Part shown: positions 1-64,000 of the stretch, piece after piece
How the letters are laid out: each line of letters begins with the position of its first letter
How positions within the stretch are numbered: the first letter of the stretch is position 1
NCBI GenBank assembly: GCA_031257015.1
Contig: JAIRPK010000022.1
Location: forward strand, 31,172-95,171
Reading direction: 5' to 3'
DNA from: Tannerellaceae bacterium
Lineage (GTDB): Bacteria > Bacteroidota > Bacteroidia > Bacteroidales > Tannerellaceae
DNA: 64,000 bases
The notes under the pieces: model-generated
Told to the model about the DNA's origin: nothing
Databases searched by the model: none
What the model saw: the letters and a program-made list of their open reading frames with translations, nothing else
Position numbers and translations under genes: made by a program

Positions 1-824
1 GCAATGATGCGAGCTTGCTTGGCGCGGAGGAGAAAGGCGGGGCCTAGTTTTTGGCGCATTGTGCCACGGAGTTCATCGAAGTGCTCCGGGCCTGGCTCGG
101 TGATGAAGTCGGAATAGTGGCTTTTGTCGCGAGATGTAAGCTTGAAGGATTCCAGGTGATTATTGATGAGCGTTAATGTTTTTCCGTTTATGTTAATCAA
201 GTGTATGGAGGAGCCGTTGTTGTGGCTGCTGTAAAGGATAGGACGCGACAGGAGAATTGGGTATTTGGAATATATGGCAAGGCTGTTGTTGAGATTTTTG
301 AGCCTAACGACGGAGTAGTATGGATACATGCTAAGGGCTTCGTTCAGTTTTTGACTAGTCAGGCGCTTGTCGTTGCCCTCACGAACGGTATATTCTTGAA
401 GACAAACGATGTCGGCACCTGATTGGGCTATGTAACGGACGATTCGGTTGGGGACTTTATCTGTATGGACTGCGTTGGCGAATCCCATGACATTGTAGGT
501 AAGAACTTTAATGACGTCTGTATCGGGAACTTCACGATTGGGGTGGAGTGGGAAATAGTTGCGCGTTGGCTCCCAGCAAACGAGAAAGGAGAACAGGCTG
601 ATGAGCAAGAACCATTTCCGTGCAAGAAGCCAATAAAAAATGAATAACATGTTGGCCATGCAAATAAACGGATATACAAGTCCCAGATAAGAAAAGAAAA
701 TTTCCTGTTCGGGCGATATACGGTCGGAGTAAGCGGAAAAGATTAGCAGGATGGAAACGAGGATATTGGTAGCAAGCAGAATATACCTTAATATATTATG
801 GAGGATATTTTTTCTTTTCTTCAT
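1..824 (-). CDS. Endonuclease/exonuclease/phosphatase-family protein, membrane-anchored; 3' end outside window
   Basis: The gene runs leftward off the edge, so only about 274 N-terminal codons are visible. Two or three hydrophobic segments (residues ~10-90) are followed by an EEP-fold domain with the motifs LTYNVMGF, DIVCLQEY and INNHLES. These supply the Asn, the metal-binding Glu and the His typical of Mg-dependent nucleases, phosphatases and sphingomyelinase-like enzymes. The catalytic domain probably lies outside the cytoplasm behind the membrane anchor. The start codon overlaps the stop of the upstream rhomboid gene as ATGA (821-824), so the two are translationally coupled. The family is clear, but the substrate cannot be told from the sequence. 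Confidence 0.85.
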   Translation of the reverse strand, partial: MKKRKNILHNILRYILLATNILVSILLIFSAYSDRISPEQEIFFSYLGLVYPFICMANMLFIFYWLLARKWFLLISLFSFLVCWEPTRNYFPLHPNREVPDTDVIKVLTYNVMGFANAVHTDKVPNRIVRYIAQSGADIVCLQEYTVREGNDKRLTSQKLNEALSMYPYYSVVRLKNLNNSLAIYSKYPILLSRPILYSSHNNGSSIHLININGKTLTLINNHLESFKLTSRDKSHYSDFITEPGPEHFDELRGTMRQKLGPAFLLRAKQARII

Positions 825-1705
825 AATTTTTTGCTTGAGTCAAATAGTTTTTTCTTTTCTTCGGCGGAGAGGCTTGAATATCCTGATTGTTTGACTTTGT
901 CGAGGATAGAATCCATTTCGGCAATTTCTGCGTTGCGCCGTGCATTGAAGTCGTATTTAGTTTCGGCTCTTCGGAATGTTGATTTTGACTTGGGTTTGCG
1001 CTTGCCAAGATTGATAATGCGGTCAAGGAGGCGGTTTAGGGGGGCGGTCATGTCTTTTCCTCTGCCAAGAAGCCGGCATGCGAAGCCGATGCCTAGCAAT
1101 GCGCCGCCGATATGGGCAATGTGGCCGCCGGCGTTGGAGGATGTTATGGAAAGGAGATCGACCAGGAAGACGGCCAAGGCTATGTAGATGAGCTTGAGCC
1201 TGCCAAGAAGGACGAGATGTATTTCGTATTCCTTACGATAAAAGGAGACTGCAAAAACGATAGCCATTACCGATGCGGATGCCCCCATTAGCTTGGCCGG
1301 CGCATCCTCTGAAAAATAAGGAACAAGATTGTAGGCAAGGATGTATAACATGCCGCCTGCTATGCCTCCAAGTAGATAAACGCCACACATCTGGCGCAGG
1401 TTGAGGAACAGAAGGAATATGCGCCCGAAACCGTAGAGAAGGAGCATATTAAAACCGATATGCCAAAAGTCGAAATGCGTGAACATATAAGTTATGATTG
1501 TCCACGGGCGATGTAGAAACAGTTCGATAGATGAAGGAAGCTGTAGCTGCGGAAGGGCAGACAGGCTGGGGATATTAAATAATGTAATAAATACGTCCGA
1601 AAGACGGATAAGGATAAATACTCCGGCGTTGATAAAGATGAGCTTTGCGAGAATGTTCCCGTTTTTGAACAGTCTTTTCAGACGGTTAAAAATATCCTCC
1701 ATCAT
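821..1705 (-). CDS. Rhomboid-family intramembrane serine protease (second of a tandem pair)
   Basis: 294 residues with about six hydrophobic segments. The presumed nucleophile motif is GASASV (residues ~140) and the partner histidine is in HIAHIGGAL (~200). The position after the Ser is Ala where the neighbouring rhomboid has Gly; my recollection is that Bacteroidales orthologues share this, so I do not read it as inactivation. The charged C-terminal tail (~residues 215-294) is cytoplasmic and lysine-rich. The start overlaps the 3' end of the upstream rhomboid gene by 20 bases, and a second Met follows at once. Rhomboids cleave transmembrane helices within the bilayer. The substrate here is unknown. 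Confidence 0.88.
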   Translation of the reverse strand: MMEDIFNRLKRLFKNGNILAKLIFINAGVFILIRLSDVFITLFNIPSLSALPQLQLPSSIELFLHRPWTIITYMFTHFDFWHIGFNMLLLYGFGRIFLLFLNLRQMCGVYLLGGIAGGMLYILAYNLVPYFSEDAPAKLMGASASVMAIVFAVSFYRKEYEIHLVLLGRLKLIYIALAVFLVDLLSITSSNAGGHIAHIGGALLGIGFACRLLGRGKDMTAPLNRLLDRIINLGKRKPKSKSTFRRAETKYDFNARRNAEIAEMDSILDKVKQSGYSSLSAEEKKKLFDSSKKL

Positions 1706-2411
1706 TACTGCGGTATTTCTTTTTCCAATAGATAATCATTATAAAACCGAATAACATTCCGCCAAGATGTGCGAAGTGGGCTATAGGATCGCCTCTAAAT
1801 CCGACAATTCCTGCAAAGAGTTCGATTAAGCCGTAACCAGCAACAACGTATTTGGCCTTGACCGGGATAGGGATGAACATAATAAACAATGGAGTGTTGG
1901 GGAAATACATGCCAAAGGCTAGGAGAATACCAAAAACCGCTCCGGAGGCACCGACAGTGATGAAGAGGTCGAAATATTCTGCTTTGCTTATTATTTGCTC
2001 GCCATTGAGGTTTATCATTTCTATGGTTGCATTAGCGAAAATGTCACGAAGGCTCCATATCCATGTCAATTCCTGTATCAGTCCAGCGCCGACACCTGTA
2101 ACAAGATAGAAGATTAGGAAGCGGCGACTGCCCCAAAACATCTCTAACGAACGACCGAACATAAAGACTGCAAACATGTTGAAGAACAAGTGCGTTATCG
2201 AACCTGTGTCGTGAAGAAACATGTAAGTGACTAATTGTACCGGATTGAAATGTTTGGCTGCGAAAAAATGCAAACCGAGGAGTTCGGTCAAATCAACGCC
2301 GACTTTCGGCAGAACCAGACTTGCTACCCAGAATAGGGCGTTAATGATTATCAAATTTTTGGTGACGGGGGGAAGGCTGCTCAAAAAACCTCCATTTTGC
2401 TGATTTATCAT
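1686..2411 (-). CDS. Rhomboid-family intramembrane serine protease (first of a tandem pair)
   Basis: 241 residues with six predicted membrane segments. The canonical Ser motif GASGAVFG is near residue 155 and the His motif HFAHLGGMLFGF near residue 215, matching the Ser-His dyad of active rhomboids. HxxF/N residues in the second helix (FLHDTGSITHLFFNMFAVFMFGRSLE) also fit. It is the first gene of a leftward operon with the second rhomboid and the EEP protein, behind a promoter at 2435-2442. The length is normal for a minimal bacterial rhomboid. Confidence 0.92.
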   Translation of the reverse strand: MINQQNGGFLSSLPPVTKNLIIINALFWVASLVLPKVGVDLTELLGLHFFAAKHFNPVQLVTYMFLHDTGSITHLFFNMFAVFMFGRSLEMFWGSRRFLIFYLVTGVGAGLIQELTWIWSLRDIFANATIEMINLNGEQIISKAEYFDLFITVGASGAVFGILLAFGMYFPNTPLFIMFIPIPVKAKYVVAGYGLIELFAGIVGFRGDPIAHFAHLGGMLFGFIMIIYWKKKYRSNDGGYF

Positions 2412-2434
2412 ACTTTAAAATTACATTATGCTTG

Positions 2435-2442
2435 CAAAGATA
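2435..2442 (-). promoter_or_regulatory. Bacteroidota -7 promoter element for the rhomboid operon
   Basis: The minus strand reads TATCTTTG, an exact match to the TAnnTTTG element used by the main sigma factor of Bacteroidota, 24 bases before the rhomboid ATG. Confidence 0.6.
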
Positions 2443-2485
2443 ATTTTTTTTAGTTTCTATGGTATTGCAGGAACCAAAATTTAAT

Positions 2486-2493
2486 TACTTTTG
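2486..2493 (+). promoter_or_regulatory. -7 promoter element for tRNA-Val
   Basis: TACTTTTG matches TAnnTTTG and lies 12 bases before the mature tRNA 5' end, the spacing expected for a short 5' leader. Confidence 0.55.
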
Positions 2494-2504
2494 TCGCCGT
2501 ATTG

Positions 2505-2579
2505 GAACTGTTAGCTCAGTTGGTTCAGAGCGCTGCCTTGACAGGGCAGAGGTCGTCGGTTCGAACCCGTCACAGTTCA
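2505..2579 (+). tRNA. tRNA-Val (anticodon GAC)
   Basis: The acceptor arms GAACTGT (2505-2511) and ACAGTTC (2572-2578) pair perfectly over seven bases. The D arm is GCTC...GAGC and the anticodon arm CTGCC-TTGACAG-GGCAG, giving anticodon GAC. The T loop is TTCGAAC, with one T-T mismatch in its stem. CCA is not encoded after the discriminator A. Confidence 0.93.
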
Positions 2580-2610
2580 CACAAATATTGAAATAAAATA
2601 AAGAAGACAG

Positions 2611-2648
2611 ATACGGCTTGACCTAGTTAAAGGTCGAGCCGTATTTTT
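2611..2648 (+). terminator. Rho-independent terminator after tRNA-Val
   Basis: The arms ATACGGCTTGACCT and AGGTCGAGCCGTAT form a 14-bp stem with one G-T pair around a six-base loop, followed by a T tract. Confidence 0.8.
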
Positions 2649-2916
2649 TGTGCGCATTTAAATTGCTTTATTGTTCTATTCTGTTCGTCACTGTTTATTA
2701 CGCCTCTAGCGGCTTTTTGTCTGAGAAAATGTCCTCTTTCTTTTCACCTTGCTACTATGAATGACCAGATGCAAATTCGTTACAGTCGGCTTAATTTATA
2801 ATTGCTTTTTTGCGAATATATGGAGAAAACCGTGTTGGGTTACTGGCTATTTTGATATGTTGCGAGGCGTAGGGAACAGTACTGTCCGCCTGTTTAAGAT
2901 GGTTGGATAAATTTTC

Positions 2917-2924
2917 TATCTTTG
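2917..2924 (+). promoter_or_regulatory. -7 promoter element for the lipoprotein operon
   Basis: TATCTTTG lies 32 bases before the ATG at 2956. A perfect 10-base palindrome, ACAGTACTGT (2876-2885), sits about 30 bases upstream and could be an operator; that role is inferred only from position. The stretch from the tRNA terminator to this point (2649-2916) shows no gene. Confidence 0.55.
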
Positions 2925-2955
2925 TAGATATAACATTTATAATTATTACTATATT

Positions 2956-3546
2956 ATGAACAGGATCATTTCTATAATTTGTATGATAGGTATCGCTTTC
3001 CTTCCCGCCGGATGCGACGTGGCTAAACAGTTGGGCGGAGCATATAATATGTCGCAATGCAAATACTCTTACAATTCGCTATCGAATCTAAATGTTGGCG
3101 GGATTGATTTATCCAAAGGTCTATCGCTTGCGTCCATACCGATGGTCACGGCCATATTGACAGGGACAGCACAGTCGGTTCCGCTAAACTTTACTCTTAA
3201 TCTGGATGTAAACAATCCGAACAAGGCAGAGGCCATGCTTAATGGCTTGCAGTACATTCTCAGCATTGACAATGTTGAATTTACGTCCGGAACAGTGAAC
3301 AAGCCGATGAACATTCCTGCCGGCGGAACACAGATTTTGCCTCTTGCCATTGGTTTTGACCTGGCGACGTTGCTGAAAGGCGAAAGTAAGGATGCAGTGC
3401 TGAATATTGCAAAGAACTTCCTTGGCGTTGGAGACAAGGCCTCGAACGTCACGTTCCGTATAAAGCCAACGTTTATGATTGGAACTGTTCCGGTCGTTTC
3501 GCCGTCCTATATTCCGATAACGTTTTCGTTTGGAGGTAAAAAATAG
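2956..3546 (+). CDS. LEA type 2-like lipoprotein
   Basis: 196 residues. A signal peptide with lipobox FLPAGC puts the lipidated Cys at residue 20. The mature part contains one immunoglobulin-like beta domain with the pattern LNFTLNLDVNNPNKAEAMLNGLQYILSIDN, typical of the water-stress/LEA type 2 domain. The biochemical role of such bacterial lipoproteins is unknown. It is first in a rightward operon with a kinase-like gene 18 bases downstream. Confidence 0.75.
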   Translation: MNRIISIICMIGIAFLPAGCDVAKQLGGAYNMSQCKYSYNSLSNLNVGGIDLSKGLSLASIPMVTAILTGTAQSVPLNFTLNLDVNNPNKAEAMLNGLQYILSIDNVEFTSGTVNKPMNIPAGGTQILPLAIGFDLATLLKGESKDAVLNIAKNFLGVGDKASNVTFRIKPTFMIGTVPVVSPSYIPITFSFGGKK

Positions 3547-3564
3547 AAAGGAGACACATTAACC

Positions 3565-4212
3565 ATGGATAATTACACAAAAAACATCACACTTAGCGGC
3601 GAGCTTGGAAGCGGAAAAAGCTCCGTCGCCTCCGAACTTGGGCGAGCACTTGGTTTTGAAGTCATATCCGTCGGAGCTGTACAGCGGAGGCTTGCAGAAA
3701 AGCATAATCTTGATGCGGCGGCATTCAACAAATATATGGAGACGCATCCGGAACTGGACATTGAATGTGACAAGATGGTTGCAGAGCTGGGGAAGGGCAA
3801 GAAGCGGATATTCGATTCCCGTCTGGCCTGGCATTTTGTTAAGGATTCATACAAAGTATATCTCAAGGTTGATGAGAATATTGCCGCGAAACGCATCCTG
3901 GGAGATAAGAAGCGTATTAGCGAGCGATTCTTCGCACTGAAGGAGGCGAAGGCATCAATTGCCGAAAGGCGGGCAAGCGAGTTGCTTCGTTTCAAGACGC
4001 AGTATAACATAATGCTAGATAACGATTCAAATTACGATCTGATTATTCATACCGACAAGATAAAACCGTATGATACGGCAATGCTGATTGTCTTCCTTTA
4101 CATTAATCATCTTACGGACAATTACGACTATCCGAAATATTACCGAACGGTTAGCGAATCGTTTATATCCGAAGCCAAAGAATATTTGGAAATCAATGAA
4201 AACATCAGTTAA
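3565..4212 (+). CDS. Cytidylate kinase-like nucleoside monophosphate kinase
   Basis: 215 residues with the P-loop GELGSGKSS at residues ~12-20, then ISVGAVQRRLAEK, then DSRLAWHFV (~85-93), which corresponds to the NMP-binding region of the cytidylate kinase-like family. An Arg-rich lid follows (KKRISERFFALKEA, ~120). The layout resembles archaeal-type CMP kinases more than the 230-residue bacterial Cmk, so the true substrate is uncertain. AAGGAGA lies 13 bases before the start and supports it. The 3' end overlaps the next gene by 17 bases. Confidence 0.75.
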   Translation: MDNYTKNITLSGELGSGKSSVASELGRALGFEVISVGAVQRRLAEKHNLDAAAFNKYMETHPELDIECDKMVAELGKGKKRIFDSRLAWHFVKDSYKVYLKVDENIAAKRILGDKKRISERFFALKEAKASIAERRASELLRFKTQYNIMLDNDSNYDLIIHTDKIKPYDTAMLIVFLYINHLTDNYDYPKYYRTVSESFISEAKEYLEINENIS

Positions 4213-5278
4213 GATTGCATCTTTTGCATTATTGCTTCTTTCCTCTGCATTTCCAGCCATGTCGGCAGATAAGGAGAAGTCGCCGTTAAGGTTAGCCGTT
4301 GCCGGATTGTCGCACGGTCATCTGGCCGAAGTTGTAAGACGTGTTGACAGAGGCGACTTTATTATCGTCGGCGTTTACGAAGCTGACAAGTTAATCAGGG
4401 AAAACTCGCCGCTGCGCAGGAAGGTGGATGGAAAACTCTTCTATGCCGATCTTGGCGAGATGCTGGACAAAACAAAACCGGAGGCTGTCGTGGCTTACGG
4501 CTCAACTTTTGAGCACTTGAGCGTGACGGAGTCATGCGCACCTCGCGGAATACATATCATGGTAGAGAAGCCTCTGGCGGTCAGCTCTGCACATGCCCGG
4601 CGAATGGCTGAACTCGCGAGAAAGCACAATATCTTTTTGCTTACTAATTATGAAACGACTTGGTATGCAACCAACCACGAAGCTCGTCGCCTTATTCTCG
4701 AAGGCAAGATAGGAGACATTACGCGCATCAACGTATACGACGGTCATCAGGGGCCAATCGAAATAGGCTGCTCACAAGAATTTCTTTCCTGGCTTACCGA
4801 TCCTGTTGAGAATGGAGGCGGGGCGGTGATGGATTTCGGCTGCTACGGAGCCAATCTGGCCACATGGTTGTTAAAAGGCAGTAAACCTGTTGCCGTGCAG
4901 AGCGTACTTCAGCATCAAAAGCCTGATAAATACCCGAAAGTGGATGACGATGCGACAATTCTTGTGCAATATCCAGATGCGACGGTCTTAATAATGGCAT
5001 CGTGGAATTGGCCGATGAACAGGAAAGATATGCACATATACGGCACGAAGGGATATATCTATCAAGATTCGCCGACGTCGATGCGCGTCTATGAAAGCAA
5101 GGCGGCAAAGGTCGAGACTGTTGTTACGCCTGCTCCTCTGCCTCCGCCTTACAATGATTCGTTCTATTATCTCAAAGCCGCCGTTCGCGGAGAAATATCC
5201 GTTCGGTCGGACGACCTCTCTTCGCTGGAGAATAATCTGACCGTGATTGAAATTCTTGACAGGGCACGGCAGAAGTAA
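4196..5278 (+). CDS. Gfo/Idh/MocA-family oxidoreductase, exported
   Basis: The reading frame is open further upstream, but the ATG at 4196 starts a clean signal peptide (MKTSVKIASFALLLLSSAFPAMSA). I therefore take 360 residues as the product and a 17-base overlap with the upstream kinase gene. The mature protein starts with a Rossmann fold (LRLAVAGLSHGHLAEVV) and has the family motif EKPLAV with its catalytic-site Lys near residue 125. The C-terminal half is the usual alpha/beta substrate domain. Members oxidise, reduce or isomerise sugars with NAD(P). Export suggests a glycan-related role in the periplasm, with tightly bound cofactor as in glycoside hydrolase-like members; this is inference. 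Confidence 0.85.
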   Translation: MKTSVKIASFALLLLSSAFPAMSADKEKSPLRLAVAGLSHGHLAEVVRRVDRGDFIIVGVYEADKLIRENSPLRRKVDGKLFYADLGEMLDKTKPEAVVAYGSTFEHLSVTESCAPRGIHIMVEKPLAVSSAHARRMAELARKHNIFLLTNYETTWYATNHEARRLILEGKIGDITRINVYDGHQGPIEIGCSQEFLSWLTDPVENGGGAVMDFGCYGANLATWLLKGSKPVAVQSVLQHQKPDKYPKVDDDATILVQYPDATVLIMASWNWPMNRKDMHIYGTKGYIYQDSPTSMRVYESKAAKVETVVTPAPLPPPYNDSFYYLKAAVRGEISVRSDDLSSLENNLTVIEILDRARQK

Positions 5279-5303
5279 GGCCTGCGTTTAACAACAACAA
5301 AAA

Positions 5304-5333
5304 ATCCGGCGGTAAGATTTTTTACCGCCGGAT
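5304..5333 (-). terminator. Terminator after rsgA
   Basis: ATCCGGCGGTAA and TTACCGCCGGAT form a 12-bp perfect stem. On the minus strand it is followed by TTTTTTGTTGTTG, so it terminates the leftward frr-rsgA operon. It may also slow transcripts arriving from the oxidoreductase gene. Confidence 0.8.
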
Positions 5334-5388
5334 GTGCTCCCAGGAAGGGGCTGCAAGCATTTCTTTTAACAATACACAATAACGTTCC

Positions 5389-6318
5389 TTAATCTAATCT
5401 GTATTTCCCGCCTTCTCCATCTTTCATTAAGCTCAAGTAGCTTTTATATCGAGAAAGACTTATCCGATTTTCCTCTACCGCCTTGACAACGGCGCAGTTC
5501 GGCTCGTGCCTGTGTGTGCAGTTACTGAACTTGCAGAGCTTTGATTCGGCAAATATTTCCCGGAAGTAGTGAGAGATCTCAATTTCATTCATGGCAAATG
5601 AACCGAACCCTTTTATGCCGGGCGTGTCGATAATGTAACCGCTCTGCGGCAGGGGAATCATCTCGGAGAAGGTCGTCGTGTGCATCCCCTTGTTGTGATA
5701 TTCGGATATGTTTCTCGTGCGGAGTTGCAGGCCGGGAATCAGGGCGTTGATGATCGTTGACTTGCCTACGCCGGAATGGCCGGACAGCAGCGTCACCTTG
5801 CCGGACAGTTCCGACTGGAGCTGCTCGACGCCTTCGCCGGAACGGGCGCATGTTTTGAAGCATGGATAGCCCAGCTCTGCATATAGGTCAATGAGCATCT
5901 CCATGTTCTCGCGGTCTTCCTCGCGGTAACGATCTATCTTGTTAAAGATAAGGCTGACCGGAACGGAGTAGGCTTCGGCGGTTGCAAGGAAACGGTCGAT
6001 GAAGATAGTAGTTGTGACCGGATAGTTGATGGTAATGATGAGCATCGCCAAGTCAAGATTCGCGGCTATGACGTGCGACTGCTTCGACAGATTGGAGGCT
6101 CTTCTTATCATATAGTTCTTACGCTCCTCGATTTCTGTTATGAACGCAGTCCCCTCGGAGTTTATATCAATCTGCACTCTGTCGCCTACGGCTATGGGAT
6201 TCGTGCTTTTAATCCCGCGAAGGCGGAAGTTCCCCTTGACTTTACATTCAATCTGGCGGCCATCCTCTGTTTGCACCGAGTACCAGCTTCCGGTATTTTT
6301 GATGACAAGCCCTTTCAC
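5389..6318 (-). CDS. rsgA: Ribosome small subunit-dependent GTPase RsgA
   Basis: 309 residues with an N-terminal OB fold (~1-70), then a circularly permuted GTPase: NKIDRY (G4, ~125), [14 protein letters not shown] (G1, ~180) and DTPGIKGF (G3, ~230). A C-terminal zinc motif follows ([14 protein letters not shown], ~265). The protein releases assembly factors during 30S subunit maturation. The start is GTG and overlaps the frr stop as GTGA (6315-6318), indicating translational coupling. Confidence 0.96.
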
Positions 6319-6878
6319 ACGGTCATAATTTCTTTTTCTTTAACGACGTAGAGTTCGTCCACCTTCTTGATATACTTGTCATGCACTTTTTGCACGTCTG
6401 CCTCGGCATCCTTTTCAACATCTTCCGGCACGGATTCGGCCTTGACGGCCTTCTTGAGCGTCTCGATAGCATCGCGCCGCGCATTGCGTATGCTAATTTT
6501 GGCGTTCTCTGCTTCCTGCTTCGATTGCTTGACGAGGTTGCGTCTCCGTTCTTCGGTTAGCGGAGGTATGCCCAGGCGTATTGTCTCACCGTTATTTTCA
6601 GGCGTGATGCCTACGTCGGAGTTAAGGATTGCTTTTTCTATTTCCTTAATCAGCGACTTCTCCCAGGGGGTGATGAGAATTGTTTTTGCATCGGGCGTTG
6701 TCACGGTTGCTACACCGGTGAGCGGCGTTTGGTTTCCATAGTAGAGAACCCGCACGCCGTCCAGAATTTTTGGGTTGGCTTTCCCGGCGCGAATATGCGC
6801 CAACTGTTCGTCTAAATGTGTGAGTGCGTCATTCATTTTTGATTCCGCTGCCTTAACATATTGTTTAATATCTACCAT
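6315..6878 (-). CDS. frr: Ribosome recycling factor
   Basis: 187 residues, full length for RRF. It contains the hallmark [15 protein letters not shown] at ~30 and the C-terminal helix [20 protein letters not shown]. Together with EF-G it splits post-termination ribosomes. It is first in a two-gene leftward operon with rsgA. A TATCTTTG -7 element lies at 6901-6908 on the minus strand. Confidence 0.97.
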
Positions 6879-6900
6879 AATATTATGAATTAATTTATTG

Positions 6901-6908
6901 CAAAGATA
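6901..6908 (-). promoter_or_regulatory. -7 promoter element for frr-rsgA
   Basis: The minus strand reads TATCTTTG, an exact TAnnTTTG match, 22 bases upstream of the frr start. Confidence 0.6.
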
Positions 6909-7499
6909 GGGAAAAATTAAACCGTTTATTTATGATTGGCCTCTTTGGAGCGGTGTAAACGCATCAGGGCGGAGGGTAATTCATGGTTGAACATCTGCTT
7001 TTACGCCGAATATTTTATATGTATTATTTCTAACAGCCGACTTTTGATGACCTTCGAGCATGATAATCATACACATGGCTTGAACAGGGCTAATTTGCCG
7101 CAGGGCATGATGACCAACAACCGTTTCTCGGCGCCGGACGTGAAACGGAGATATTGCCGGTTATGCAAAGCTTCCGGGTCTTTATTTCCGGTCGGTTCAG
7201 ACTGCGAAATAACTTCGGCGGAGTCGTCCGGTTTCGTTTATTTCTTATGTCTAATTGTCGCGTTGGCCGACGGGAATTGTATGAATGAGGCTGGTGGCAG
7301 GAGAATCTTGTTGCTCTGCATGTGTTATTTTGTTATTTGAATCGGCTTTAAATCAGGTTTATATATAAATAAAAGTTGGTTGCTCACTGGAAATCGGGGG
7401 GGGGATTTTTCCGTGGAGATGAACATAAGTTATAAAAGAGTGGAGGATTTTAAATCCATGCTTTGTGTCTTTATTATTTTATGTTTCAATTCCAGTATG
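6909..7499. other. Gap with no supported gene
   Basis: A 134-codon open frame (6936-7340, plus) is present but has no promoter match, no recognisable domain and a Cys/Met/Arg-rich composition like translated intergenic DNA. I see nothing else before array A begins near 7500. Confidence 0.5.
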
Positions 7500-8110
7500 A
7501 GGGAAATGCTCCCGAAAATTTCTGGAGGTTTTCCCCGCGAAGGAAATGCTTCAAAAAAAAATATTGAGATTTTCCCCCTTGAGGGAAAGTGTGCTGAAAA
7601 TTTCTAGAGGCTTTCCCCGCGAAGGAAATGCTTCAAAAAAAAATATTTAGATTTTCCCCCTTGATGGAAAGTGTGCTGAAAATTTCTGGAGGCTTTCCCC
7701 GCGAAGGGAATGCTTCAAAAAAAAATTATTTAGTTTTTCCCCCTTGAGGGAAAGTGTGCTGAAAATTTCTGGAGGTTTTCCCCGCGAAGGGAATGCTTCA
7801 AAAAAACTTCATTTAGATTTTCCCCCTTGAGGGAAAGTGTGCTGAAAATTTCTGGGAGCTTTCCCCGCGAAGGGAATGCTTCAAAAAAAAATATTGAGTT
7901 TTTCCCCCTTGAGGGAAAGTGTGCTGAAAATTTCTGGAGGCTTTCCCCGCGAAGGGAATGTGTCAAAAAAAAAATATTTAGTTTTTCCCCCTTGAGGGAA
8001 ATGCACCTGAAAATTTCGGGAAGCGTTCCCCCATGGGGGAAAGGCTCAATATTTTTTCAGGAGGGTTTCCACCTTTGGGGAAAGTGTCAGGAAAAAGTTT
8101 CGGGAGTGTT
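7500..8110. repeat. Array A: tandem 41-bp repeats in 82-83-bp dimers
   Basis: Seven dimers begin near 7529, 7611, 7693, 7776, 7859, 7941 and 8024. Each dimer has two 41-base halves. The first carries TTTCCCC-GCG-AAGGGAA followed by GCTTC and a run of eight or nine A. The second carries TTTCCCCCTTGAGGGAAA followed by GTGTGCTG, AAAATTT and CTGGAGG. Both halves hold a TTTCCC...GGGAAA inverted repeat. The left edge reads GCTCCCGAAAATTTC and the right edge AAAGTTTCGGGAG, so the array closes with an inverted copy of its opening. The last two units are degenerate. It lies just downstream of the leftward gene at 8128. Because 41 is not a multiple of three, translation would not give a heptad-like repeat protein. 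Confidence 0.92.
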
Positions 8111-8127
8111 TTTCTTATGTGCGGGGG

Positions 8128-10179
8128 CTAGATTTTCCATCGCATAAGGATTTGTATGTCGGTCTTGTCTTGACCTTCGATTTCTTCGAGGTCGGAGTTG
8201 ATGGTTTCTCTGTCGGAGTAATGGCTGTTGCCGATTTTCATGGTGAGGGCGAGGCACTTGAGGATGTCCCAGCGGATGAGGGTTGCGAGGCGGAGGCCTT
8301 TTCCGCAGAGTTGCGGGCGACTGTATGCGTGTGTAGCGCTCTTTTCGAGCGAGATGAGGCGGGTGGCGCCGTCGGGGGCGTTGAACCATGCGGCGTAGAG
8401 GTTTATTTGTAATGGCTGGCGGGGAATGGCGCATCCGGCGCTTTGCGATATGGCGATGCCTCGGCTGAGGGTTTCTGCTTCGGAGTATGCAACGCCGTCG
8501 GCGGCGGTTTTGAGGTCAATTGCGCCGAGGCGATATTGAGAGTGAAGGCGAAGACTGCGGCGGGAGCATGGCATGGTGGGGTGGGGGGCTGATGCAGAGG
8601 CGGCGTTCTTTTCCTTTTGCCGGTATTTGTATCGGATATAAAATGTGAGTTCGTCGGATTGCGGGTAATCGACTTGCGCCATATATTCGATGCCGGTGGA
8701 TGGCGCGTCAATGCCGAACTTGAGCCATGGGTGGCGGAAGCTGTCGATGTAGGCTGACAGCAGGAGGTCGGCGAAGGGGTTGAAGCGCATGGCGGCATAG
8801 AATCCTTCTTCGTTTTGAGTTGTGGTGCTTTGGCTGAAGGCGTTGGCGAAAAATGCCTGGTATTGCCTGTCATAGTATCGGTGCAGGAACAGGAGTTCGA
8901 GCCTTGAGGTTGGGTAGTATTTGATGGCGTTGAGCGTTGCGATGGCTTTATTTGCCGAGATGGCTGTTTCGCCGAATATCATGATGTTGCGCTTGCGAAT
9001 GGTATAGTCGGCGCTGATGTTTGTGTTTTCATGCCCGCGGAAGAGGAAGATGTTGCGTGGCTGCGGTTTGGGAATGATTTTGTGGTTGACGAAGCGGTAG
9101 TTTATGGCTGTGAGGCCGACGGAGAGTTCGGCGGAGGAGTAGAGGATGTTGCCTCCGATGGTTTGCATCTTCAGTGTATGTTTTTTTTGCATTTCGCGGG
9201 GAAGGTTGTGGAGGCCGTCCGTTTTTATGGATGCGATGTAGTTACTGTCGGTCACGGCTGCGTCGAGATGGCGGAGGGAATAGAAGGCGCTAATGTTTAT
9301 GTTCTTGCAGTCCAGGGTGAGGGCTGCTCCGCGCAGGAAGTCGTATTCGTTAGCGGATGCGTGGCGTGTGAATCCGTGTGTTCGCTTTTCCTGCCGGACG
9401 AGTGTTGACGTATGGCTGGGAACAAACTCCGAGCTGATCGTCAGTCCTTGTCCGAACGTGGCTTTGTAGTCGCCCAGGGCGATGCTTTGAAGTATGCCTG
9501 TGTTTTTAAGGAGGAAGTGAGCGGAGTAGAAATCGTATCCCTTGTTGTTTTTGTTGAGAAGGGCTTCGCCTGCATCTTTCTCTGCCGTTATGCCGGCTTG
9601 CAGTTTGTCGCGCAGGCTAACCGTGTACCTGAGCGAGTGGTAGAACTGTTCGCCGAGATATTTCCGGTTGGGGTATTGGGCGGCGATACTGTCCGGCAGG
9701 TCGCGGTAGCCCTTCTTTTGTTGCAGGCAGCGATCGTATCTCAACAGTATCTCATGGCGACCGTATTTCGGTAGATATTTGAGGGGAAGTGGCGGTCGGC
9801 CTCCTTCTTTTTCAGGAACGTGGACGAAAGGCAGGAGAAGTTCGCGCGTGGCATGATTTAATCCTTTAACGTCTTTAAGTTCATAAATGCTCACCATCTT
9901 GCCGTAACGTTTTATATGGGAAAGGATGCTGTTAATATGTTCGTCGGTGAGGAACGGAAGGCGTCGCAAGTCGCCGGCCTTAACGGTGTTGAGGTCAAAT
10001 GGATGTTCGGAAATGTCCGACAGTTCGGAGTAGAGCATTTCCATGCGGGTGTCATCCTCATCGTCGCCGGCCATTTCGTTAACATACTCGATCCATTTCC
10101 CGGAATGTTCAACCGTTTGGCTACGGCTTGCGGGGTAGCAGGCAAATAGCACGCTACATATTAATATACAGTGTCGCAT
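8128..10179 (-). CDS. Helix-hairpin-helix N-terminus plus outer-membrane barrel-like protein
   Basis: 683 residues with a signal peptide (cut near residue 20). An HhH/ComEA-like region is at ~55-135 (PFDLNTVKAGDLRRLPFLTD and VSIYELKDVKGL). A long part rich in alternating strands follows, with GQGLTISSEF, YDFLRGAAL and EYMAQVDYPQ, consistent with a beta-barrel. This architecture is common in Bacteroidales and has no established function. It is the second gene of a leftward operon, eight bases after the smaller barrel gene. Its 3' end abuts array A. Confidence 0.75.
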   Translation of the reverse strand: MRHCILICSVLFACYPASRSQTVEHSGKWIEYVNEMAGDDEDDTRMEMLYSELSDISEHPFDLNTVKAGDLRRLPFLTDEHINSILSHIKRYGKMVSIYELKDVKGLNHATRELLLPFVHVPEKEGGRPPLPLKYLPKYGRHEILLRYDRCLQQKKGYRDLPDSIAAQYPNRKYLGEQFYHSLRYTVSLRDKLQAGITAEKDAGEALLNKNNKGYDFYSAHFLLKNTGILQSIALGDYKATFGQGLTISSEFVPSHTSTLVRQEKRTHGFTRHASANEYDFLRGAALTLDCKNINISAFYSLRHLDAAVTDSNYIASIKTDGLHNLPREMQKKHTLKMQTIGGNILYSSAELSVGLTAINYRFVNHKIIPKPQPRNIFLFRGHENTNISADYTIRKRNIMIFGETAISANKAIATLNAIKYYPTSRLELLFLHRYYDRQYQAFFANAFSQSTTTQNEEGFYAAMRFNPFADLLLSAYIDSFRHPWLKFGIDAPSTGIEYMAQVDYPQSDELTFYIRYKYRQKEKNAASASAPHPTMPCSRRSLRLHSQYRLGAIDLKTAADGVAYSEAETLSRGIAISQSAGCAIPRQPLQINLYAAWFNAPDGATRLISLEKSATHAYSRPQLCGKGLRLATLIRWDILKCLALTMKIGNSHYSDRETINSDLEEIEGQDKTDIQILMRWKI

Positions 10180-10187
10180 GATTCGCG

Positions 10188-11006
10188 TTAAAAAAAGTAT
10201 GAAACGCCCATCCCGCTGCTTGCTCCCAGCAGGGGATGAAGGACGCCGGCTACGTCAATGCCGAATCGTAAATACTTGTATCCTATTCCGAAAGATGGGA
10301 GCGGCGGCGAGAGTTTCATTCCTCCCCTGATATGGAAGTCGTTGAACGCGGTACATTCCAGTCCGATGCCGCAGTCCAGCGCCTGGCCTTCCGCGTATCC
10401 GATATTTCCCGACACTAACACGGCCTCAGTCATCGTCCATTGGGCGCCGGCCTGAACTGTTCCGGGCGTAAACTTCTCTCGGCTGTGTTTTTCTCCAATG
10501 TCTGCCGAAGGATAATTCATAATCGTCAGTCCCAGCAGCAATCTCTCACTGCAATACCAGCTCAATCCGACATCGGCAGCGAGCGCCGACCGGCGATCTT
10601 CTTCATCCGTAGCGGTCTGTATCATTGCATACTCGACTGCCACGCCGAGCGCCCAGCGTTTGCCCAGTTGCCTGGCAGTTGCCCAGCGAAAGAGGCTTTC
10701 CCGATAATCATCATAGCCGAAAGATGCAACATGCAAGCCTGTCGAGACGAAATGCCCCGGCAGTATGCCTCCCGCATTGAGCGTGCATAGTTCTTTCAGC
10801 GAGTACCGGTTAAAACAGTTCATTTCCAGGCGTGCCCCTTCAGCCCAAGCCGCCAGCGAGGGGTTGAACAGAACGCTCGTGACCGTTTCGCTGCCGCCCA
10901 GCCCCAAGCTGCGCATGTCTCCGGTGCGGAGATTATCAAGAGAAAATAAGTGCGTATGAAAACATGTAAGGAATAAAAAACATAGAAGGTTTGGTCGTAT
11001 ATTCAT
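10188..11006 (-). CDS. Outer-membrane barrel-like protein, PorV/PorQ-like
   Basis: 272 residues with a signal peptide (~1-22). The mature N-terminus LRTGDMRSLGLGGSETVT...FNPSLAAW resembles PorV/PorQ and FadL-type proteins, in which an early Gly-rich stretch and an 'NP' motif precede the barrel. Amphipathic strands fill the rest and the chain ends in an aromatic residue (YFF), the usual signal for BAM insertion. Related Bacteroidota proteins serve type IX secretion, but no other T9SS gene lies here, so that role is only a possibility. Confidence 0.6.
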   Translation of the reverse strand: MNIRPNLLCFLFLTCFHTHLFSLDNLRTGDMRSLGLGGSETVTSVLFNPSLAAWAEGARLEMNCFNRYSLKELCTLNAGGILPGHFVSTGLHVASFGYDDYRESLFRWATARQLGKRWALGVAVEYAMIQTATDEEDRRSALAADVGLSWYCSERLLLGLTIMNYPSADIGEKHSREKFTPGTVQAGAQWTMTEAVLVSGNIGYAEGQALDCGIGLECTAFNDFHIRGGMKLSPPLPSFGIGYKYLRFGIDVAGVLHPLLGASSGMGVSYFF

Positions 11007-11030
11007 CTCATTATTATATTAAAAATCGTG

Positions 11031-11038
11031 CAAATATA
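11031..11038 (-). promoter_or_regulatory. -7 promoter element for the outer-membrane protein pair
   Basis: The minus strand reads TATATTTG (TAnnTTTG), 24 bases before the ATG at 11006. Confidence 0.5.
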
Positions 11039-11195
11039 GGCCGGAAAGTTCATTCTGGCAAGCGCGGAGAAGCTTTCGCGACCGTGTTCTTGCGTCTGGG
11101 GGCGTAATTTCTCTCATTTTCAGGAATAAGTTTAGCGGTAATAATATAATGTGTATCTCGCTTGCTTTCCTGTTGTGAATGGAAATGACGGGAAA

Positions 11196-11235
11196 CAAAA
11201 ATCTCCGCAAGGACATGGTCTTTTGCGGAGATTTC
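11196..11235 (-). terminator. Terminator after the TPR gene
   Basis: AAATCTCCGCAA and TTGCGGAGATTT form a 12-bp stem. On the minus strand it is followed by TTTTTGTTT, about 50 bases after the stop of the leftward TPR gene. Confidence 0.75.
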
Positions 11236-11286
11236 CGGATGCTGGGGGGACTGAATGTCTTGTTCTTTTCCGAGGGGACGAAGAGA

Positions 11287-13491
11287 TTAGTCCATCATAT
11301 ACCGTAGCTGGTCGAACATGAAGGGAACGTCGTTTTTGTCTATCCCGGCGGCGACGAGGTATGGGAGGTCTTTTTCAAAGTATTCGATGAAGGTGTCCAT
11401 ATCGACTTTGAAGTCATATTCTTCGTCTCCTTCCTGGCTTTTAATGGCGAGGAAGTAGTAGTTAATTGCTTCGGAGAATTTCTTTCTTGCCCAGGAGGTG
11501 TGGCCTGCATTGATGAAGTCGTGTACGGCGAGCGTGTCATTGTTCGCTCCTTCTTCCAGTAATTTCTTATAGTATTCAAAGGCTTGGTCATACTTGCCGG
11601 CGAGGAAGAGCGCCCATGCCAAAGGACGCCATGCACGATGAGTTTTTGTGTCCAGATAATCTACTTTGAAATAGTATTTGAGTGATTCTGCGTGCTCGCC
11701 GAGTTCGAGGTAGCAATGGCCGATGCTTAACTGGATAGATAGATTGTCGGGGTTCATACTTTCAAGTCTGCGATAGTACTCCAGCGCTTGGGCGGGGCGT
11801 CCTGTTGCACGGTAGCATCCGGCAATTCGTTTGATGAGCCATTTGCTCTGGGTGTTGATGAGGTCAGCCTGTATGTATTCGGCAATGGCGGCGTCGATGT
11901 CTCCTTTCATTTGCTGGCAGTATCCGGCTTTCTGCATGAGCATGTCGTTGTTTGGGTCTGCGATTTTCAGCTTCATGAATAAGTCGAAGGCTTCGTCGAA
12001 GTAGTTTTTTTTCAGATAGTATTCGGCTATGATGGAGAGGCTTTCGTTGTCGGACAGGTATGGACGGAGGATGGGAAGGTTATAAAAGTCGAGGGGCAAG
12101 AGGAAAATGTCGTTGTAGTCTCCGCGGAAGTGATGAAGCTTGAAGAACCGGTAGAGGTCTTGGATACATTGGCTGACGATAACGTCGAATTTGCCCTTTT
12201 CGCCGACGATTATGTCCTTGAATTGCGACATGGCTTCTATCGTGTTGCCGTGCAGCTGGCTGAGGAAGCGTTGTCGTTCGGGCGACGGCTGTCTGATAAT
12301 GGAGAGGAGGAAGGAATATTTGTCGGAGTTGCAGAGGAAGATTAGGGCGTCGGTTATTGACCGCAGGCCGTTTCGTGTATCGTCATCTTCTAGTTCTTCG
12401 AGGTTGGAGTGGTTGGACATGAATGGGAGGAACCAGTTGCTCATGTCGCGGAAGAAATCGAAGTGTTTTAGATAGGCAAATGTAGAGTGCATTACGTCGG
12501 CTCCTTCCATTTGAAGTTCGTTGTATTCTTCGATTGATTTTCCGAGAGCTGTATCTTCCAGCATTTCTTGCCATTCGGGATTTTCCTCCTCGAACATTTC
12601 GGGGTTAAAGTCATGGATATTCATCTTGTTCATGTTGGGGACGTATTTTGTCATTTTGGGAATGATTTCATCATGAAGCTTGCGCGTTATTTTGTCCGTT
12701 TCCTTGGCAAGGATGAATTTCAGGGTGATGGTACGCAGGCGTTTGGCGAATCCGGGAGTTTCGGCCAGGGCTGCCAGCCGATTGCTTATTTGTGGATAAA
12801 ACCCAGTGCGTTTGTGATGTATATATAGCATGATTAAGAGGCCTATCAGCGCTCTGGCACGCACTTCTTCATGTTTTCCTTCGTCGGAGGCATGGAGAAG
12901 GAGCAGAAACTTTTCCTTGTCAAAGTAGGAGAAGAGGCTTAACACCAGGGCTGAGACTACCTGGCAGCCGGTCGTGCAGGGAAGTTTTTCATCATCCAAT
13001 ATCTCGGTGATGTCATTGTATTCATCATGGGAAATCCGAGCAGAGAGCCATATACGGTTAAATATTTGTATCAGGGTCTTCTCGTAATAGTAGTTAGATT
13101 CGTATTCACATACGACGGATACTCTATTATACAGATCTTTAATAGCCTGGTTGCCGTCAAAGTATGAACGGTTCTTCCTCAACGCATAATAAACCGGCGG
13201 GGCTTCACATTCTTCCATCAGGCGCAGCTTGGTTAGTTCCGCAATTTCGTACAGCGAGCTTAGCATATCGTCATATATTTGCTTCTGCATAGGATCCGGC
13301 GCATAGATAAGGCGATAGTTCAACATCCGTTTATATGTTTCTTCCAGTTCAAGAACCTTGTCGAGGGAAATCGCATCGGGAGCATGATTCAGGAAACTTT
13401 GCAGGCAACCAAAAGCATTTTTGAGTTCTTTCTTGTCGAGCAACTCCATTATTCGCTCATAAGAAAGGTTTATGTTCTGTTTTGTTATCAT
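11287..13491 (-). CDS. Large tetratricopeptide-repeat protein
   Basis: 734 residues, no signal peptide, mostly helical. The C-terminal half has clear TPR units, e.g. AEYYLKKNYFDEAFDLFMKLKIADPNN (~485), AAIAEYIQADLINTQSKW, QALEYYRRLESMNPDNLSIQLSIGHCYLELGEHAESLKYY and FEYYKKLLEEGANND (~640). The N-terminal half is helical without recognised motifs. It is probably a cytoplasmic scaffold; partners are unknown. It is transcribed alone and leftward from a promoter that diverges from lepA. Confidence 0.8.
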   Translation of the reverse strand: MITKQNINLSYERIMELLDKKELKNAFGCLQSFLNHAPDAISLDKVLELEETYKRMLNYRLIYAPDPMQKQIYDDMLSSLYEIAELTKLRLMEECEAPPVYYALRKNRSYFDGNQAIKDLYNRVSVVCEYESNYYYEKTLIQIFNRIWLSARISHDEYNDITEILDDEKLPCTTGCQVVSALVLSLFSYFDKEKFLLLLHASDEGKHEEVRARALIGLLIMLYIHHKRTGFYPQISNRLAALAETPGFAKRLRTITLKFILAKETDKITRKLHDEIIPKMTKYVPNMNKMNIHDFNPEMFEEENPEWQEMLEDTALGKSIEEYNELQMEGADVMHSTFAYLKHFDFFRDMSNWFLPFMSNHSNLEELEDDDTRNGLRSITDALIFLCNSDKYSFLLSIIRQPSPERQRFLSQLHGNTIEAMSQFKDIIVGEKGKFDVIVSQCIQDLYRFFKLHHFRGDYNDIFLLPLDFYNLPILRPYLSDNESLSIIAEYYLKKNYFDEAFDLFMKLKIADPNNDMLMQKAGYCQQMKGDIDAAIAEYIQADLINTQSKWLIKRIAGCYRATGRPAQALEYYRRLESMNPDNLSIQLSIGHCYLELGEHAESLKYYFKVDYLDTKTHRAWRPLAWALFLAGKYDQAFEYYKKLLEEGANNDTLAVHDFINAGHTSWARKKFSEAINYYFLAIKSQEGDEEYDFKVDMDTFIEYFEKDLPYLVAAGIDKNDVPFMFDQLRYMMD

Positions 13492-13519
13492 ATCTACTAA
13501 AATTCGTGTATTTAATGTC

Positions 13520-13527
13520 CAAAAGTA
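13520..13527 (-). promoter_or_regulatory. -7 promoter element for the TPR gene
   Basis: The minus strand reads TACTTTTG, 28 bases before the TPR start. It is back to back with the lepA promoter. Confidence 0.5.
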
Positions 13528-13548
13528 AAGGTTTCCACTCTAAATTCC

Positions 13549-13556
13549 TATCTTTG
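13549..13556 (+). promoter_or_regulatory. -7 promoter element for lepA
   Basis: TATCTTTG is an exact TAnnTTTG match 17 bases before the lepA ATG. Confidence 0.6.
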
Positions 13557-13573
13557 CGACAAAATAACAAGCA

Positions 13574-15361
13574 ATGAAAAATATTCGTAACTTTTGTATT
13601 ATAGCTCACATTGATCATGGAAAAAGCACTTTGGCCGACCGCCTGCTTGAATATACCAAAACCATTGAAGCGAATAACTTACAAGCGCAAATTCTGGACG
13701 ATATGGACTTGGAACGTGAACGCGGAATAACAATCAAGAGCCATGCCATACAAATGGAATACATATATAATAATGAAACTTACACTCTCAATCTAATAGA
13801 TACTCCGGGGCACGTGGATTTCTCCTACGAAGTCTCTCGCTCCATCGCTGCATGTGAAGGGGCTTTGCTTATTGTGGACGCCGCGCAAGGCATACAGGCT
13901 CAAACAATCTCCAACCTTTACATGGCTATTGAGCATGACCTGGAAATCATCCCTGTCATTAACAAAATTGACCTCCCAAGCGCTATGCCTGACGAAGTGG
14001 AAGACCAAATAATCGAACTCCTCGGATGTTCACGCGAAAGTATCCTCCGCGCCAGCGGAAAAACAGGGGAAGGCGTATATCAAATACTTGAGGCTATCGT
14101 AAAGAAAGTCCCATCTCCCGCCGGAAATCCGGATGCGCCGCTACAATGCCTGATATTCGACTCGGTTTTCAATTCTTTCAGAGGCATAATCGCATATTTC
14201 AAAGTGGTAAATGGCATAATCCGCAAAGGAGACATGGTTAAATTCATTGCTACCGGCAAAGAATATGATGCCGACGAGGTAGGCATCCTGAAACTCGAAA
14301 TGTCCCCACGCAACGAAATAAGAACGGGCGACGTCGGCTACATTATTTCAGGTATCAAATCGTCAAATGAAGTAAGAGTAGGAGACACAATCACGCATAT
14401 CAAAGGCGGAGCAACAGAAGGAATCGCCGGTTTTGAAGAAGTCAAACCGATGGTCTTCGCAGGTGTTTATCCAATCGAAAGCGAAGACTTTGAGAATCTA
14501 CGTTCATCGCTCGAAAAACTCCAGCTCAACGACGCATCGCTTACATTTCAGCCGGAAAGTTCCGTTGCGCTCGGATTCGGCTTCCGTTGCGGATTCCTTG
14601 GATTGCTGCACATGGAAATTGTACAGGAAAGGCTTGAACGGGAGTTTGACATGAATGTAATCACAACTGTGCCTAACGTTTCTTACCATGTTTATGACAA
14701 AAAGGGCAATTGTATCGAAGTCCACAACCCAGGCGGCCTTCCTGACCCTACGCTAATAGATCGTATCGAAGAACCTTATATTCGCGCCTCCGTTATCACT
14801 AATACGACTTATATAGGCCCGATTATGACGCTATGTCTGGGCAAACGTGGAATCCTGGTCAAACAAGATTATATCTCCGGCGACAGGGTTGAAATCTTTT
14901 ATGACCTTCCTCTTGGCGAAATCGTAATTGACTTTTACGATAAGCTGAAAAGCATATCCAAGGGGTATGCCTCTTTCGACTATCATTTGCATGACTTCAG
15001 ACCGGGAAAGCTAATCAAGCTGGACATCCTTCTTAATGGCGAACCGGTTGACGCTCTTTCCACATTAACGCACGTTGACAACAGCGTTTCCTTCGGACGG
15101 AAAATGTGCGAAAAATTAAAAGAACTCATTCCTCGCCAGCAATTCGACATAGCTGTGCAAGCAGCCATCGGATCAAAAATCATCGCCCGCGAAACAATTA
15201 AAGCCGTTCGCAAAGACGTAACTGCCAAATGCTATGGCGGCGATATTTCCCGCAAACGCAAACTTTTGGAAAAACAAAAGGAAGGCAAAAAACGCATGAA
15301 GCAAATTGGAACCGTCGAAGTTCCGCAAAAAGCCTTCCTCGCCGTTTTGAAACTGGACTGA
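13574..15361 (+). CDS. lepA: Elongation factor 4 (LepA)
   Basis: 595 residues, full length. G1 [13 protein letters not shown] (~10-22), switch region [13 protein letters not shown]3 DTPGHVDF (~77), G4 NKIDLP (~128). EF-G-like domains follow, then the LepA-specific C-terminal domain with [27 protein letters not shown] and the basic tail [28 protein letters not shown]. It is a ribosome-associated GTPase that acts on elongation or initiation when translation stalls. It is a single-gene unit. Confidence 0.98.
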
Positions 15362-15380
15362 TCTTTCTAATCGCGTGCCG

Positions 15381-15428
15381 GCTTCAATTTTTACAGTTTT
15401 TCCTTGAAGCAAAAGGTTCGCGTTTTTT
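15381..15428 (+). terminator. Possible terminator after lepA
   Basis: GCTTCAA (15381-15387) pairs with TTGAAGC (15404-15410). An eight-T run follows, but only after a 12-base spacer, so this is a weak candidate. Confidence 0.35.
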
Positions 15429-15652
15429 TTATGTCTTATTTTTCGCCATATTCTCTTTTATCTATAAAAATGCTGGCTCGGAGCTTGGGATCTCGTCAAA
15501 CAATATTTACAGTCGGTGTCCCTAAATATAATTTTAGAATTATAACCAATCCATGGCATCACAAATATTAAGACGCGGAATAAGCGATGCGAATTTTTGA
15601 TATAAATAATAAAGTTATTGCCAGCCAGGCCATTAATTTTTCATTCAACAGT

Positions 15653-15870
15653 TTACCGATTGATTTTCTGAAATAACTCTACGGCACTTTCCACACCGAT
15701 GCGCGAACTTCCGTCACCGGTGCGCGAACTTCCGTCACCGGTGCGCAGACTTTCCGCACCGGTGCGGAAATCTTCGGAACACACGACAATACCCCCGGTG
15801 ATAATTCTAATTTTAATGTTCCAGGATTGCTGAGAAATGTTCGGCATTTCTTTTTCAGATTCGCTTGCGA
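15653..15870 (-). repeat. Array B': four 21-bp units with flanks homologous to array B
   Basis: Four 21-base units lie at 15684-15767. On the minus strand each is GCGCACCGGTG followed by (C/A)CGGAAGT and variants; the core CGCACCGGTGCG is a perfect 12-base palindrome. Both flanks match array B at 40840-41310. One side shares GCCGTAGAGTTATTTC exactly. The other aligns over about 90 bases at roughly 65-70% by eye (AGCGAA...AAAAAGAAATG, CAGCAATC, GGAACATTA). An open minus-strand frame covers the locus but has no ATG upstream of the conserved part. The next stretch, 15871-16212, shows no gene. Confidence 0.85.
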
Positions 15871-16212
15871 TTCTCCTTTTCCGTGAAATTCCTGCGCCAA
15901 GAAAAAGACTGAATTTTACTGATGATTGCCAAATACTCAGGAATAAATTATGATTTATGTTTATGCCTAATTGACAGTTCCGTTTTAAAATACATGAATC
16001 AGCTCCAGGTTGCAAACAAGACTTCTTGCAAACAGAGGCTATGGCTATACATTTTTATTGAAAGATGTTTACAGAAATATGCGATTCTCCCTTAATATTC
16101 AATCTGGCTGCTACGGTTTGTAACCTTAATTTTGACGGTAAACGATTTTTGGAAGAGTAATAGTTTCACGAAATCACGTTGCATCTCCAAGCGCGATTGT
16201 CATGTTTGACAC

Positions 16213-16251
16213 ACAAAAAGGCCGTTGCTTCAGTATGTTTCGCAACGGCCT
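16213..16251 (-). terminator. Terminator after queF
   Basis: AGGCCGTTGC and GCAACGGCCT form a 10-bp perfect stem, followed on the minus strand by a T5 run, 35 bases after the queF stop. Confidence 0.85.
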
Positions 16252-16285
16252 CCTGTTAGATATATTTAAATAAAAGAATACTGAT

Positions 16286-16741
16286 TCAAAAAGTTGATTT
16301 CATGTTGAAAAGCCTGGTTTGCGCAAGGGATTCATATTTACTCCCCGGTTCGCCGTAGTTGGCATAAGGGTGGATGCTGATTCCTCCGCGGGAATTAAAC
16401 AGCCCGGTCACTTCGATATAGCGTGGTTTCATGAGGCTTTCAAGGTCGCGCAGGATGATATTTACGCAGTCTTCATGGAAAGCGCCATGATTGCGAAAGC
16501 TGAAGAGGTATAGCTTGAGGCTTTTGCTTTCCACCAGCTTTTGGGCGGCGATATAATTAATGTGCATGGTTGCGAAATCAGGCTGCCCGGTGACGGGGCA
16601 GAGGGATGTGAACTCCGTGCAGACGAGGCTCACCCAATAGTCCCTGTCCGGGTGCGGATTTTCAAACGCTTCAAGCAATTGCGGGGAGTATTGCGCGGCG
16701 TAGTCGGTTTTCTTGCCTAGGAGGTTTAGGTTGTGCTCCAT
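16286..16741 (-). CDS. queF: NADPH-dependent 7-cyano-7-deazaguanine reductase QueF
   Basis: 151 residues, the length of the short unimodular QueF type. The nucleophile Cys lies in [12 protein letters not shown] (~47-58). The NADPH/substrate region [21 protein letters not shown] (~72-92) is the QueF signature. It reduces preQ0 to preQ1 for tRNA queuosine. It starts 12 bases after the fucosidase gene and is last in the long leftward run. No other queuosine gene is in the window and no preQ1 riboswitch was seen. Confidence 0.95.
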
Positions 16742-16753
16742 TGCTAGTTTTAT

Positions 16754-18196
16754 TTACGAGACATTAAACAGTCCGACCCGGTTGATTATGGGAGAGGCAA
16801 GAGAACTGGTGATACGTAATCTGATTTTACTTCCTTTGGCCGGCGCGAAACGGAGAATGCGCTTGTATCCGATTGTTGTTCCTTCGGCGATTTGCGTCCA
16901 TTGCCCATTTGCGGCATCCCAATTGTCGATGGCAAATCCTGAGATTCGTTGTCCGAGCGTGATATATTCCTGGAGGACGATGCAGTTGAACTCTTTTTCT
17001 TCGCGAAGATTTATTTCTATCGAGGGCGAAGCGTCGTTGTCCATGGGGCACCAGAAGGAATCGTAGTCTGAACTGTTTACGTTTTGAGCGGCATGAGCTT
17101 TATGTGGCCTTCTGACGCTGGACGCTTTAAATTCGCCATAACGGAGGAAGTTGTCGGCAAAGGCCATGTCTCTCTCCTTCTTAAATTCCATGAGGCTGAT
17201 GGAGTCGATTGGCGAAATGCGCCCTTCGCGGTTTGGCGGGACATTGAGGAGAAGGTTTGAATTTCTGCCGACGGAGGTATAGTATATATCCATAAGTTGG
17301 CGTCCGGTTTTCACTTCGTTATCCGTGGAGGCGCTGTAAAACCATCCGGGGCGGATGGATATGTCTGTTTCGACCGGCACCCATGCGTTTCCGTAGATAT
17401 TTCCCCGTTGAAGAGTGTCCACTGGCGGCGCACCTTTTCCCGGTTCAAAGCCTGCGATATTTAAGCGCCCCCAATTGGTTTCGGATGCAACGCCTCTTTC
17501 GTTGCCGACCCATCTGCATCCAGGACCGACATCGCTAAAGATGACGATGTCAGGTTGATTTGCGTATATCGTCCGGTGGAAGAGCGGCCAGTCGTAGATT
17601 TGCCTTAATTGCCCTTTGTCTGCGTCACCATTAGCGCCGTCGAGCCATTGTTCAAAGACGGGGCCATATTGGGAAAGAACTTCGTTCAGTGTTCCGGCAA
17701 AGACTTCGTTGTACTGTGGCGTTCCGTAGTCTGGATGGTTTCTGTCCCACGGAGAGACATATACGCCGAAGTCAAGGCCATGCCGCTTGCACGCTTCGGA
17801 GAGTTCGCGTAGCACGTCTCCTTTTCCGTCTCTCCAGCTGCTTTCTCTAACGGTATGTTTGCTGTATTTGCTTGGCCACAAACAGAATCCGTCATGATGT
17901 TTAGCAGTTAAGATGATTCCTTTCATATCCGCGGCGATTGCAGTTCGCACCCATTGTTCACAATCAAGGGCGACGGGGTTAAATACATTGGGGTCTTCTT
18001 GTCCGTCTCCCCATTCCTTGTCTGTGAAAGTATTAGGGCCGAAGTGCACGAACATGTAGTATTCTCGCTTTTGCCATTGCAATTGTTGAGGTGTTGGCGT
18101 TGGGCCGTATGGAAGAAGAGGGGCGGTAATGCCGCAGGATGCGAGCAGGATGAGCAGGAGAGGTAATGTAGCTGTTTTTAACAGTTTGTGTTTCAT
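16754..18196 (-). CDS. Alpha-L-fucosidase, GH29, lipoprotein
   Basis: 480 residues. Lipobox LLASC gives the lipidated Cys at 21. The GH29 catalytic domain spans ~30-350: FVHFGPNTFTDKEWG, KHHDGFCLWPS and EQWLDGANGD, whose Asp is the expected nucleophile. A C-terminal F5/8-type beta-sandwich (~370-480) ends WTQIAEGTTIGYKRILRFAPAKGSKIRLRIT. It removes L-fucose from glycans at the cell surface or in the periplasm. It sits 27 bases after yqeY, so it may be co-transcribed with the division cluster, an unusual setting for a glycosidase. Confidence 0.9.
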   Translation of the reverse strand: MKHKLLKTATLPLLLILLASCGITAPLLPYGPTPTPQQLQWQKREYYMFVHFGPNTFTDKEWGDGQEDPNVFNPVALDCEQWVRTAIAADMKGIILTAKHHDGFCLWPSKYSKHTVRESSWRDGKGDVLRELSEACKRHGLDFGVYVSPWDRNHPDYGTPQYNEVFAGTLNEVLSQYGPVFEQWLDGANGDADKGQLRQIYDWPLFHRTIYANQPDIVIFSDVGPGCRWVGNERGVASETNWGRLNIAGFEPGKGAPPVDTLQRGNIYGNAWVPVETDISIRPGWFYSASTDNEVKTGRQLMDIYYTSVGRNSNLLLNVPPNREGRISPIDSISLMEFKKERDMAFADNFLRYGEFKASSVRRPHKAHAAQNVNSSDYDSFWCPMDNDASPSIEINLREEKEFNCIVLQEYITLGQRISGFAIDNWDAANGQWTQIAEGTTIGYKRILRFAPAKGSKIRLRITSSLASPIINRVGLFNVS

Positions 18197-18223
18197 GAAT
18201 AATTACGAGAGTATAAATTAATA

Positions 18224-18673
18224 CTAGTTGAGAAGCTTTTTGACGATTTCGGCAATTGCTTTGCCTTCTGCTTTACCGGCCAAAGCTTTATTGGCTGCCC
18301 CGATGACTTTTCCCATCTCTTTTGGGTCTTGCGCACCGGTTTGTTTGATGATGTCAGCAATTGCGCTTTCGAGTTCGTCGGCAGATAGTTGTTTGGGAAG
18401 GTATTCCTCGATGACGGCTATTTCTGCCAATTCGTTTTCTGCCAATTCGGGCCGTCCTTGTGATACAAATATGTTTGCGCTGTCTTTGCGCTGTTTAACC
18501 ATCTTTTGTAGAATCTTCACGGCTGATTCATCATTTAGATCGCCATCGCTGCCTTTGGCAGTTTTCGCTTCTATAAATTCCTTTTTTACTCCGCGCAATG
18601 CTTGGAGGCGTATTTTTTCTTTAGCCAGCATGGCTGCTTTGATGTCTTCGCTTACTTGTTCAAATAAATTCAT
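18224..18673 (-). CDS. GatB/YqeY-domain protein
   Basis: 149 residues covering the whole YqeY fold: MNLFEQVSEDIKAAMLAKEKIRLQALRGVKKEFIEAK at the N-terminus, AEIAVIEEYLPKQLS in the middle and GAQDPKEMGKVIGAANKALAGKAEGKAIAEIVKKLL at the C-terminus. The domain resembles the tail of GatB but stand-alone members have no proven role. It follows ftsZ by 24 bases, an arrangement I recall from other Bacteroidales. Confidence 0.9.
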   Translation of the reverse strand: MNLFEQVSEDIKAAMLAKEKIRLQALRGVKKEFIEAKTAKGSDGDLNDESAVKILQKMVKQRKDSANIFVSQGRPELAENELAEIAVIEEYLPKQLSADELESAIADIIKQTGAQDPKEMGKVIGAANKALAGKAEGKAIAEIVKKLLN

Positions 18674-18697
18674 ATTCAGAGTGTTTTTAATTGTTTT

Positions 18698-20002
18698 TTA
18701 AAATGATATTGCTTGATCGCTTCTGCCACTCTCCTCGACAGGGGCGGATACACAGGGATACCATTTGGCTTTAGCATTATCCCGTTGTGTTTTTAATTTT
18801 TTTAATGTTTTATAATCCTGCTTGTAGGCGGGAGTATTTTCAAGCATTACAATAATCTCGTCATTGTCTAAATCTTCCTCTGCCAGGATGTAGGACTGGA
18901 AGCGAATTCCAAGTTGCGCTGTTGGTGTAAAGTCTTCACCGTAGTATTTGCCTATCAGCTTTTGTTCATTTTCTTTTATTTCCTCCTCCTTCTCCGCTGT
19001 TTCCTTATCAATTATATCTATGTCCGGGATTGCGTCCTTGGAGAAGCCTGATGCAAGGATAGTAACTTTCAGCCTGTTGCCTAATGTATCATCATCGCAT
19101 CTACCCCACTTTGTTTCAATCTTGGTTTGATCGAAACGTGCCATAAATGCCCCTATCTCTTTCACTTCCTTTATGCTTAGCTTATGTTGTTTAGAGGTGG
19201 CTACATTTAGTAACATGCGCTGTGCTGCGTAAATATTATTATTATTCAACAGAGGAGAGTTGACGGCTTCATCAAGAGCAGTTTGCAGTCGCGTTGCCCC
19301 TTCTCCGTGTCCGTTGCTTATTAATGCGACGCCGCTATCGCAAAGAGTTGCTTTTACATCAGCAAGATCCAAGTTCATTTTACCTGGCACTGTAATAAGC
19401 TCTGCTATGCTTTTAGCAGCAATATGCAAGGTGTCATCAGCTTTTGCAAAACCATTGTCTGCGTCATCATCATCGTCAAAGACCTCAAGCAGACGGTCAT
19501 TGCATATCACCAATATGGCATCTACATTCTTACGCATTTCCTCCACTCCTTTCAGGGCCTTTAATACTCGAGGTCGTCCTTCCCAGATAAAAGGGATTGT
19601 CACAATACTTACCGTCAGAATTTCCTTATTTTTCGCAATATTAGCTATTATTGGAGCGGCTCCCGTGCCTGTTCCTCCCCCCATTCCTGCAGTAATAAAA
19701 ACCATCTTTGTCCCATCGCTTAGACGTTGCCCGATTTCATCTTTGCTTTCAATTGCTGCCAAGCGGGCTTTTTCAGGATCACCGCCGGCTCCTTCGCCGT
19801 TTCCCAATACAAGTTTGTCCGGCACTTTTGACTTTTCCAAATCTTGTTTATCTGTATTGCAAAGTAAAAATGTAACATCGCCTATCCCTTTGTCATACAT
19901 GTGAGATACAGCATTCCCACCACCGCCACCTACACCTATTACTTTTATGATTTTAGGGTTTTCTGTGGTTAATACAAATCCATCTTCTATTGAGTCATCC
20001 AT
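18698..20002 (-). CDS. ftsZ: Cell division GTPase FtsZ
   Basis: 434 residues. The GTP-binding parts are intact: VGGGGGNAVSHM (~22), the tubulin signature AGMGGGTGTGAAP (~105), VTIPFIWEGRPR, and the T7-loop segment NLDLADVKATL (~210). A run of acidic residues (FDDDDDADNGF, ~175) sits where relatives have a more mixed loop. The C-terminal linker includes MLENTPAYKQDYKTLKKL, and the protein ends without a tail peptide that I recognise. It polymerises into the Z ring. It is the last division gene, preceded by ftsA with 50 bases between. Confidence 0.97.
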   Translation of the reverse strand: MDDSIEDGFVLTTENPKIIKVIGVGGGGGNAVSHMYDKGIGDVTFLLCNTDKQDLEKSKVPDKLVLGNGEGAGGDPEKARLAAIESKDEIGQRLSDGTKMVFITAGMGGGTGTGAAPIIANIAKNKEILTVSIVTIPFIWEGRPRVLKALKGVEEMRKNVDAILVICNDRLLEVFDDDDDADNGFAKADDTLHIAAKSIAELITVPGKMNLDLADVKATLCDSGVALISNGHGEGATRLQTALDEAVNSPLLNNNNIYAAQRMLLNVATSKQHKLSIKEVKEIGAFMARFDQTKIETKWGRCDDDTLGNRLKVTILASGFSKDAIPDIDIIDKETAEKEEEIKENEQKLIGKYYGEDFTPTAQLGIRFQSYILAEEDLDNDEIIVMLENTPAYKQDYKTLKKLKTQRDNAKAKWYPCVSAPVEESGRSDQAISF

Positions 20003-20052
20003 TTTATTCCTACTTTAAATTATTCTTTCTTTTCTTATTCTTTCTCTTCGTC

Positions 20053-21471
20053 CTAATCATCTTTGAAAATCCAGTCCATAATGCTACCGCCCTTTTCCTT
20101 GGGTTCCTTGGGTTCCTTGTTTTTTTTGCGATTGCGTCCCCACTTTTCTACTTTTACCTTTTTCCCATCTTTTGTTTCATTGTCGTCACTAGTAGCAGTA
20201 GTTTGCTTCTCAATTGCAACCTTTTCAATATCTGGAAAAAGGTCTCTCCCGCTCGGCGGCGGTGCTGGCATGGCCGAACAATTCATGTAGTTCTTATCTC
20301 CATGCAGTAACAAGCCGATGGATACGTAATCCGGGGCTATGTTGGGGGATTGTCTCTTGAGGATGATATTCCTCCGATAAGATGAGACTTTACGGACCTC
20401 CACTTTCAAACAATCCTCAATGAATTTATCCAGCTGCGGAAGAGACGCGGCTTTGCCAGTGATGAAGATTCCCGACTTCAGGAATGTCCCCAAATTGTCT
20501 GCCTCGCGGCGATTCTCTGCTCTGACTATTTCTCTTAAGCAATGTTCCGCATTTGCGATAATCTCATATTGTCGCGCCATTATTACTTCATAAAAAGATT
20601 TCGGGTCTATTGAGCGTAACTCTGACTTGTCAGGAGTGTTCACGCTGATGAAAGAGCTTTTATTCTCGTCAGCAATAGCGCAGCCGTGCTCAAGTTTGAG
20701 TTTCTCGGCCTCGACTTCGGATAACCCGAACCGTTCAGCGATATCCCTGGTTATTAGATTGGCACCCAGCGGGATAGTTCTAAGCCCCAGCAACCGCCCT
20801 TTCTTGTAAACGCTTACCGATGTCACTCCACTTCCAAAATCAATCAGGGCGCACCCCAATTCTTTGTCATTTTCGCTCAAAACCGCATCCGACAGAGCCA
20901 AGGGTGTGACAATTATGCCTGCCAATCCGTTCTTCAGACCAGCAGCCTTGACTGTCTCCAACACATCTCTACGCAAGGTATGTCGCGCAAGTATGAGCGG
21001 ATATTTAGCCTCAATCATTGAGCAAACGCTTCCGACCGGATTAGGATCCAATTGTCCATTCAAATAGCAGGCCGGCTCCAAAATATCCAATACATCTTCC
21101 TCCGTTGGCAATTGGTGCTCAATTTCGTTCTTTAACTCGTCCATTAAAGCGTCAGTCACTTTTCCGTGAGATTCCAATGAGTGAGAGATACTTATTTCTT
21201 CTGATCGCACTGACTGCCCGCCAATGCCTATAAACACTTTTCCGATGCGTGAGCCTGGAATCTTATTCTCCAACTTCCTGATTAGCGATTTCAGCCTTTC
21301 AGACGTTTCATTCACGTTCCTAATACATCCACGCCGGATACATCCTTCCGAATCCTCAGTCTCGTAAGACAAGACGGTGAATCCGTCACCTGTTTGCTCA
21401 CGCCGACCTACGATTCCCGTTAAGATGGAACTTCCTAATTGTATTGCTGCTATAAACTCCGTGTATGGCAT
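20053..21471 (-). CDS. ftsA: Cell division protein FtsA
   Basis: 472 residues, actin/Hsp70-type ATPase: AAIQLGSSILTGIVGRR at the N-terminus, the 1C subdomain (VFIGIGGQSVRSEE), phosphate motif CALIDFGSGVTSVSVY (~210) and FITGKAASLPQLDKFIEDCL (~350). The C-terminus is lysine-rich and ends GGSIMDWIFKDD, where the last hydrophobic residues resemble the membrane-targeting helix that tethers FtsZ. It starts six bases after ftsQ. Confidence 0.96.
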   Translation of the reverse strand: MPYTEFIAAIQLGSSILTGIVGRREQTGDGFTVLSYETEDSEGCIRRGCIRNVNETSERLKSLIRKLENKIPGSRIGKVFIGIGGQSVRSEEISISHSLESHGKVTDALMDELKNEIEHQLPTEEDVLDILEPACYLNGQLDPNPVGSVCSMIEAKYPLILARHTLRRDVLETVKAAGLKNGLAGIIVTPLALSDAVLSENDKELGCALIDFGSGVTSVSVYKKGRLLGLRTIPLGANLITRDIAERFGLSEVEAEKLKLEHGCAIADENKSSFISVNTPDKSELRSIDPKSFYEVIMARQYEIIANAEHCLREIVRAENRREADNLGTFLKSGIFITGKAASLPQLDKFIEDCLKVEVRKVSSYRRNIILKRQSPNIAPDYVSIGLLLHGDKNYMNCSAMPAPPPSGRDLFPDIEKVAIEKQTTATSDDNETKDGKKVKVEKWGRNRKKNKEPKEPKEKGGSIMDWIFKDD

Positions 21472-21477
21472 AAATTC

Positions 21478-22221
21478 CTATTTTTTCGTACAAACAATCT
21501 GATTCTTATATTTCAAGTTAATGATCCCATATTTATTCCATCCTATTTTCGGAATCGCCTGCTCGTAAAAGAGGCGCAAGTTGGACAGTTTTTCTTTAAA
21601 ATTATCAAACGACCCCAGCAATATCCGATGATCCCCTACTCGCGGAATAAGTTCTACCTCTTTGTCGGGACGGATATAGATCTGTTCGATTTGATTATTC
21701 CAAAATTCATTTTCCAGCAAAAATAATGAAAATTCATACAAGTTGGTTCGCGCATAATCTTTTTCAATATTGCCGCTTGCAACAGGCGTATATGCGGCGT
21801 ATTTGCCGCTTGCAGGCATGATCTCGCCCTTTCTGTCAACATAATAATCGGACGAACCGGTAATGATTCGTAACACTGGTGTTTTCTCCATCACTTTTAT
21901 TTTAATCATATCCGATGGAGTTTTATATACATCAACGTCGGAAACTAATCCGTTACGCCTGATTTCCAGCTTGATTTTATTCGTATTTATCTCGTTCATC
22001 GGTTTCCCGTTCGGGTGAAGACCGGCATTCTTCAGTGCTAGGACGATTTCGGACTCGGTCAGGAATGTTTTGCCGTTTTCGCTCTTAATCGTGACGGACA
22101 GTCCGCGGCATTGATCGTCCTGCTTCGTATCCTTGAAGCGCACGGCAACAATAATGATATATATCATCAGTAATAGCGTTAGAACCGCTGCGAACAGGCG
22201 AATGGTGCGGAGGCGCTTCAT
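21478..22221 (-). CDS. ftsQ: Cell division protein FtsQ
   Basis: 247 residues with a single N-terminal membrane helix (TIRLFAAVLTLLLMIYIIIV, ~6-25). A weakly conserved POTRA-like region (GLSVTIKSENGKTFLTESEIVLALKNAG) and the FtsQ beta domain ending YGIINLKYKNQIVCTKK follow. The start overlaps the end of the MurG-MurC gene as ATGA. The assignment combines weak sequence similarity with cluster position. Confidence 0.88.
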   Translation of the reverse strand: MKRLRTIRLFAAVLTLLLMIYIIIVAVRFKDTKQDDQCRGLSVTIKSENGKTFLTESEIVLALKNAGLHPNGKPMNEINTNKIKLEIRRNGLVSDVDVYKTPSDMIKIKVMEKTPVLRIITGSSDYYVDRKGEIMPASGKYAAYTPVASGNIEKDYARTNLYEFSLFLLENEFWNNQIEQIYIRPDKEVELIPRVGDHRILLGSFDNFKEKLSNLRLFYEQAIPKIGWNKYGIINLKYKNQIVCTKK

Positions 22222-24671
22222 CTCGGTCTGGTTAAAAGGATTTCCTTTACCGGCTTGACAAGACGGTCTATATCTCCGGCGCCAGCCATCAGGACAACAT
22301 CGTAATCAGCTTTTTTCATCACGGCTACAAGTTCATCTTTCGTGCATAACGTTTTCCTCGGAGCTGTTACTCTGTCGAATATAATTTGAGATGTTATGCC
22401 TGGAATAGCTTCTTCACGAGCCGGATAGATGTCCAAAAGAATCAGTTCGTCGGCCAATGAAAGAGCCTCGGCGAAATCCGCTGCAAAATCGCGTGTCCGC
22501 GAATAGAGATGAGGTTGAAAAACAACGGTAAGTCTTCTTCCTGCATACAATTCTTTTACAGACCGTATGCTCTCCCTTATTTCCGACGGATGATGGGCAT
22601 AATCGTCAATCAGTGCAATATCCTTGTTATTTATATGTATATCAAACCGTCGCCCGGAGCCGCCAAAAGTAGCCATAGCGTTCTTAACCTCCGCTGCACT
22701 AACTCCATTCAAGGTCGCAATAGCAATAGCAGCTACGGCATTTTCAATATTTATCCTCACCGGAACGCCGAGTTTAATATCATCAATGCGGAAGTCGGGA
22801 GCTATGAAATCAAAATGTATTTCTCCGTTACTGATACAAATATTCCCGGCATGAAAATCACCATCATCGGTTGAGTATGTATAAAGCTTAACGCCACGCT
22901 TTAGTCGAGGATTAATGTTTATTCCCTTTTTCATCACCAGCGTCCCACCCGGAACGACAAGCGAACTGAAATGGGCGAAACTCTCGCGATATGCGTCGCC
23001 AGTACCATAAATATCAAGATGGTCTTCGTCAGCCGAGGTTATAACTGCCATATATGGAGTAAGGCAATGGAAAGAACGGTCATATTCGTCTGCCTCCACG
23101 ACTGTAAACTCGCTCTTTGCGGATAGAAGCAGGTTTGAATTATAATTTTTCAGAATCCCCCCAAGGAACGCCGTACAATCAACGGTTGATTGTTTCAGCA
23201 GATGGGCGACCATGGACGAAGTAGTAGTCTTACCATGTGTCCCGGCGATACATAGCGCTTTCGACGTAGCTGTAATACGCCCTAGCGCCTCGCTCCGCTT
23301 TATGATTTCAAAGCCATTTTCCCTGAACCAGCATAGTTCGCGATGCGAATCTGGTACCGCCGGTGTATATATAATTAATGTATGAACCGGAGAACGAAAT
23401 TTTTCCGGAATAAGAGCAACGCTATCTTCATAATGAATCTCCGCCCCCTCCTGCCGAATACTTTCAGTGAGCGGCGAGGCCGTCCGATCGTAGCCGCCAA
23501 CGCTTTTTCCTTTCGACAAATAATAACGTACCAGGGCGCTCATTCCGATTCCACCTATCCCGATGAAATAAACGGACTTCTTGATTATGTTATCAATTTC
23601 GTTGACAATACGCCCAGCGCTATCGGAACAACCCAGGGCCAACATGCGTTCACTCATTTTCTCAAGTATATCATTATTTTTAATCATATCCACCGCCTTG
23701 ACCAATTCTCCGTACAGTTTATTTTCATGAATAACGACTGCACCACCGTTTAATCCTACTGCCAGCGCATTTTTAGTCTGGTGATTGGCAGTGACATTAG
23801 GTGAAGGAACCAGGATGGCCGGCTTGCCCAAGAGCGTCAATTCGGAAATCGTCCCGGCTCCCGCACGGGAAATAACCAAGTCCGCCGCCGCATAAGCATA
23901 GTCCATGCGCGTAATAAATGCCTCAACCCAAATTGACGACGTATTGCTATACACGGCAACTTTTTCTCTCATGGATTCAATATAGCGACTTCCGGCCTGC
24001 CAGATAAGCTGGACGTCCGCCCCAATTATGTTCGGGAGAATATCGGCGACGGCATAATTTATTTCTCTTGCTCCCAGGCTACCGCCGATTATAAGCAACG
24101 TTCTGCGTGCAGGCGACAAGCCGAAATAGGAAAAAGCCTCATTTCTGTTTACATCAAAATTCTCAATGTCGTGTCTTACCGGATTGCCGGTAAGGACGAT
24201 GTTCTTCGCTGGGAAATATCGTTCCAAATCCTTGTATGCCACGCAAATTTTTGCAGCCTTATTAGCGAAAAGGCGGTTTGTAATGCCTGGAAACGAGTTT
24301 TGCTCCTGAATCAGGAAGGGAATCCCCAAAGCCGACGCTGCCCACATCACCGGCGAGCTGGCATAGCCTCCAGTTCCTACAACTATATCCGGCTTAAATT
24401 CAAGGATAATTTCCTTTGCCCGGCGTCTGCTTGTAATAAAAAAAGTCTTAATAGCCTTCAAGGCTTTCCATGGATTGGTTCGGCTAATGCCGCTAACAGG
24501 AATCCCGACAATGTGATAGCCCGCATCGGGAACCATCTTCATTTCCATCCTTCCCTCTGCTCCGACAAAGAGGATCTCCACTCCAGGATAACGCTCCGTC
24601 AGTTTTCCGGCAATTGCAATGGCAGGGAAAATATGCCCGCCTGTTCCACCTCCGCTAATGATTACTTTCAT
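22218..24671 (-). CDS. murG-murC: MurG-MurC fusion: lipid I GlcNAc transferase and UDP-MurNAc-L-alanine ligase in one chain
   Basis: 817 residues. Residues 1-365 form a complete MurG: SGGGTGGHIFPAIAIA (~6), GTGGYASSPVMWAA, EQNSFPGITNR, GGSLGAREIN and the donor-binding SRAGAGTISEL. Residues 367-817 form a nearly complete MurC: YFIGIGGIGMSALVRYYLSKGK, P-loop GTHGKTTTSSMVAHLL (~480), EADEYDRSF, DDYAHHPSEI and FQPHLYSRTRDF. The join is VNEIDNIIKKS-VYFIGIGG with no linker. MurC has lost only the few residues that usually precede its Rossmann fold. Both catalytic parts look intact. The frame is open without stops across 23560-23600, so this is a true fusion unless the sequence has an error there. 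Confidence 0.95.
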   Translation of the reverse strand: MKVIISGGGTGGHIFPAIAIAGKLTERYPGVEILFVGAEGRMEMKMVPDAGYHIVGIPVSGISRTNPWKALKAIKTFFITSRRRAKEIILEFKPDIVVGTGGYASSPVMWAASALGIPFLIQEQNSFPGITNRLFANKAAKICVAYKDLERYFPAKNIVLTGNPVRHDIENFDVNRNEAFSYFGLSPARRTLLIIGGSLGAREINYAVADILPNIIGADVQLIWQAGSRYIESMREKVAVYSNTSSIWVEAFITRMDYAYAAADLVISRAGAGTISELTLLGKPAILVPSPNVTANHQTKNALAVGLNGGAVVIHENKLYGELVKAVDMIKNNDILEKMSERMLALGCSDSAGRIVNEIDNIIKKSVYFIGIGGIGMSALVRYYLSKGKSVGGYDRTASPLTESIRQEGAEIHYEDSVALIPEKFRSPVHTLIIYTPAVPDSHRELCWFRENGFEIIKRSEALGRITATSKALCIAGTHGKTTTSSMVAHLLKQSTVDCTAFLGGILKNYNSNLLLSAKSEFTVVEADEYDRSFHCLTPYMAVITSADEDHLDIYGTGDAYRESFAHFSSLVVPGGTLVMKKGININPRLKRGVKLYTYSTDDGDFHAGNICISNGEIHFDFIAPDFRIDDIKLGVPVRINIENAVAAIAIATLNGVSAAEVKNAMATFGGSGRRFDIHINNKDIALIDDYAHHPSEIRESIRSVKELYAGRRLTVVFQPHLYSRTRDFAADFAEALSLADELILLDIYPAREEAIPGITSQIIFDRVTAPRKTLCTKDELVAVMKKADYDVVLMAGAGDIDRLVKPVKEILLTRPR

Positions 24672-24688
24672 GATGGCATATATATAAT

Positions 24689-25942
24689 TTATTTATCTTT
24701 TAACGCTGCCAAAGGCGTATCTTCGGAGCTGCCGGCTTCTGCTTCCAGAACTTCATCATCTCCTTCTTCCACCTCCTCTTCAACATCTTCTTCATTCCCT
24801 ATGCCTGCTCCGAAACGGCTTACACTCAGTATAATACCGATATATACGCAGGTGATAACCGTTGATGTCCCTCCGCGACTGATTAACGGTAGCGGCTGGC
24901 CGGCTATGGGAAATAGATCGACAACAACTGCCATGTTGAGAAAGGCTTGCATACAAATCAATAAACTGCATCCCAGGACAAGATACTTTGGAAATAGTTT
25001 TTCGCATTTACGGGCAATCACTCCGGCTCGGATTAATATAATAATATATAGAATCATCACAATTATACCTCCGATTACTCCCATCTCCTCAACTATTATC
25101 GCGAATATATAATCTGCATATGCCAGAGGAAGAGTTTCTCGCTGTTGCCCCAGTCCGGGGAATTTTCCCAGACCTCCGTTAGCAATTGCAATCTTGGAAT
25201 ATACAGTTTGTCTGTTATCATCATCTATAACAAACGATTTTACATCCTGCTTAGGCTCCGGCTCAACATACATCGTCAACCGGTGTTTTATTTTCGCCAA
25301 AATAGCATGATCGTTCAAGTCCTTCTGAGGCAATGCAAATATAACAGCCACTCCCAGCGCCAGCAACAACATAAGAACGAATGTTAATGAAAGCATCCGC
25401 TTCCACGACACTTGACCGATAAACATAAACAGAACCATAAAGACGAGAATAATCCCCCCGGTCGAAAAATTTTCCAACATAATAAGCCCGACAACAGGCA
25501 GAACTCCCAAAATAACAAACCAAAATCTTTGGGCTTCCGTAAATTTTTTCCGTTTGCTAAGACAAAAGGCCATAAATATGACACAGGCGAGCTTGGCTAC
25601 TTCTGATGGCTGGAAACTTATTCCAAACAGTCTGTACCAGCGATATGAACCGTTTATCTCTACTCCCCCAACAAGCGTCAGGACTAGAAGAAGGATGGAT
25701 ATAGGCAGCAACAGCGCTCCTATCGACAGCCAGCGGCATGGGATATGATGAATAATGACGGCCGCAACCATTCCTATAAATATCATTTGCTCATGACGGA
25801 TTATAAATGACCAATAATTATCGGCCTTATATGCCAGTACACTTGATGCACTAAACACTTCAATCGTCGAGACGATCGCTAAAAGCATGAATGTAATCCA
25901 TATTGACCTGTCGCCTTTAAATATTCTATTGACTAATTCCAT
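24689..25942 (-). CDS. ftsW: Lipid II polymerase FtsW (SEDS family)
   Basis: 417 residues with about ten membrane helices. SEDS features include NGSYRWYRLFGISFQPSEVAKLACVIFMA (~95-125), EEMGVIGGIIVMILYI (~285) and PLISRGGTSTVITCVYIGIILSVSR (~350-375). The cytoplasmic tail (~380-417) is strikingly acidic (EEDVEEEVEEGDDEVLEAEAG), possibly a contact surface for FtsZ or other divisome parts; that is inference. The 646 bases before it, toward murD, hold array C and a likely private promoter at 26030-26037. Confidence 0.95.
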   Translation of the reverse strand: MELVNRIFKGDRSIWITFMLLAIVSTIEVFSASSVLAYKADNYWSFIIRHEQMIFIGMVAAVIIHHIPCRWLSIGALLLPISILLLVLTLVGGVEINGSYRWYRLFGISFQPSEVAKLACVIFMAFCLSKRKKFTEAQRFWFVILGVLPVVGLIMLENFSTGGIILVFMVLFMFIGQVSWKRMLSLTFVLMLLLALGVAVIFALPQKDLNDHAILAKIKHRLTMYVEPEPKQDVKSFVIDDDNRQTVYSKIAIANGGLGKFPGLGQQRETLPLAYADYIFAIIVEEMGVIGGIIVMILYIIILIRAGVIARKCEKLFPKYLVLGCSLLICMQAFLNMAVVVDLFPIAGQPLPLISRGGTSTVITCVYIGIILSVSRFGAGIGNEEDVEEEVEEGDDEVLEAEAGSSEDTPLAALKDK

Positions 25943-26029
25943 TGTAAAACTTAACGTTTAGAGTTAGAAATTATGAATAATCCGCCTCTTTCCTTCAGGT
26001 TTCGGCCGGACATTACACCGTATCTTCTG

Positions 26030-26037
26030 CAAATTTA
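26030..26037 (-). promoter_or_regulatory. Candidate internal promoter for ftsW and the downstream division genes
   Basis: The minus strand reads TAAATTTG (TAnnTTTG), 88 bases upstream of the ftsW ATG. It could restart transcription after array C. No good -33 TTTG was seen. Confidence 0.35.
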
Positions 26038-26115
26038 ATGAATCTAATGAAGAGATTACAATTGTCTGTTTTATTTCAATCTTGACTTTCTTGTCGAAAA
26101 CAAATATTATTTTCA

Positions 26116-26144
26116 TTTGGATGTTTATTATTTTTGTATATTTG
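26116..26144 (+). promoter_or_regulatory. Candidate plus-strand promoter reading into array C
   Basis: TTTG (26116-26119), 17 bases, then TATATTTG (26137-26144) resembles the -33/-7 pair of Bacteroidota promoters. An ATG follows at 26175 and array C at 26207. Transcription from here would be antisense to the mur-fts run. Confidence 0.4.
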
Positions 26145-26206
26145 TACAGTTTTAACAGTATATCAATAGTTTAAATGAACTTTATTTATAATAAAATAAA
26201 TTATAT

Positions 26207-26479
26207 GGGTCCTCGAATGAGTTGCATAGGTACTCAAATGATTCATACGGGCACTCGAACAAGCAGAACGGGTACTCAAATGAGTCGGAGGGGTACTCGA
26301 ATGAATTGTACGGGTACTAAAATAAACCAGACGGGTACTCGAACAATTTATATGGGTACTCAAATAAATTGGACGAGTACTCGAATGAATTAAACGAGTA
26401 CTAAAATGAATCGGATGAGTACCCGTTTAAATCGAACGAGTACTCGAATAAGTTAAATTAGTACTAATCCAAGCTCTTC
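26207..26479. repeat. Array C: twelve 21-bp units between murD and ftsW
   Basis: Twelve consecutive 21-base units (26207-26458) and a partial thirteenth. Each starts with G(G/A)GTACTC and continues GAATGA or AAATGA, then a variable six to seven bases. The GTAC core is the best conserved part, and in later units it extends to the palindrome GAGTACTC. A 72-codon frame starting at ATG 26175 crosses the first units, giving a heptad of type (G/S)T(R/Q)-hydrophobic, but it stops at 26393 inside the array, so the array as a whole is not protein-coding. It lies inside an otherwise tightly packed cell-wall operon. Confidence 0.9.
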
Positions 26480-26588
26480 TAATACTGGAATAAAACCGCC
26501 GGATGCTCCTCTTCCTTCAATAGATGTTAAATAAAATCAGCCAACAGGCTGTCGCAACTAAACAGAGTTTTTTTCAATCATCATAGAT

Positions 26589-27929
26589 TCACAAATTAAG
26601 AACGCAGGCCTTAAACTGATTTCCTCTATCCTCATAGTTCTTAAAAAGGTCAAAGCTTGCGCAGCAAGGGGAGAGCAAAACTGTTTGCCCTTTCTCCGCC
26701 ACGTTGTAAGCTTTATCCACAGCTTCCTGCATAGAACCTGCATCTTCAATGATGGCTACTTTACGGTCAAAAAAATTATGTAACTTACTGTTATCAACTC
26801 CGAGGAAGATTAGAGCATGTACTTTTTCCTTCACGATGGCCTCGATTTCCGAGTAATTGTTGCCCTTGTCTGTTCCGCCCAGAATAAGAATGATTTTTGT
26901 AGGAATACTTTTTAGCGCATACCAGCAAGAGTTGACGTTTGTAGCTTTTGAATCGTTTATATAGTCAACTCCGCGAACGCGGGCGACTTTCTCCAGGCGA
27001 TGCTCTACGCCGGTGAAATCACTAAGGGCTGCACGGATTTTTTCATCACTTATGTTGACTGCCTTGGCGGCAATGGCGGCGGCCAAAGAGTTATAAATGT
27101 TATGTTCTCCAGTTAGAGATAGTAGTTGTGTATCCATATTAAAATTCTCATTATTAGTTTCTATTACAATTTGATTATTATTAACGTATCCTTTGACATT
27201 GCTCTTTTTGTCGAGAGCGAAAGGGTATAGATTTGCTGTAAACGTATATTTATGCAGTTCTCCTGCGATAATCGGATCATCATTCCAAAAGATGAACATG
27301 TCGTCCGCGGTTTGATTCCTTATTATTCTGAATTTTGAATCGACATAATTCTGCATCCGGTGGTCATAACGGTCGAGATGGTCGGGGGTTATATTGAGCA
27401 AAACGGCAATGTTCGCCCTGAAATCGTACATGTTGTCAAGCTGGAAGCTGCTAAGCTCAATAACATAGTAACTATGCGGACTCTCCGCGACCTGTAAAGC
27501 CAAACTGCTACCGATATTCCCGGCAAGACCTACGTCTAGCCCGGCGTTCTTGAGTATGTGGTAAATGAGCGAGGTTGTCGTCGTCTTTCCATTGCTTCCG
27601 GTAATGCAAATCATGAATGATTGAGAATACCGACAGGCAAACTCTATTTCCGAAATGGCGGGTATTCCCTGTTTCCTGACTTTTTGCATGATAGACGTAG
27701 AATCTGCTATCCCTGGACTTTTAATGATGAGCGAGGATGAGAGGATAATATCCTCCGAATGTTTGCCTTCCTCCCAGGGAATACCTCTTGCATCCAGCAT
27801 TTTTTTATAATTCGCGCGTATGGAAGAATAATCGGAGACAAAAACGTCGAAACCCTTGCTCTTGGCGAGTATCGCCGCGCCTGTTCCGCTTTCTCCGGCT
27901 CCGAGAATGGTTATTTTTTCGCTTCTCAT
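26589..27929 (-). CDS. murD: UDP-N-acetylmuramoyl-L-alanine--D-glutamate ligase MurD
   Basis: 446 residues: N-terminal Rossmann-like domain (ITILGAGESGTGAAILAKSKG), ATP P-loop CITGSNGKTTTTSLIYHIL (~110), DHLDRYDHRMQNY (~185), and C-terminal ligase motif YINDSKATNVNSCWYAL (~315) with LILGGTDKGNNYSE. It adds D-Glu to UDP-MurNAc-L-Ala in the cytoplasm. It follows mraY with two bases between. Array C begins roughly 110 bases beyond its stop. Confidence 0.97.
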   Translation of the reverse strand: MRSEKITILGAGESGTGAAILAKSKGFDVFVSDYSSIRANYKKMLDARGIPWEEGKHSEDIILSSSLIIKSPGIADSTSIMQKVRKQGIPAISEIEFACRYSQSFMICITGSNGKTTTTSLIYHILKNAGLDVGLAGNIGSSLALQVAESPHSYYVIELSSFQLDNMYDFRANIAVLLNITPDHLDRYDHRMQNYVDSKFRIIRNQTADDMFIFWNDDPIIAGELHKYTFTANLYPFALDKKSNVKGYVNNNQIVIETNNENFNMDTQLLSLTGEHNIYNSLAAAIAAKAVNISDEKIRAALSDFTGVEHRLEKVARVRGVDYINDSKATNVNSCWYALKSIPTKIILILGGTDKGNNYSEIEAIVKEKVHALIFLGVDNSKLHNFFDRKVAIIEDAGSMQEAVDKAYNVAEKGQTVLLSPCCASFDLFKNYEDRGNQFKACVLNL

Positions 27930-27931
27930 GA

Positions 27932-29194
27932 TTATCGCATTTTGAGTGTGACTATTGTTATGACGGCAAGGAGGATGCCTATAAGCCAGAAGCGAACGAC
28001 GATCTTTGATTCGGGCACTATGCGAACGGGGCGTTGGATTAGCGCGTCGATGCCGGCATGTCCTGCTTTCTGGAAATGATGATGGAGTGGCGTCATTTTG
28101 AATATCCGTTTTCCGACGCCATACCGCCGTCGCGTGATTTTAAAATATACAACCTGTATGAGCACTGACAGGCTTTCGGTAAGGAATATTCCGCACAGGA
28201 TGGGAATAAGCAACTCTTTGCGAATGATTATTGCAAAGACGGCTATTATCCCGCCGAGCGTGAGGCTTCCCGTATCGCCCATGAATACCTGAGCCGGATG
28301 GGCGTTGTACCACAGGAAGCCGATAGTAGCTCCTATGAAGGCAGAGGCGAATACTGCCAACTCCTCCGCTCCCGGTATAAACATTATATTAAGAAAAGAT
28401 GCAAATTCGGCATGAGCCGATGTATAACCTAATATTCCTAAGGCAAGACCGATTATGGCGGAGCTTCCGGCTGCCAGTCCGTCAAGACCGTCGGTGAGGT
28501 TCGCTCCGTTGGAGACTGCCGTTACTATGAAAATAACGATAAGCACGAAGGCTACCCAGGTCGCCTCCGCTTGATATTTTCCTGTCCATTTCACCAGGTT
28601 TGCATAATCGAAGTTGTTGTTTTTCATAAACGGAATAGTTGTTTTGGTCGATTTTGTCGCTGCAGAATGTATCCGCACATGTTCTACGGCATTGTCTTTA
28701 TTAAGCACCTCCCTGTTTTCACGAATTACGACGTCGGGACTAAAAAAAAGCACTAATCCGACGATGAGGCCAAGCCCGACCTGCCCGATTATTTTGAATA
28801 AGCCGTGCAAGCCTTTCTTGTTTTTGCGAAACACCTTAATATAATCGTCTGCAAACCCCAATGTGCCCAGCCAAACAGTCGTTATGAGCATAAGGATGAC
28901 ATAAATGTTATTCAGTCGTGCGCATAGGAGTGTCGGGATAAGAATAGCAACAATGATGATGATGCCGCCCATCGTTGGTGTTCCCTTTTTGGATGCCTGT
29001 CCTTCCAGTCCAAGTTCCCGGACGAGTTCTCCGATTTGTAACTGCTTCAACATGTCGATAATTCGTCGCCCAAAGACCGTCGCAATGAACAGTGAAAAGA
29101 TAAGGGCAATGCCTGAGCGAAAGGACACATAACGGAACATTCCTGCGCCTGGCAAATCCATGTGGTCTAAGTAAGTAAAAAGATGATAGAGCAT
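27932..29194 (-). CDS. mraY: Phospho-N-acetylmuramoyl-pentapeptide transferase MraY
   Basis: 420 residues, about ten membrane helices. Key motifs are [13 protein letters not shown] (~70), the Mg-binding FADDYIKV (~115), [17 protein letters not shown] (~230) and [16 protein letters not shown] (~310), plus [13 protein letters not shown]. The chain is longer than the ~360 residues of E. coli MraY because of a periplasmic-loop insertion at ~150-200 ([31 protein letters not shown]), an extension I recall as common in Bacteroidota. It makes lipid I. Confidence 0.97.
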
Positions 29195-29533
29195 AAGTCC
29201 TTTGTTTGTATATATATTAATGTAAATAATTTATTTTTCGCTATGCGGCTTGCTTTTCCTTCCGGAGCTTGACGCAAGATGTGCTTTTGTCCGGTTTCTT
29301 AATCTCGTTTCCTTGTCCCATAATGCCGCTTATGCAAATAGTAGTCTGGTTGTCGTTAAATCCTCTTCGCCCGTCCCAAAAGACGAAGAAGACAGGTTTA
29401 AATTAAATCTCTTTCGCTTCTCCCTTTCGCGAATAGCTAACAGAACTCGCTGTACAAGAATGAGCATATACCATCGTTCAAAATGATGGAATGACTTTCT
29501 GCCGCCTGCTTCTATTCGGGTTGGCATATATTC
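29195..29533. other. Gap between murE and mraY with no supported gene
   Basis: About 340 bases break an otherwise compact operon. Short open frames are present on both strands but have no family features. I found no 21- or 41-base repeat here and no convincing promoter. Confidence 0.5.
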
Positions 29534-30985
29534 TTATTGAGCATTGAATATTTCTCTGATTTGCTCACGATCATCAAAGTGATGCTTTACGCCGCGTATT
29601 TCCTGATAATCTTCATGCCCCTTGCCGGCCACAAGGATTACGTCTCCCTTTTGTGCAATTAAAGCGGCGGTTTTTATCGCTTGAGCGCGGTCGGGAATAA
29701 GGAGAGTGCGCGTTTTGTACTCGACGGTCAGTCCGGATGCCATGTCGTTGATGATTTCGTCCGGTTCTTCAAAGCGGGGATTGTCGGATGTTAGTATCAG
29801 TTGGTCACTGAGGCGGGCAGATGCCTCGGCCATTAGAGGCCGCTTACCTTTGTCGCGATTGCCTCCCGCACCGACGACGGTGATGATGCGTCCGTTCCCG
29901 CACTGAACGTCGCGGATTGTTTTCAGAACGTTAATCAGAGCATCGGGCGTATGGGCGTAATCGACTATGGCCGTATAGCCCAGCGGAGATTGCAATGTCT
30001 CAAAGCGACCTGCCACCGGGGGCATTTCGCTAAGCGCGACGAGCGTCTCCAACGGTTCCTTCCCCAGGGCGACGGCCGTGCCATAGACTGCTAAGAGATT
30101 GTAGGCGTTGAAATGCCCGACGAAGCGGACGGCAACTTCCCGCCCGTTTATTTCCAGTTCAGTCCCGTCGAAGTAGGATGCTAGGATTTTCCCTTTGGTA
30201 TCCGCCAGAGAATATAAGGAGTATGTTAGTTTGCGAGCTGATGTATTTTGCAGCATGACCAGCCCGTTTTTATCGTCAATATTCGTCAGCGCGAAGGCAG
30301 TGGAAGGCAGTTCGTCAAAGAATCGCTTCTTGGTGCGCAGATAATTTTCTACGGTTTTATGATAATCCAAATGATCGCGGGTGAGGTTCGTGAAAATAGC
30401 TCCGTCAAACGCCAGCCCGCTTATCCGTTTCTGCTCGACGGCGTGCGAGCTGACTTCCATAAAAACATATTCGCATCCGGCATTGACCATCTGCGCCAGG
30501 AGCGCTTGCAGTTCCACAGGATCGGGGGTCGTATGCGTCGCTGCCACAGCTTTTCCATCTATGTAGTTGCATACGGTCGATAGCAGTCCGGCCTTATGTC
30601 CCATACGACGGAACATTTCATAAAGGAGAGTGGCCGTTGTGGTCTTCCCATTGGTTCCGGTGACGCCGACCAGGATGAGCTTTTCCGACGGATAGTCAAA
30701 CCAAGCTGCCATGAGCAAACCCAGAGCCTTGGCTGAATCGCCGACTTTGACAAAGGGGATTTCGGCAGGATGATCAGTCGGGCGGCGTTCGCCGACAATG
30801 GCTGCGGCTCCCAAAGCGATTGCCTTGTCGATAAATTCATGCCCGTCGGAGGCCGTACCCTTTATTGCAACGAACAATGCGCCCGGTTCTATTTTACGAG
30901 AATCAGACTGTATGCCCGTTATATCCGGGTTGGAGGCCGATTCGGTAGAGATGCCCAATGTTTCAATTAATTTGTTCAGTTTCAT
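29534..30985 (-). CDS. murE: UDP-MurNAc-L-alanyl-D-glutamate--2,6-diaminopimelate ligase MurE
   Basis: 483 residues: N-terminal [24 protein letters not shown]-loop [18 protein letters not shown] (~110), [14 protein letters not shown] (~205) and [12 protein letters not shown] (~345). The [11 protein letters not shown] motif (~400) contains DNPR, which marks the meso-diaminopimelate specificity seen in Gram-negative MurE. It is separated from the upstream PBP gene by three bases. Confidence 0.97.
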
Positions 30986-30988
30986 TCT

Positions 30989-33205
30989 TTATATTTTAAG
31001 CGCGAGTGTTATTGTTTGCCCTTTCTCTATTTTCTCCCCAGCCTGAATGGATTGGGAGACTACGCGGCCTGTGCCGCTTAGCTTTACGCGCAATCCGACG
31101 GATTCCAATATGTAGACGGCATCCTTGGCGCCCATGCCGAGCACTTGCGGGACAACCTCTCTGGATATGGTTACATCCTCAAACATAATGCGTCCGTTCT
31201 CGTCGGAAACAAGTTCTACCCAGGGTGATTTGACATCCTTCCGTTGAACTTTAACATCCAGCTTGTTCAGAACATGTTTAAGAGAGTGCATATCGCCCGG
31301 TTTTGCAGGAGGAAGGGTTGAGACGGGGCTTGTCGATTTGTATTTCCGTATGTCCACCGGTGCGCGGGATGTATAGATGGCTTCGGCTATTTCTTTTACT
31401 GTCCGACCGGCTGTTCCACCTCCGGAGGCTACCCCGACTTGCGGACGACGGACGACGACAATGCAAGAGTACTCCGGATTCTCTGCCGGGAAATAACCGG
31501 CAAAGGAGACTTGCTTCCCGTTGCCCGTATAACTTCCGTTTTCACCTATCAGGGCTGTCCCGGTCTTTCCGGCTATGCGGACGATGCTTGAACGGGCTGG
31601 CCGGCCTGTTCCGCTTTCGTCTTCGACAACGCCTTCGAGCATGCTGCGTATGGCGCTGAGCGTTGCCGGAGTGCAAATGGATTCCTTGATGACCTCAGGC
31701 TCAAAGCGGTGAACTGTTTCATTGTCATTCCGAGCTTCGCGGACGAAGATGGGGCGCATCATCCGTCCGTTATTGGCTATGGCATTATAGAATGTAAGCA
31801 TATAGATTGGCGGAATGCTTGTGACATAGCCGTAGGCCATTGATGGGAGATCGGACATGGTCCATTTCTTCTCGTCCGGCCTGCGTATGGTCGGATGTCC
31901 GGCTCCGGGAATTTCGAGGCGAAGGTCTTCGCCGAATCCCAGGCGTAAAATGCCATCGACAAAACGTTTCGGGTCTTTTTCATATCCACGGATGATGACT
32001 TTGGACACGCCTATGTTGGAGGAACGGTACATCGCTTCCGCCAGAGAGATAACACTGTTGCCGCCATTGTCGCGGTTATGGTCGGTGATGAGTCTTCCCT
32101 TGTAGGAAAAGATGCCGTTGCCGGTATCGACCATTTCGTCGGGCGTACATACGCCGTCGTCGAGCGCGACCATGAGAGACGCTGTCTTGAACGTCGAGCC
32201 GGGTTCAATCTGGTCTGATACGGCATAATTTTTCTTTTCGACATAGCCTCCCGAAGGTTCCTGCCCCAAGTTTGCCATCGCCTTTATCGCCCCGGTCTTG
32301 ACTTCCATGACGACTGCGGAGCCGGAATAGGCTTTGGTCTGCGTCATGATGTTTCTCAAGGCTCTTTCGACGGAGTATTGCATTTCGAGGTCGAGAGTCG
32401 TTATTATGTCCAGCCCGCGAACGGCTTTGCGCAGCGGAACGTCCATCCATCGGCCTCCGATGCGCCGTCGGGCTTTGAGGCCGGCTTCGCCGCGCAGCAG
32501 GGAATCATATTGCAGCTCGAGGCCATTCTTCCCGTGAGAATAGCCCGATGTGTCCAGCGTGGCATATACGTTGCCAATCGTCCGGGCTGCAAGTGAAGCA
32601 TAAGGGTTCCGGCGCTCGATGAATGTTTCGGATACCATACCGCTTGCGTTCCTGCCGAGGCGAAAGAACGGGTAGTTGCGGATTTCCTTCAAGTCGGAGT
32701 AGGTGATGCGAGTATCGGTTATCCGGAAGCGGCGGTCTTTCCGGCGGAAGGCGCGAACGAGTTCTTCCCGAAGTTGCTGCCTGTCCCTGTTTAACTTTCT
32801 GGAAAGATGGAAGGCCAGCGAATCAACGCTGTTGATTTTCGCCTTAATCGAATCCTTCGCCGTCGGGGGCTTGTTCTTTTTGGAGGGGACGATGATTTGC
32901 AGGAAGGCGGCGGAATCAATTGCGTCTCCACGGAAGTCTATATATATATGGTATAGTGGAAAACTTGTGGCCATCAGCCTGCCGTCGGCGGAGTAGATAT
33001 TGCCACGTTCGGGATTTATCCTGCTGTCGGGGATTTTTGTCCTTTCACGCTCGGCCAGAGCCTGCCATGTGGACTTCTCGACGAAGGCTATCTTGAACAT
33101 ATTAATAAGGATGGCGATGCAGAGGCCAATGAGCGCCACGACGATTAGCCCATAGCGGAACAGAATCCAACGGTCCAGCTGCTCTGTTTTTTTAGTGTTG
33201 CCCAT
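30989..33205 (-). CDS. ftsI: Division-specific penicillin-binding protein FtsI with one PASTA domain
   Basis: The frame is open to 33274, but a start at 33205 (MGNTKKTEQLDRW, 738 residues) avoids overlapping ftsL and puts the single membrane helix (RYGLIVVALIGLCIAILINMF) at the expected place. The transpeptidase domain has SxxK in PGSTFKTASLM (~320), SxN in YRSSNIGVSKV (~375) and KTG in AGKTGTALIG (~530). A single PASTA domain ends the chain (SREVVPQVLGMGAKDAVYILESVGLRVKLSGTGRV). It crosslinks septal peptidoglycan as the partner of FtsW. Confidence 0.94.
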   Translation of the reverse strand: MGNTKKTEQLDRWILFRYGLIVVALIGLCIAILINMFKIAFVEKSTWQALAERERTKIPDSRINPERGNIYSADGRLMATSFPLYHIYIDFRGDAIDSAAFLQIIVPSKKNKPPTAKDSIKAKINSVDSLAFHLSRKLNRDRQQLREELVRAFRRKDRRFRITDTRITYSDLKEIRNYPFFRLGRNASGMVSETFIERRNPYASLAARTIGNVYATLDTSGYSHGKNGLELQYDSLLRGEAGLKARRRIGGRWMDVPLRKAVRGLDIITTLDLEMQYSVERALRNIMTQTKAYSGSAVVMEVKTGAIKAMANLGQEPSGGYVEKKNYAVSDQIEPGSTFKTASLMVALDDGVCTPDEMVDTGNGIFSYKGRLITDHNRDNGGNSVISLAEAMYRSSNIGVSKVIIRGYEKDPKRFVDGILRLGFGEDLRLEIPGAGHPTIRRPDEKKWTMSDLPSMAYGYVTSIPPIYMLTFYNAIANNGRMMRPIFVREARNDNETVHRFEPEVIKESICTPATLSAIRSMLEGVVEDESGTGRPARSSIVRIAGKTGTALIGENGSYTGNGKQVSFAGYFPAENPEYSCIVVVRRPQVGVASGGGTAGRTVKEIAEAIYTSRAPVDIRKYKSTSPVSTLPPAKPGDMHSLKHVLNKLDVKVQRKDVKSPWVELVSDENGRIMFEDVTISREVVPQVLGMGAKDAVYILESVGLRVKLSGTGRVVSQSIQAGEKIEKGQTITLALKI

Positions 33206-33233
33206 TATGGTGCCGCTTTCAGATTCGGTTGAA

Positions 33234-33572
33234 TTATTTGTGCAGGATATAGGGCGGCGTCTGAGCGCCTCCAAGATAAATGCCTTGTTGTCTCAGGCGG
33301 GCGTCTATTTGCGAACGACGACTGTATTTAGTCAATTCGATGGAAATACTGAGAGCTTCCATCTTCTTTTCGGCCAATTCCTTCTGGAGTGTGTCTATTT
33401 GCTTAATCTTTAAGGTGCACGAGTATCTGTTGCCGATGAAGATGACGATAAGCATGACGACCATGACTGCCATTTTCGTGTGTCTGACGATAAAGTCCTC
33501 GTTCAGGATGCCGCCTCCCAATATATAAAGGAGCGAGATGCGTTTTTTTTTCCGTTGGGCTTGCTTCATCAC
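33234..33572 (-). CDS. ftsL: FtsL-like division protein
   Basis: 112 residues: a basic cytoplasmic N-terminus, one membrane helix (MAVMVVMLIVIFIGNRYSCTL, ~34-54), then a coiled-coil-type helix (IKQIDTLQKELAEKKMEALSISIELTKYSRRSQIDARLRQQG). That topology, the size and the position between rsmH and ftsI identify FtsL, although the sequence itself is weakly conserved. Confidence 0.82.
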   Translation of the reverse strand: MMKQAQRKKKRISLLYILGGGILNEDFIVRHTKMAVMVVMLIVIFIGNRYSCTLKIKQIDTLQKELAEKKMEALSISIELTKYSRRSQIDARLRQQGIYLGGAQTPPYILHK

Positions 33573-33582
33573 TGTCTTTTAT

Positions 33583-34500
33583 TTATATGAGTTCCGCTAC
33601 TCTTAGCTTGGCGCTGCGCGAACGGGGGTTGGCGGCGATTTCTTCCGCCGAGGGGGTTATGACTTTATTGTTTATCAGTCGGAAGGGCGTGCTGACGTTT
33701 CCGTAAAAATCGGCATCGCGCTTGCCTTCAAAGTTGCCGGAGCGGAGGAAGTTCTTGACCAAGCGGTCTTCAACCGAATGGTACGAGAGGACAACCAGGC
33801 GCCCGCCGGGCTTTAAAACCATCAGCGCATGTTGCAACATTTCCTTGAGAGCGTTCACCTCGTCATTAACTTCCATGCGGAGGGCCTGGAACAGCCTGGC
33901 GGTGACTTTGTTTTCCCTGTCCTTGGGGATGAATCCGGAGGCGGCTTCCAGAAGGGCGTCGATCGTGTCAATATTCCGTACCGAACGCCGGCGAACAATT
34001 GTTGCGGCCAGCGGACGGGACATGCTCAGCTCGCCGTAATGAAAAAATACATCCGCAAGGGCTGCTTCGCTGTATGTATTGATAACGTCGGCGGCTGTAA
34101 GGCCTGCGCGTGCATTCATCCGCATGTCCAGCTGTCCCGACAGGCGGAAGGAGAAGCCTCTGGAGGCTTCGTCAAAATGGTGCGACGAAACGCCCAGGTC
34201 GGCAAGCAATCCGTCTACCGCACCAAGAACGTTGTGGTATCGCATGAAATGATACAGATACCGGAAGTTCGAGCGGATAAAAACGAAACGACGGTCGTCG
34301 GGTATATTCGCTTCCGCATCAGCATCCTGATCCATTCCGAACAGCCTGCCGCCTTCGCCCAGCCTGTCCAGAATTGCGCGTGAATGTCCGCCACCCCCAA
34401 AGGTCGCGTCAACATACGTTCCGGAAGGTTTGATTTGCATGCCCTCTAATGATTCGGATAATAATGCGGGAATATGATATGCCTGTCTGCAACTTTCCAT
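33583..34500 (-). CDS. rsmH: 16S rRNA m4C1402 N4-methyltransferase RsmH (MraW)
   Basis: 305 residues. SAM motif YVDATFGGGGHSRAIL (~28-43), LLADLGVSSHHFDEASRGFSFR (~98), TARLFQALRMEVNDEVNALKEML and SYHSVEDRLVKNF (~240). It methylates C1402 in the ribosomal decoding centre and opens the mur-fts run. In many bacteria mraZ precedes it, but no mraZ was found upstream; that space is taken by array D. Confidence 0.97.
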   Translation of the reverse strand: MESCRQAYHIPALLSESLEGMQIKPSGTYVDATFGGGGHSRAILDRLGEGGRLFGMDQDADAEANIPDDRRFVFIRSNFRYLYHFMRYHNVLGAVDGLLADLGVSSHHFDEASRGFSFRLSGQLDMRMNARAGLTAADVINTYSEAALADVFFHYGELSMSRPLAATIVRRRSVRNIDTIDALLEAASGFIPKDRENKVTARLFQALRMEVNDEVNALKEMLQHALMVLKPGGRLVVLSYHSVEDRLVKNFLRSGNFEGKRDADFYGNVSTPFRLINNKVITPSAEEIAANPRSRSAKLRVAELI

Positions 34501-34541
34501 TATAATTAAATACTGTGTTTTGTTATTTACGTTTCAGAACG

Positions 34542-34549
34542 TAAAAGTA
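34542..34549 (-). promoter_or_regulatory. Possible promoter for the mur-fts run
   Basis: The minus strand reads TACTTTTA, one mismatch from TAnnTTTG, about 40 bases before the rsmH ATG. Confidence 0.3.
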
Positions 34550-34784
34550 GGTATTTAAATAAAAAGCCTCTCTATCCGGATGCCGTTTTTTTCAAGATTT
34601 TATCAACAATGCAACGCCTGAACCGATTCGCTTCCGATGAAGAATTAAAGATGCAATTAGCGGGATAAAAATCTCTCCCGTTTGTTACAAATCATTATTA
34701 AAGAACTCATCCGGCAGCACGATGGCGCCAGGCTTTTTTATTTTAAATCTTCATGCCGGCGAATCGTTCCGCTCATCTTTTTCG

Positions 34785-35056
34785 GAGAATTTCCGGAATC
34801 CCGAAAGTATTTTTTTTCTTTCCGGGAAGTTTTTCAGAATCCCGAAAGTATTTTTCCCGTCTCCGGGAAACTTTTCAGAATCCCGAAAGTATTTTTCCCG
34901 TCTCCGGGAAACTTTCCGGAATCCCGAAAGTATTTTTCCCGTCTCCGGGAAACTTTCCGGAATCCCGAAAACTTCCCGACAAGCTCCGGGAAAAATTTCC
35001 GGAATCCCGAAAGTATTTTTCCTCTCTCCGGGAAGCTTTCGGGATTCCGGAAAGGC
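34785..35056. repeat. Array D: 41-bp units closed by an inverted unit
   Basis: The motif AATCCCGAAAG recurs at 34797, 34838, 34879, 34920, 34961 and 35003, giving spacings of 41, 41, 41, 41 and 42. Each unit joins GAATCCCGAAAGTA to TTTTTCCCGTCTCCGGGAAA, a TTTCCC...GGGAAA hairpin. The array opens with TTTCCGGAATCCCGAAAG (34790-34807) and closes with its exact reverse complement (35036-35053), an 18-base inverted repeat. It occupies the divergent space between rsmH and the susC locus. All three plus frames are open because the units lack stops, but 41 is not a multiple of three. Confidence 0.92.
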
Positions 35057-35173
35057 TTTGCGAAAGAGATTTTTGAAGATGCGGAGATGCGAAGGGTTAA
35101 AACAGAAAGGGGCGGGGCTTCCGTATCGCCGTATCGCTTGTCAATTCCGCATCTGTTTTTTTAATGCAGACGA

Positions 35174-35203
35174 TTTGTTTTATTAAAACCTTCTTTATCT
35201 TTG
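35174..35203 (+). promoter_or_regulatory. Well-formed promoter before the 56-codon ORF
   Basis: TTTG at 35174-35177, 18 bases, then TATCTTTG at 35196-35203. Both elements and the spacing fit the Bacteroidota -33/-7 consensus. This is one of the best matches in the window. Confidence 0.65.
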
Positions 35204-35224
35204 TTTCAAGAATTTTAATATTAA

Positions 35225-35395
35225 ATGAAGAATCATATACATTACCATATTACGATTTTCTCACCGAAACCAGTTCCTTTCGGCCTGGTTGCCACAAACG
35301 GCAAAACGCTTGCCGAATATTCGCAACCTGATGCACGCAAGCCCGAACAGACAAAGCAACTTGCCGGCATGACGGCCGGACAAGTTCAGACATAA
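35225..35395 (+). CDS. Small ORF of 56 codons in its own transcription unit
   Basis: The ATG lies 21 bases after a strong -7 element, and the stop is followed immediately by a terminator. The peptide is polar and has no signal or membrane segment: it starts MKNHIHYHITIFSPKPVPFG, carries TNGKTLAEYSQPDARKP in the middle and ends MTAGQVQT. I do not recognise it. It may be a real small protein, a leader peptide controlling the downstream susC, or part of a regulatory RNA. The promoter and terminator on either side are the main reasons to list it. Confidence 0.4.
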   Translation: MKNHIHYHITIFSPKPVPFGLVATNGKTLAEYSQPDARKPEQTKQLAGMTAGQVQT

Positions 35396-35438
35396 AGGCC
35401 GGCGATTAACGTTTCGCACGAACGCCCGGCCTTTTTTT
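35396..35438 (+). terminator. Terminator between the small ORF and susC
   Basis: AGGCCGG (35396-35402) pairs with CCGGCCT (35426-35432), followed by six or more T. The long loop could hold extra pairing. It lies 72 bases before the susC ATG. Confidence 0.7.
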
Positions 35439-35510
35439 TAATAAGCAAAAACCTGAATGTAAAGAGATCCAGTATTAGTTTTTTTTGTTTAACGTATAAA
35501 TTGTAATCTT

Positions 35511-38500
35511 ATGAAACATGTAACAGACATGATTTATTTGTTTCGCAAGCTTGGCATCGGCGGCTTGCTGTTAATTCTCGGTCTCGGAACCGTTGCCGCC
35601 CAGCAATCGACGGTGAAAGGCAAAGTGACGGACGAGACGGGCGAGGGCGCAATCGGCGTCACCGTCCTGGAAAAGGGAACGACGAACGGCGCAATAACGG
35701 ACATGGACGGGAATTACTCCCTGACGGTCGGAAATGCCGGACACGCCACCCTGCAATATTCCTTCGTCGGCTACTCGACCAAAGAGGAGGCCGTCAACGG
35801 GCGCACGACAATCAACGTAGCCCTTACCCCGTCGGTGGTCAGCCTCGGCGAAGTCGTCGCCATTGGCTACGGAACGCAGAAGAGGGTCAACCTGACCGGC
35901 GCCGTGGGCTTCATCGAGAGCAAACAGATGGAGAACCGCTCCGTACCGACAATCGCCCAGGCGCTTCAGGGCAAAGTGGCCAACCTGAACATTTCCACGT
36001 CCAATGGCGCCCCAGGCTCCAAGTACAACTTCAATGTGCGAGGATATACGGGCATCAACGTGGATGATAAAACCAATCTGACAGGCTCTCCGCTTGTGGT
36101 TATCGACGGCGTACAGGGCGGCGACCTCGCTTCGATTAACATGGCGGACGTGGAGAACATCTCCGTTCTGAAAGATGCCGCATCATCGGCCATCTACGGT
36201 TCGAGCGCACCGTTCGGCGTAATCATCGTGACGACAAAGAAAGGGCGAGCCGGTAAGCCTGTTATTACATATAACAATAACTTCGGCTTTTCACAACCAA
36301 CTCGGCTGCCGCATTACGTAAACTCCCTGGACTTCGCAAATGCTTTCAACGAAGTCGGCGAGAACTCCCGCTACACGGCAAAGCTTTTCGGCGACGATGT
36401 TATTCAGAGAATTAAGGATTATCAGTCCGGAAAGATCAAGGACGAAACGATCAAGGATCCGAGCAAGGACGAATACTACTCCTGGAACGCTGCCCACGCC
36501 AATAATGACTGGTTCGACATCTATTTCAAGAAATCCTCCTTCAGCCAGCAGCATAATATCGGCGTTTCGAGCGCAACCGAAAACTCGAATTATTACATCG
36601 GCCTTGGATACAACCAGCAGGACGGCCTGTATAACTGGGCGAACGACGGAACGAAGCGTTACAACATCCGGGCTAATATCTCGTCGAACCTCTCGAACTG
36701 GTTAACCGTCGGATTCCGCAGCGCCTTTGCACGCACGCAGACTGATGTCCCCGTAATCTATGGCGGCATAAGCGGCGGAAGCAACTATTCCTACGACTAT
36801 TTCCACCAGATCGGCCGCACATATCCCACCGTTCCGCTAAAGAACCCCGACGGCAACTACTCGGAAGGCAGCGGCGTGGGAATCTTCACGGACGGAGGCC
36901 GGAGAAAGGAAACGAACGATAATGCGGCTCTGACGGGCGAAATGGTGCTTCACCTGCTTCCGGGATGGGATGCAACGGCGAACTACACCTATTCGGGCGA
37001 GTATATCGAAAACAGCAATCACCGGAAAACCTTTTATCTGGTACGACCAAGCGGGGAGAAAGCAGCCAGAGGCGGAACCGTGCCCAATTACTTTGAACGC
37101 AACTTTTACAAGAATCAGCACCATACCGTAAATGCTTTCACCTCCTACGAGAAGACCATCGGGAAACATTACTTCAAGGCGATGGCCGGATTTACGCAGG
37201 AGCTGTACGACAAGCTGTCCATGACCGGCTCGAACGACAATCTCTACTCCGACGAAATCCCCATGCTGTCAATGACGTTCGGAACCAACCGCAATATCAA
37301 GGATGCCGCCTCGCAGCTGGCTATTCGTGGAGGATTCGGAAGAATCAACTACAATTTTGAAGAGAAATATCTTCTGGAGCTGAACGGGCGTTACGACGGG
37401 ACGTCGCGCTTCCTCAAGGATGTTCGCAACAAGTTCTATCCGGGTGCTTCCGCCGCATGGGTCATATCCAAAGAAAGCTTCTGGGAGCCGATCTCGGAGC
37501 ATGTTAATACCCTGAAGCTGCGCGGCTCCTACGGCAGCATCGGAGAACAGTCCTTCACCGATAATTATTATCCATTCTATCCCTCGCTGGGCAATAATCC
37601 GCCGACGAGCACCAATTGGATTTTCAGCGGAGGCCGCGAATCATCGTTTAAGCAGCCCGGACTGGTCGATCCAAGCCTGACGTGGCAGACGACAACGATG
37701 CTTGACCTCGGTTTTGATCTCTCCGCCCTGAGCAGCCGCCTTAGCCTGACGTTTGACTGGTATCGCCGCCATGTTAAGGATTTCGTTGTCCGCGGCTCGG
37801 CTGTTCCCGCCTTCCTTGGCACAAACGCCGCCCAGGTTAATAACGGGGAGATGGAGACGAAGGGATTCGACATCTCGCTGGGCTGGAAAGACCAGGCAGG
37901 AGCCGTATCTTACGGCGCAACACTTGTGTTGAGCGATTATACGGGTAAAATGCTCAAGTATGATAACAACCCGACGAAGCTAATCTCCTCCATGTACTAC
38001 GAAGGCATGACCATGGGCGAAATATGGGGCTACGAGACAGTAGGCCTGTTCAAAGACCAGGCCGAGATAGACGCTGCCGACCAGTCTTACCTGAACGCTA
38101 ACTGGTATCCGGGCGACGTGCATTATAAAGACCTCAATGGCGACGGCAAGATCAATATCGGCGATAATACATTGGCCAATTCTGGCGACCGGAAGATAAT
38201 CGGCAACTCGACTCCCCGCTACTCCTTCGGACTGACGCTTAACGCCGAGTACCAGGGCTTCGACGCGACGGTCTTCTTCCAGGGTGTCGGCAAGAGAGAC
38301 ATAATGTTCGACGCCGGCTCGAATTATTTCTGGGGATTCGTCAACAACGAATGGCAATCATCCTATTTTACCGTACATACCGACCGCTGGACGCCGGATA
38401 ATACAAGCGGGTATTACCCTCGCGCTTATTTCAATACGGATAAGAACAAACAGGCACAGACACGCTATCTGCAAAACGCCGCTTACCTGCGCCTGAAAAA

Positions 38501-38699
38501 TCTTCAGCTCGGATATACGATTCCCAAAACAATCACGGACAGGATTAAGTTCCAGCGTGCCAGAATATTCTGCAACGTCGAAAATCTGGCTACGTTCACG
38601 AAGTTGATAAGCATTGTCGATCCGGAAATCGTTAATGGAAACGCGAAAGTTTATCCTCTGCAAAAAACTTGGGCTTTCGGCATAAATCTTACATTCTAA
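35511..38699 (+). CDS. SusC/RagA-family TonB-dependent outer-membrane transporter
   Basis: 1062 residues: signal peptide (~1-31), a carboxypeptidase-D-like beta-sandwich (VKGKVTDETGEGAIGVTVLEKGTTNGAITDMDGNYSLTV), TonB-box region (VVAIGYGTQKRVNLTGAV, ~118), plug (IAQALQGKVANLNI...VLKDAASSAIYGSSAPFGVIIVTTKKG) and a 22-strand-type barrel ending in Phe. With the SusD protein downstream it imports oligosaccharides or peptides. No sigma/anti-sigma pair, hybrid two-component regulator or glycosidase sits beside it, so the substrate cannot be inferred. I saw no TAnnTTTG element in the 72 bases before it, so readthrough of the preceding terminator may matter. Confidence 0.95.
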   Translation: MKHVTDMIYLFRKLGIGGLLLILGLGTVAAQQSTVKGKVTDETGEGAIGVTVLEKGTTNGAITDMDGNYSLTVGNAGHATLQYSFVGYSTKEEAVNGRTTINVALTPSVVSLGEVVAIGYGTQKRVNLTGAVGFIESKQMENRSVPTIAQALQGKVANLNISTSNGAPGSKYNFNVRGYTGINVDDKTNLTGSPLVVIDGVQGGDLASINMADVENISVLKDAASSAIYGSSAPFGVIIVTTKKGRAGKPVITYNNNFGFSQPTRLPHYVNSLDFANAFNEVGENSRYTAKLFGDDVIQRIKDYQSGKIKDETIKDPSKDEYYSWNAAHANNDWFDIYFKKSSFSQQHNIGVSSATENSNYYIGLGYNQQDGLYNWANDGTKRYNIRANISSNLSNWLTVGFRSAFARTQTDVPVIYGGISGGSNYSYDYFHQIGRTYPTVPLKNPDGNYSEGSGVGIFTDGGRRKETNDNAALTGEMVLHLLPGWDATANYTYSGEYIENSNHRKTFYLVRPSGEKAARGGTVPNYFERNFYKNQHHTVNAFTSYEKTIGKHYFKAMAGFTQELYDKLSMTGSNDNLYSDEIPMLSMTFGTNRNIKDAASQLAIRGGFGRINYNFEEKYLLELNGRYDGTSRFLKDVRNKFYPGASAAWVISKESFWEPISEHVNTLKLRGSYGSIGEQSFTDNYYPFYPSLGNNPPTSTNWIFSGGRESSFKQPGLVDPSLTWQTTTMLDLGFDLSALSSRLSLTFDWYRRHVKDFVVRGSAVPAFLGTNAAQVNNGEMETKGFDISLGWKDQAGAVSYGATLVLSDYTGKMLKYDNNPTKLISSMYYEGMTMGEIWGYETVGLFKDQAEIDAADQSYLNANWYPGDVHYKDLNGDGKINIGDNTLANSGDRKIIGNSTPRYSFGLTLNAEYQGFDATVFFQGVGKRDIMFDAGSNYFWGFVNNEWQSSYFTVHTDRWTPDNTSGYYPRAYFNTDKNKQAQTRYLQNAAYLRLKNLQLGYTIPKTITDRIKFQRARIFCNVENLATFTKLISIVDPEIVNGNAKVYPLQKTWAFGINLTF

Positions 38700-38723
38700 A
38701 TGCAAACAATTAAAAGAAGGATT

Positions 38724-40571
38724 ATGAAAAAGAATACAAAAATGAAGGTGATTCATTATATAATGGCAACATCGGCGCTTTTAATGCTGCCCCTCGCCTC
38801 GTGCAACGACGACTTTACGGAAAGGTCGCCACTGGATAAAATCAGTGACGCCAAGTTTTGGCAAACGGCTAACGACTTGAAGCTATACGTCAATAACCTG
38901 TACAGTCGTAATGACTTATTGGAAAAAGAAGACGGCTGGGGATCGATTGGCCCATACGGATGGGATGCCAACGACGGAAGCGATATCGAAGTGAAATATT
39001 CTTACAATGACCGCATGAACGGCGAGAAGACCGTGCCGGACGACAACGACGGATGGGGAATCGACGACTGGGAATCGCTACGAAACATTAACTACTTCAT
39101 GGATCATTACAAAACTGTCGAAGATCTGACCTCTTTCGACGCCGTTAAGCAGTACGTTGGAGAAGCGCTCTTCTTTCGCTCGCTCTTTTACTTTAAGAAA
39201 TTATGTAGATACGGCGACCTGCCATGGGCATCCGTTACGGTGACAATAAACTCCGACCTGCTCTATTCAGAACGTTTACCGCGCAACCAAGTAGTTGATT
39301 CCATCATGGCCGACCTCGACAATGCAGTGAACTATCTCCCGGCAAGAGCCGGCGGAGCATGGACTGGCCGAATAACCCAAGAAGCGGCAATGGCATTGCA
39401 GGCACGCATCGCCCTTTATGAAGGAACATGGGAAAAATACCATGCAGCCGACCAGTTCAAGCCGGCGGTCAATCAAAGCGTGAAGTTTCTCGAAAAAGCA
39501 GCTAAAGTATCTGGCGATTTGATTGCCATGTCGGAAGCAAACGGCTATCCCGCTCTGGATAATGTCGGCGTGGAATTTGGCTACCGTGACTTGTTCAATC
39601 AGGAAAATTACGCCAGCAGCAAAGAAGTCCTTCTATGGCGCAAATACGAAGCCGGCGCAATAAACAGCATCTGGGACAGATATTCAGCCGGAGGTGCAGG
39701 ACGTGGAGCCACGAAAAACCTGATTGATTCATATCTGAAAGCCGATGGCAAACCCGTCGCGCCCGACTATGACGATGCCACACTGCTCAAGGTCGTAGAA
39801 AACCGCGACCCGCGTCTGGCGCAGACTATCCAGATTAACGACGGCAAGCACTTCCGCTGGGAGAAGGCGACCCCTCCTCTTTATTTCATCGCGCCGACGT
39901 TTGACGGCTGGGATTCTGAAGAATCATGTCCGACAGGCTATCAGATATATAAAGGCCATAACTTCCGTTATGCAGATGCGCGTCCGGCAGGGCAGGGCTT
40001 GCAGGCGCTGATATACTTCAGATTCGGGGAAACATTATTAATATACGCCGAAGCCAAAGCCGAACTGGACAATATCACGCAAGCCGATTTGGATAAAAGC
40101 ATCAACAAATTACGCGACAGAGTGAACATGCCGCATTTGACCATAAGCGTTGCGCGAGACCCTAACTTCGAGTTTGCCTCATTGCCTCCGATAATCCAGG
40201 AAATCCGCCGCGAACGCAAAGTTGAGCTGGCCTGCGAAGGATTCCGCGTAAACGACATTATGCGCTGGGCTGCTGCCGGCGAACTCATTGTCGGGAAAAT
40301 ACCGGTTGGCGCAAAGAAAGCGCAATGGATAGGATTCAAATTCGAGGATTATTTGCCTGAAGCGACGCCCGACATCGAGCGGCAGGGCAAATTTGAGGAA
40401 AGACTTTCCGCCCTGGAAGTGGACGGCAAAGGATACATAAAAGTATTCAAGAACACATTGAACGGAGGGACGCAAGGATTTAAATTCAACCTCAACAGAG
40501 ACTATTTATTACCTATTCCAACCAATCAGCTAACATTAAATCCCAAGCTAAAACAAAATCCCGGCTGGTGA
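38724..40571 (+). CDS. SusD/RagB-family surface lipoprotein
   Basis: The frame is open from 38700, directly after the susC stop. I prefer the ATG at 38724, which follows AGAAGG and begins a lipoprotein signal with lipobox LPLASC (Cys 27), giving 615 residues. SusD features: TERSPLDKISDAKFWQTANDLKLYVNNLY near the N-terminus, TPR-like helices (GEALFFRSLFYFKKLCRYGDLPW), and the C-terminal RERKVELACEGFRVNDIMRWAA. It acts as the lid and binding partner of the SusC transporter. Confidence 0.93.
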   Translation: MKKNTKMKVIHYIMATSALLMLPLASCNDDFTERSPLDKISDAKFWQTANDLKLYVNNLYSRNDLLEKEDGWGSIGPYGWDANDGSDIEVKYSYNDRMNGEKTVPDDNDGWGIDDWESLRNINYFMDHYKTVEDLTSFDAVKQYVGEALFFRSLFYFKKLCRYGDLPWASVTVTINSDLLYSERLPRNQVVDSIMADLDNAVNYLPARAGGAWTGRITQEAAMALQARIALYEGTWEKYHAADQFKPAVNQSVKFLEKAAKVSGDLIAMSEANGYPALDNVGVEFGYRDLFNQENYASSKEVLLWRKYEAGAINSIWDRYSAGGAGRGATKNLIDSYLKADGKPVAPDYDDATLLKVVENRDPRLAQTIQINDGKHFRWEKATPPLYFIAPTFDGWDSEESCPTGYQIYKGHNFRYADARPAGQGLQALIYFRFGETLLIYAEAKAELDNITQADLDKSINKLRDRVNMPHLTISVARDPNFEFASLPPIIQEIRRERKVELACEGFRVNDIMRWAAAGELIVGKIPVGAKKAQWIGFKFEDYLPEATPDIERQGKFEERLSALEVDGKGYIKVFKNTLNGGTQGFKFNLNRDYLLPIPTNQLTLNPKLKQNPGW

Positions 40572-40703
40572 TTTATTCGCAAACTTCCAAACATTAATCT
40601 TTTCGATATTCGAGCTGCCGAAAAAGCCGCTCCATTTTCAGCAAATAAACAGTTTTCCGAAGACGCATAACGAAGAGACATAATTTTTAGAAGATTCCAT
40701 TAG

Positions 40704-40752
40704 AGCCTGAGTTCGACCGACGCACAATTGAGCGATCGAACTCGGCTTTTTT
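40704..40752 (+). terminator. Terminator after susD
   Basis: GCC-TGAGTTCGA pairs with TCGAACTC-GGC (one bulged base), followed by an eight-T run. Confidence 0.7.
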
Positions 40753-40839
40753 TTATCATTAGAGTTTATGTGAACTCAAGTTTTCGTATTACATGTGCGT
40801 ACAGGCCTTTGTATTATGAACTCTCTCCAATAAAAACGA

Positions 40840-41315
40840 GAATTACAAGCGAGTTGCAAAAAGAAATTCCTGACAGCTCCAGGCAATCTCTGAACGTTAG
40901 AATCCGGACTATTTCCAAGGGTCTGCGCACCGGTGCGGAAATTTCGCGCACCGGTGACGGAAGTTCGCGCACCGGTGCGGAAGGTCTGCGCACCGGTGCG
41001 GAAAGTTCGCGCACCGGTGCGGAAAGTTCGCGCACCGGTGACGGAAGTTCGCGCACCGGTGCGGAAAGTCTGCGCACCGGTGACGGAAGTTCGCGCACCG
41101 GTGCGGAAAGTCTGCGCACCGGTGCGGAAAGTCTGCGCACCGGTGCGGAAAGTCTGCGCACCGGTGACGGAAGTCTGCGCACCGGTGACGGAAGTCTGCG
41201 CACCGGTGACGGAAGTCTGCGCACCGGTGCGGAAAGTCTGCGCACCGATGCGGAAAGCTCGCGCACCGGTGACGGAAGTGCCGTAGAGTTATTTCCCAAA
41301 GCCGGTCAGGGCGCT
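40840..41315 (+). repeat. Array B: seventeen 21-bp CACCGGTG units with flanks shared with B'
   Basis: Seventeen exact-length units fill 40925-41281. Each is GCGCACCGGTG followed by either CGGAAAGTCT-type or ACGGAAGTTC-type sequence. The core is the palindrome CGCACCGGTGCG. The flanks are related to those of B' (15653-15870). TTACAAGCG on the left (around 40843) reappears as CGCTTGTAA on the right (around 41314). Frames are open on both strands through the array. The plus frame would give the heptad RTG(A/D)(E/G)S(L/S), but it has no ATG start and opens inside the susD terminator. It sits between susD and the convergent epimerase gene. Bases 40572-40839 outside the susD terminator show no gene. 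Confidence 0.92.
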
Positions 41316-41426
41316 TGTAAATGAAAAATTAAAAGTAGGGCGGGCAATCATGCTGACAAGGATGTAGAATGATTAAAGCTTATTTATGGCTTGTGCTTAT
41401 TATGATTTGCATGGATTGCAATATAA

Positions 41427-41464
41427 AAACTCCGCGAAAATGTCATGAACATCCGCGGAGTTTT
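41427..41464 (-). terminator. Terminator after the epimerase gene
   Basis: AAACTCCGCG and CGCGGAGTTT form a 10-bp stem, and TTTTTATA follows on the minus strand. It lies about 44 bases after the stop of the leftward epimerase gene. Confidence 0.75.
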
Positions 41465-41507
41465 TGAGTTTTTTTATGGTCTTTTTACAGAGAACGTGCT
41501 CCGGCCA

Positions 41508-42647
41508 TTAATTCAAAACTGAAAACTTATAGATACATCTGCTGTGATAAGTTTCGCCGGGGCGAAGGACGGTGCCGGGAAATGTCGGTTGGTTGGGACT
41601 GTCGGGGTAGTGCTGGGTCTCCAGGCAGAGGGCGCCGCGGTTAGGGTATGTCACGCCTTTTTTTCCGACATCTTTTCCGCTCATTGCATTGCCGGCGTAG
41701 AATTGTATGCCCGGTTCGTCGGTAAATACGTCCATCACGATTCCGCTTTTTTCGGAAATTACTTTGGCGGAAGCTGTGTTTATGTCGCCTTTAGCATTAA
41801 GCACCCAATTATGGTCGTAACCCTTGCCGTAGGTGAGTTGCTCAAAGGCGTCGTCAATGTGTGCGCCGACAGCAACAGGGGTGCGCAAATCCATTGGCGT
41901 GCCTTCGACGCCGGCCAGGGCGCCGGTGGGAATAAGAGTTTCGTCAACAGGAACATATTCGTCGGCGTTGATTTGAATCAGATGATCGGTGATTTGCGAT
42001 CCGGGGATGCCGGAGAGGTTGAAATAGCTGTGGTTGGTGAGATTGACGATTGTGGCCTTGTCTGTCGTCGCTTTGTAGGCTATGTCGATGGCATTGTCAT
42101 CAGTTAGCGTATAAGTAACGGTTATTTGCAGGTTGCCTGGGAAACCTGCCTCGCCGTCGGGCGAAAGATAAGTAAGCTCAAGTGCGCTTTCGTTCAAAAG
42201 CTGTGCATCCCAAATCTTGACGTGATAGCCTTCCGGGCCTCCGTGCAGGCAATGGCCGTTATTGTTCTGCGGAAGGGAGTATTCTACACCGTCAAGCGTG
42301 AACTTGCCGTTGGCTATGCGGTTGCCGTACCGGCCGATCAGGGCGCCGAAGTTGCCGGGTGAGGCGGTGTAATCGGCTATGCTGTCATAGCCCAGGACAA
42401 CGTCCGTCATCTTTCCTTCTTTGTCGGGAACCATCAGGGATACCAGGCGACCGCCATAGTTAGTGATGCAGGCTTCCACGCCGTTCCTGTTTTTCAGGAC
42501 GAATAAGGCGGTTGGCTTCCCGTCTGTAATCGAAATGAAGTCGGCCGGCTTCAGGCCTGATAGAGTACGGCCGTCGTCTTTCTTCTCGCTGCACGAAATC
42601 AGGATGCAGCAGATTAATGCGAATAATAAACTAGTTTGTTTTTTCAT
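41508..42647 (-). CDS. Aldose 1-epimerase, lipoprotein form
   Basis: 379 residues. Lipobox ILISC puts the lipidated Cys at 19. GalM-family motifs follow: NYGGRLVSLMVPDKEGKMTDVVLGYDS (~65), GRYGNRIANGKFTLDG, GGPEGYHVKIW, the catalytic-His segment NLTNHSYFNLSG (~205), and the Glu-containing LCLETQHYPDSPNQPTFPGTVLRPGE near the C-terminus. It interconverts alpha and beta anomers of sugars such as galactose, here in the periplasm. It follows the S41 protease gene with 27 bases between. Confidence 0.94.
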   Translation of the reverse strand: MKKQTSLLFALICCILISCSEKKDDGRTLSGLKPADFISITDGKPTALFVLKNRNGVEACITNYGGRLVSLMVPDKEGKMTDVVLGYDSIADYTASPGNFGALIGRYGNRIANGKFTLDGVEYSLPQNNNGHCLHGGPEGYHVKIWDAQLLNESALELTYLSPDGEAGFPGNLQITVTYTLTDDNAIDIAYKATTDKATIVNLTNHSYFNLSGIPGSQITDHLIQINADEYVPVDETLIPTGALAGVEGTPMDLRTPVAVGAHIDDAFEQLTYGKGYDHNWVLNAKGDINTASAKVISEKSGIVMDVFTDEPGIQFYAGNAMSGKDVGKKGVTYPNRGALCLETQHYPDSPNQPTFPGTVLRPGETYHSRCIYKFSVLN

Positions 42648-42674
42648 GTGTTTATTTGTATTTAATAATCATTC

Positions 42675-44108
42675 TTAATTCCCCATTATCAAATCGTTTC
42701 CCCGGCGCTCAATTGAGCAATAGACCGGAACGAGTTCGGGCATGTCGGCTGCGTGCATTGCCCGGAGGCCGTTGTCTATCGGCTTGCCGTCAACGATATA
42801 GTCCAGAACTTGCTTCAACATGAACTCGCGAACGTCTCCCAGCTCGTAGAGTATGTCCTGTGCAGTCTCTACGCAGGCGTAAGCAGGCTGGAAGCCATTG
42901 GCATAGTCCGAGAAGTCATCCTTATTACTTATGCGGCTAATAATTGGGTGCAGTTCCCAATCGTATTTATCGTCGCTGAACGTATTTGAGGCAACGTTTT
43001 TGCCTTCCGTCTTTGAGCCTACAAGGATTACCTGGCCTCTCATGTAAGGTTCGAGGCCGTTGATAACGGCTTCGGAGGCGGAGGCTGTTCTGTTGCTTGT
43101 TATGATGAAGATTCGTTTCAAATCAAGGTTGGCTCCTGCGGTGCCGTCTTTTATCAGCCTTGGATCCAGGAGCATTGAATCCCGTGCGCCCTGGAATTTC
43201 TTATTATAGGCAAAGCGGCAAAAAATGTTGTTCATGGCTGAAGCCGGAGCTAGCATCGTTGTGAGAATCTGTGCCGTTCTTACCAGTCCGCCCTGGTTGT
43301 AACGCAAGTCGAGGATGAAATCCTCCGGCGAATTGCTTTTGAAACCGGCAAAGGCTTTGCGCAATGAATTATGGAAGGTCTCGTCGCCATCGCTGCGGCC
43401 TGCGGTAAAATGGTTGAAGGCTAGATATGAAATCCGGTGCTTCCCGCTACCATAGACGAATGTTGTATCGACAAAAACGGGATTGTCAACAACCATCCGG
43501 GGCGTCATGGTTATCTCCGTCTTGGCCGTGGGAGTCTTCGGGAGTTCGTCATTCAGGCCGAAAACGGTTGCGGTCGGCGTGCTTGTATCCAGAGCATTTA
43601 ACAAGTCGAGGGTATTACCCGGAATGGGCTGCCGGTTTATTTGCATGATCCAGTCCCCGCGCTTCATGCCTTTTTCCGCTGCGGGAGAATCGGGCAGGAC
43701 GTAAAGCACTTGAAGGACATAATATAATGTGGAGCCATTATGAGTGAGATTGTAATACTGAAATTCAAAGCCGTAAGAATAAGCATCGCCATGGTAGCCT
43801 TTGCTTGCAGTCTGTTTCTTGTTGATGCTTGAATAATAGTAATGACTGTTCGCCTCCCCCTTCCCGTCTTTGTCGGAGAGGAGCGAGGCAAAAAACTCTT
43901 CGGCGCCAAGTTTGTAGTCTAATTTCTCTGCTGCGGGGATTTCATCCTCCCATAAATACCATTTGCGCATGGTTTCGTCTATCCATGTAATAGCCGGGTC
44001 TTTTTCCTCTTCAACCGGCTTTACGGGATCGCTGATTTCACAGGAACCGAGCGAGACAACTGTCAAGAGCAACAGTATAAACAATTTTATTTGTATCGTA
44101 TTCTTCAT
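42675..44108 (-). CDS. S41 family (C-terminal processing-like) peptidase, lipoprotein
   Basis: 477 residues. Lipobox SLGSC gives the lipidated Cys at 23. Next come a tail-specific-protease N-terminal helix region (WIDETMRKWYLWEDEIP), a PDZ domain (SPAAEKGMKRGDWIMQINRQPI, ~145) and the S41 core: DFILDLRYNQGG (~270), the Ser nucleophile in TSNRTASASEAVINGL (~345) and the general-base Lys in VGSKTEGKNV (~370). It degrades or trims proteins in the periplasm. A TATATTTG -7 element lies just upstream. Confidence 0.9.
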   Translation of the reverse strand: MKNTIQIKLFILLLLTVVSLGSCEISDPVKPVEEEKDPAITWIDETMRKWYLWEDEIPAAEKLDYKLGAEEFFASLLSDKDGKGEANSHYYYSSINKKQTASKGYHGDAYSYGFEFQYYNLTHNGSTLYYVLQVLYVLPDSPAAEKGMKRGDWIMQINRQPIPGNTLDLLNALDTSTPTATVFGLNDELPKTPTAKTEITMTPRMVVDNPVFVDTTFVYGSGKHRISYLAFNHFTAGRSDGDETFHNSLRKAFAGFKSNSPEDFILDLRYNQGGLVRTAQILTTMLAPASAMNNIFCRFAYNKKFQGARDSMLLDPRLIKDGTAGANLDLKRIFIITSNRTASASEAVINGLEPYMRGQVILVGSKTEGKNVASNTFSDDKYDWELHPIISRISNKDDFSDYANGFQPAYACVETAQDILYELGDVREFMLKQVLDYIVDGKPIDNGLRAMHAADMPELVPVYCSIERRGNDLIMGN

Positions 44109-44127
44109 ATTATTATGTTATTATGCG

Positions 44128-44135
44128 CAAATATA
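44128..44135 (-). promoter_or_regulatory. -7 promoter element for the S41-epimerase operon
   Basis: The minus strand reads TATATTTG, 19 bases before the ATG at 44108. Confidence 0.5.
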
Positions 44136-44292
44136 TTAATTATCCCCCAACTAATTCCCGCCGCGCCGCAGGCCTTGTCCGGACTGATGAACAGCGGGAA
44201 AGGCGCCGGCTTTATCCTTAACTGTTGAAATCTTTCCGAAAACAGCATGCCCATGTGCTGAAGCGGCTTTCCATTATGGATTTCATCAATTG

Positions 44293-44325
44293 ATTGTTGA
44301 TAACTTGTTGACAACTTGTTGATAA
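44293..44325. repeat. Three 11-bp direct repeats upstream of the fimbrillin promoter
   Basis: ATTGTTGATAA, CTTGTTGACAA and CTTGTTGATAA follow one another without gaps. They lie about 30-60 bases before a -7 element (44354-44361), a natural place for a regulator to bind. The rest of the 44136-44468 gap shows no gene. Confidence 0.55.
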
Positions 44326-44353
44326 ATCCCATCGTCAACTTTGGGCTTTACAC

Positions 44354-44361
44354 TACTTTTG
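44354..44361 (+). promoter_or_regulatory. -7 promoter element for the fimbrillin gene
   Basis: TACTTTTG (TAnnTTTG), leaving a leader of about 100 bases before the ATG at 44469. Confidence 0.45.
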
Positions 44362-44468
44362 TCAGTGACATTTGACATGTCTGTATGCACGATATAAATC
44401 AAGTTTAAACGGAAAATAACAGAATCAAAATAAAGCTCTAACAAATTGTTTTTTTATACAGTATATAC

Positions 44469-46019
44469 ATGAATAAAATGAATATGTTCAAATCGGCAAT
44501 AGTGGCGGCAACCCTTCTCCTGAGCGGATGCCTGAGCGAAGAGGTCGAACTCAACCCCGGCAACAGGAATGATGCGGCCGGACAGGGAACGTATGCCACT
44601 TTCAACGTTGCTTTAAGCGACCCGATAACTAAAACCGACCTCGTCAACGACGATGGTGAAACCGACCAGATTTCAAGCATACGCATTCTCATTTACCAGG
44701 ACTACAACACGCTGAACAGCGTCTGCGAATCCGACGTTGTCGTTATGGCCTCCGACAGAAAAAGCGCCACCTTCCAGGCTACTTCCGGATGGAAGCGAAT
44801 TCTCGTCATCGCCAACGATTATAACAAGCCATGGAGACTGCCTAACCAAACCGGTAAAACCCTTGCAGACCTTACAACAACCAAAACAACGGTCTCCGGA
44901 GGGAGAATCGCTGCCGGAGAAATCGACTGCGGCGCCCCTGCAATCACAACTGCAATAGACACCCTCAAAGGACTTGACTTCTCATCCATCTCCAACCCCA
45001 AAAACATGATATTCAGCAACTCCCTCGCCGATAGCTCATGCCGCAGGCAGCTGAAAGGAAGCGTCCCGTCGGAAGAATCCATTGCCGGCATCAAAGGCGA
45101 GGCCGACAATAACTTTACTATCTATGTTAAAAGAGTTGTTGCCAAAGTAACCGCCTCTTTCCAGGGCGGCGCCTACCCAATCGAAACCGCCGACGGAAAA
45201 GGCTCGCTCTCGTCAGTCTATTGGGGAGTGAGAAACATCAACCGCGCCGTCTCCATCTTCCAGGTACCGCACACCAGCGGCAAACCCCTCGCCCCATTCT
45301 TCTATGAACTAACCGGATGGAGCAAAACAGCGCTGAGCGACCAGAATAGCTACAAGCGATACTGGTGGACAAACGATTACGGCAACGACATCAACTTCCC
45401 ACTCGCAACCGGAGGAAACTCTTCACTCCGCTCCTATTACATTCCTGAAAATGCCAATTACATCGCACAGCCGGGAAATACAACATATATCGCAGTAAAA
45501 GGCACATTTACACCGGCAGCCAACTCCGTCGTCACCGGATTTACGCACAATGCAGCAACAAAATTCATCACCGCCGTAAAAAAAGGCTCCATCGATCCGG
45601 GAACGACCTTCTACCGCTTATCCGGAATTGCCGGAACGGACGGGAGTGAAAAAATAGCCCTCTACGGCGACGGACATATCGCTTCCGGCGACTTCTTTGC
45701 AGATGCGGAAGAAGCCCTCAAAGTGGCCTACATCGCCGAGCATCACGGGTCAATCATCGGATACTCGAATGACTATACCCCTAAAAACATCAAAATAGAC
45801 AAATACAATAATGGCATATGCTATTATCGCGTTGATATTCACAATGGTGATAACTACTGGGTCGAACGTAATAAGGCCTACCGCGGGAACATAAACGGAT
45901 TCACCTCTATCGGCGACCCCGACATGTACGACATTGAATCCGTCCCCATGAGCACTTATATTACCGCCTCAATCATCGTCATCCCCTGGGAAGAAGTAGT
46001 TTTCAGCAATACCATATAA
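44469..46019 (+). CDS. Mfa1-like fimbrial major subunit, lipoprotein precursor
   Basis: 516 residues. Lipobox LLLSGC gives the lipidated Cys at 21. Mfa1/FimA-type features: an N-terminal beta-sandwich (YATFNVALSDPITKT...DQISSIRILIYQDYNTLNSVC), a large second domain, and the C-terminal pattern CYYRVDIHNGDNYWVERNKAYRGNINGFTSIGDP...VPMSTYITASIIVIPWEEV, where 'RNKAYRGNI' and 'W' are the recurring end features of the family. Such proteins are lipidated, proteolytically clipped at the cell surface and polymerised into type V pili. No minor-subunit or anchor genes lie next to it, so it may be an orphan subunit. Confidence 0.72.
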   Translation: MNKMNMFKSAIVAATLLLSGCLSEEVELNPGNRNDAAGQGTYATFNVALSDPITKTDLVNDDGETDQISSIRILIYQDYNTLNSVCESDVVVMASDRKSATFQATSGWKRILVIANDYNKPWRLPNQTGKTLADLTTTKTTVSGGRIAAGEIDCGAPAITTAIDTLKGLDFSSISNPKNMIFSNSLADSSCRRQLKGSVPSEESIAGIKGEADNNFTIYVKRVVAKVTASFQGGAYPIETADGKGSLSSVYWGVRNINRAVSIFQVPHTSGKPLAPFFYELTGWSKTALSDQNSYKRYWWTNDYGNDINFPLATGGNSSLRSYYIPENANYIAQPGNTTYIAVKGTFTPAANSVVTGFTHNAATKFITAVKKGSIDPGTTFYRLSGIAGTDGSEKIALYGDGHIASGDFFADAEEALKVAYIAEHHGSIIGYSNDYTPKNIKIDKYNNGICYYRVDIHNGDNYWVERNKAYRGNINGFTSIGDPDMYDIESVPMSTYITASIIVIPWEEVVFSNTI

Positions 46020-46050
46020 GGTTGATTCTAAATACAGGAAGCACAAACGT

Positions 46051-46084
46051 AAGACTCGAAGGTTATTCTTCGAGTCTTTTTTGT
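46051..46084 (+). terminator. Terminator after the fimbrillin gene
   Basis: AAGACTCGAAG and CTTCGAGTCTT form an 11-bp perfect stem with a six-base loop, followed by TTTTTGTTG. Confidence 0.88.
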
Positions 46085-46131
46085 TGTGTAAAAACTCACG
46101 GATAGAGCGTTGAGAACCGGAAAAGTAAAAT

Positions 46132-48287
<2,156 letters not shown>

Positions 48288-48296
48288 CGTTTACGC

Positions 48297-50141
48297 ATGA
48301 GAAAAAGAATTGTTTTCGTCACTCTGACATACGTGGCATGGATTGCTGCAATGGCCGTACAAAAGCCTGTTTTCATGGCTTATCATTCGGCGGCGGCAAA
48401 AGGATGCACGTTTGTTGAGTGGCTCCTGGTTATTTTCCACGGCCTTCGTCACGATGTTGCCGTGGCCGCCTACCTTACTGTGATACCCCTGCTTGGCGCT
48501 CTGGCCTCCGTTTGGATTCCTGCCCGCCCCATACGTATGGCTCTGGGCATTTATAATGTCGTTATAGCCGTAGCCCTTGCACTCGTTCTGTTCACTGACG
48601 CAGCTTTATATACCTTTTGGGGATTCCGCATGGACGCGACCCTGCTTTTTTACCTCCAGTTCCCCGGTGGCGCCATGCTTAGCGTTCCCGCGCTGCTGTT
48701 TATCCGTCAGACGTCCCTCTCGCTCGTATATATATGCGCCGTCGGCTGGGCGTTTAACAAATGGGTCATGCCCGCCTTCCCCCGCGAGAAGGCGAAAGAC
48801 CGCGTCCACTCAACGGTGACGCTCATCCTGGCCGGCGCCGCCCTCTTCATTCCAATCAGGCAGAGTTCGGCCTCGTCCATATCCACCGTCGGGGCAGTAT
48901 ATTTCAGCGAGAACCAGTTCCTGAACCATTCGGCTATAAACCCGGCATACAGCCTGGTATCCTCCATCTTCCAGCAATTCGATTTTGCCTCCCAGTTCCA
49001 GTTTTTTGACGAAGAGAAGTGCGAGGGCATCTTCAACGGTCTTCTTCCCAAGCCCTCCGCAGAGGTGGATACCACAGAGGCAAAGATTGAACTCCTCCGC
49101 ACCAAACGGCCTGACATCCTGCTGGTAATCCTCGAAAGCTTTTCTGCAAACGTTATCGAGCCGCTCGGAGGGACGGAGGGCGTGACGCCATGCCTCAACC
49201 GCCTTGCGCAGGAGGGAGCGCTCTTTACCAATATGTATGCCAATTCTTTCAGGACGGATCGCGGCCTCGTCTCCGTAATCAACGGCTACTTTGCACAGCC
49301 GACCACCTCGATTATGAAATATCCCGACAAATGTCATTCCCTGCCCTCCCTTTCCAAAAGTCTGGCCGGCAGGGGATATGTATCGGACATGCTCTACGGT
49401 GGCGATATGAGCTATACGAATATGACGTCCTATTTCCGCGGAGCCGGATATGACAGTCTCATTTCCGAAGATGTATTCCCGGTTGACAAGCGCCGCCACA
49501 AATGGGGGGCGAACGACGATGTTACATTTGACTACATGCTCGGCTCATTCCTGAAGCCCTTGCGGGATGGGCAACGCTTCGCTTCGTTTCTCACCATCTC
49601 CAGCCATGAACCTTTTGTCGTTCCTTACCGGAGGCTGAAGGATCCGTATTTAAATTCTGTCGCTTTTACGGATAGCTGCATCGGTAATTTCATTGACCGG
49701 CTCAAACTTACTCCTGCATGGGATAACCTGCTGGTAATTTTCATTGCCGACCACGGATACCGCTATCCCTCGACGCTAACCGAGTATGAACCGGCTCGAT
49801 ACCATATCCCCATGCTGTGGGTCGGTGGAGCCGTCAAGCAACCGGTGCGCATCGAAACGGTTGCCAGCCAAAGCGATCTCGCTGCGACGCTATTGAGCCA
49901 GCTTGATATTCCTCACGACGATTTTATGTTTAGCAAAGACATCCTTGCTCCTCGCTCCACGGAGTTTGCCTTCTATACTTTCAGCAACGGATTTGGCTTC
50001 ATTGACTCAACCGGCGCTTCCGCCTTCGATAATGACAGCGAACGCCCGGTTCTCAACAAGCCCCAAACTGGCAGCGAAGAACGCCTGAACAAAGGCAAGG
50101 CCCTCCTCCAAACGCTTTACGACGATTTAGGCGGCAGATGA
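48297..50141 (+). CDS. LtaS-like membrane sulfatase/phosphoglycerol transferase
   Basis: 614 residues. Five membrane helices occupy ~1-200, then an extracellular alkaline-phosphatase-fold domain: DILLVILESFSANVI (~275), the likely Thr nucleophile in NSFRTDRGLVSVINGY (~315), HEPFVVPYR (~435) and IADHGYRYPS (~480). The family includes lipoteichoic acid synthase and enzymes that transfer phosphoglycerol or phosphoethanolamine to glycans or lipids. In a Gram-negative cell, envelope glycan or lipid A modification is more likely. It starts nine bases after the ABC-F gene and is probably in its operon. Confidence 0.88.
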   Translation: MRKRIVFVTLTYVAWIAAMAVQKPVFMAYHSAAAKGCTFVEWLLVIFHGLRHDVAVAAYLTVIPLLGALASVWIPARPIRMALGIYNVVIAVALALVLFTDAALYTFWGFRMDATLLFYLQFPGGAMLSVPALLFIRQTSLSLVYICAVGWAFNKWVMPAFPREKAKDRVHSTVTLILAGAALFIPIRQSSASSISTVGAVYFSENQFLNHSAINPAYSLVSSIFQQFDFASQFQFFDEEKCEGIFNGLLPKPSAEVDTTEAKIELLRTKRPDILLVILESFSANVIEPLGGTEGVTPCLNRLAQEGALFTNMYANSFRTDRGLVSVINGYFAQPTTSIMKYPDKCHSLPSLSKSLAGRGYVSDMLYGGDMSYTNMTSYFRGAGYDSLISEDVFPVDKRRHKWGANDDVTFDYMLGSFLKPLRDGQRFASFLTISSHEPFVVPYRRLKDPYLNSVAFTDSCIGNFIDRLKLTPAWDNLLVIFIADHGYRYPSTLTEYEPARYHIPMLWVGGAVKQPVRIETVASQSDLAATLLSQLDIPHDDFMFSKDILAPRSTEFAFYTFSNGFGFIDSTGASAFDNDSERPVLNKPQTGSEERLNKGKALLQTLYDDLGGR

Positions 50142-50212
50142 AACAACGCCGGTGATTCCGGCTCCCGCAAAAGGGAATTACGTTAATGTTCAATATTTGT
50201 GATATATCCTTG

Positions 50213-50238
50213 CAGGGACGCGGTACGCTGCGTCCCTG
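50213..50238 (+). terminator. Terminator after the LtaS-like gene
   Basis: CAGGGACGC and GCGTCCCTG form a nine-bp stem, followed by TTATTATTT. Confidence 0.65.
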
Positions 50239-50304
50239 TTATTATTTACGGAGCCGGCTAAAATCAATATGCCTGGCATGTATCCCTGATGGGCATTAAA
50301 GTTT

Positions 50305-50312
50305 TACCTTTG
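50305..50312 (+). promoter_or_regulatory. -7 promoter element for the Wzi gene
   Basis: TACCTTTG (TAnnTTTG), 19 bases before the ATG at 50332. Confidence 0.55.
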
Positions 50313-50331
50313 CCCTGAACAAAATATTTAA

Positions 50332-51813
50332 ATGATGAAGACAATTATTATTATATGTATAGCCGCAACTCTTTCGATTCTCACCGTTGCGGCGCAAACG
50401 ACGACGGAGAATGAACTTGCATATCGGGCAGAGATGCAGGGAACGGCGGCAGATGGTTATACGCCGTTTTGGATGGTTAGTAATCGTTATGGATTGGTTC
50501 CGCTCGAAGCATCGAACAGTTATCTTAGCGCCGGTGGTTTTTACTCTGGGCGCAAGGGCAATTTCCGCTGGGGTGCGGGCATTGATATGGCGCTTGTTGA
50601 GCCAAGGTATAAGAGTGTGCTGCTTAGGCAGGTTTATGGTGAGGCGGCCTTTCGCGGTCTTCATCTTATGATTGGCAGCAAGGAGGAATATGTTTCGCTA
50701 TGGGACAGGGAACTTAGCTCTGGCGATATGGTATTGTCGGCCAACGCTCGTCCCATACCTCAGATTCGGCTGAGTATTCCGGATTACGTGGGCGTTTTAG
50801 GTGCAGGGTGGTTGCAGATGCGCGGTGCGTTTGTTGCCGGGCGGTCGTTTGACAAGGATTATCTCCGTTACGCAGTGAACGGGAATGTAACTTATGTTGA
50901 TGATATTCTCTGGCATTACAAATCGTTGCATTTCAGGTTTAAAGATAGACAAGCGTCCTTCCCCCTTTCATTCGAGCTAGGCTTTCAGCACGGAGCGCAG
51001 TGGGGCGGGACATCAACCAACCCCAGAATCGGGAAACAGCCGCAGTCCCTTTCGGATTACATACGAGTTATTTTCGGCATGTCTGGCGATGAGCAGGCAA
51101 CTGTCTCTGACCAGATTAATGTTCTGGGCAATCAATATGGTTCTTACGATTTACGTCTTGGTTATTCCGCATCCGATTGGGCTGCGCATGTATATCATCA
51201 GCGTTATTTTGAGGACAAGTCGGGGATGGAGTTTATCAACGGTCTTGACGGCTTATGGGGCGTTCAGTTGGATGCCCCCGCTGCTTTTCCCTGGATACGC
51301 AAAGCCGTATTTGAGATATTGGAGACGAGACATCAGACCGGCCCTTTTCATTTCATAGAGTTCGACCACAATGCGCATCCGGGCATTGGTGGCGGCAACG
51401 ACAACTACTATAATAACGGCGAGTATTCCACCGGTTTGTCTTATTTCAATCGCAGTGTCGGTTCTCCATTGCTGTCTTCACCGGAGTATAATGATAATGA
51501 GGTGTTGGGATTTCCTGATACGCGAGTTCACAATTTGCATTTTGCCGTTTCCGGCGACATATCCGGCGAATTTTCTTATCGTTTGCTGTTAACCTCGATG
51601 GAAACTTGGGGGAGTCATCATCGTCCCTACTTAAACACGAAAACCGGAATATCCGGTCTTTGTGAAGTATCCTACCGCCCAGCCCGTCTAAAGGGTTGGA
51701 CTTTCACTGCAATGTTGGCTGGCGACAAGGGTGATTATTTACGCAAAAAGGGAGTTGGCGGCGGATTAATCATATCGAAGCGCGGAATCTTGGCCATAGG
51801 CCGCTCTCGATAA
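50332..51813 (+). CDS. Capsule assembly Wzi-family outer-membrane protein
   Basis: 493 residues. A signal peptide ends near AAQ (residue ~22), with a second Met right after the first. The N-terminal pattern ELAYRAEMQGTAADGYTPFWMVSNRYGLVPLEASNSYLS and the strand-rich barrel with DFRLRYGYS-like segments match the Bacteroidota Wzi family. In E. coli Wzi anchors capsule to the outer membrane; no capsule genes lie nearby. The last ~14 codons overlap the convergent acyltransferase gene by 44 bases. The end GLIISKRGILAIGRSR looks slightly extended relative to the usual ending, which stops soon after 'GIL'. Confidence 0.85.
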   Translation: MMKTIIIICIAATLSILTVAAQTTTENELAYRAEMQGTAADGYTPFWMVSNRYGLVPLEASNSYLSAGGFYSGRKGNFRWGAGIDMALVEPRYKSVLLRQVYGEAAFRGLHLMIGSKEEYVSLWDRELSSGDMVLSANARPIPQIRLSIPDYVGVLGAGWLQMRGAFVAGRSFDKDYLRYAVNGNVTYVDDILWHYKSLHFRFKDRQASFPLSFELGFQHGAQWGGTSTNPRIGKQPQSLSDYIRVIFGMSGDEQATVSDQINVLGNQYGSYDLRLGYSASDWAAHVYHQRYFEDKSGMEFINGLDGLWGVQLDAPAAFPWIRKAVFEILETRHQTGPFHFIEFDHNAHPGIGGGNDNYYNNGEYSTGLSYFNRSVGSPLLSSPEYNDNEVLGFPDTRVHNLHFAVSGDISGEFSYRLLLTSMETWGSHHRPYLNTKTGISGLCEVSYRPARLKGWTFTAMLAGDKGDYLRKKGVGGGLIISKRGILAIGRSR

Positions 51814-52531
51814 CAGAGTAAGTACGGGCTGCAAGCTCCTCAACATCTTTCCGTGATGAGTCCGCATGTTCGGTAGAGGCGGCGGTTGGAAGGATGGGCT
51901 GATGAATGATCAGTTCCATGCGATGCCTCCGGAGTCTGGCCGAACCGATTGGTAGCACACAATATGGTCCGTTAAGCGTAATTGGAACAATCTGGACATG
52001 AAGATCGACGGCCATTTGGAAAGCGCCTCGCTTGAATCGCCTCATCTTGCCGGTAAGGCTCCGTGAGCCTTCTGGGAATATACATATTGAGGAGCCTTTC
52101 CTCAAGGCCTTCCCTGCTTCAGTTACGCTATGGGCGGCCGCTTTCGAGGTCTTATGATCTACGAATATGAAGCCGGCAGCGCGGCAGGCGGCGCCCACAA
52201 AAGGAATCTTGGACAATCCCATTTTAAGCATCCACTTAATCGGTGTTCCGAGAAAACCATAAATAAGAAATATGTCAAATGCACCCTGATGGTTTGCCAC
52301 ATATATGGCCGGCATCCCCTTTTTGATATTCTCCCGTCCTTTAACTTTCACTGGACATAAGGCTAAGCCGCAAGCCAACTTTGACCAGATCATGCCGGGG
52401 TAATACGAGAAGATACGCTCTCCACCAAACACGCAGCCTGTTATGGTTACTAATGCCGTGATTATGGTGGCGAGGAGGAAGATGGGGGCGAATATCAACC
52501 AAGTATATAGGAAATAAAGCGTTCGTATCAT
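51770..52531 (-). CDS. Lysophospholipid/1-acylglycerol-3-phosphate acyltransferase (PlsC family)
   Basis: 253 residues with one or two N-terminal membrane helices. The catalytic HX4D motif is in VANHQGAFDIF (~78), with the acceptor-binding FPEGSRSLTGKM (~150) and a third block GPYCVLPIG (~180). It transfers an acyl chain to lysophosphatidic acid or a related lipid at the inner membrane. It starts three bases after the AGCS symporter gene. Its 3' end overlaps the convergent Wzi gene. Confidence 0.92.
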   Translation of the reverse strand: MIRTLYFLYTWLIFAPIFLLATIITALVTITGCVFGGERIFSYYPGMIWSKLACGLALCPVKVKGRENIKKGMPAIYVANHQGAFDIFLIYGFLGTPIKWMLKMGLSKIPFVGAACRAAGFIFVDHKTSKAAAHSVTEAGKALRKGSSICIFPEGSRSLTGKMRRFKRGAFQMAVDLHVQIVPITLNGPYCVLPIGSARLRRHRMELIIHQPILPTAASTEHADSSRKDVEELAARTYSVIESGLWPRFRASI

Positions 52532-52534
52532 TGT

Positions 52535-54199
52535 CTATTCGTTTTTCTTCATGTTTGCCCAATATTCGTTCACGAGCATTTTCATCTCCTTATGCAAGAA
52601 CAGCAAACCGAAAAGGTTGGGCAGCGTCATTAGCGCTATGGCAATGCCTGAAAAAGTCCAGATGATCGTTGTGTCTGTAAAGGATGCAATGAAAAAGCCA
52701 ATTACATATATTATATGATAATACTTGACATATTTGCTTCCCCACAGGAATGTCACAGCTCTGTCTCCATAGTACGACCAGGCTACCGACGTGGTGAACG
52801 CAAACAGTAATAGAGACAAAGGGATGATAAACTTCCCCCAGTCGCCGAAGAAGCCTTTCTTAAAAGCCTCGGATGAGAGCGTGGCGGAATGGAGTAATGA
52901 TTTTCCGCTTATATGCAATCCTTCCAAAGCCGACAACTCGATACGGCCTTTATTTACATTTATCGTGCCGCTAAACGGTCTGCTGCCTTCCTTGACGTGT
53001 ACATCCTCGGCAAAAGAGCGAGCATGTATGACGGTTATATCACCGTCAACGATTTCGCCCCCCTTCACCGTCAACTGCCCGGAAAACAGTGGTAGAGTCT
53101 GCTTTTTCAACAGGAAATCGGCCACTTTGCCTAGATCCTCTGGATTGTTTTCGCTGTACTGTCCTGCCAATACATAAAGGTCAGCCTGTTGGAAAACATT
53201 CTCGTATTTCTCATTCCAAGCTCCAGACGAAAGAAGCGTGAGGCCGGTGAAAAAACATATAATAATGGTGTCAATAAACGGTTCCAACAACGCAACCATT
53301 CCCTCCGACACCGGCTCCTCTGTCTTCACCGACGCATGAGCAATCGGAGCCGAACCTTGCCCGGCCTCGTTGGAAAACAATCCGCGGTTTACGCCTCTAT
53401 TGAAGGCAAAGGCCATCGTCGCACCCAAAAATCCGCCCGTGGCTGCCGTTCCACTAAATATATTGCCGAATATGGCAACAACGGAAGGAACAATATTCTC
53501 ATAGTTCCAAATAAGTACACTCAATACGCCAAGCACATAAACAACCGACATGAACGGAACCAGCCGCTCCGAGACTTTAGCGATACGTTTAATCCCACCA
53601 ATAATAATCAATGCCAGCGCTACCGCCAACGCTCCGCCTGTTATAATATGATTAATGCCGAATGACGAGAACATTGCATTAGAGATGCTGTTAATCTGCG
53701 GCAAACTTCCCGTCCCGAAAGAGGATATAATCGTAGCGATCGCAAACAGTGCTGCCATCCACGGCAACTTCAGGCGATTCTTCATATAATACATAGGCCC
53801 GCCGGCCATTGTACCGTCACCGGCTTTCTCCCTATACTTATGGGAGAGTGTCACCTCGACCATTTTCGTTGTCATCCCTACAAATGCCGTGAGCAACATC
53901 CAGAAAATGGCCGATGGCCCGCCCAGATGTATCGCCAACGCTACTCCAGCAATATTACCCGTTCCAATTGTCCCGGATAAAGCTGTGGACAAGGCTTGGA
54001 AATGCGACGTGTCGCCTTGATGATTCTTATCATCATACTTGCCGCTTATAATCCGCAATGCCTGGCGGAAGAAACGTATTTGAGGAAATTTCAGGTAAAC
54101 GGTAAAGAACAATCCAGTTCCGATTAACAGGAGAACGAACCATTGCGCCCCCCCAAAGTGAGCATCTATCGTCGATAAAATATCATTTAGTTTATGCAT
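52535..54199 (-). CDS. AGCS family sodium:alanine/glycine symporter
   Basis: 554 residues with about eleven membrane helices. Family motifs: STALSGTIGTGNIAGVALAIHLGGPSAIFWM (~70-100), AGGPMYYMKNR (~130), and AFNRGVNRGLFSNEAGQGSAPIAHAS (~265). A soluble insertion of about 90 residues (~345-440) contains a repeated strand pattern (LTVKGGEIVDGDITVIHARSF and GTINVNKGRIELSALEGL) and makes the protein longer than the usual ~450-480 residues. It imports Ala or Gly with Na+. It forms an operon with plsC. Confidence 0.92.
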   Translation of the reverse strand: MHKLNDILSTIDAHFGGAQWFVLLLIGTGLFFTVYLKFPQIRFFRQALRIISGKYDDKNHQGDTSHFQALSTALSGTIGTGNIAGVALAIHLGGPSAIFWMLLTAFVGMTTKMVEVTLSHKYREKAGDGTMAGGPMYYMKNRLKLPWMAALFAIATIISSFGTGSLPQINSISNAMFSSFGINHIITGGALAVALALIIIGGIKRIAKVSERLVPFMSVVYVLGVLSVLIWNYENIVPSVVAIFGNIFSGTAATGGFLGATMAFAFNRGVNRGLFSNEAGQGSAPIAHASVKTEEPVSEGMVALLEPFIDTIIICFFTGLTLLSSGAWNEKYENVFQQADLYVLAGQYSENNPEDLGKVADFLLKKQTLPLFSGQLTVKGGEIVDGDITVIHARSFAEDVHVKEGSRPFSGTINVNKGRIELSALEGLHISGKSLLHSATLSSEAFKKGFFGDWGKFIIPLSLLLFAFTTSVAWSYYGDRAVTFLWGSKYVKYYHIIYVIGFFIASFTDTTIIWTFSGIAIALMTLPNLFGLLFLHKEMKMLVNEYWANMKKNE

Positions 54200-54294
54200 C
54201 GTATTATAATTATTTGTATTGATTTAAGGACAGCTAAAATACATTTTTCCAGTATAATCTCAAATGGCGAACGCCTGGAAAAGCCTTATACTTT

Positions 54295-55551
54295 TCATTC
54301 AAAGCGTATTGTTTTGGCTGGTTCAACAGTTGCGACAATACGGGACGGGGCAAGCATCATCAACATTGATACGGTCATGGAGCCAACATTGAGGAGGAGT
54401 ATCCATTGAAGGTTCAAACTGATGGGCACAGCGTCGAGATAATATGTAGCCGCGTCAAGCTTGAGGACATGAAAACGAGCCTGCACAATGCAAAGGATAA
54501 TACCGATGACATTCCCCCACAACATTCCTTTGCCAATTAGAAAAAAAGCCAGATAAAGAAATATCTTCCGTATCCGCTCGTTCGTCTCTCCCATAGCCTT
54601 AAGGATGCCGATCATTTGTATGCGTTCGAGAATGATAACCAACAGGCCGGAAATCATTGTAAAGCCAGCAACGGCCGTCATCAAAACGAGTATGATGCCC
54701 ACATTCGTGTCGAGGACGTCCAGCCAACCGAATATCATCGGATTCAGCTCATGTATGGAGCGAATCGAAAGCGTATTACCCTTACTGTCCGCACGTCCGG
54801 AAAGGGCATAAACAATATCGTCCGCAATATCGTCAAGCCGCTCATAATCATCAACCATGATTTCCAAACCGCTAACCTCGTCATCATCCCAATTGTTCAA
54901 ACGCCTGATTTGACGTATGTCAGCGAGGACATAAAACTTGTCATAATCCTCAAAGCCGGTTTCATATATACCGGCAACCGTGAACTTGCGTGCACGCACA
55001 TTGTCCATTACGAAATATGCAAGGAAAGAATCGCCGCTCTTCAGGTTGAGAAGCTTGCTTAAATAGCGCGAAATCAGCGCTTGGCTGGAGATAACCCCCT
55101 GCGAAAGCGCAATCGTATCACCCTCCTTCAGATTGCTGCGAAAAAACGTCCAGTCGAAATTCTCGTCTATACCTTTGAGGACAATACCCTGATTATCGCT
55201 CGCTGTTTTCAGCAGTCCGGGCTTGGTAGCGTATGTTTCGATATGCTTTATGCCGGGGACGGAACTAAGAATGGAAAGGAGACTGTCGTCGGCAACGACA
55301 GGGCTTGTCTCGTAAGAAACATTGCTGTCTAAATTGCTGATGCGGATGTGAGAGCCGAAGCCGATAACTTTATTTCGCACCTCCTGCTTGAACCCTGTTA
55401 TTATAGCAACAGAAAGCGTCATGACGGTCATGCCCAGAGCAACGCCCGCAACGGCAATGCGTACGGCAGGCGACATCCTCCGTCCGCCCTCTCTGGAGGC
55501 ATATATCCTCCGAGCAATGAAATATTCGAGATTCAAGCGGCGCCTGGCCAT
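54295..55551 (-). CDS. LolC/LolE-type ABC transporter permease (FtsX domain)
   Basis: 418 residues. One membrane helix near the N-terminus (VRIAVAGVALGMTVMTLSVAIITGF), a large periplasmic domain (~50-270), then three C-terminal helices (VGIILVLMTAVAGFTMISGLLVIILERIQMIGILKAMGETNERIRKIFL...). This is the MacB-PCD/FtsX layout of LolC/E, which release lipoproteins from the inner membrane. The ATPase gene is not adjacent. It lies 11 bases after the aminotransferase gene. Confidence 0.87.
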   Translation of the reverse strand: MARRRLNLEYFIARRIYASREGGRRMSPAVRIAVAGVALGMTVMTLSVAIITGFKQEVRNKVIGFGSHIRISNLDSNVSYETSPVVADDSLLSILSSVPGIKHIETYATKPGLLKTASDNQGIVLKGIDENFDWTFFRSNLKEGDTIALSQGVISSQALISRYLSKLLNLKSGDSFLAYFVMDNVRARKFTVAGIYETGFEDYDKFYVLADIRQIRRLNNWDDDEVSGLEIMVDDYERLDDIADDIVYALSGRADSKGNTLSIRSIHELNPMIFGWLDVLDTNVGIILVLMTAVAGFTMISGLLVIILERIQMIGILKAMGETNERIRKIFLYLAFFLIGKGMLWGNVIGIILCIVQARFHVLKLDAATYYLDAVPISLNLQWILLLNVGSMTVSMLMMLAPSRIVATVEPAKTIRFE

Positions 55552-55562
55552 ACAGAACTGGA

Positions 55563-56762
55563 CTAAAGCTTCCGGGCGTTATACGCTTCGAGTGCACGGG
55601 CTAGAACTTCAAGTGCGCGGGCTAAATCGTCCTTTTTAAGGACATAAGCAATGCGAACCTGGTCAGTCCCCAAATCCGGACGTGTATAAAATCCAGACGC
55701 AGGCGCCATCATCACCGTCTGACCCTCATATTCAAAGTCGCTCAAGCACCAGGCGCAAAATTTATCCGCATCATCAACAGGCAAACGGGCAACCGTATAA
55801 AACGAACCCATCGGAATCGGCGAATAACAGCCGGGAATCCGGTTTAAACCGTCAACAAGAAACTTGCGCCGCTCAACATACTCATTATATACTTCTAACA
55901 TATATTCCTCCGGCGTATCCAGCGACGCTTCGGCTACAAGCTGCCCGATAAGCGGCGGACTAAGCCTCGCCTGGCACCATTTCATAACGTTCTCGCGAAC
56001 CTGCCTGTTCTTCGTAATAATTGCCCCAATGCGGATGCCGCACTCGCTGTAACGCTTCGAAACGGAATCAATCAGCACCACGTTGTTCTCTATACCCTTC
56101 AAATGAAAAGCTGAAATATACGGAGCGCCGGTATAACAAAACTCGCGGTAAACCTCATCGGAAAAGAGGAACAAATCATACTTCTCAACCAAATCGCGAA
56201 TCTGCCCCATCTCCTTTTGAGTATATAAATAGCCAGTCGGATTGTTCGGATTGCATATTAAAATCCCTTTCGTGCGTGCCGTAATCAGCTCCTCAAAACG
56301 TTCAAAGGAAGGAAGCGCAAATCCCTCGTCGATAGTCGAAGGAATCGAGCGAATAACCGCCCCGCTCGAAATTGCGAACGCCATATAATTCGCATACGCA
56401 GGCTCCGGAACAATAATCTCATCCCCCGTGTCGAGGCAGGCCATGAACGAAAACAGCACAGCCTCAGAACCGCCTGTCGTAATAATGATGTCATCGACAT
56501 CCACCATAATATTAAATTTCGCGTAATACCTTACCAGTTTCTCGCGAAAACTCAATATGCCTTCGCTCGGAGAATACTCCAGAATCTTTCGGTCGATTGA
56601 TTTTAACGCCTCCATTGCAACTGCCGGAGTAGGCAAATCAGGCTGGCCGATATTAAGATGATAAACTTTAATCCCCTTCGCTTTCGCCTGATTGGCAAGC
56701 GGAACAAGCTTTCGTATTGGAGATTGGGGCATTGTCACTCCCCGTGCAGATATTACAGGCAT
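55563..56762 (-). CDS. Pyridoxal-phosphate aminotransferase, class I/II
   Basis: 399 residues, fold type I. VYHLNIGQPDLPTPAVAMEAL at the N-terminus, GGSEAVLFSFMACLDTGDEIIVPEPAYANYMAFA (~95-130), ICNPNNPTGYLYTQKE (~175), SDEVYREFCY, and the Schiff-base Lys in DSVSKRYSECGIRIG (~240). It moves an amino group between an amino acid (probably aspartate or aromatic) and a keto acid. Its promoter is a TATCTTTG element at 56814-56821, and array F lies just beyond. Confidence 0.92.
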   Translation of the reverse strand: MPVISARGVTMPQSPIRKLVPLANQAKAKGIKVYHLNIGQPDLPTPAVAMEALKSIDRKILEYSPSEGILSFREKLVRYYAKFNIMVDVDDIIITTGGSEAVLFSFMACLDTGDEIIVPEPAYANYMAFAISSGAVIRSIPSTIDEGFALPSFERFEELITARTKGILICNPNNPTGYLYTQKEMGQIRDLVEKYDLFLFSDEVYREFCYTGAPYISAFHLKGIENNVVLIDSVSKRYSECGIRIGAIITKNRQVRENVMKWCQARLSPPLIGQLVAEASLDTPEEYMLEVYNEYVERRKFLVDGLNRIPGCYSPIPMGSFYTVARLPVDDADKFCAWCLSDFEYEGQTVMMAPASGFYTRPDLGTDQVRIAYVLKKDDLARALEVLARALEAYNARKL

Positions 56763-56813
56763 TTCGATGATATTTTGATTGACAGTTTACTACTTTTTAT
56801 TCGATTTGTAACG

Positions 56814-56821
56814 CAAAGATA
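56814..56821 (-). promoter_or_regulatory. -7 promoter element for the aminotransferase-permease operon
   Basis: The minus strand reads TATCTTTG, 51 bases before the aminotransferase ATG. Confidence 0.55.
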
Positions 56822-56887
56822 ATCAGGAATCAGGAATCGGAAAGAATGAATCGCGAAATTCACGCCACAGCCCACGCCTCAAGCCAC

Positions 56888-57186
56888 AAAACATTCACCC
56901 GCAAGCCGCATGACGAATTTCAATAAATTTATTTCATCCCTGCAACATGCACGACTACTTTCAACATGTTTTTTTGCCACCTGCATGATGCAGTACAGTT
57001 TTGAACACGTTTTTTTTACTCCCGCACGCTGCATGGCGATTTTCAACATGTTTTTTTCTTCCCTGCGCGATGCAGGACAGTTTTTAACATGTTTTTTCTG
57101 CTCATGCACGCTGCATGGCGATTTTCAACACATTTTTTTCTTCACCGCGCGTTGTGGGACGACTTTTAACACGTTTTTTTTGCCCG
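56888..57186. repeat. Array F: six 41-bp units with phased T tracts
   Basis: Units start at 56922, 56963, 57004, 57045, 57086 and 57127, every spacing exactly 41, with partial units at both ends. Units 2-6 begin with AACA(T/C)(G/A) and a tract of six to eight T. A Gly-Cys-like GC-rich block follows, alternating between CTGCATGATGCAG-type and CACGCTGCATGGCG-type, so the true dimer is 82 bases as in array A. T-tract length varies, but compensating changes keep the unit at 41. It lies between the divergent aminotransferase and susC genes. Confidence 0.92.
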
Positions 57187-57365
57187 CCTACGGCTAAAGC
57201 CACAAATCAACTGTTCATAGCCGGAGCCGTCCCGACAGGGAAAGGGCTGAACATGTAAACATTCGCCGACGGAGTATTCCGAATCGAAACTTACATTATT
57301 TATTCATGGAATAAATCGCCAATAGAAATATAAATATTGAAAATAATACACATGCAAAAAGCCCC

Positions 57366-57373
57366 TACCTTTG
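57366..57373 (+). promoter_or_regulatory. -7 promoter element for the second susC-susD operon
   Basis: TACCTTTG (TAnnTTTG). It would give a leader of more than 550 bases before the susC ATG at 57941, long enough for leader-based control. Confidence 0.45.
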
Positions 57374-57469
57374 CATCGAAATAAACATTAAGTACTATCA
57401 AATAAACATTAATTAAAACTAAATTTAAACAGAGTATTTAACCAAAGCCTTAACTATATTACGTTTCTT

Positions 57470-57510
57470 GACAAAGCGCTCATTTGCATGTAGTAAATGA
57501 GCGCTTTGTC
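57470..57510. other. Perfect 16-bp hairpin in the susC leader
   Basis: GACAAAGCGCTCATTT (57470-57485), a nine-base loop, then its exact complement AAATGAGCGCTTTGTC (57495-57510). No T run follows on either strand, so it is not a standard terminator. It may be a structured leader RNA or a DNA-binding palindrome. Confidence 0.8.
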
Positions 57511-57940
57511 GTACTGAAAAAATCATTGCGAAAGACAACTGAAAGATATTGTCAATGCCCAGCGCCATGCCCAAGCCGTCAAAGCATATTGAAGTAAAAA
57601 CCGGCGTATTAAACCGCTCCATTTTAAATGATTTTTTTACTATTGTTTTTCAAATACAGCCAGCTTGCTTTTGAAAAAATCCAGCTTGCGCAGATGATAA
57701 TCGTACAAATACTTTATAAACGGCAGACGGAAATATGCAGAGAAAAAAAACGTACAATTAAATTGCGCATATTCGGCATACTGGCTGTTACTTGACCGAG
57801 GAGACGTAACATCAAAAATATCAGGCATTAATGGCACGCATGTTAATTTAATTGATAGCTTTGTATTATTGTCAATTTAATTGTACGATTATTCTGACAT
57901 ACCTTTATTTATAGTAATAACCTTAAAATTAAGCTTTTGT
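57511..57940. other. Rest of the susC leader; possible decayed minus-strand ORFs
   Basis: Two adjacent 65-codon minus-strand frames (57640-57837 and 57425-57622) are open. The first encodes FNCTFFFSAYFRLPFIKYL and DYHLRKLDFFKSKL, which looks protein-like, but I cannot assign it. They could be remnants of one broken gene or chance frames. Bases 57187-57365, upstream of the promoter, show nothing. Confidence 0.3.
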
Positions 57941-60900
57941 ATGACAAACAAATCATGGTTTTTTATTTCTTTTCTCCTGCTGGCGCAGTGGTTTGCGGCA
58001 GTGGATGTTTATGCCCAGCATACTGTGTCTGGAATGGTAAATGATGCGGCCGGGATTCCGATTATCGGCGCGAATGTAATCGAAGAGGGGACAAATAATG
58101 GAGTGATTACTGATATGGACGGAAAGTTTTCTCTGGCGGTATCCAATCTTAATGTAACGCTGACGGTTACTTATGTCGGTTATCAGTCGTTGATATATCC
58201 GTTGAAGGGGAAGGCATCGGCGATTATTGTTTTGCAGGAAGACTTGTTGAATCTGGACGAGGTCGTCGTCATCGGCTATGGCGCGGTTAAGAAGCGAGAC
58301 TTGACGGGATCAGTGTCGTCAGTCAAGGGAGAGAAACTTCAGGAGACAGCCTCGTTCAGCACGCATGAGGCATTGCAGGGACGAGCCGCGGGCATATCTG
58401 TTATGCGCACAAATGCCGTTCCGGGCGGCTCGACATCTATTCGTATTCGCGGAAACAGGTCGTTGAAAGCGACAAATGATCCGCTGTACGTCGTGGACGG
58501 TATTCCGATTGTCGTAGGGCTGAATGAGTTGAGCGCGTCGGACATTGAATCGGTCGAGATATTGAAGGACGCTTCCGCTACTGCAATCTACGGCTCGCGT
58601 GGAGCAAATGGCGTTATAATCATCTCTACAAAAAAGGGAAAGGCAGGACGGGCGCAAATCGACTATAACGGATATTACGGAGTGCAGCAGGCAGCGCGAA
58701 CCGTCGATATGATGAACGGAGGCGAATGGGTCGAGCTTGTACGTGAAGCCAACCGCGCAACAACGAAAACCACGCCATACCCTCTCATCCCAACCCTGGA
58801 CTGGGACAAAAAAATCGGATACTTCACTGCTGACAAGGCCGTTATCGACAAAATATCCATGGGATACGACGAGCAGGGCATTTGGCATCCGGAGAGAGTG
58901 CCGTATAACGACTGGATTAACGAAGCGTTGAGAGAGGCGCCAATTCAGAATCACGAGATAAGCGTTCGCGGAGGAACGGACAAGATAAAGATGCTCGCGT
59001 CAGCCACTTATTTCGACCAGATGGGAATTGTCAAGGGGCAGGATTACTCCAGATATTCAGTGAGACTGAATTTCGACTGGAACGTCACCGACAGAGTTAC
59101 TATTGGAGCGCAGACGCAATTCTCGCACTTCGACCAATCAGCCGGGACTAACATTTATCACGATTCAAGAGGCGTCTATCCACTGGCGGACATATATGAT
59201 GAGAACGGGAAGATGACGACGTCCCGACCGGGCAATGATCCTGTGGTCTGGAACTATCTTCTCAATATTGACAATACAAAGCTCATCCGCAGAAAGGACA
59301 GGTTCCTCGGCAGCTACTACGTTGAAATTAAACTTCCGCTTGACATCAATTACCGCACCAATGTGGGTATTGACGTCGGACCGTATTACAACGACAATTT
59401 CTATGGGGCGTTAAGCTCCGACCGTTCCGGAAGTCTGGCCAGAGCCGAGAACAAAGGCGACAACCGAAGGATGTACACATGGGAGAATTTACTGTTCTAC
59501 AACAAGTCCTTCAATAATAAACACACCATCGGCCTCACCTTTCTCCAATCCATCCAGCAGGAAACATACGAATCGTTCGAAATCAGAGTTAAAGACCTCC
59601 CGTATGAAAACCAATTATGGTATAACGTCGGATCAGCACAAACCATTGAGGGAGTCAGCAGCAATTACAGCCAATGGAAACTCGCCTCGTTCATGGGGCG
59701 TGCCAATTATACGCTTATGGATAAATATCTGCTGACCGTCTCGGCCAGATACGACGGCTCATCCAGGCTTGCACCTGGACATAAGTGGGTGCTCTTTCCC
59801 TCCGCTGCACTGGCTTGGAGAATAAAAGAGGAGAACTTTCTTAAAGACGTGAGTGCGCTCAGCAACCTTAAATTGCGCATCGGCTACGGAATAACAGGAA
59901 ACACGGCCATCGACCCATACAAGACGCAAGGCAACCTGAGCTACGGACGATATATCTACGGCTCGCAAGGAGTACTGTCATTCTATCAGAATGAGATGCC
60001 TAACCCATATCTCACATGGGAGAAAACCACGCAATGGAACGCCGGCATTGACTTCGGCTTCCTCAATGGCCGTATCGGTGGTGTTATCGACTTCTATCTC
60101 CAGAAAACGGAAGATATGCTAATGGACAGGCAGCTACCAATCGTCTCCGGCTTTTACGGCGTAACATCCAACATCGGCAAGATTAACAACAAGGGAATAG
60201 AACTCACTGTCAACACGCAGAACATAACCGGAAAAAACTTCTCATGGACAACTGACCTTATCCTCGCAGCCAACAAGGAGGAAATCGACGAACTCTACAA
60301 CGGCAAGCTCGACGATGTAGGCAACAGCTGGTTCATCGGCAAGCCAGTGCGCGTCTTCTACGACTATAAGGCTGACGGCATCTGGCAGCTGGAGGATAAA
60401 GCAGAACTGGAGAAATGGGGAGGCGCCTTCAAGCCCGGAGACGTCAAAATTGTCGATACCAACGGAGACTATAAGATTACGTCCGAAGACAGGTTCGTGC
60501 TCGGACAGGTCGATCCCAAATTCAACCTCAGCTTGAGCAATTACCTCGCCTTCCGCAACTTTGACTTCAACCTGTTTCTCACAGGTTCATTCGGACAAAT
60601 GAGGAAGTTCGACCGCAACTGGAGCCTCAACGGACGGTATAACTGCGCTAGAGTAAACTACTGGAAGATCATTGGCGAAGATGCCGACGGCAATCCGGTT
60701 AGCAACAAGAGCAACGAGGCCCCGCGCCCCAACCGCGACTTTGAAAACCCAAACTATATCGGCGCCCTCTACTACTCCGACGCTTCTTTCATGCGCATCG
60801 GACAGGCAACCATCGGTTATAATTTAAATGCCGCAATATTGAACAAGCTACACATCAGCAAGCTGCGCATATACGCTTCCGTGCAGAACGCTTATGTTTT

Positions 60901-61009
60901 TACATCATTCGAGGGCATTGATCCCGAACTCGGCAATCAAAGCGATAACCAGGGCTTCAATGAACCGATGCCAAGAACTTATCTTCTCGGACTTAATATC
61001 AGTTTCTAA
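57941..61009 (+). CDS. SusC/RagA-family TonB-dependent outer-membrane transporter
   Basis: The frame is open from a TTG at 57881, but ATG 57941 begins a proper signal peptide (MTNKSWFFISFLLLAQWFA), giving 1022 residues. Carboxypeptidase-D-like domain (VSGMVNDAAGIPIIGANVIEEGTNNGVITDMDGKFSLAV), TonB box and plug (LDEVVVIGYGAVKKRDLTGSVSSV; IRIRGNRSLKATNDPLYVVDGIPI; ASATAIYGSRGANGVIIISTKKG), then the barrel ending in NISF. It pairs with the SusD gene 24 bases downstream. The nearby rhamnosidase-like gene hints at a rhamnose-containing glycan, but the two face each other and need not be co-regulated. Confidence 0.95.
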   Translation: MTNKSWFFISFLLLAQWFAAVDVYAQHTVSGMVNDAAGIPIIGANVIEEGTNNGVITDMDGKFSLAVSNLNVTLTVTYVGYQSLIYPLKGKASAIIVLQEDLLNLDEVVVIGYGAVKKRDLTGSVSSVKGEKLQETASFSTHEALQGRAAGISVMRTNAVPGGSTSIRIRGNRSLKATNDPLYVVDGIPIVVGLNELSASDIESVEILKDASATAIYGSRGANGVIIISTKKGKAGRAQIDYNGYYGVQQAARTVDMMNGGEWVELVREANRATTKTTPYPLIPTLDWDKKIGYFTADKAVIDKISMGYDEQGIWHPERVPYNDWINEALREAPIQNHEISVRGGTDKIKMLASATYFDQMGIVKGQDYSRYSVRLNFDWNVTDRVTIGAQTQFSHFDQSAGTNIYHDSRGVYPLADIYDENGKMTTSRPGNDPVVWNYLLNIDNTKLIRRKDRFLGSYYVEIKLPLDINYRTNVGIDVGPYYNDNFYGALSSDRSGSLARAENKGDNRRMYTWENLLFYNKSFNNKHTIGLTFLQSIQQETYESFEIRVKDLPYENQLWYNVGSAQTIEGVSSNYSQWKLASFMGRANYTLMDKYLLTVSARYDGSSRLAPGHKWVLFPSAALAWRIKEENFLKDVSALSNLKLRIGYGITGNTAIDPYKTQGNLSYGRYIYGSQGVLSFYQNEMPNPYLTWEKTTQWNAGIDFGFLNGRIGGVIDFYLQKTEDMLMDRQLPIVSGFYGVTSNIGKINNKGIELTVNTQNITGKNFSWTTDLILAANKEEIDELYNGKLDDVGNSWFIGKPVRVFYDYKADGIWQLEDKAELEKWGGAFKPGDVKIVDTNGDYKITSEDRFVLGQVDPKFNLSLSNYLAFRNFDFNLFLTGSFGQMRKFDRNWSLNGRYNCARVNYWKIIGEDADGNPVSNKSNEAPRPNRDFENPNYIGALYYSDASFMRIGQATIGYNLNAAILNKLHISKLRIYASVQNAYVFTSFEGIDPELGNQSDNQGFNEPMPRTYLLGLNISF

Positions 61010-61033
61010 CATCATCTTAAAAAAATCAGTATT

Positions 61034-62911
61034 ATGACATCACACATATATATGTATATCCGCTCAATCATTGCAGCTATATCCTTAACTGCTCTTCTTA
61101 ACGCCTGCGACGATTATCTGGACGAGAAAGTGGTCAGCGGCGTTTCATATGACTTCTTTGAAACCAAAACAGGAATGGAAAGCGCTGTCAACGGGGTTTA
61201 TACATCCATGAGATGGTACGTCGGAGGCGAACGTTATTACTGCTTCACCGAGTACGGCACGGACTACGTCTGGGAAGGTGCCGACGGAGGACAAAAAGAC
61301 GCCTTCAACAAGTACAGCGTACAAATGAACGCAACTGCAGGACTGCTATACGAGTTCTGGGAAAATAATTACAAGGGTATCAACCGAGCTAACACCGCTC
61401 TTATGTATCTCCCGAAAGTAAACGATATGACTGACGCTGAAAAGCACACGAGAGAAGGAGAACTAAGGTTCATGCGAGCTTACTTCTACTTCGACCTTGT
61501 GCAACATTTCGGCTCAATCCCGCTGAACACCAAAGGCAACGTCTCCGAGGCAACAACAGACTTTAAGCGTGCTACGGTTGCAGACATATACGAGGCAATC
61601 ATTGCAGACCTCCGACAATCTTTCGAGATTCTGCCGGACGCCGCCCAAAAGGACATCCGCGGACGGGCAGGCAAATGGGCAGCCGCGCATCTTCTCTCAA
61701 AAGTTTATCTGACTAGAGGCTCTGCCGTCAAAGATCAGCGAGGACAGAAAGGAACAGACATGGACAGCGCCGCATACTTTGCCGAGGCTGTAATCAACTC
61801 CGGCAAGTTCGCCCTTGAAAATGACTACCGTACAACGTTCGACCTGCGATTAAACAAAACATCTGCCGAAACAATCTTTGCCATCGAGTTCACCACCGAC
61901 GTTCTCTTCAACGGTGACGGCAACCGTATGCACCTCTACTGGGTGCCTACTTACGAGAATTTGGCCGGGATGCAGCGCGACCTACAACAGGGACGTGCAT
62001 GGAAACGTGTCAGGCCAACCCCATATTTCCAAACCGAACTTTTTAACAGCCTCACGGACGCCCGCCTTTACAAAATGTTCAGATGGATATTCCAGGCTAA
62101 CAAAGAATCGTCAATTCCCATCTGGCAAGAGAAGTATTATTACATCGACGAGAGTGGAAAAACAACTGACGACTTGCTCTATGTCACACCGCCCGACCTC
62201 GTCGGAAAACCTAAATTCAATACAGGCGACACCGCCGCTTATTTCATAGCCAAATACTACGGAGCGAAAGACCATCGCAGCAAGGTTATTGACGCCGAAA
62301 AGGACAGACTCCTGCAACTCGACGTCGCCCGCTCGCCATACACCCTCATTCCCGTTGACAACAACACCAATCACTTCTTCCCATGCCTCCTTAAATGGCT
62401 CGACACTGACCGCCCGGACATGAACTACGAGCAAGGCTCGCGCAACTTCGTACGTATGCGGCTGGGGGAAACATATCTCCTCGCTGCCGAGGCCTGCGGG
62501 CGCAAAGGAGACTTCAATAAGGCTGCCGAGTATATCAACGTCGTCCGCCGACGGGCTGCATACAAGGACGGCGAGACCAAACCAAAGGAATGGATTACCA
62601 TCGAGGGGGGCGACCCTGCCATGGCGCTTGCTTCAACCGAAGAGGCCAACCTCATCAGCCCTGACGACATCGCCGCCGACTTCACGTCATTCATCCTTGA
62701 CGAACGATGTCGCGAACTCTTCGGAGAGATGAACCGCTGGGAAGACCTCGTCCGAACGGAGACTCTCTACGACCGAGTCCGAAAGTTTAATCCCGATGCT
62801 GCCGCCGGCATTAAGGAGTTCCACAAGCTACGGCCGATTCCGCAGAATCATATCGACAGACTGTCGCCGGCTCCTCCAATAGAGGAGGCGCAGAACTTCG
62901 GATACTTCTAA
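61034..62911 (+). CDS. SusD/RagB-family surface lipoprotein
   Basis: 625 residues. Lipobox LLNAC gives the lipidated Cys at 25. SusD features: CDDYLDEKVVSGVSYDFFETKTGMESAVNGVY, GELRFMRAYFYFDLVQHFGSIPL (~145), RMRLGETYLLAAEACGRKGDFNKAAEYINVVRRRAAYK (~480) and FILDERCRELFGEMNRWEDLVR near the end. It is the binding partner of the SusC protein just upstream. Confidence 0.94.
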   Translation: MTSHIYMYIRSIIAAISLTALLNACDDYLDEKVVSGVSYDFFETKTGMESAVNGVYTSMRWYVGGERYYCFTEYGTDYVWEGADGGQKDAFNKYSVQMNATAGLLYEFWENNYKGINRANTALMYLPKVNDMTDAEKHTREGELRFMRAYFYFDLVQHFGSIPLNTKGNVSEATTDFKRATVADIYEAIIADLRQSFEILPDAAQKDIRGRAGKWAAAHLLSKVYLTRGSAVKDQRGQKGTDMDSAAYFAEAVINSGKFALENDYRTTFDLRLNKTSAETIFAIEFTTDVLFNGDGNRMHLYWVPTYENLAGMQRDLQQGRAWKRVRPTPYFQTELFNSLTDARLYKMFRWIFQANKESSIPIWQEKYYYIDESGKTTDDLLYVTPPDLVGKPKFNTGDTAAYFIAKYYGAKDHRSKVIDAEKDRLLQLDVARSPYTLIPVDNNTNHFFPCLLKWLDTDRPDMNYEQGSRNFVRMRLGETYLLAAEACGRKGDFNKAAEYINVVRRRAAYKDGETKPKEWITIEGGDPAMALASTEEANLISPDDIAADFTSFILDERCRELFGEMNRWEDLVRTETLYDRVRKFNPDAAAGIKEFHKLRPIPQNHIDRLSPAPPIEEAQNFGYF

Positions 62912-63067
62912 CCTCCGTGAACTTCTTTGCTCCGAATGAATGATGGAGGGCAGAGAATGTGAGTATTTATTTTTCCCTTTATAACCGGAGTTTTGGATAA
63001 GCAGGCGAAGTCTCCTTCTGTTTTGGGGGCTTGCGATGCTCTGCAAAAGCAAAAAAATGTTCTCGAA

Positions 63068-63586
63068 GTGTCTCACGAGATGCTCAGAGCGTCTCACGAG
63101 ACGCTACGAGTGTCTAACGATACACTTCGAGTGTTTCACAAGACACTCCGAGTGTTTCACAAGACGCTCCGAGTGTTTCACAAGACGCTCCGAGCGTTTC
63201 ACAAGACGTTCCGAGTGTTTCACGAGACGCTCCGAGCGTTTCACGAGACGTTCAGAGCGTCTAACGAGACGTTCCGAGCGTTTCACGGGACGCTCCGAGC
63301 GTTTCACGAGATGCTCCGAGCGTTTCACAAGACGTTCAGAGCGTTTCACAAGACGTTCAGAGTGTTTCACGAGACGTTCAGAGCGTTTCACGGGACGCTC
63401 CGAGCGTTTCACGAGACGCTCCGAGCGTTTCACAAGACGTTCCGAGTGTCTAACGAGACGTCCAGAGCGTTTCACGAGACGTTCCGAGTGTCTCACGAGA
63501 CGCTCCGAGTGTCTCACGGGACGTTCAGAGCGTCTTACAAGACGTTCAGAGCGTTTCACGAGACGTTCAGAGCGTTTCGGCTGAAG
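63068..63586. repeat. Array G: twenty-four 21-bp units
   Basis: Twenty-four units of exactly 21 bases fill 63068-63571, with a partial unit after them. Each reads G(C/T)GTTTCAC(G/A)AGACG followed by (C/T)TC(C/A)GA. The junction GAGACGCTC-C-GAGCGTTTC is a near-perfect palindrome. Frames are open on both strands for over 150 codons, giving serine/arginine- or Phe/His/Arg-rich heptads. Several open frames at once argue against coding. It lies between susD and the convergent rhamnosidase-like gene. Confidence 0.93.
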
Positions 63587-63868
63587 AACGGAGCTTTTTT
63601 TGAAAAAGAAAATACGAGTTCTCTTTTGTGAATTTTCCGATACACAGGCTGTCTAAAGCATTTTGTTTCATAATTATGTTTTGTAACGGCTTAGCCCGAA
63701 CTCCGAACAATGACTTCCAACGGACTGCACATGCAATCCCCGGCCGCAATCCCAAATTACGACTGCAATATCCTGTAAGTAGCCAGTACAGGGAACTATT
63801 CTTCTACGAATTAAGCGAAGAACAAACGCGAAGGGATAACATATAAAAAAAACTTATCGCCTTCGGGT
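63587..63868. other. Gap with no supported gene
   Basis: A 72-codon plus frame (63628-63846) has no family features or promoter. No terminator hairpin for the rhamnosidase-like gene could be picked out. Confidence 0.45.
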
Positions 63869-64000
63869 TCAGTCTTCCCTGCTTCCCACTCTCTTCCGGA
63901 AGAAATATTTCCCCGAACCAACCTTATGCGTCGTTCCGTCCGGAAGGATTATTGTTGCTTCCGTGTTCGCGGGGACGCTGACGTTGAGGGAGAATCGCCC
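63869..64000 (-). CDS. C-terminal end of a probable alpha-L-rhamnosidase-like glycosidase
   Basis: Only the last 43 codons are in the window: RFSLNVSVPANTEATIILPD, then GTTHKVGSGKYFFRK and a TGA stop at 63869-63871. The pattern 'VPANTxATxxLPxG...VGSGxYxF' matches the C-terminal beta-sandwich of Bacteroidota GH78 and related enzymes. The 5' part lies beyond the right edge, so the family call is tentative. Confidence 0.55.
   Translation of the reverse strand, partial: GRFSLNVSVPANTEATIILPDGTTHKVGSGKYFFRKRVGSRED

What the first reader, a model, noticed from the sequence alone, without database searches (positions are those of the whole stretch)
7500..63586. Seven intergenic repeat arrays with different sequences share a unit length of 21 or 41 bp
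Arrays A, D and F have units of 41 bases (A and F as 82-base dimers); B, B', C, E and G have units of 21. Apart from B and B', the sequences look unrelated. Random satellite formation would give scattered unit lengths. A shared period near two or four helical turns (10.5 bp each) suggests a common mechanism acting on DNA geometry: a protein binding one face of the helix, a nucleoid-organising array, or a replication or repair process that copies fixed-length steps. Most units hold palindromes, and almost every large intergenic gap has one array. I know of no described family with this behaviour.
Basis: partly seen in the sequence, partly recalled or inferred. Interest (0 to 1): 0.9.

Follow-up and report, generated by a model that had tools for sequence, protein, structure and literature searches.

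The report
Mirror-symmetric DNA arrays with fixed steps
The gaps between genes in this Bacteroidales bacterium hold about one array of short mirror-symmetric repeats per 8 kb of the DNA sampled, and although the sequences differ between array families and between species, 94 of 103 arrays have a unit of 21-23 or 41-43 bases, which likely reflects a DNA-copying process that works in whole turns of the double helix.

Summary
TRF finds all eight window arrays, with units of 21, 41-42 or (A) 83 bp. In 864 kb of the same genome 94 of 103 arrays (score >=100) have units of 21-23 or 41-43 bp; arrays cover 3.7% of it. In 371 kb from 13 other genomes of the genus it is 19 of 19; in 400 kb from outside the order, 0 of 5. 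Array G's sequence occurs in 1 of 18 genomes of the genus, its own.

New here: the arrays are dyad-symmetric (88 of 91 beat column shuffles). A 21-bp unit has dyads one helical turn apart, a 42-bp unit two turns, so one rule covers both lengths. Most sampled arrays belong to dispersed families. No inverted repeats outside the arrays, no target duplications, no REP transposase.

Closest known: BrickBuilt (23 nt) and PgRS (41 nt) of Porphyromonas gingivalis, described as MITEs. My reading: self-spreading dyad minisatellites that probably grow by fold-back (hairpin) slippage. The mechanism is inferred, no protein was found, and a test for selection on spacing was negative.

The parts
7498..8031 (.). 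Array A: 82/83-bp units made of two ~41-bp halves, 6.5 copies; decayed units run on to about 8110
15686..15766 (.). Array B: 21-bp unit around CACCGGTG, 3.9 copies, downstream of lepA; same family as B'
26207..26451 (.). Array C: 21-bp unit (42 and 84 also fit), between murD and ftsW; weakest symmetry of the set
   Evidence: relatives at 2 other places of the genome
34790..35054 (.). Array D: 41-bp unit with two different dyads, 6.4 copies, upstream of rsmH; its two ends are inverted copies of each other
   Evidence: three relatives in the sample
40925..41277 (.). Array B': 21-bp unit GCGCACCGGTGCGGAAAGTTC, 16.8 copies, downstream of a SusC/SusD pair
   Evidence: cluster of 8 arrays
46141..46561 (.). 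Array E: 21/42-bp units around CAACATC-N-ATGTTG, bounded by a 19-bp perfect inverted pair (46141-46159, 46543-46561)
   Evidence: about 9 other places of the genome
56898..57181 (.). Array F: 41/82-bp units with ACATGT and TGCATG-type dyads, upstream of a SusC gene
   Evidence: two relatives in the sample
63073..63578 (.). Array G: 21-bp unit CACGAGACGCTCCGAGCGTTT, 24 copies, downstream of a SusC/SusD pair; largest family

Best explanation
These are dispersed, dyad-symmetric minisatellites that likely spread as selfish or neutral DNA and likely grow by fold-back (hairpin) slippage during replication, in steps that would keep neighbouring symmetry axes one or two helical turns apart. Shown: nearly every array tested matches its own reverse complement better than column shuffles do; dyads cluster near 10-11 and 20-22 bp apart, which gives units of about 21 and 42 bp; families are scattered through gaps between genes without visible regard to gene orientation; array G's sequence is private to this genome while the unit length is shared across the genus. 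Inferred: the slippage itself, the reason for the helical register, and how families move between sites.
For: 88 of 91 arrays are more self-complementary than column shuffles (0.633 v 0.489); also 31 of 33 in other genomes of the genus and 15 of 15 band arrays in named Bacteroidales, against 10 of 22 arrays of other periods in that same DNA. As single-strand DNA, 42-nt pieces are more stable than column shuffles in 60 of 63 short-unit and 27 of 27 long-unit arrays; families with long units are AT-richer (GC 0.381, n 19, v 0.507, n 16; p = 0.003), as a hairpin-stability rule predicts. Inverted units in 7 of 86 arrays (0 of 86 shuffled), five of them at or just beyond an array end; ends are inverted copies in 11 of 91 arrays v 0 of 455 control pairs; 19-bp inverted pair at E. 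In short arrays fewer singletons at dyad-paired columns (ratio 0.616 v null 0.855, 0 of 60 shuffles as low). Arrays equally dense per base in tandem, convergent and divergent gaps. Array C lies in a 646-bp murD-ftsW gap that is -1 to 260 bp in 69 other Bacteroidales.
Against: Stability alone predicts a spread of lengths, not two sharp peaks with none between 24 and 40. The AT-rich/long-unit link is not seen in the other genomes of the genus (4 short, 15 long). Dyad-paired columns are not protected in 41-43-bp arrays (25 of 60 shuffles as low). In the one-contig genome G021 only 5 of 8 band arrays beat the symmetry control. Array ends resembling inverted repeats follow partly from symmetric units. 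Edges are not clearly more diverged than centres (0.845 v 0.854-0.873 identity to consensus). No copy-number change was observed directly.
Confidence: 0.4

Rival explanations
1. Passive inheritance: all arrays descend from old arrays; sequences drift and are homogenised, while unit length changes only by rare indels, so the period is simply kept.
For: Families mix diverged unit types in one array at the same period (family G); gaps per mismatch are normal, which would give the observed 20.5-23-bp wander; the dyad half-units unite 21 and 42.
Against: Over the many sequence turnovers between genera the period should wander further than 21-23; yet 22 is the commonest period in the named Bacteroidales set and 22, 23 and 41 are reported in P. 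gingivalis. Array C sits in a gap that is short in relatives.
Confidence: 0.2
2. Protein-bound arrays: a nucleoid, topology or replication protein that recognises dyads on one face of the helix makes selection hold the spacing.
For: Dyad spacing near multiples of 10.5 bp; fewer singletons at dyad pairs in short arrays.
Against: Different sequences in every family and in every species looked at; 22-, 23- and 43-bp units drift off one helical face; no indel depletion; no candidate protein found (only Y1 transposase and SbcD were searched for).
Confidence: 0.2
3. MITEs: the arrays are cores of non-autonomous transposons, as proposed for BrickBuilt and PgRS of P. gingivalis.
For: Same unit lengths and dispersal; 12 of 63 flanks of family G share sequence with another copy; B and B' share an end of about 20 bp; E has a 19-bp inverted pair at its ends.
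Against: Inverted repeats outside arrays no better than control (13.7 v 13.8, 91 arrays); no target-duplication signal (8 of 92 v 0.107 in controls); the one IS5-type end found lies 499 bp from an array (chance about 1.2); most family-G flanks are unshared.
Confidence: 0.15
4. RNA function: arrays act as transcript hairpins, for example terminators or stabilisers.
For: Arrays fold better than shuffled sequence as RNA (95% of 84).
Against: Equal density in tandem, convergent and divergent gaps (44 per 118 kb, 16 per 35 kb, 24 per 68 kb); in tandem gaps the transcribed strand is the less foldable one (35 of 44, p = 8e-5), in line with the base skew of array-free gaps; no Rfam match in the window but the tRNA.
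Confidence: 0.05

Closest known systems
BrickBuilt minisatellite-MITE of Porphyromonas gingivalis (PMC4596501; abstract, sections 5 and 8, and part 1 of 2 of section 7 read)
   Same: Bacteroidales; [quoted passage not shown]
   Different: There one family with leader, tail and IS5-like terminal inverted repeats, 0.44% of the genome. Here 37 blastn clusters in 28% of the genome, 3.7% of the DNA sampled, no terminal inverted repeats found outside arrays.
PgRS/MITE464 (41 nt) and the 41-, 23- and 22-nt repeats of P. gingivalis W83 (as reported in PMC4596501; the W83 genome paper itself was not held)
   Same: The same unit lengths as here, in the same order.
   Different: No shared length rule or dyad rule is stated in the sections read; sequences were not compared here.
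REP/BIME and REPIN elements (PMC3733652 passages only; PMC3116915 listing only)
   Same: Small intergenic palindromes in species-specific families, sometimes reiterated in tandem.
   Different: Linked to Y1 (RAYT) transposases, which were not found in this genome; no strict 21/42-bp unit described in what I saw.
Tandem repeats of archaeal Borgs (PMC9879509, passages only)
   Same: Pervasive, fast-evolving arrays, with virtually all sequences unique.
   Different: About half lie in genes; A-rich and near-perfect; no fixed unit length or dyad symmetry in the passages read ('palindrom' 0 occurrences).

Membership tests
MITE (BrickBuilt/PgRS type) | Terminal inverted repeats outside the tandem core | tested here: not met
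   Score 13.7 v 13.8 in controls, 0 of 91 arrays >=24. E alone has a 19-bp inverted pair at its ends.
MITE (BrickBuilt/PgRS type) | Target-site duplications | tested here: not met
   Direct repeats >=7 bp at 8 of 92 arrays (0.087) v 0.107 in controls.
MITE (BrickBuilt/PgRS type) | Shared leader and tail | tested here: inconclusive
   12 of 63 family-G flanks fall in clusters of 6, 2, 2 and 2; at least one pair reads like the end of duplicated genes.
MITE (BrickBuilt/PgRS type) | Parent transposase in the genome | not tested
   IS5-type ends of P. gingivalis: 1 match, 499 bp from an array; transposase genes were not searched except Y1.
REP/REPIN with RAYT | Y1 (RAYT) transposase | tested here: not met
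   PF01797: 0 matches in G000, 93% complete.
REP/REPIN with RAYT | GTAG or CGTC tag at one end of the palindrome | not tested
   Not looked for.
CRISPR array | Unique spacers between repeats | tested here: not met
   Units are contiguous and the whole unit repeats. cas genes were not searched.
Minisatellite | Tandem head-to-tail units of about 10-100 bp | tested here: met
Minisatellite | Copy-number variation within a species | not testable with these tools
   No second strain of this species at hand.

The most novel reading that the evidence does not exclude
Bacteroidales have a DNA-copying process with a built-in ruler of one or two helical turns that makes mirror-symmetric satellites from whatever sequence it starts on; each species therefore grows its own satellite families, all on the same 21-bp grid.
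Probability: 0.25. Interest if true: 0.9.

Novelty: new variant of a known kind. Interest (0 to 1): 0.66.

Why it matters
Bacterial minisatellites are usually treated case by case as slippage products. Here one order shows a general rule (dyad-symmetric units on a 21-bp grid) with sequences that differ between the species looked at, so the length should come from a mechanism or a constraint and not from the sequence. It would tie the separately described 22-, 23- and 41-nt repeats of P. gingivalis to one class, and it makes the question of what sets a satellite's unit length testable in bacteria that can be grown.

Tried and rejected
Loss of the hairpin nuclease SbcCD as the cause: rejected for G000, which has SbcD over the cut-off. 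Array-rich G021 has none over the cut-off, but neither do G008, G018 and G058, which had no array in 20 kb each.

RNA hairpin function: the strand bias goes the wrong way and matches background skew. Indel depletion as proof of selected spacing: not found. Insertions and deletions that cancel within a unit (82 units with both v 19.4 expected): set aside, because aligning replaced blocks gives the same signal. A general 42-bp copying step inside 21-bp arrays: clear in pooled lags, but only p = 0.045 and 25 of 46 arrays when tested, driven by a few families. Covariation of the two arms in family G: present at pairs 4, 8 and 10 from the dyad, weak, absent or negative at the others; it may be subfamily structure.

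Conserved position: upstream of the ABC-F gene 5 of 13 genus-mates have an array of 20-23 or 41 bp (scores 67-158; two of the 13 loci are cut short there), upstream of rsmH 1 of 8, downstream of lepA none of 17 (some cut short); too few for a claim. Only the murD-ftsW site could be compared widely; two of the 69 other gaps there hold a 22-bp array (L136 score 124, L152 score 52). Array-free partners in pairs of Bacteroides and others are not clean empty sites. Palindromicity by stretch score: 47 of 94 arrays beat the best of 40 shuffles, weaker than the whole-array test. Arrays of other periods outside the order also beat the symmetry control, slightly (4 of 4, 0.480 v 0.446).

Papers: PMC4596501 abstract, sections 5 and 8, part 1 of 2 of section 7; PMC5771137, PMC3733652 and PMC9879509 passages only; all others listings only. 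Nothing on a shared 21/42-bp unit rule was seen in searches of an open-licence library; that does not show that none is in print.

Full report
What is there. TRF confirms the arrays named in the finding at their coordinates. Autocorrelation gives 21 and its multiples for B, B', C, E and G, and 41 with 82 (A also 83 and 165) for A, D and F. The window is part of contig C23 of a 3.12 Mb, 73-contig genome, 93% complete. This is an inference from lengths.

Genome-wide. Arrays make up 32 kb, 3.7%. Stretches were placed on contigs known from the array-G search and some covered known array-G sites, which inflates that family; the first set plus window gave 42 of 50. By blastn the 103 arrays fall in 37 clusters; 14 clusters hold more than one array, 80 arrays in all. 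C and E, single in the sample, have relatives elsewhere in the genome. With a rough gene caller 84 arrays were in gaps between called genes, 2 inside called genes and 17 at stretch edges.

Other genomes. In 371 kb from 13 other genomes of the genus 19 of 19 arrays are in the band; nine come from one genome, G044, and five genomes had none. In 360 kb of other genomes of the family it is 12 of 20, eight of them in G021. In 1.4 Mb around rsmH of 80 named Bacteroidales it is 15 of 38, with 22 bp the commonest single period; some of these records are also genus members, so the sets overlap slightly. In 400 kb from 17 genomes outside the order it is 0 of 5. Array G's sequence is in none of the other 17 genomes of the genus.

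Symmetry. Joined units match their own reverse complement at 0.633 against 0.489 for column-shuffled versions, in 88 of 91 arrays. In other genomes of the genus it is 31 of 33, in G021 only 5 of 8, in other Tannerellaceae 4 of 4, in the named Bacteroidales 15 of 15, while arrays of other periods in that same DNA score 10 of 22. Strong dyad centres number 424 against 47 in shuffles for short arrays and 115 against 28 for long ones; spacings cluster at 10, 21-22, 32 and 42-43 bp in short arrays, and at 20-21 and 41-43 bp with some near 10 and 32 in long ones. A periodic array that is symmetric about one axis per unit has a second axis half a unit away, so a rule of one or two helical turns between axes yields units of about 21 and 42 and leaves out 31.5.

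What it is not. No inverted repeats outside arrays, no target duplications, no IS5-type ends close to arrays, no Y1 transposase; no visible preference for gene orientation; no RNA-strand preference beyond background skew; no Rfam family in the window but the tRNA; SbcD is present.

Mechanism. For fold-back slippage: single-strand DNA stability at 42 nt, and longer units in AT-rich families of this genome (not seen in the rest of the genus); inverted units in 7 of 86 arrays, five at or beyond an end; ends that are inverted copies in 11 of 91 arrays, partly a consequence of symmetry; the inverted pair at E; fewer singletons at dyad pairs in short arrays, not in long ones. Against a selected spacing: gaps per mismatch 0.114 inside arrays v 0.128 in nine pairs of shared flanks. 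Against stability alone: two sharp length peaks. I hold fold-back slippage at 0.4 and leave the helical register as the open question.

Turnover. The murD-ftsW gap is -1 to 260 bp in 69 other Bacteroidales (median 24) and 646 bp here, with array C. Upstream of the ABC-F gene 5 of 13 genus-mates carry arrays of the same length classes (one of 20 bp) and other sequence.

Known relatives. BrickBuilt (23 nt, 19 copies, predicted stem-loops, strain-variable copy number), PgRS (41 nt) and the 41-, 23- and 22-nt repeats of strain W83 are described for P. gingivalis (PMC4596501). The class is therefore not wholly new; the general length rule, the number of families and the lack of MITE ends are what this adds.

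Noticed in passing
46141-46159 and 46543-46561: A perfect 19-bp inverted pair bounds array E; the 19-mer occurs nowhere else in the window or in the other fetched loci.
   Followed up: partly
25943-26588: Array C lies inside the cell-wall/division gene cluster between murD and ftsW, a gap of -1 to 260 bp in 69 other Bacteroidales.
   Followed up: yes
L014, L020, L047, L081, L086, L089, L100 (contig ends of G000): Several contigs begin or end inside an array, so arrays seem to break the assembly and their true lengths may be larger.
   Followed up: no
L040:688-3116 and L090:5932-6651: Long-unit tandem repeats (352 and 328 bp); the first clusters with a 22-bp family, so it may be a higher-order repeat of it.
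   Followed up: no
genomes of genus g12: SbcD over the cut-off is present in some genomes of one genus and absent in others, including array-rich one-contig G021: a natural comparison for hairpin processing.
   Followed up: no
L007, L009, L010, L012 and others of family G: Arrays of this family often hold a block of one unit type followed by a block of a second type, both of 21 bp.
   Followed up: partly
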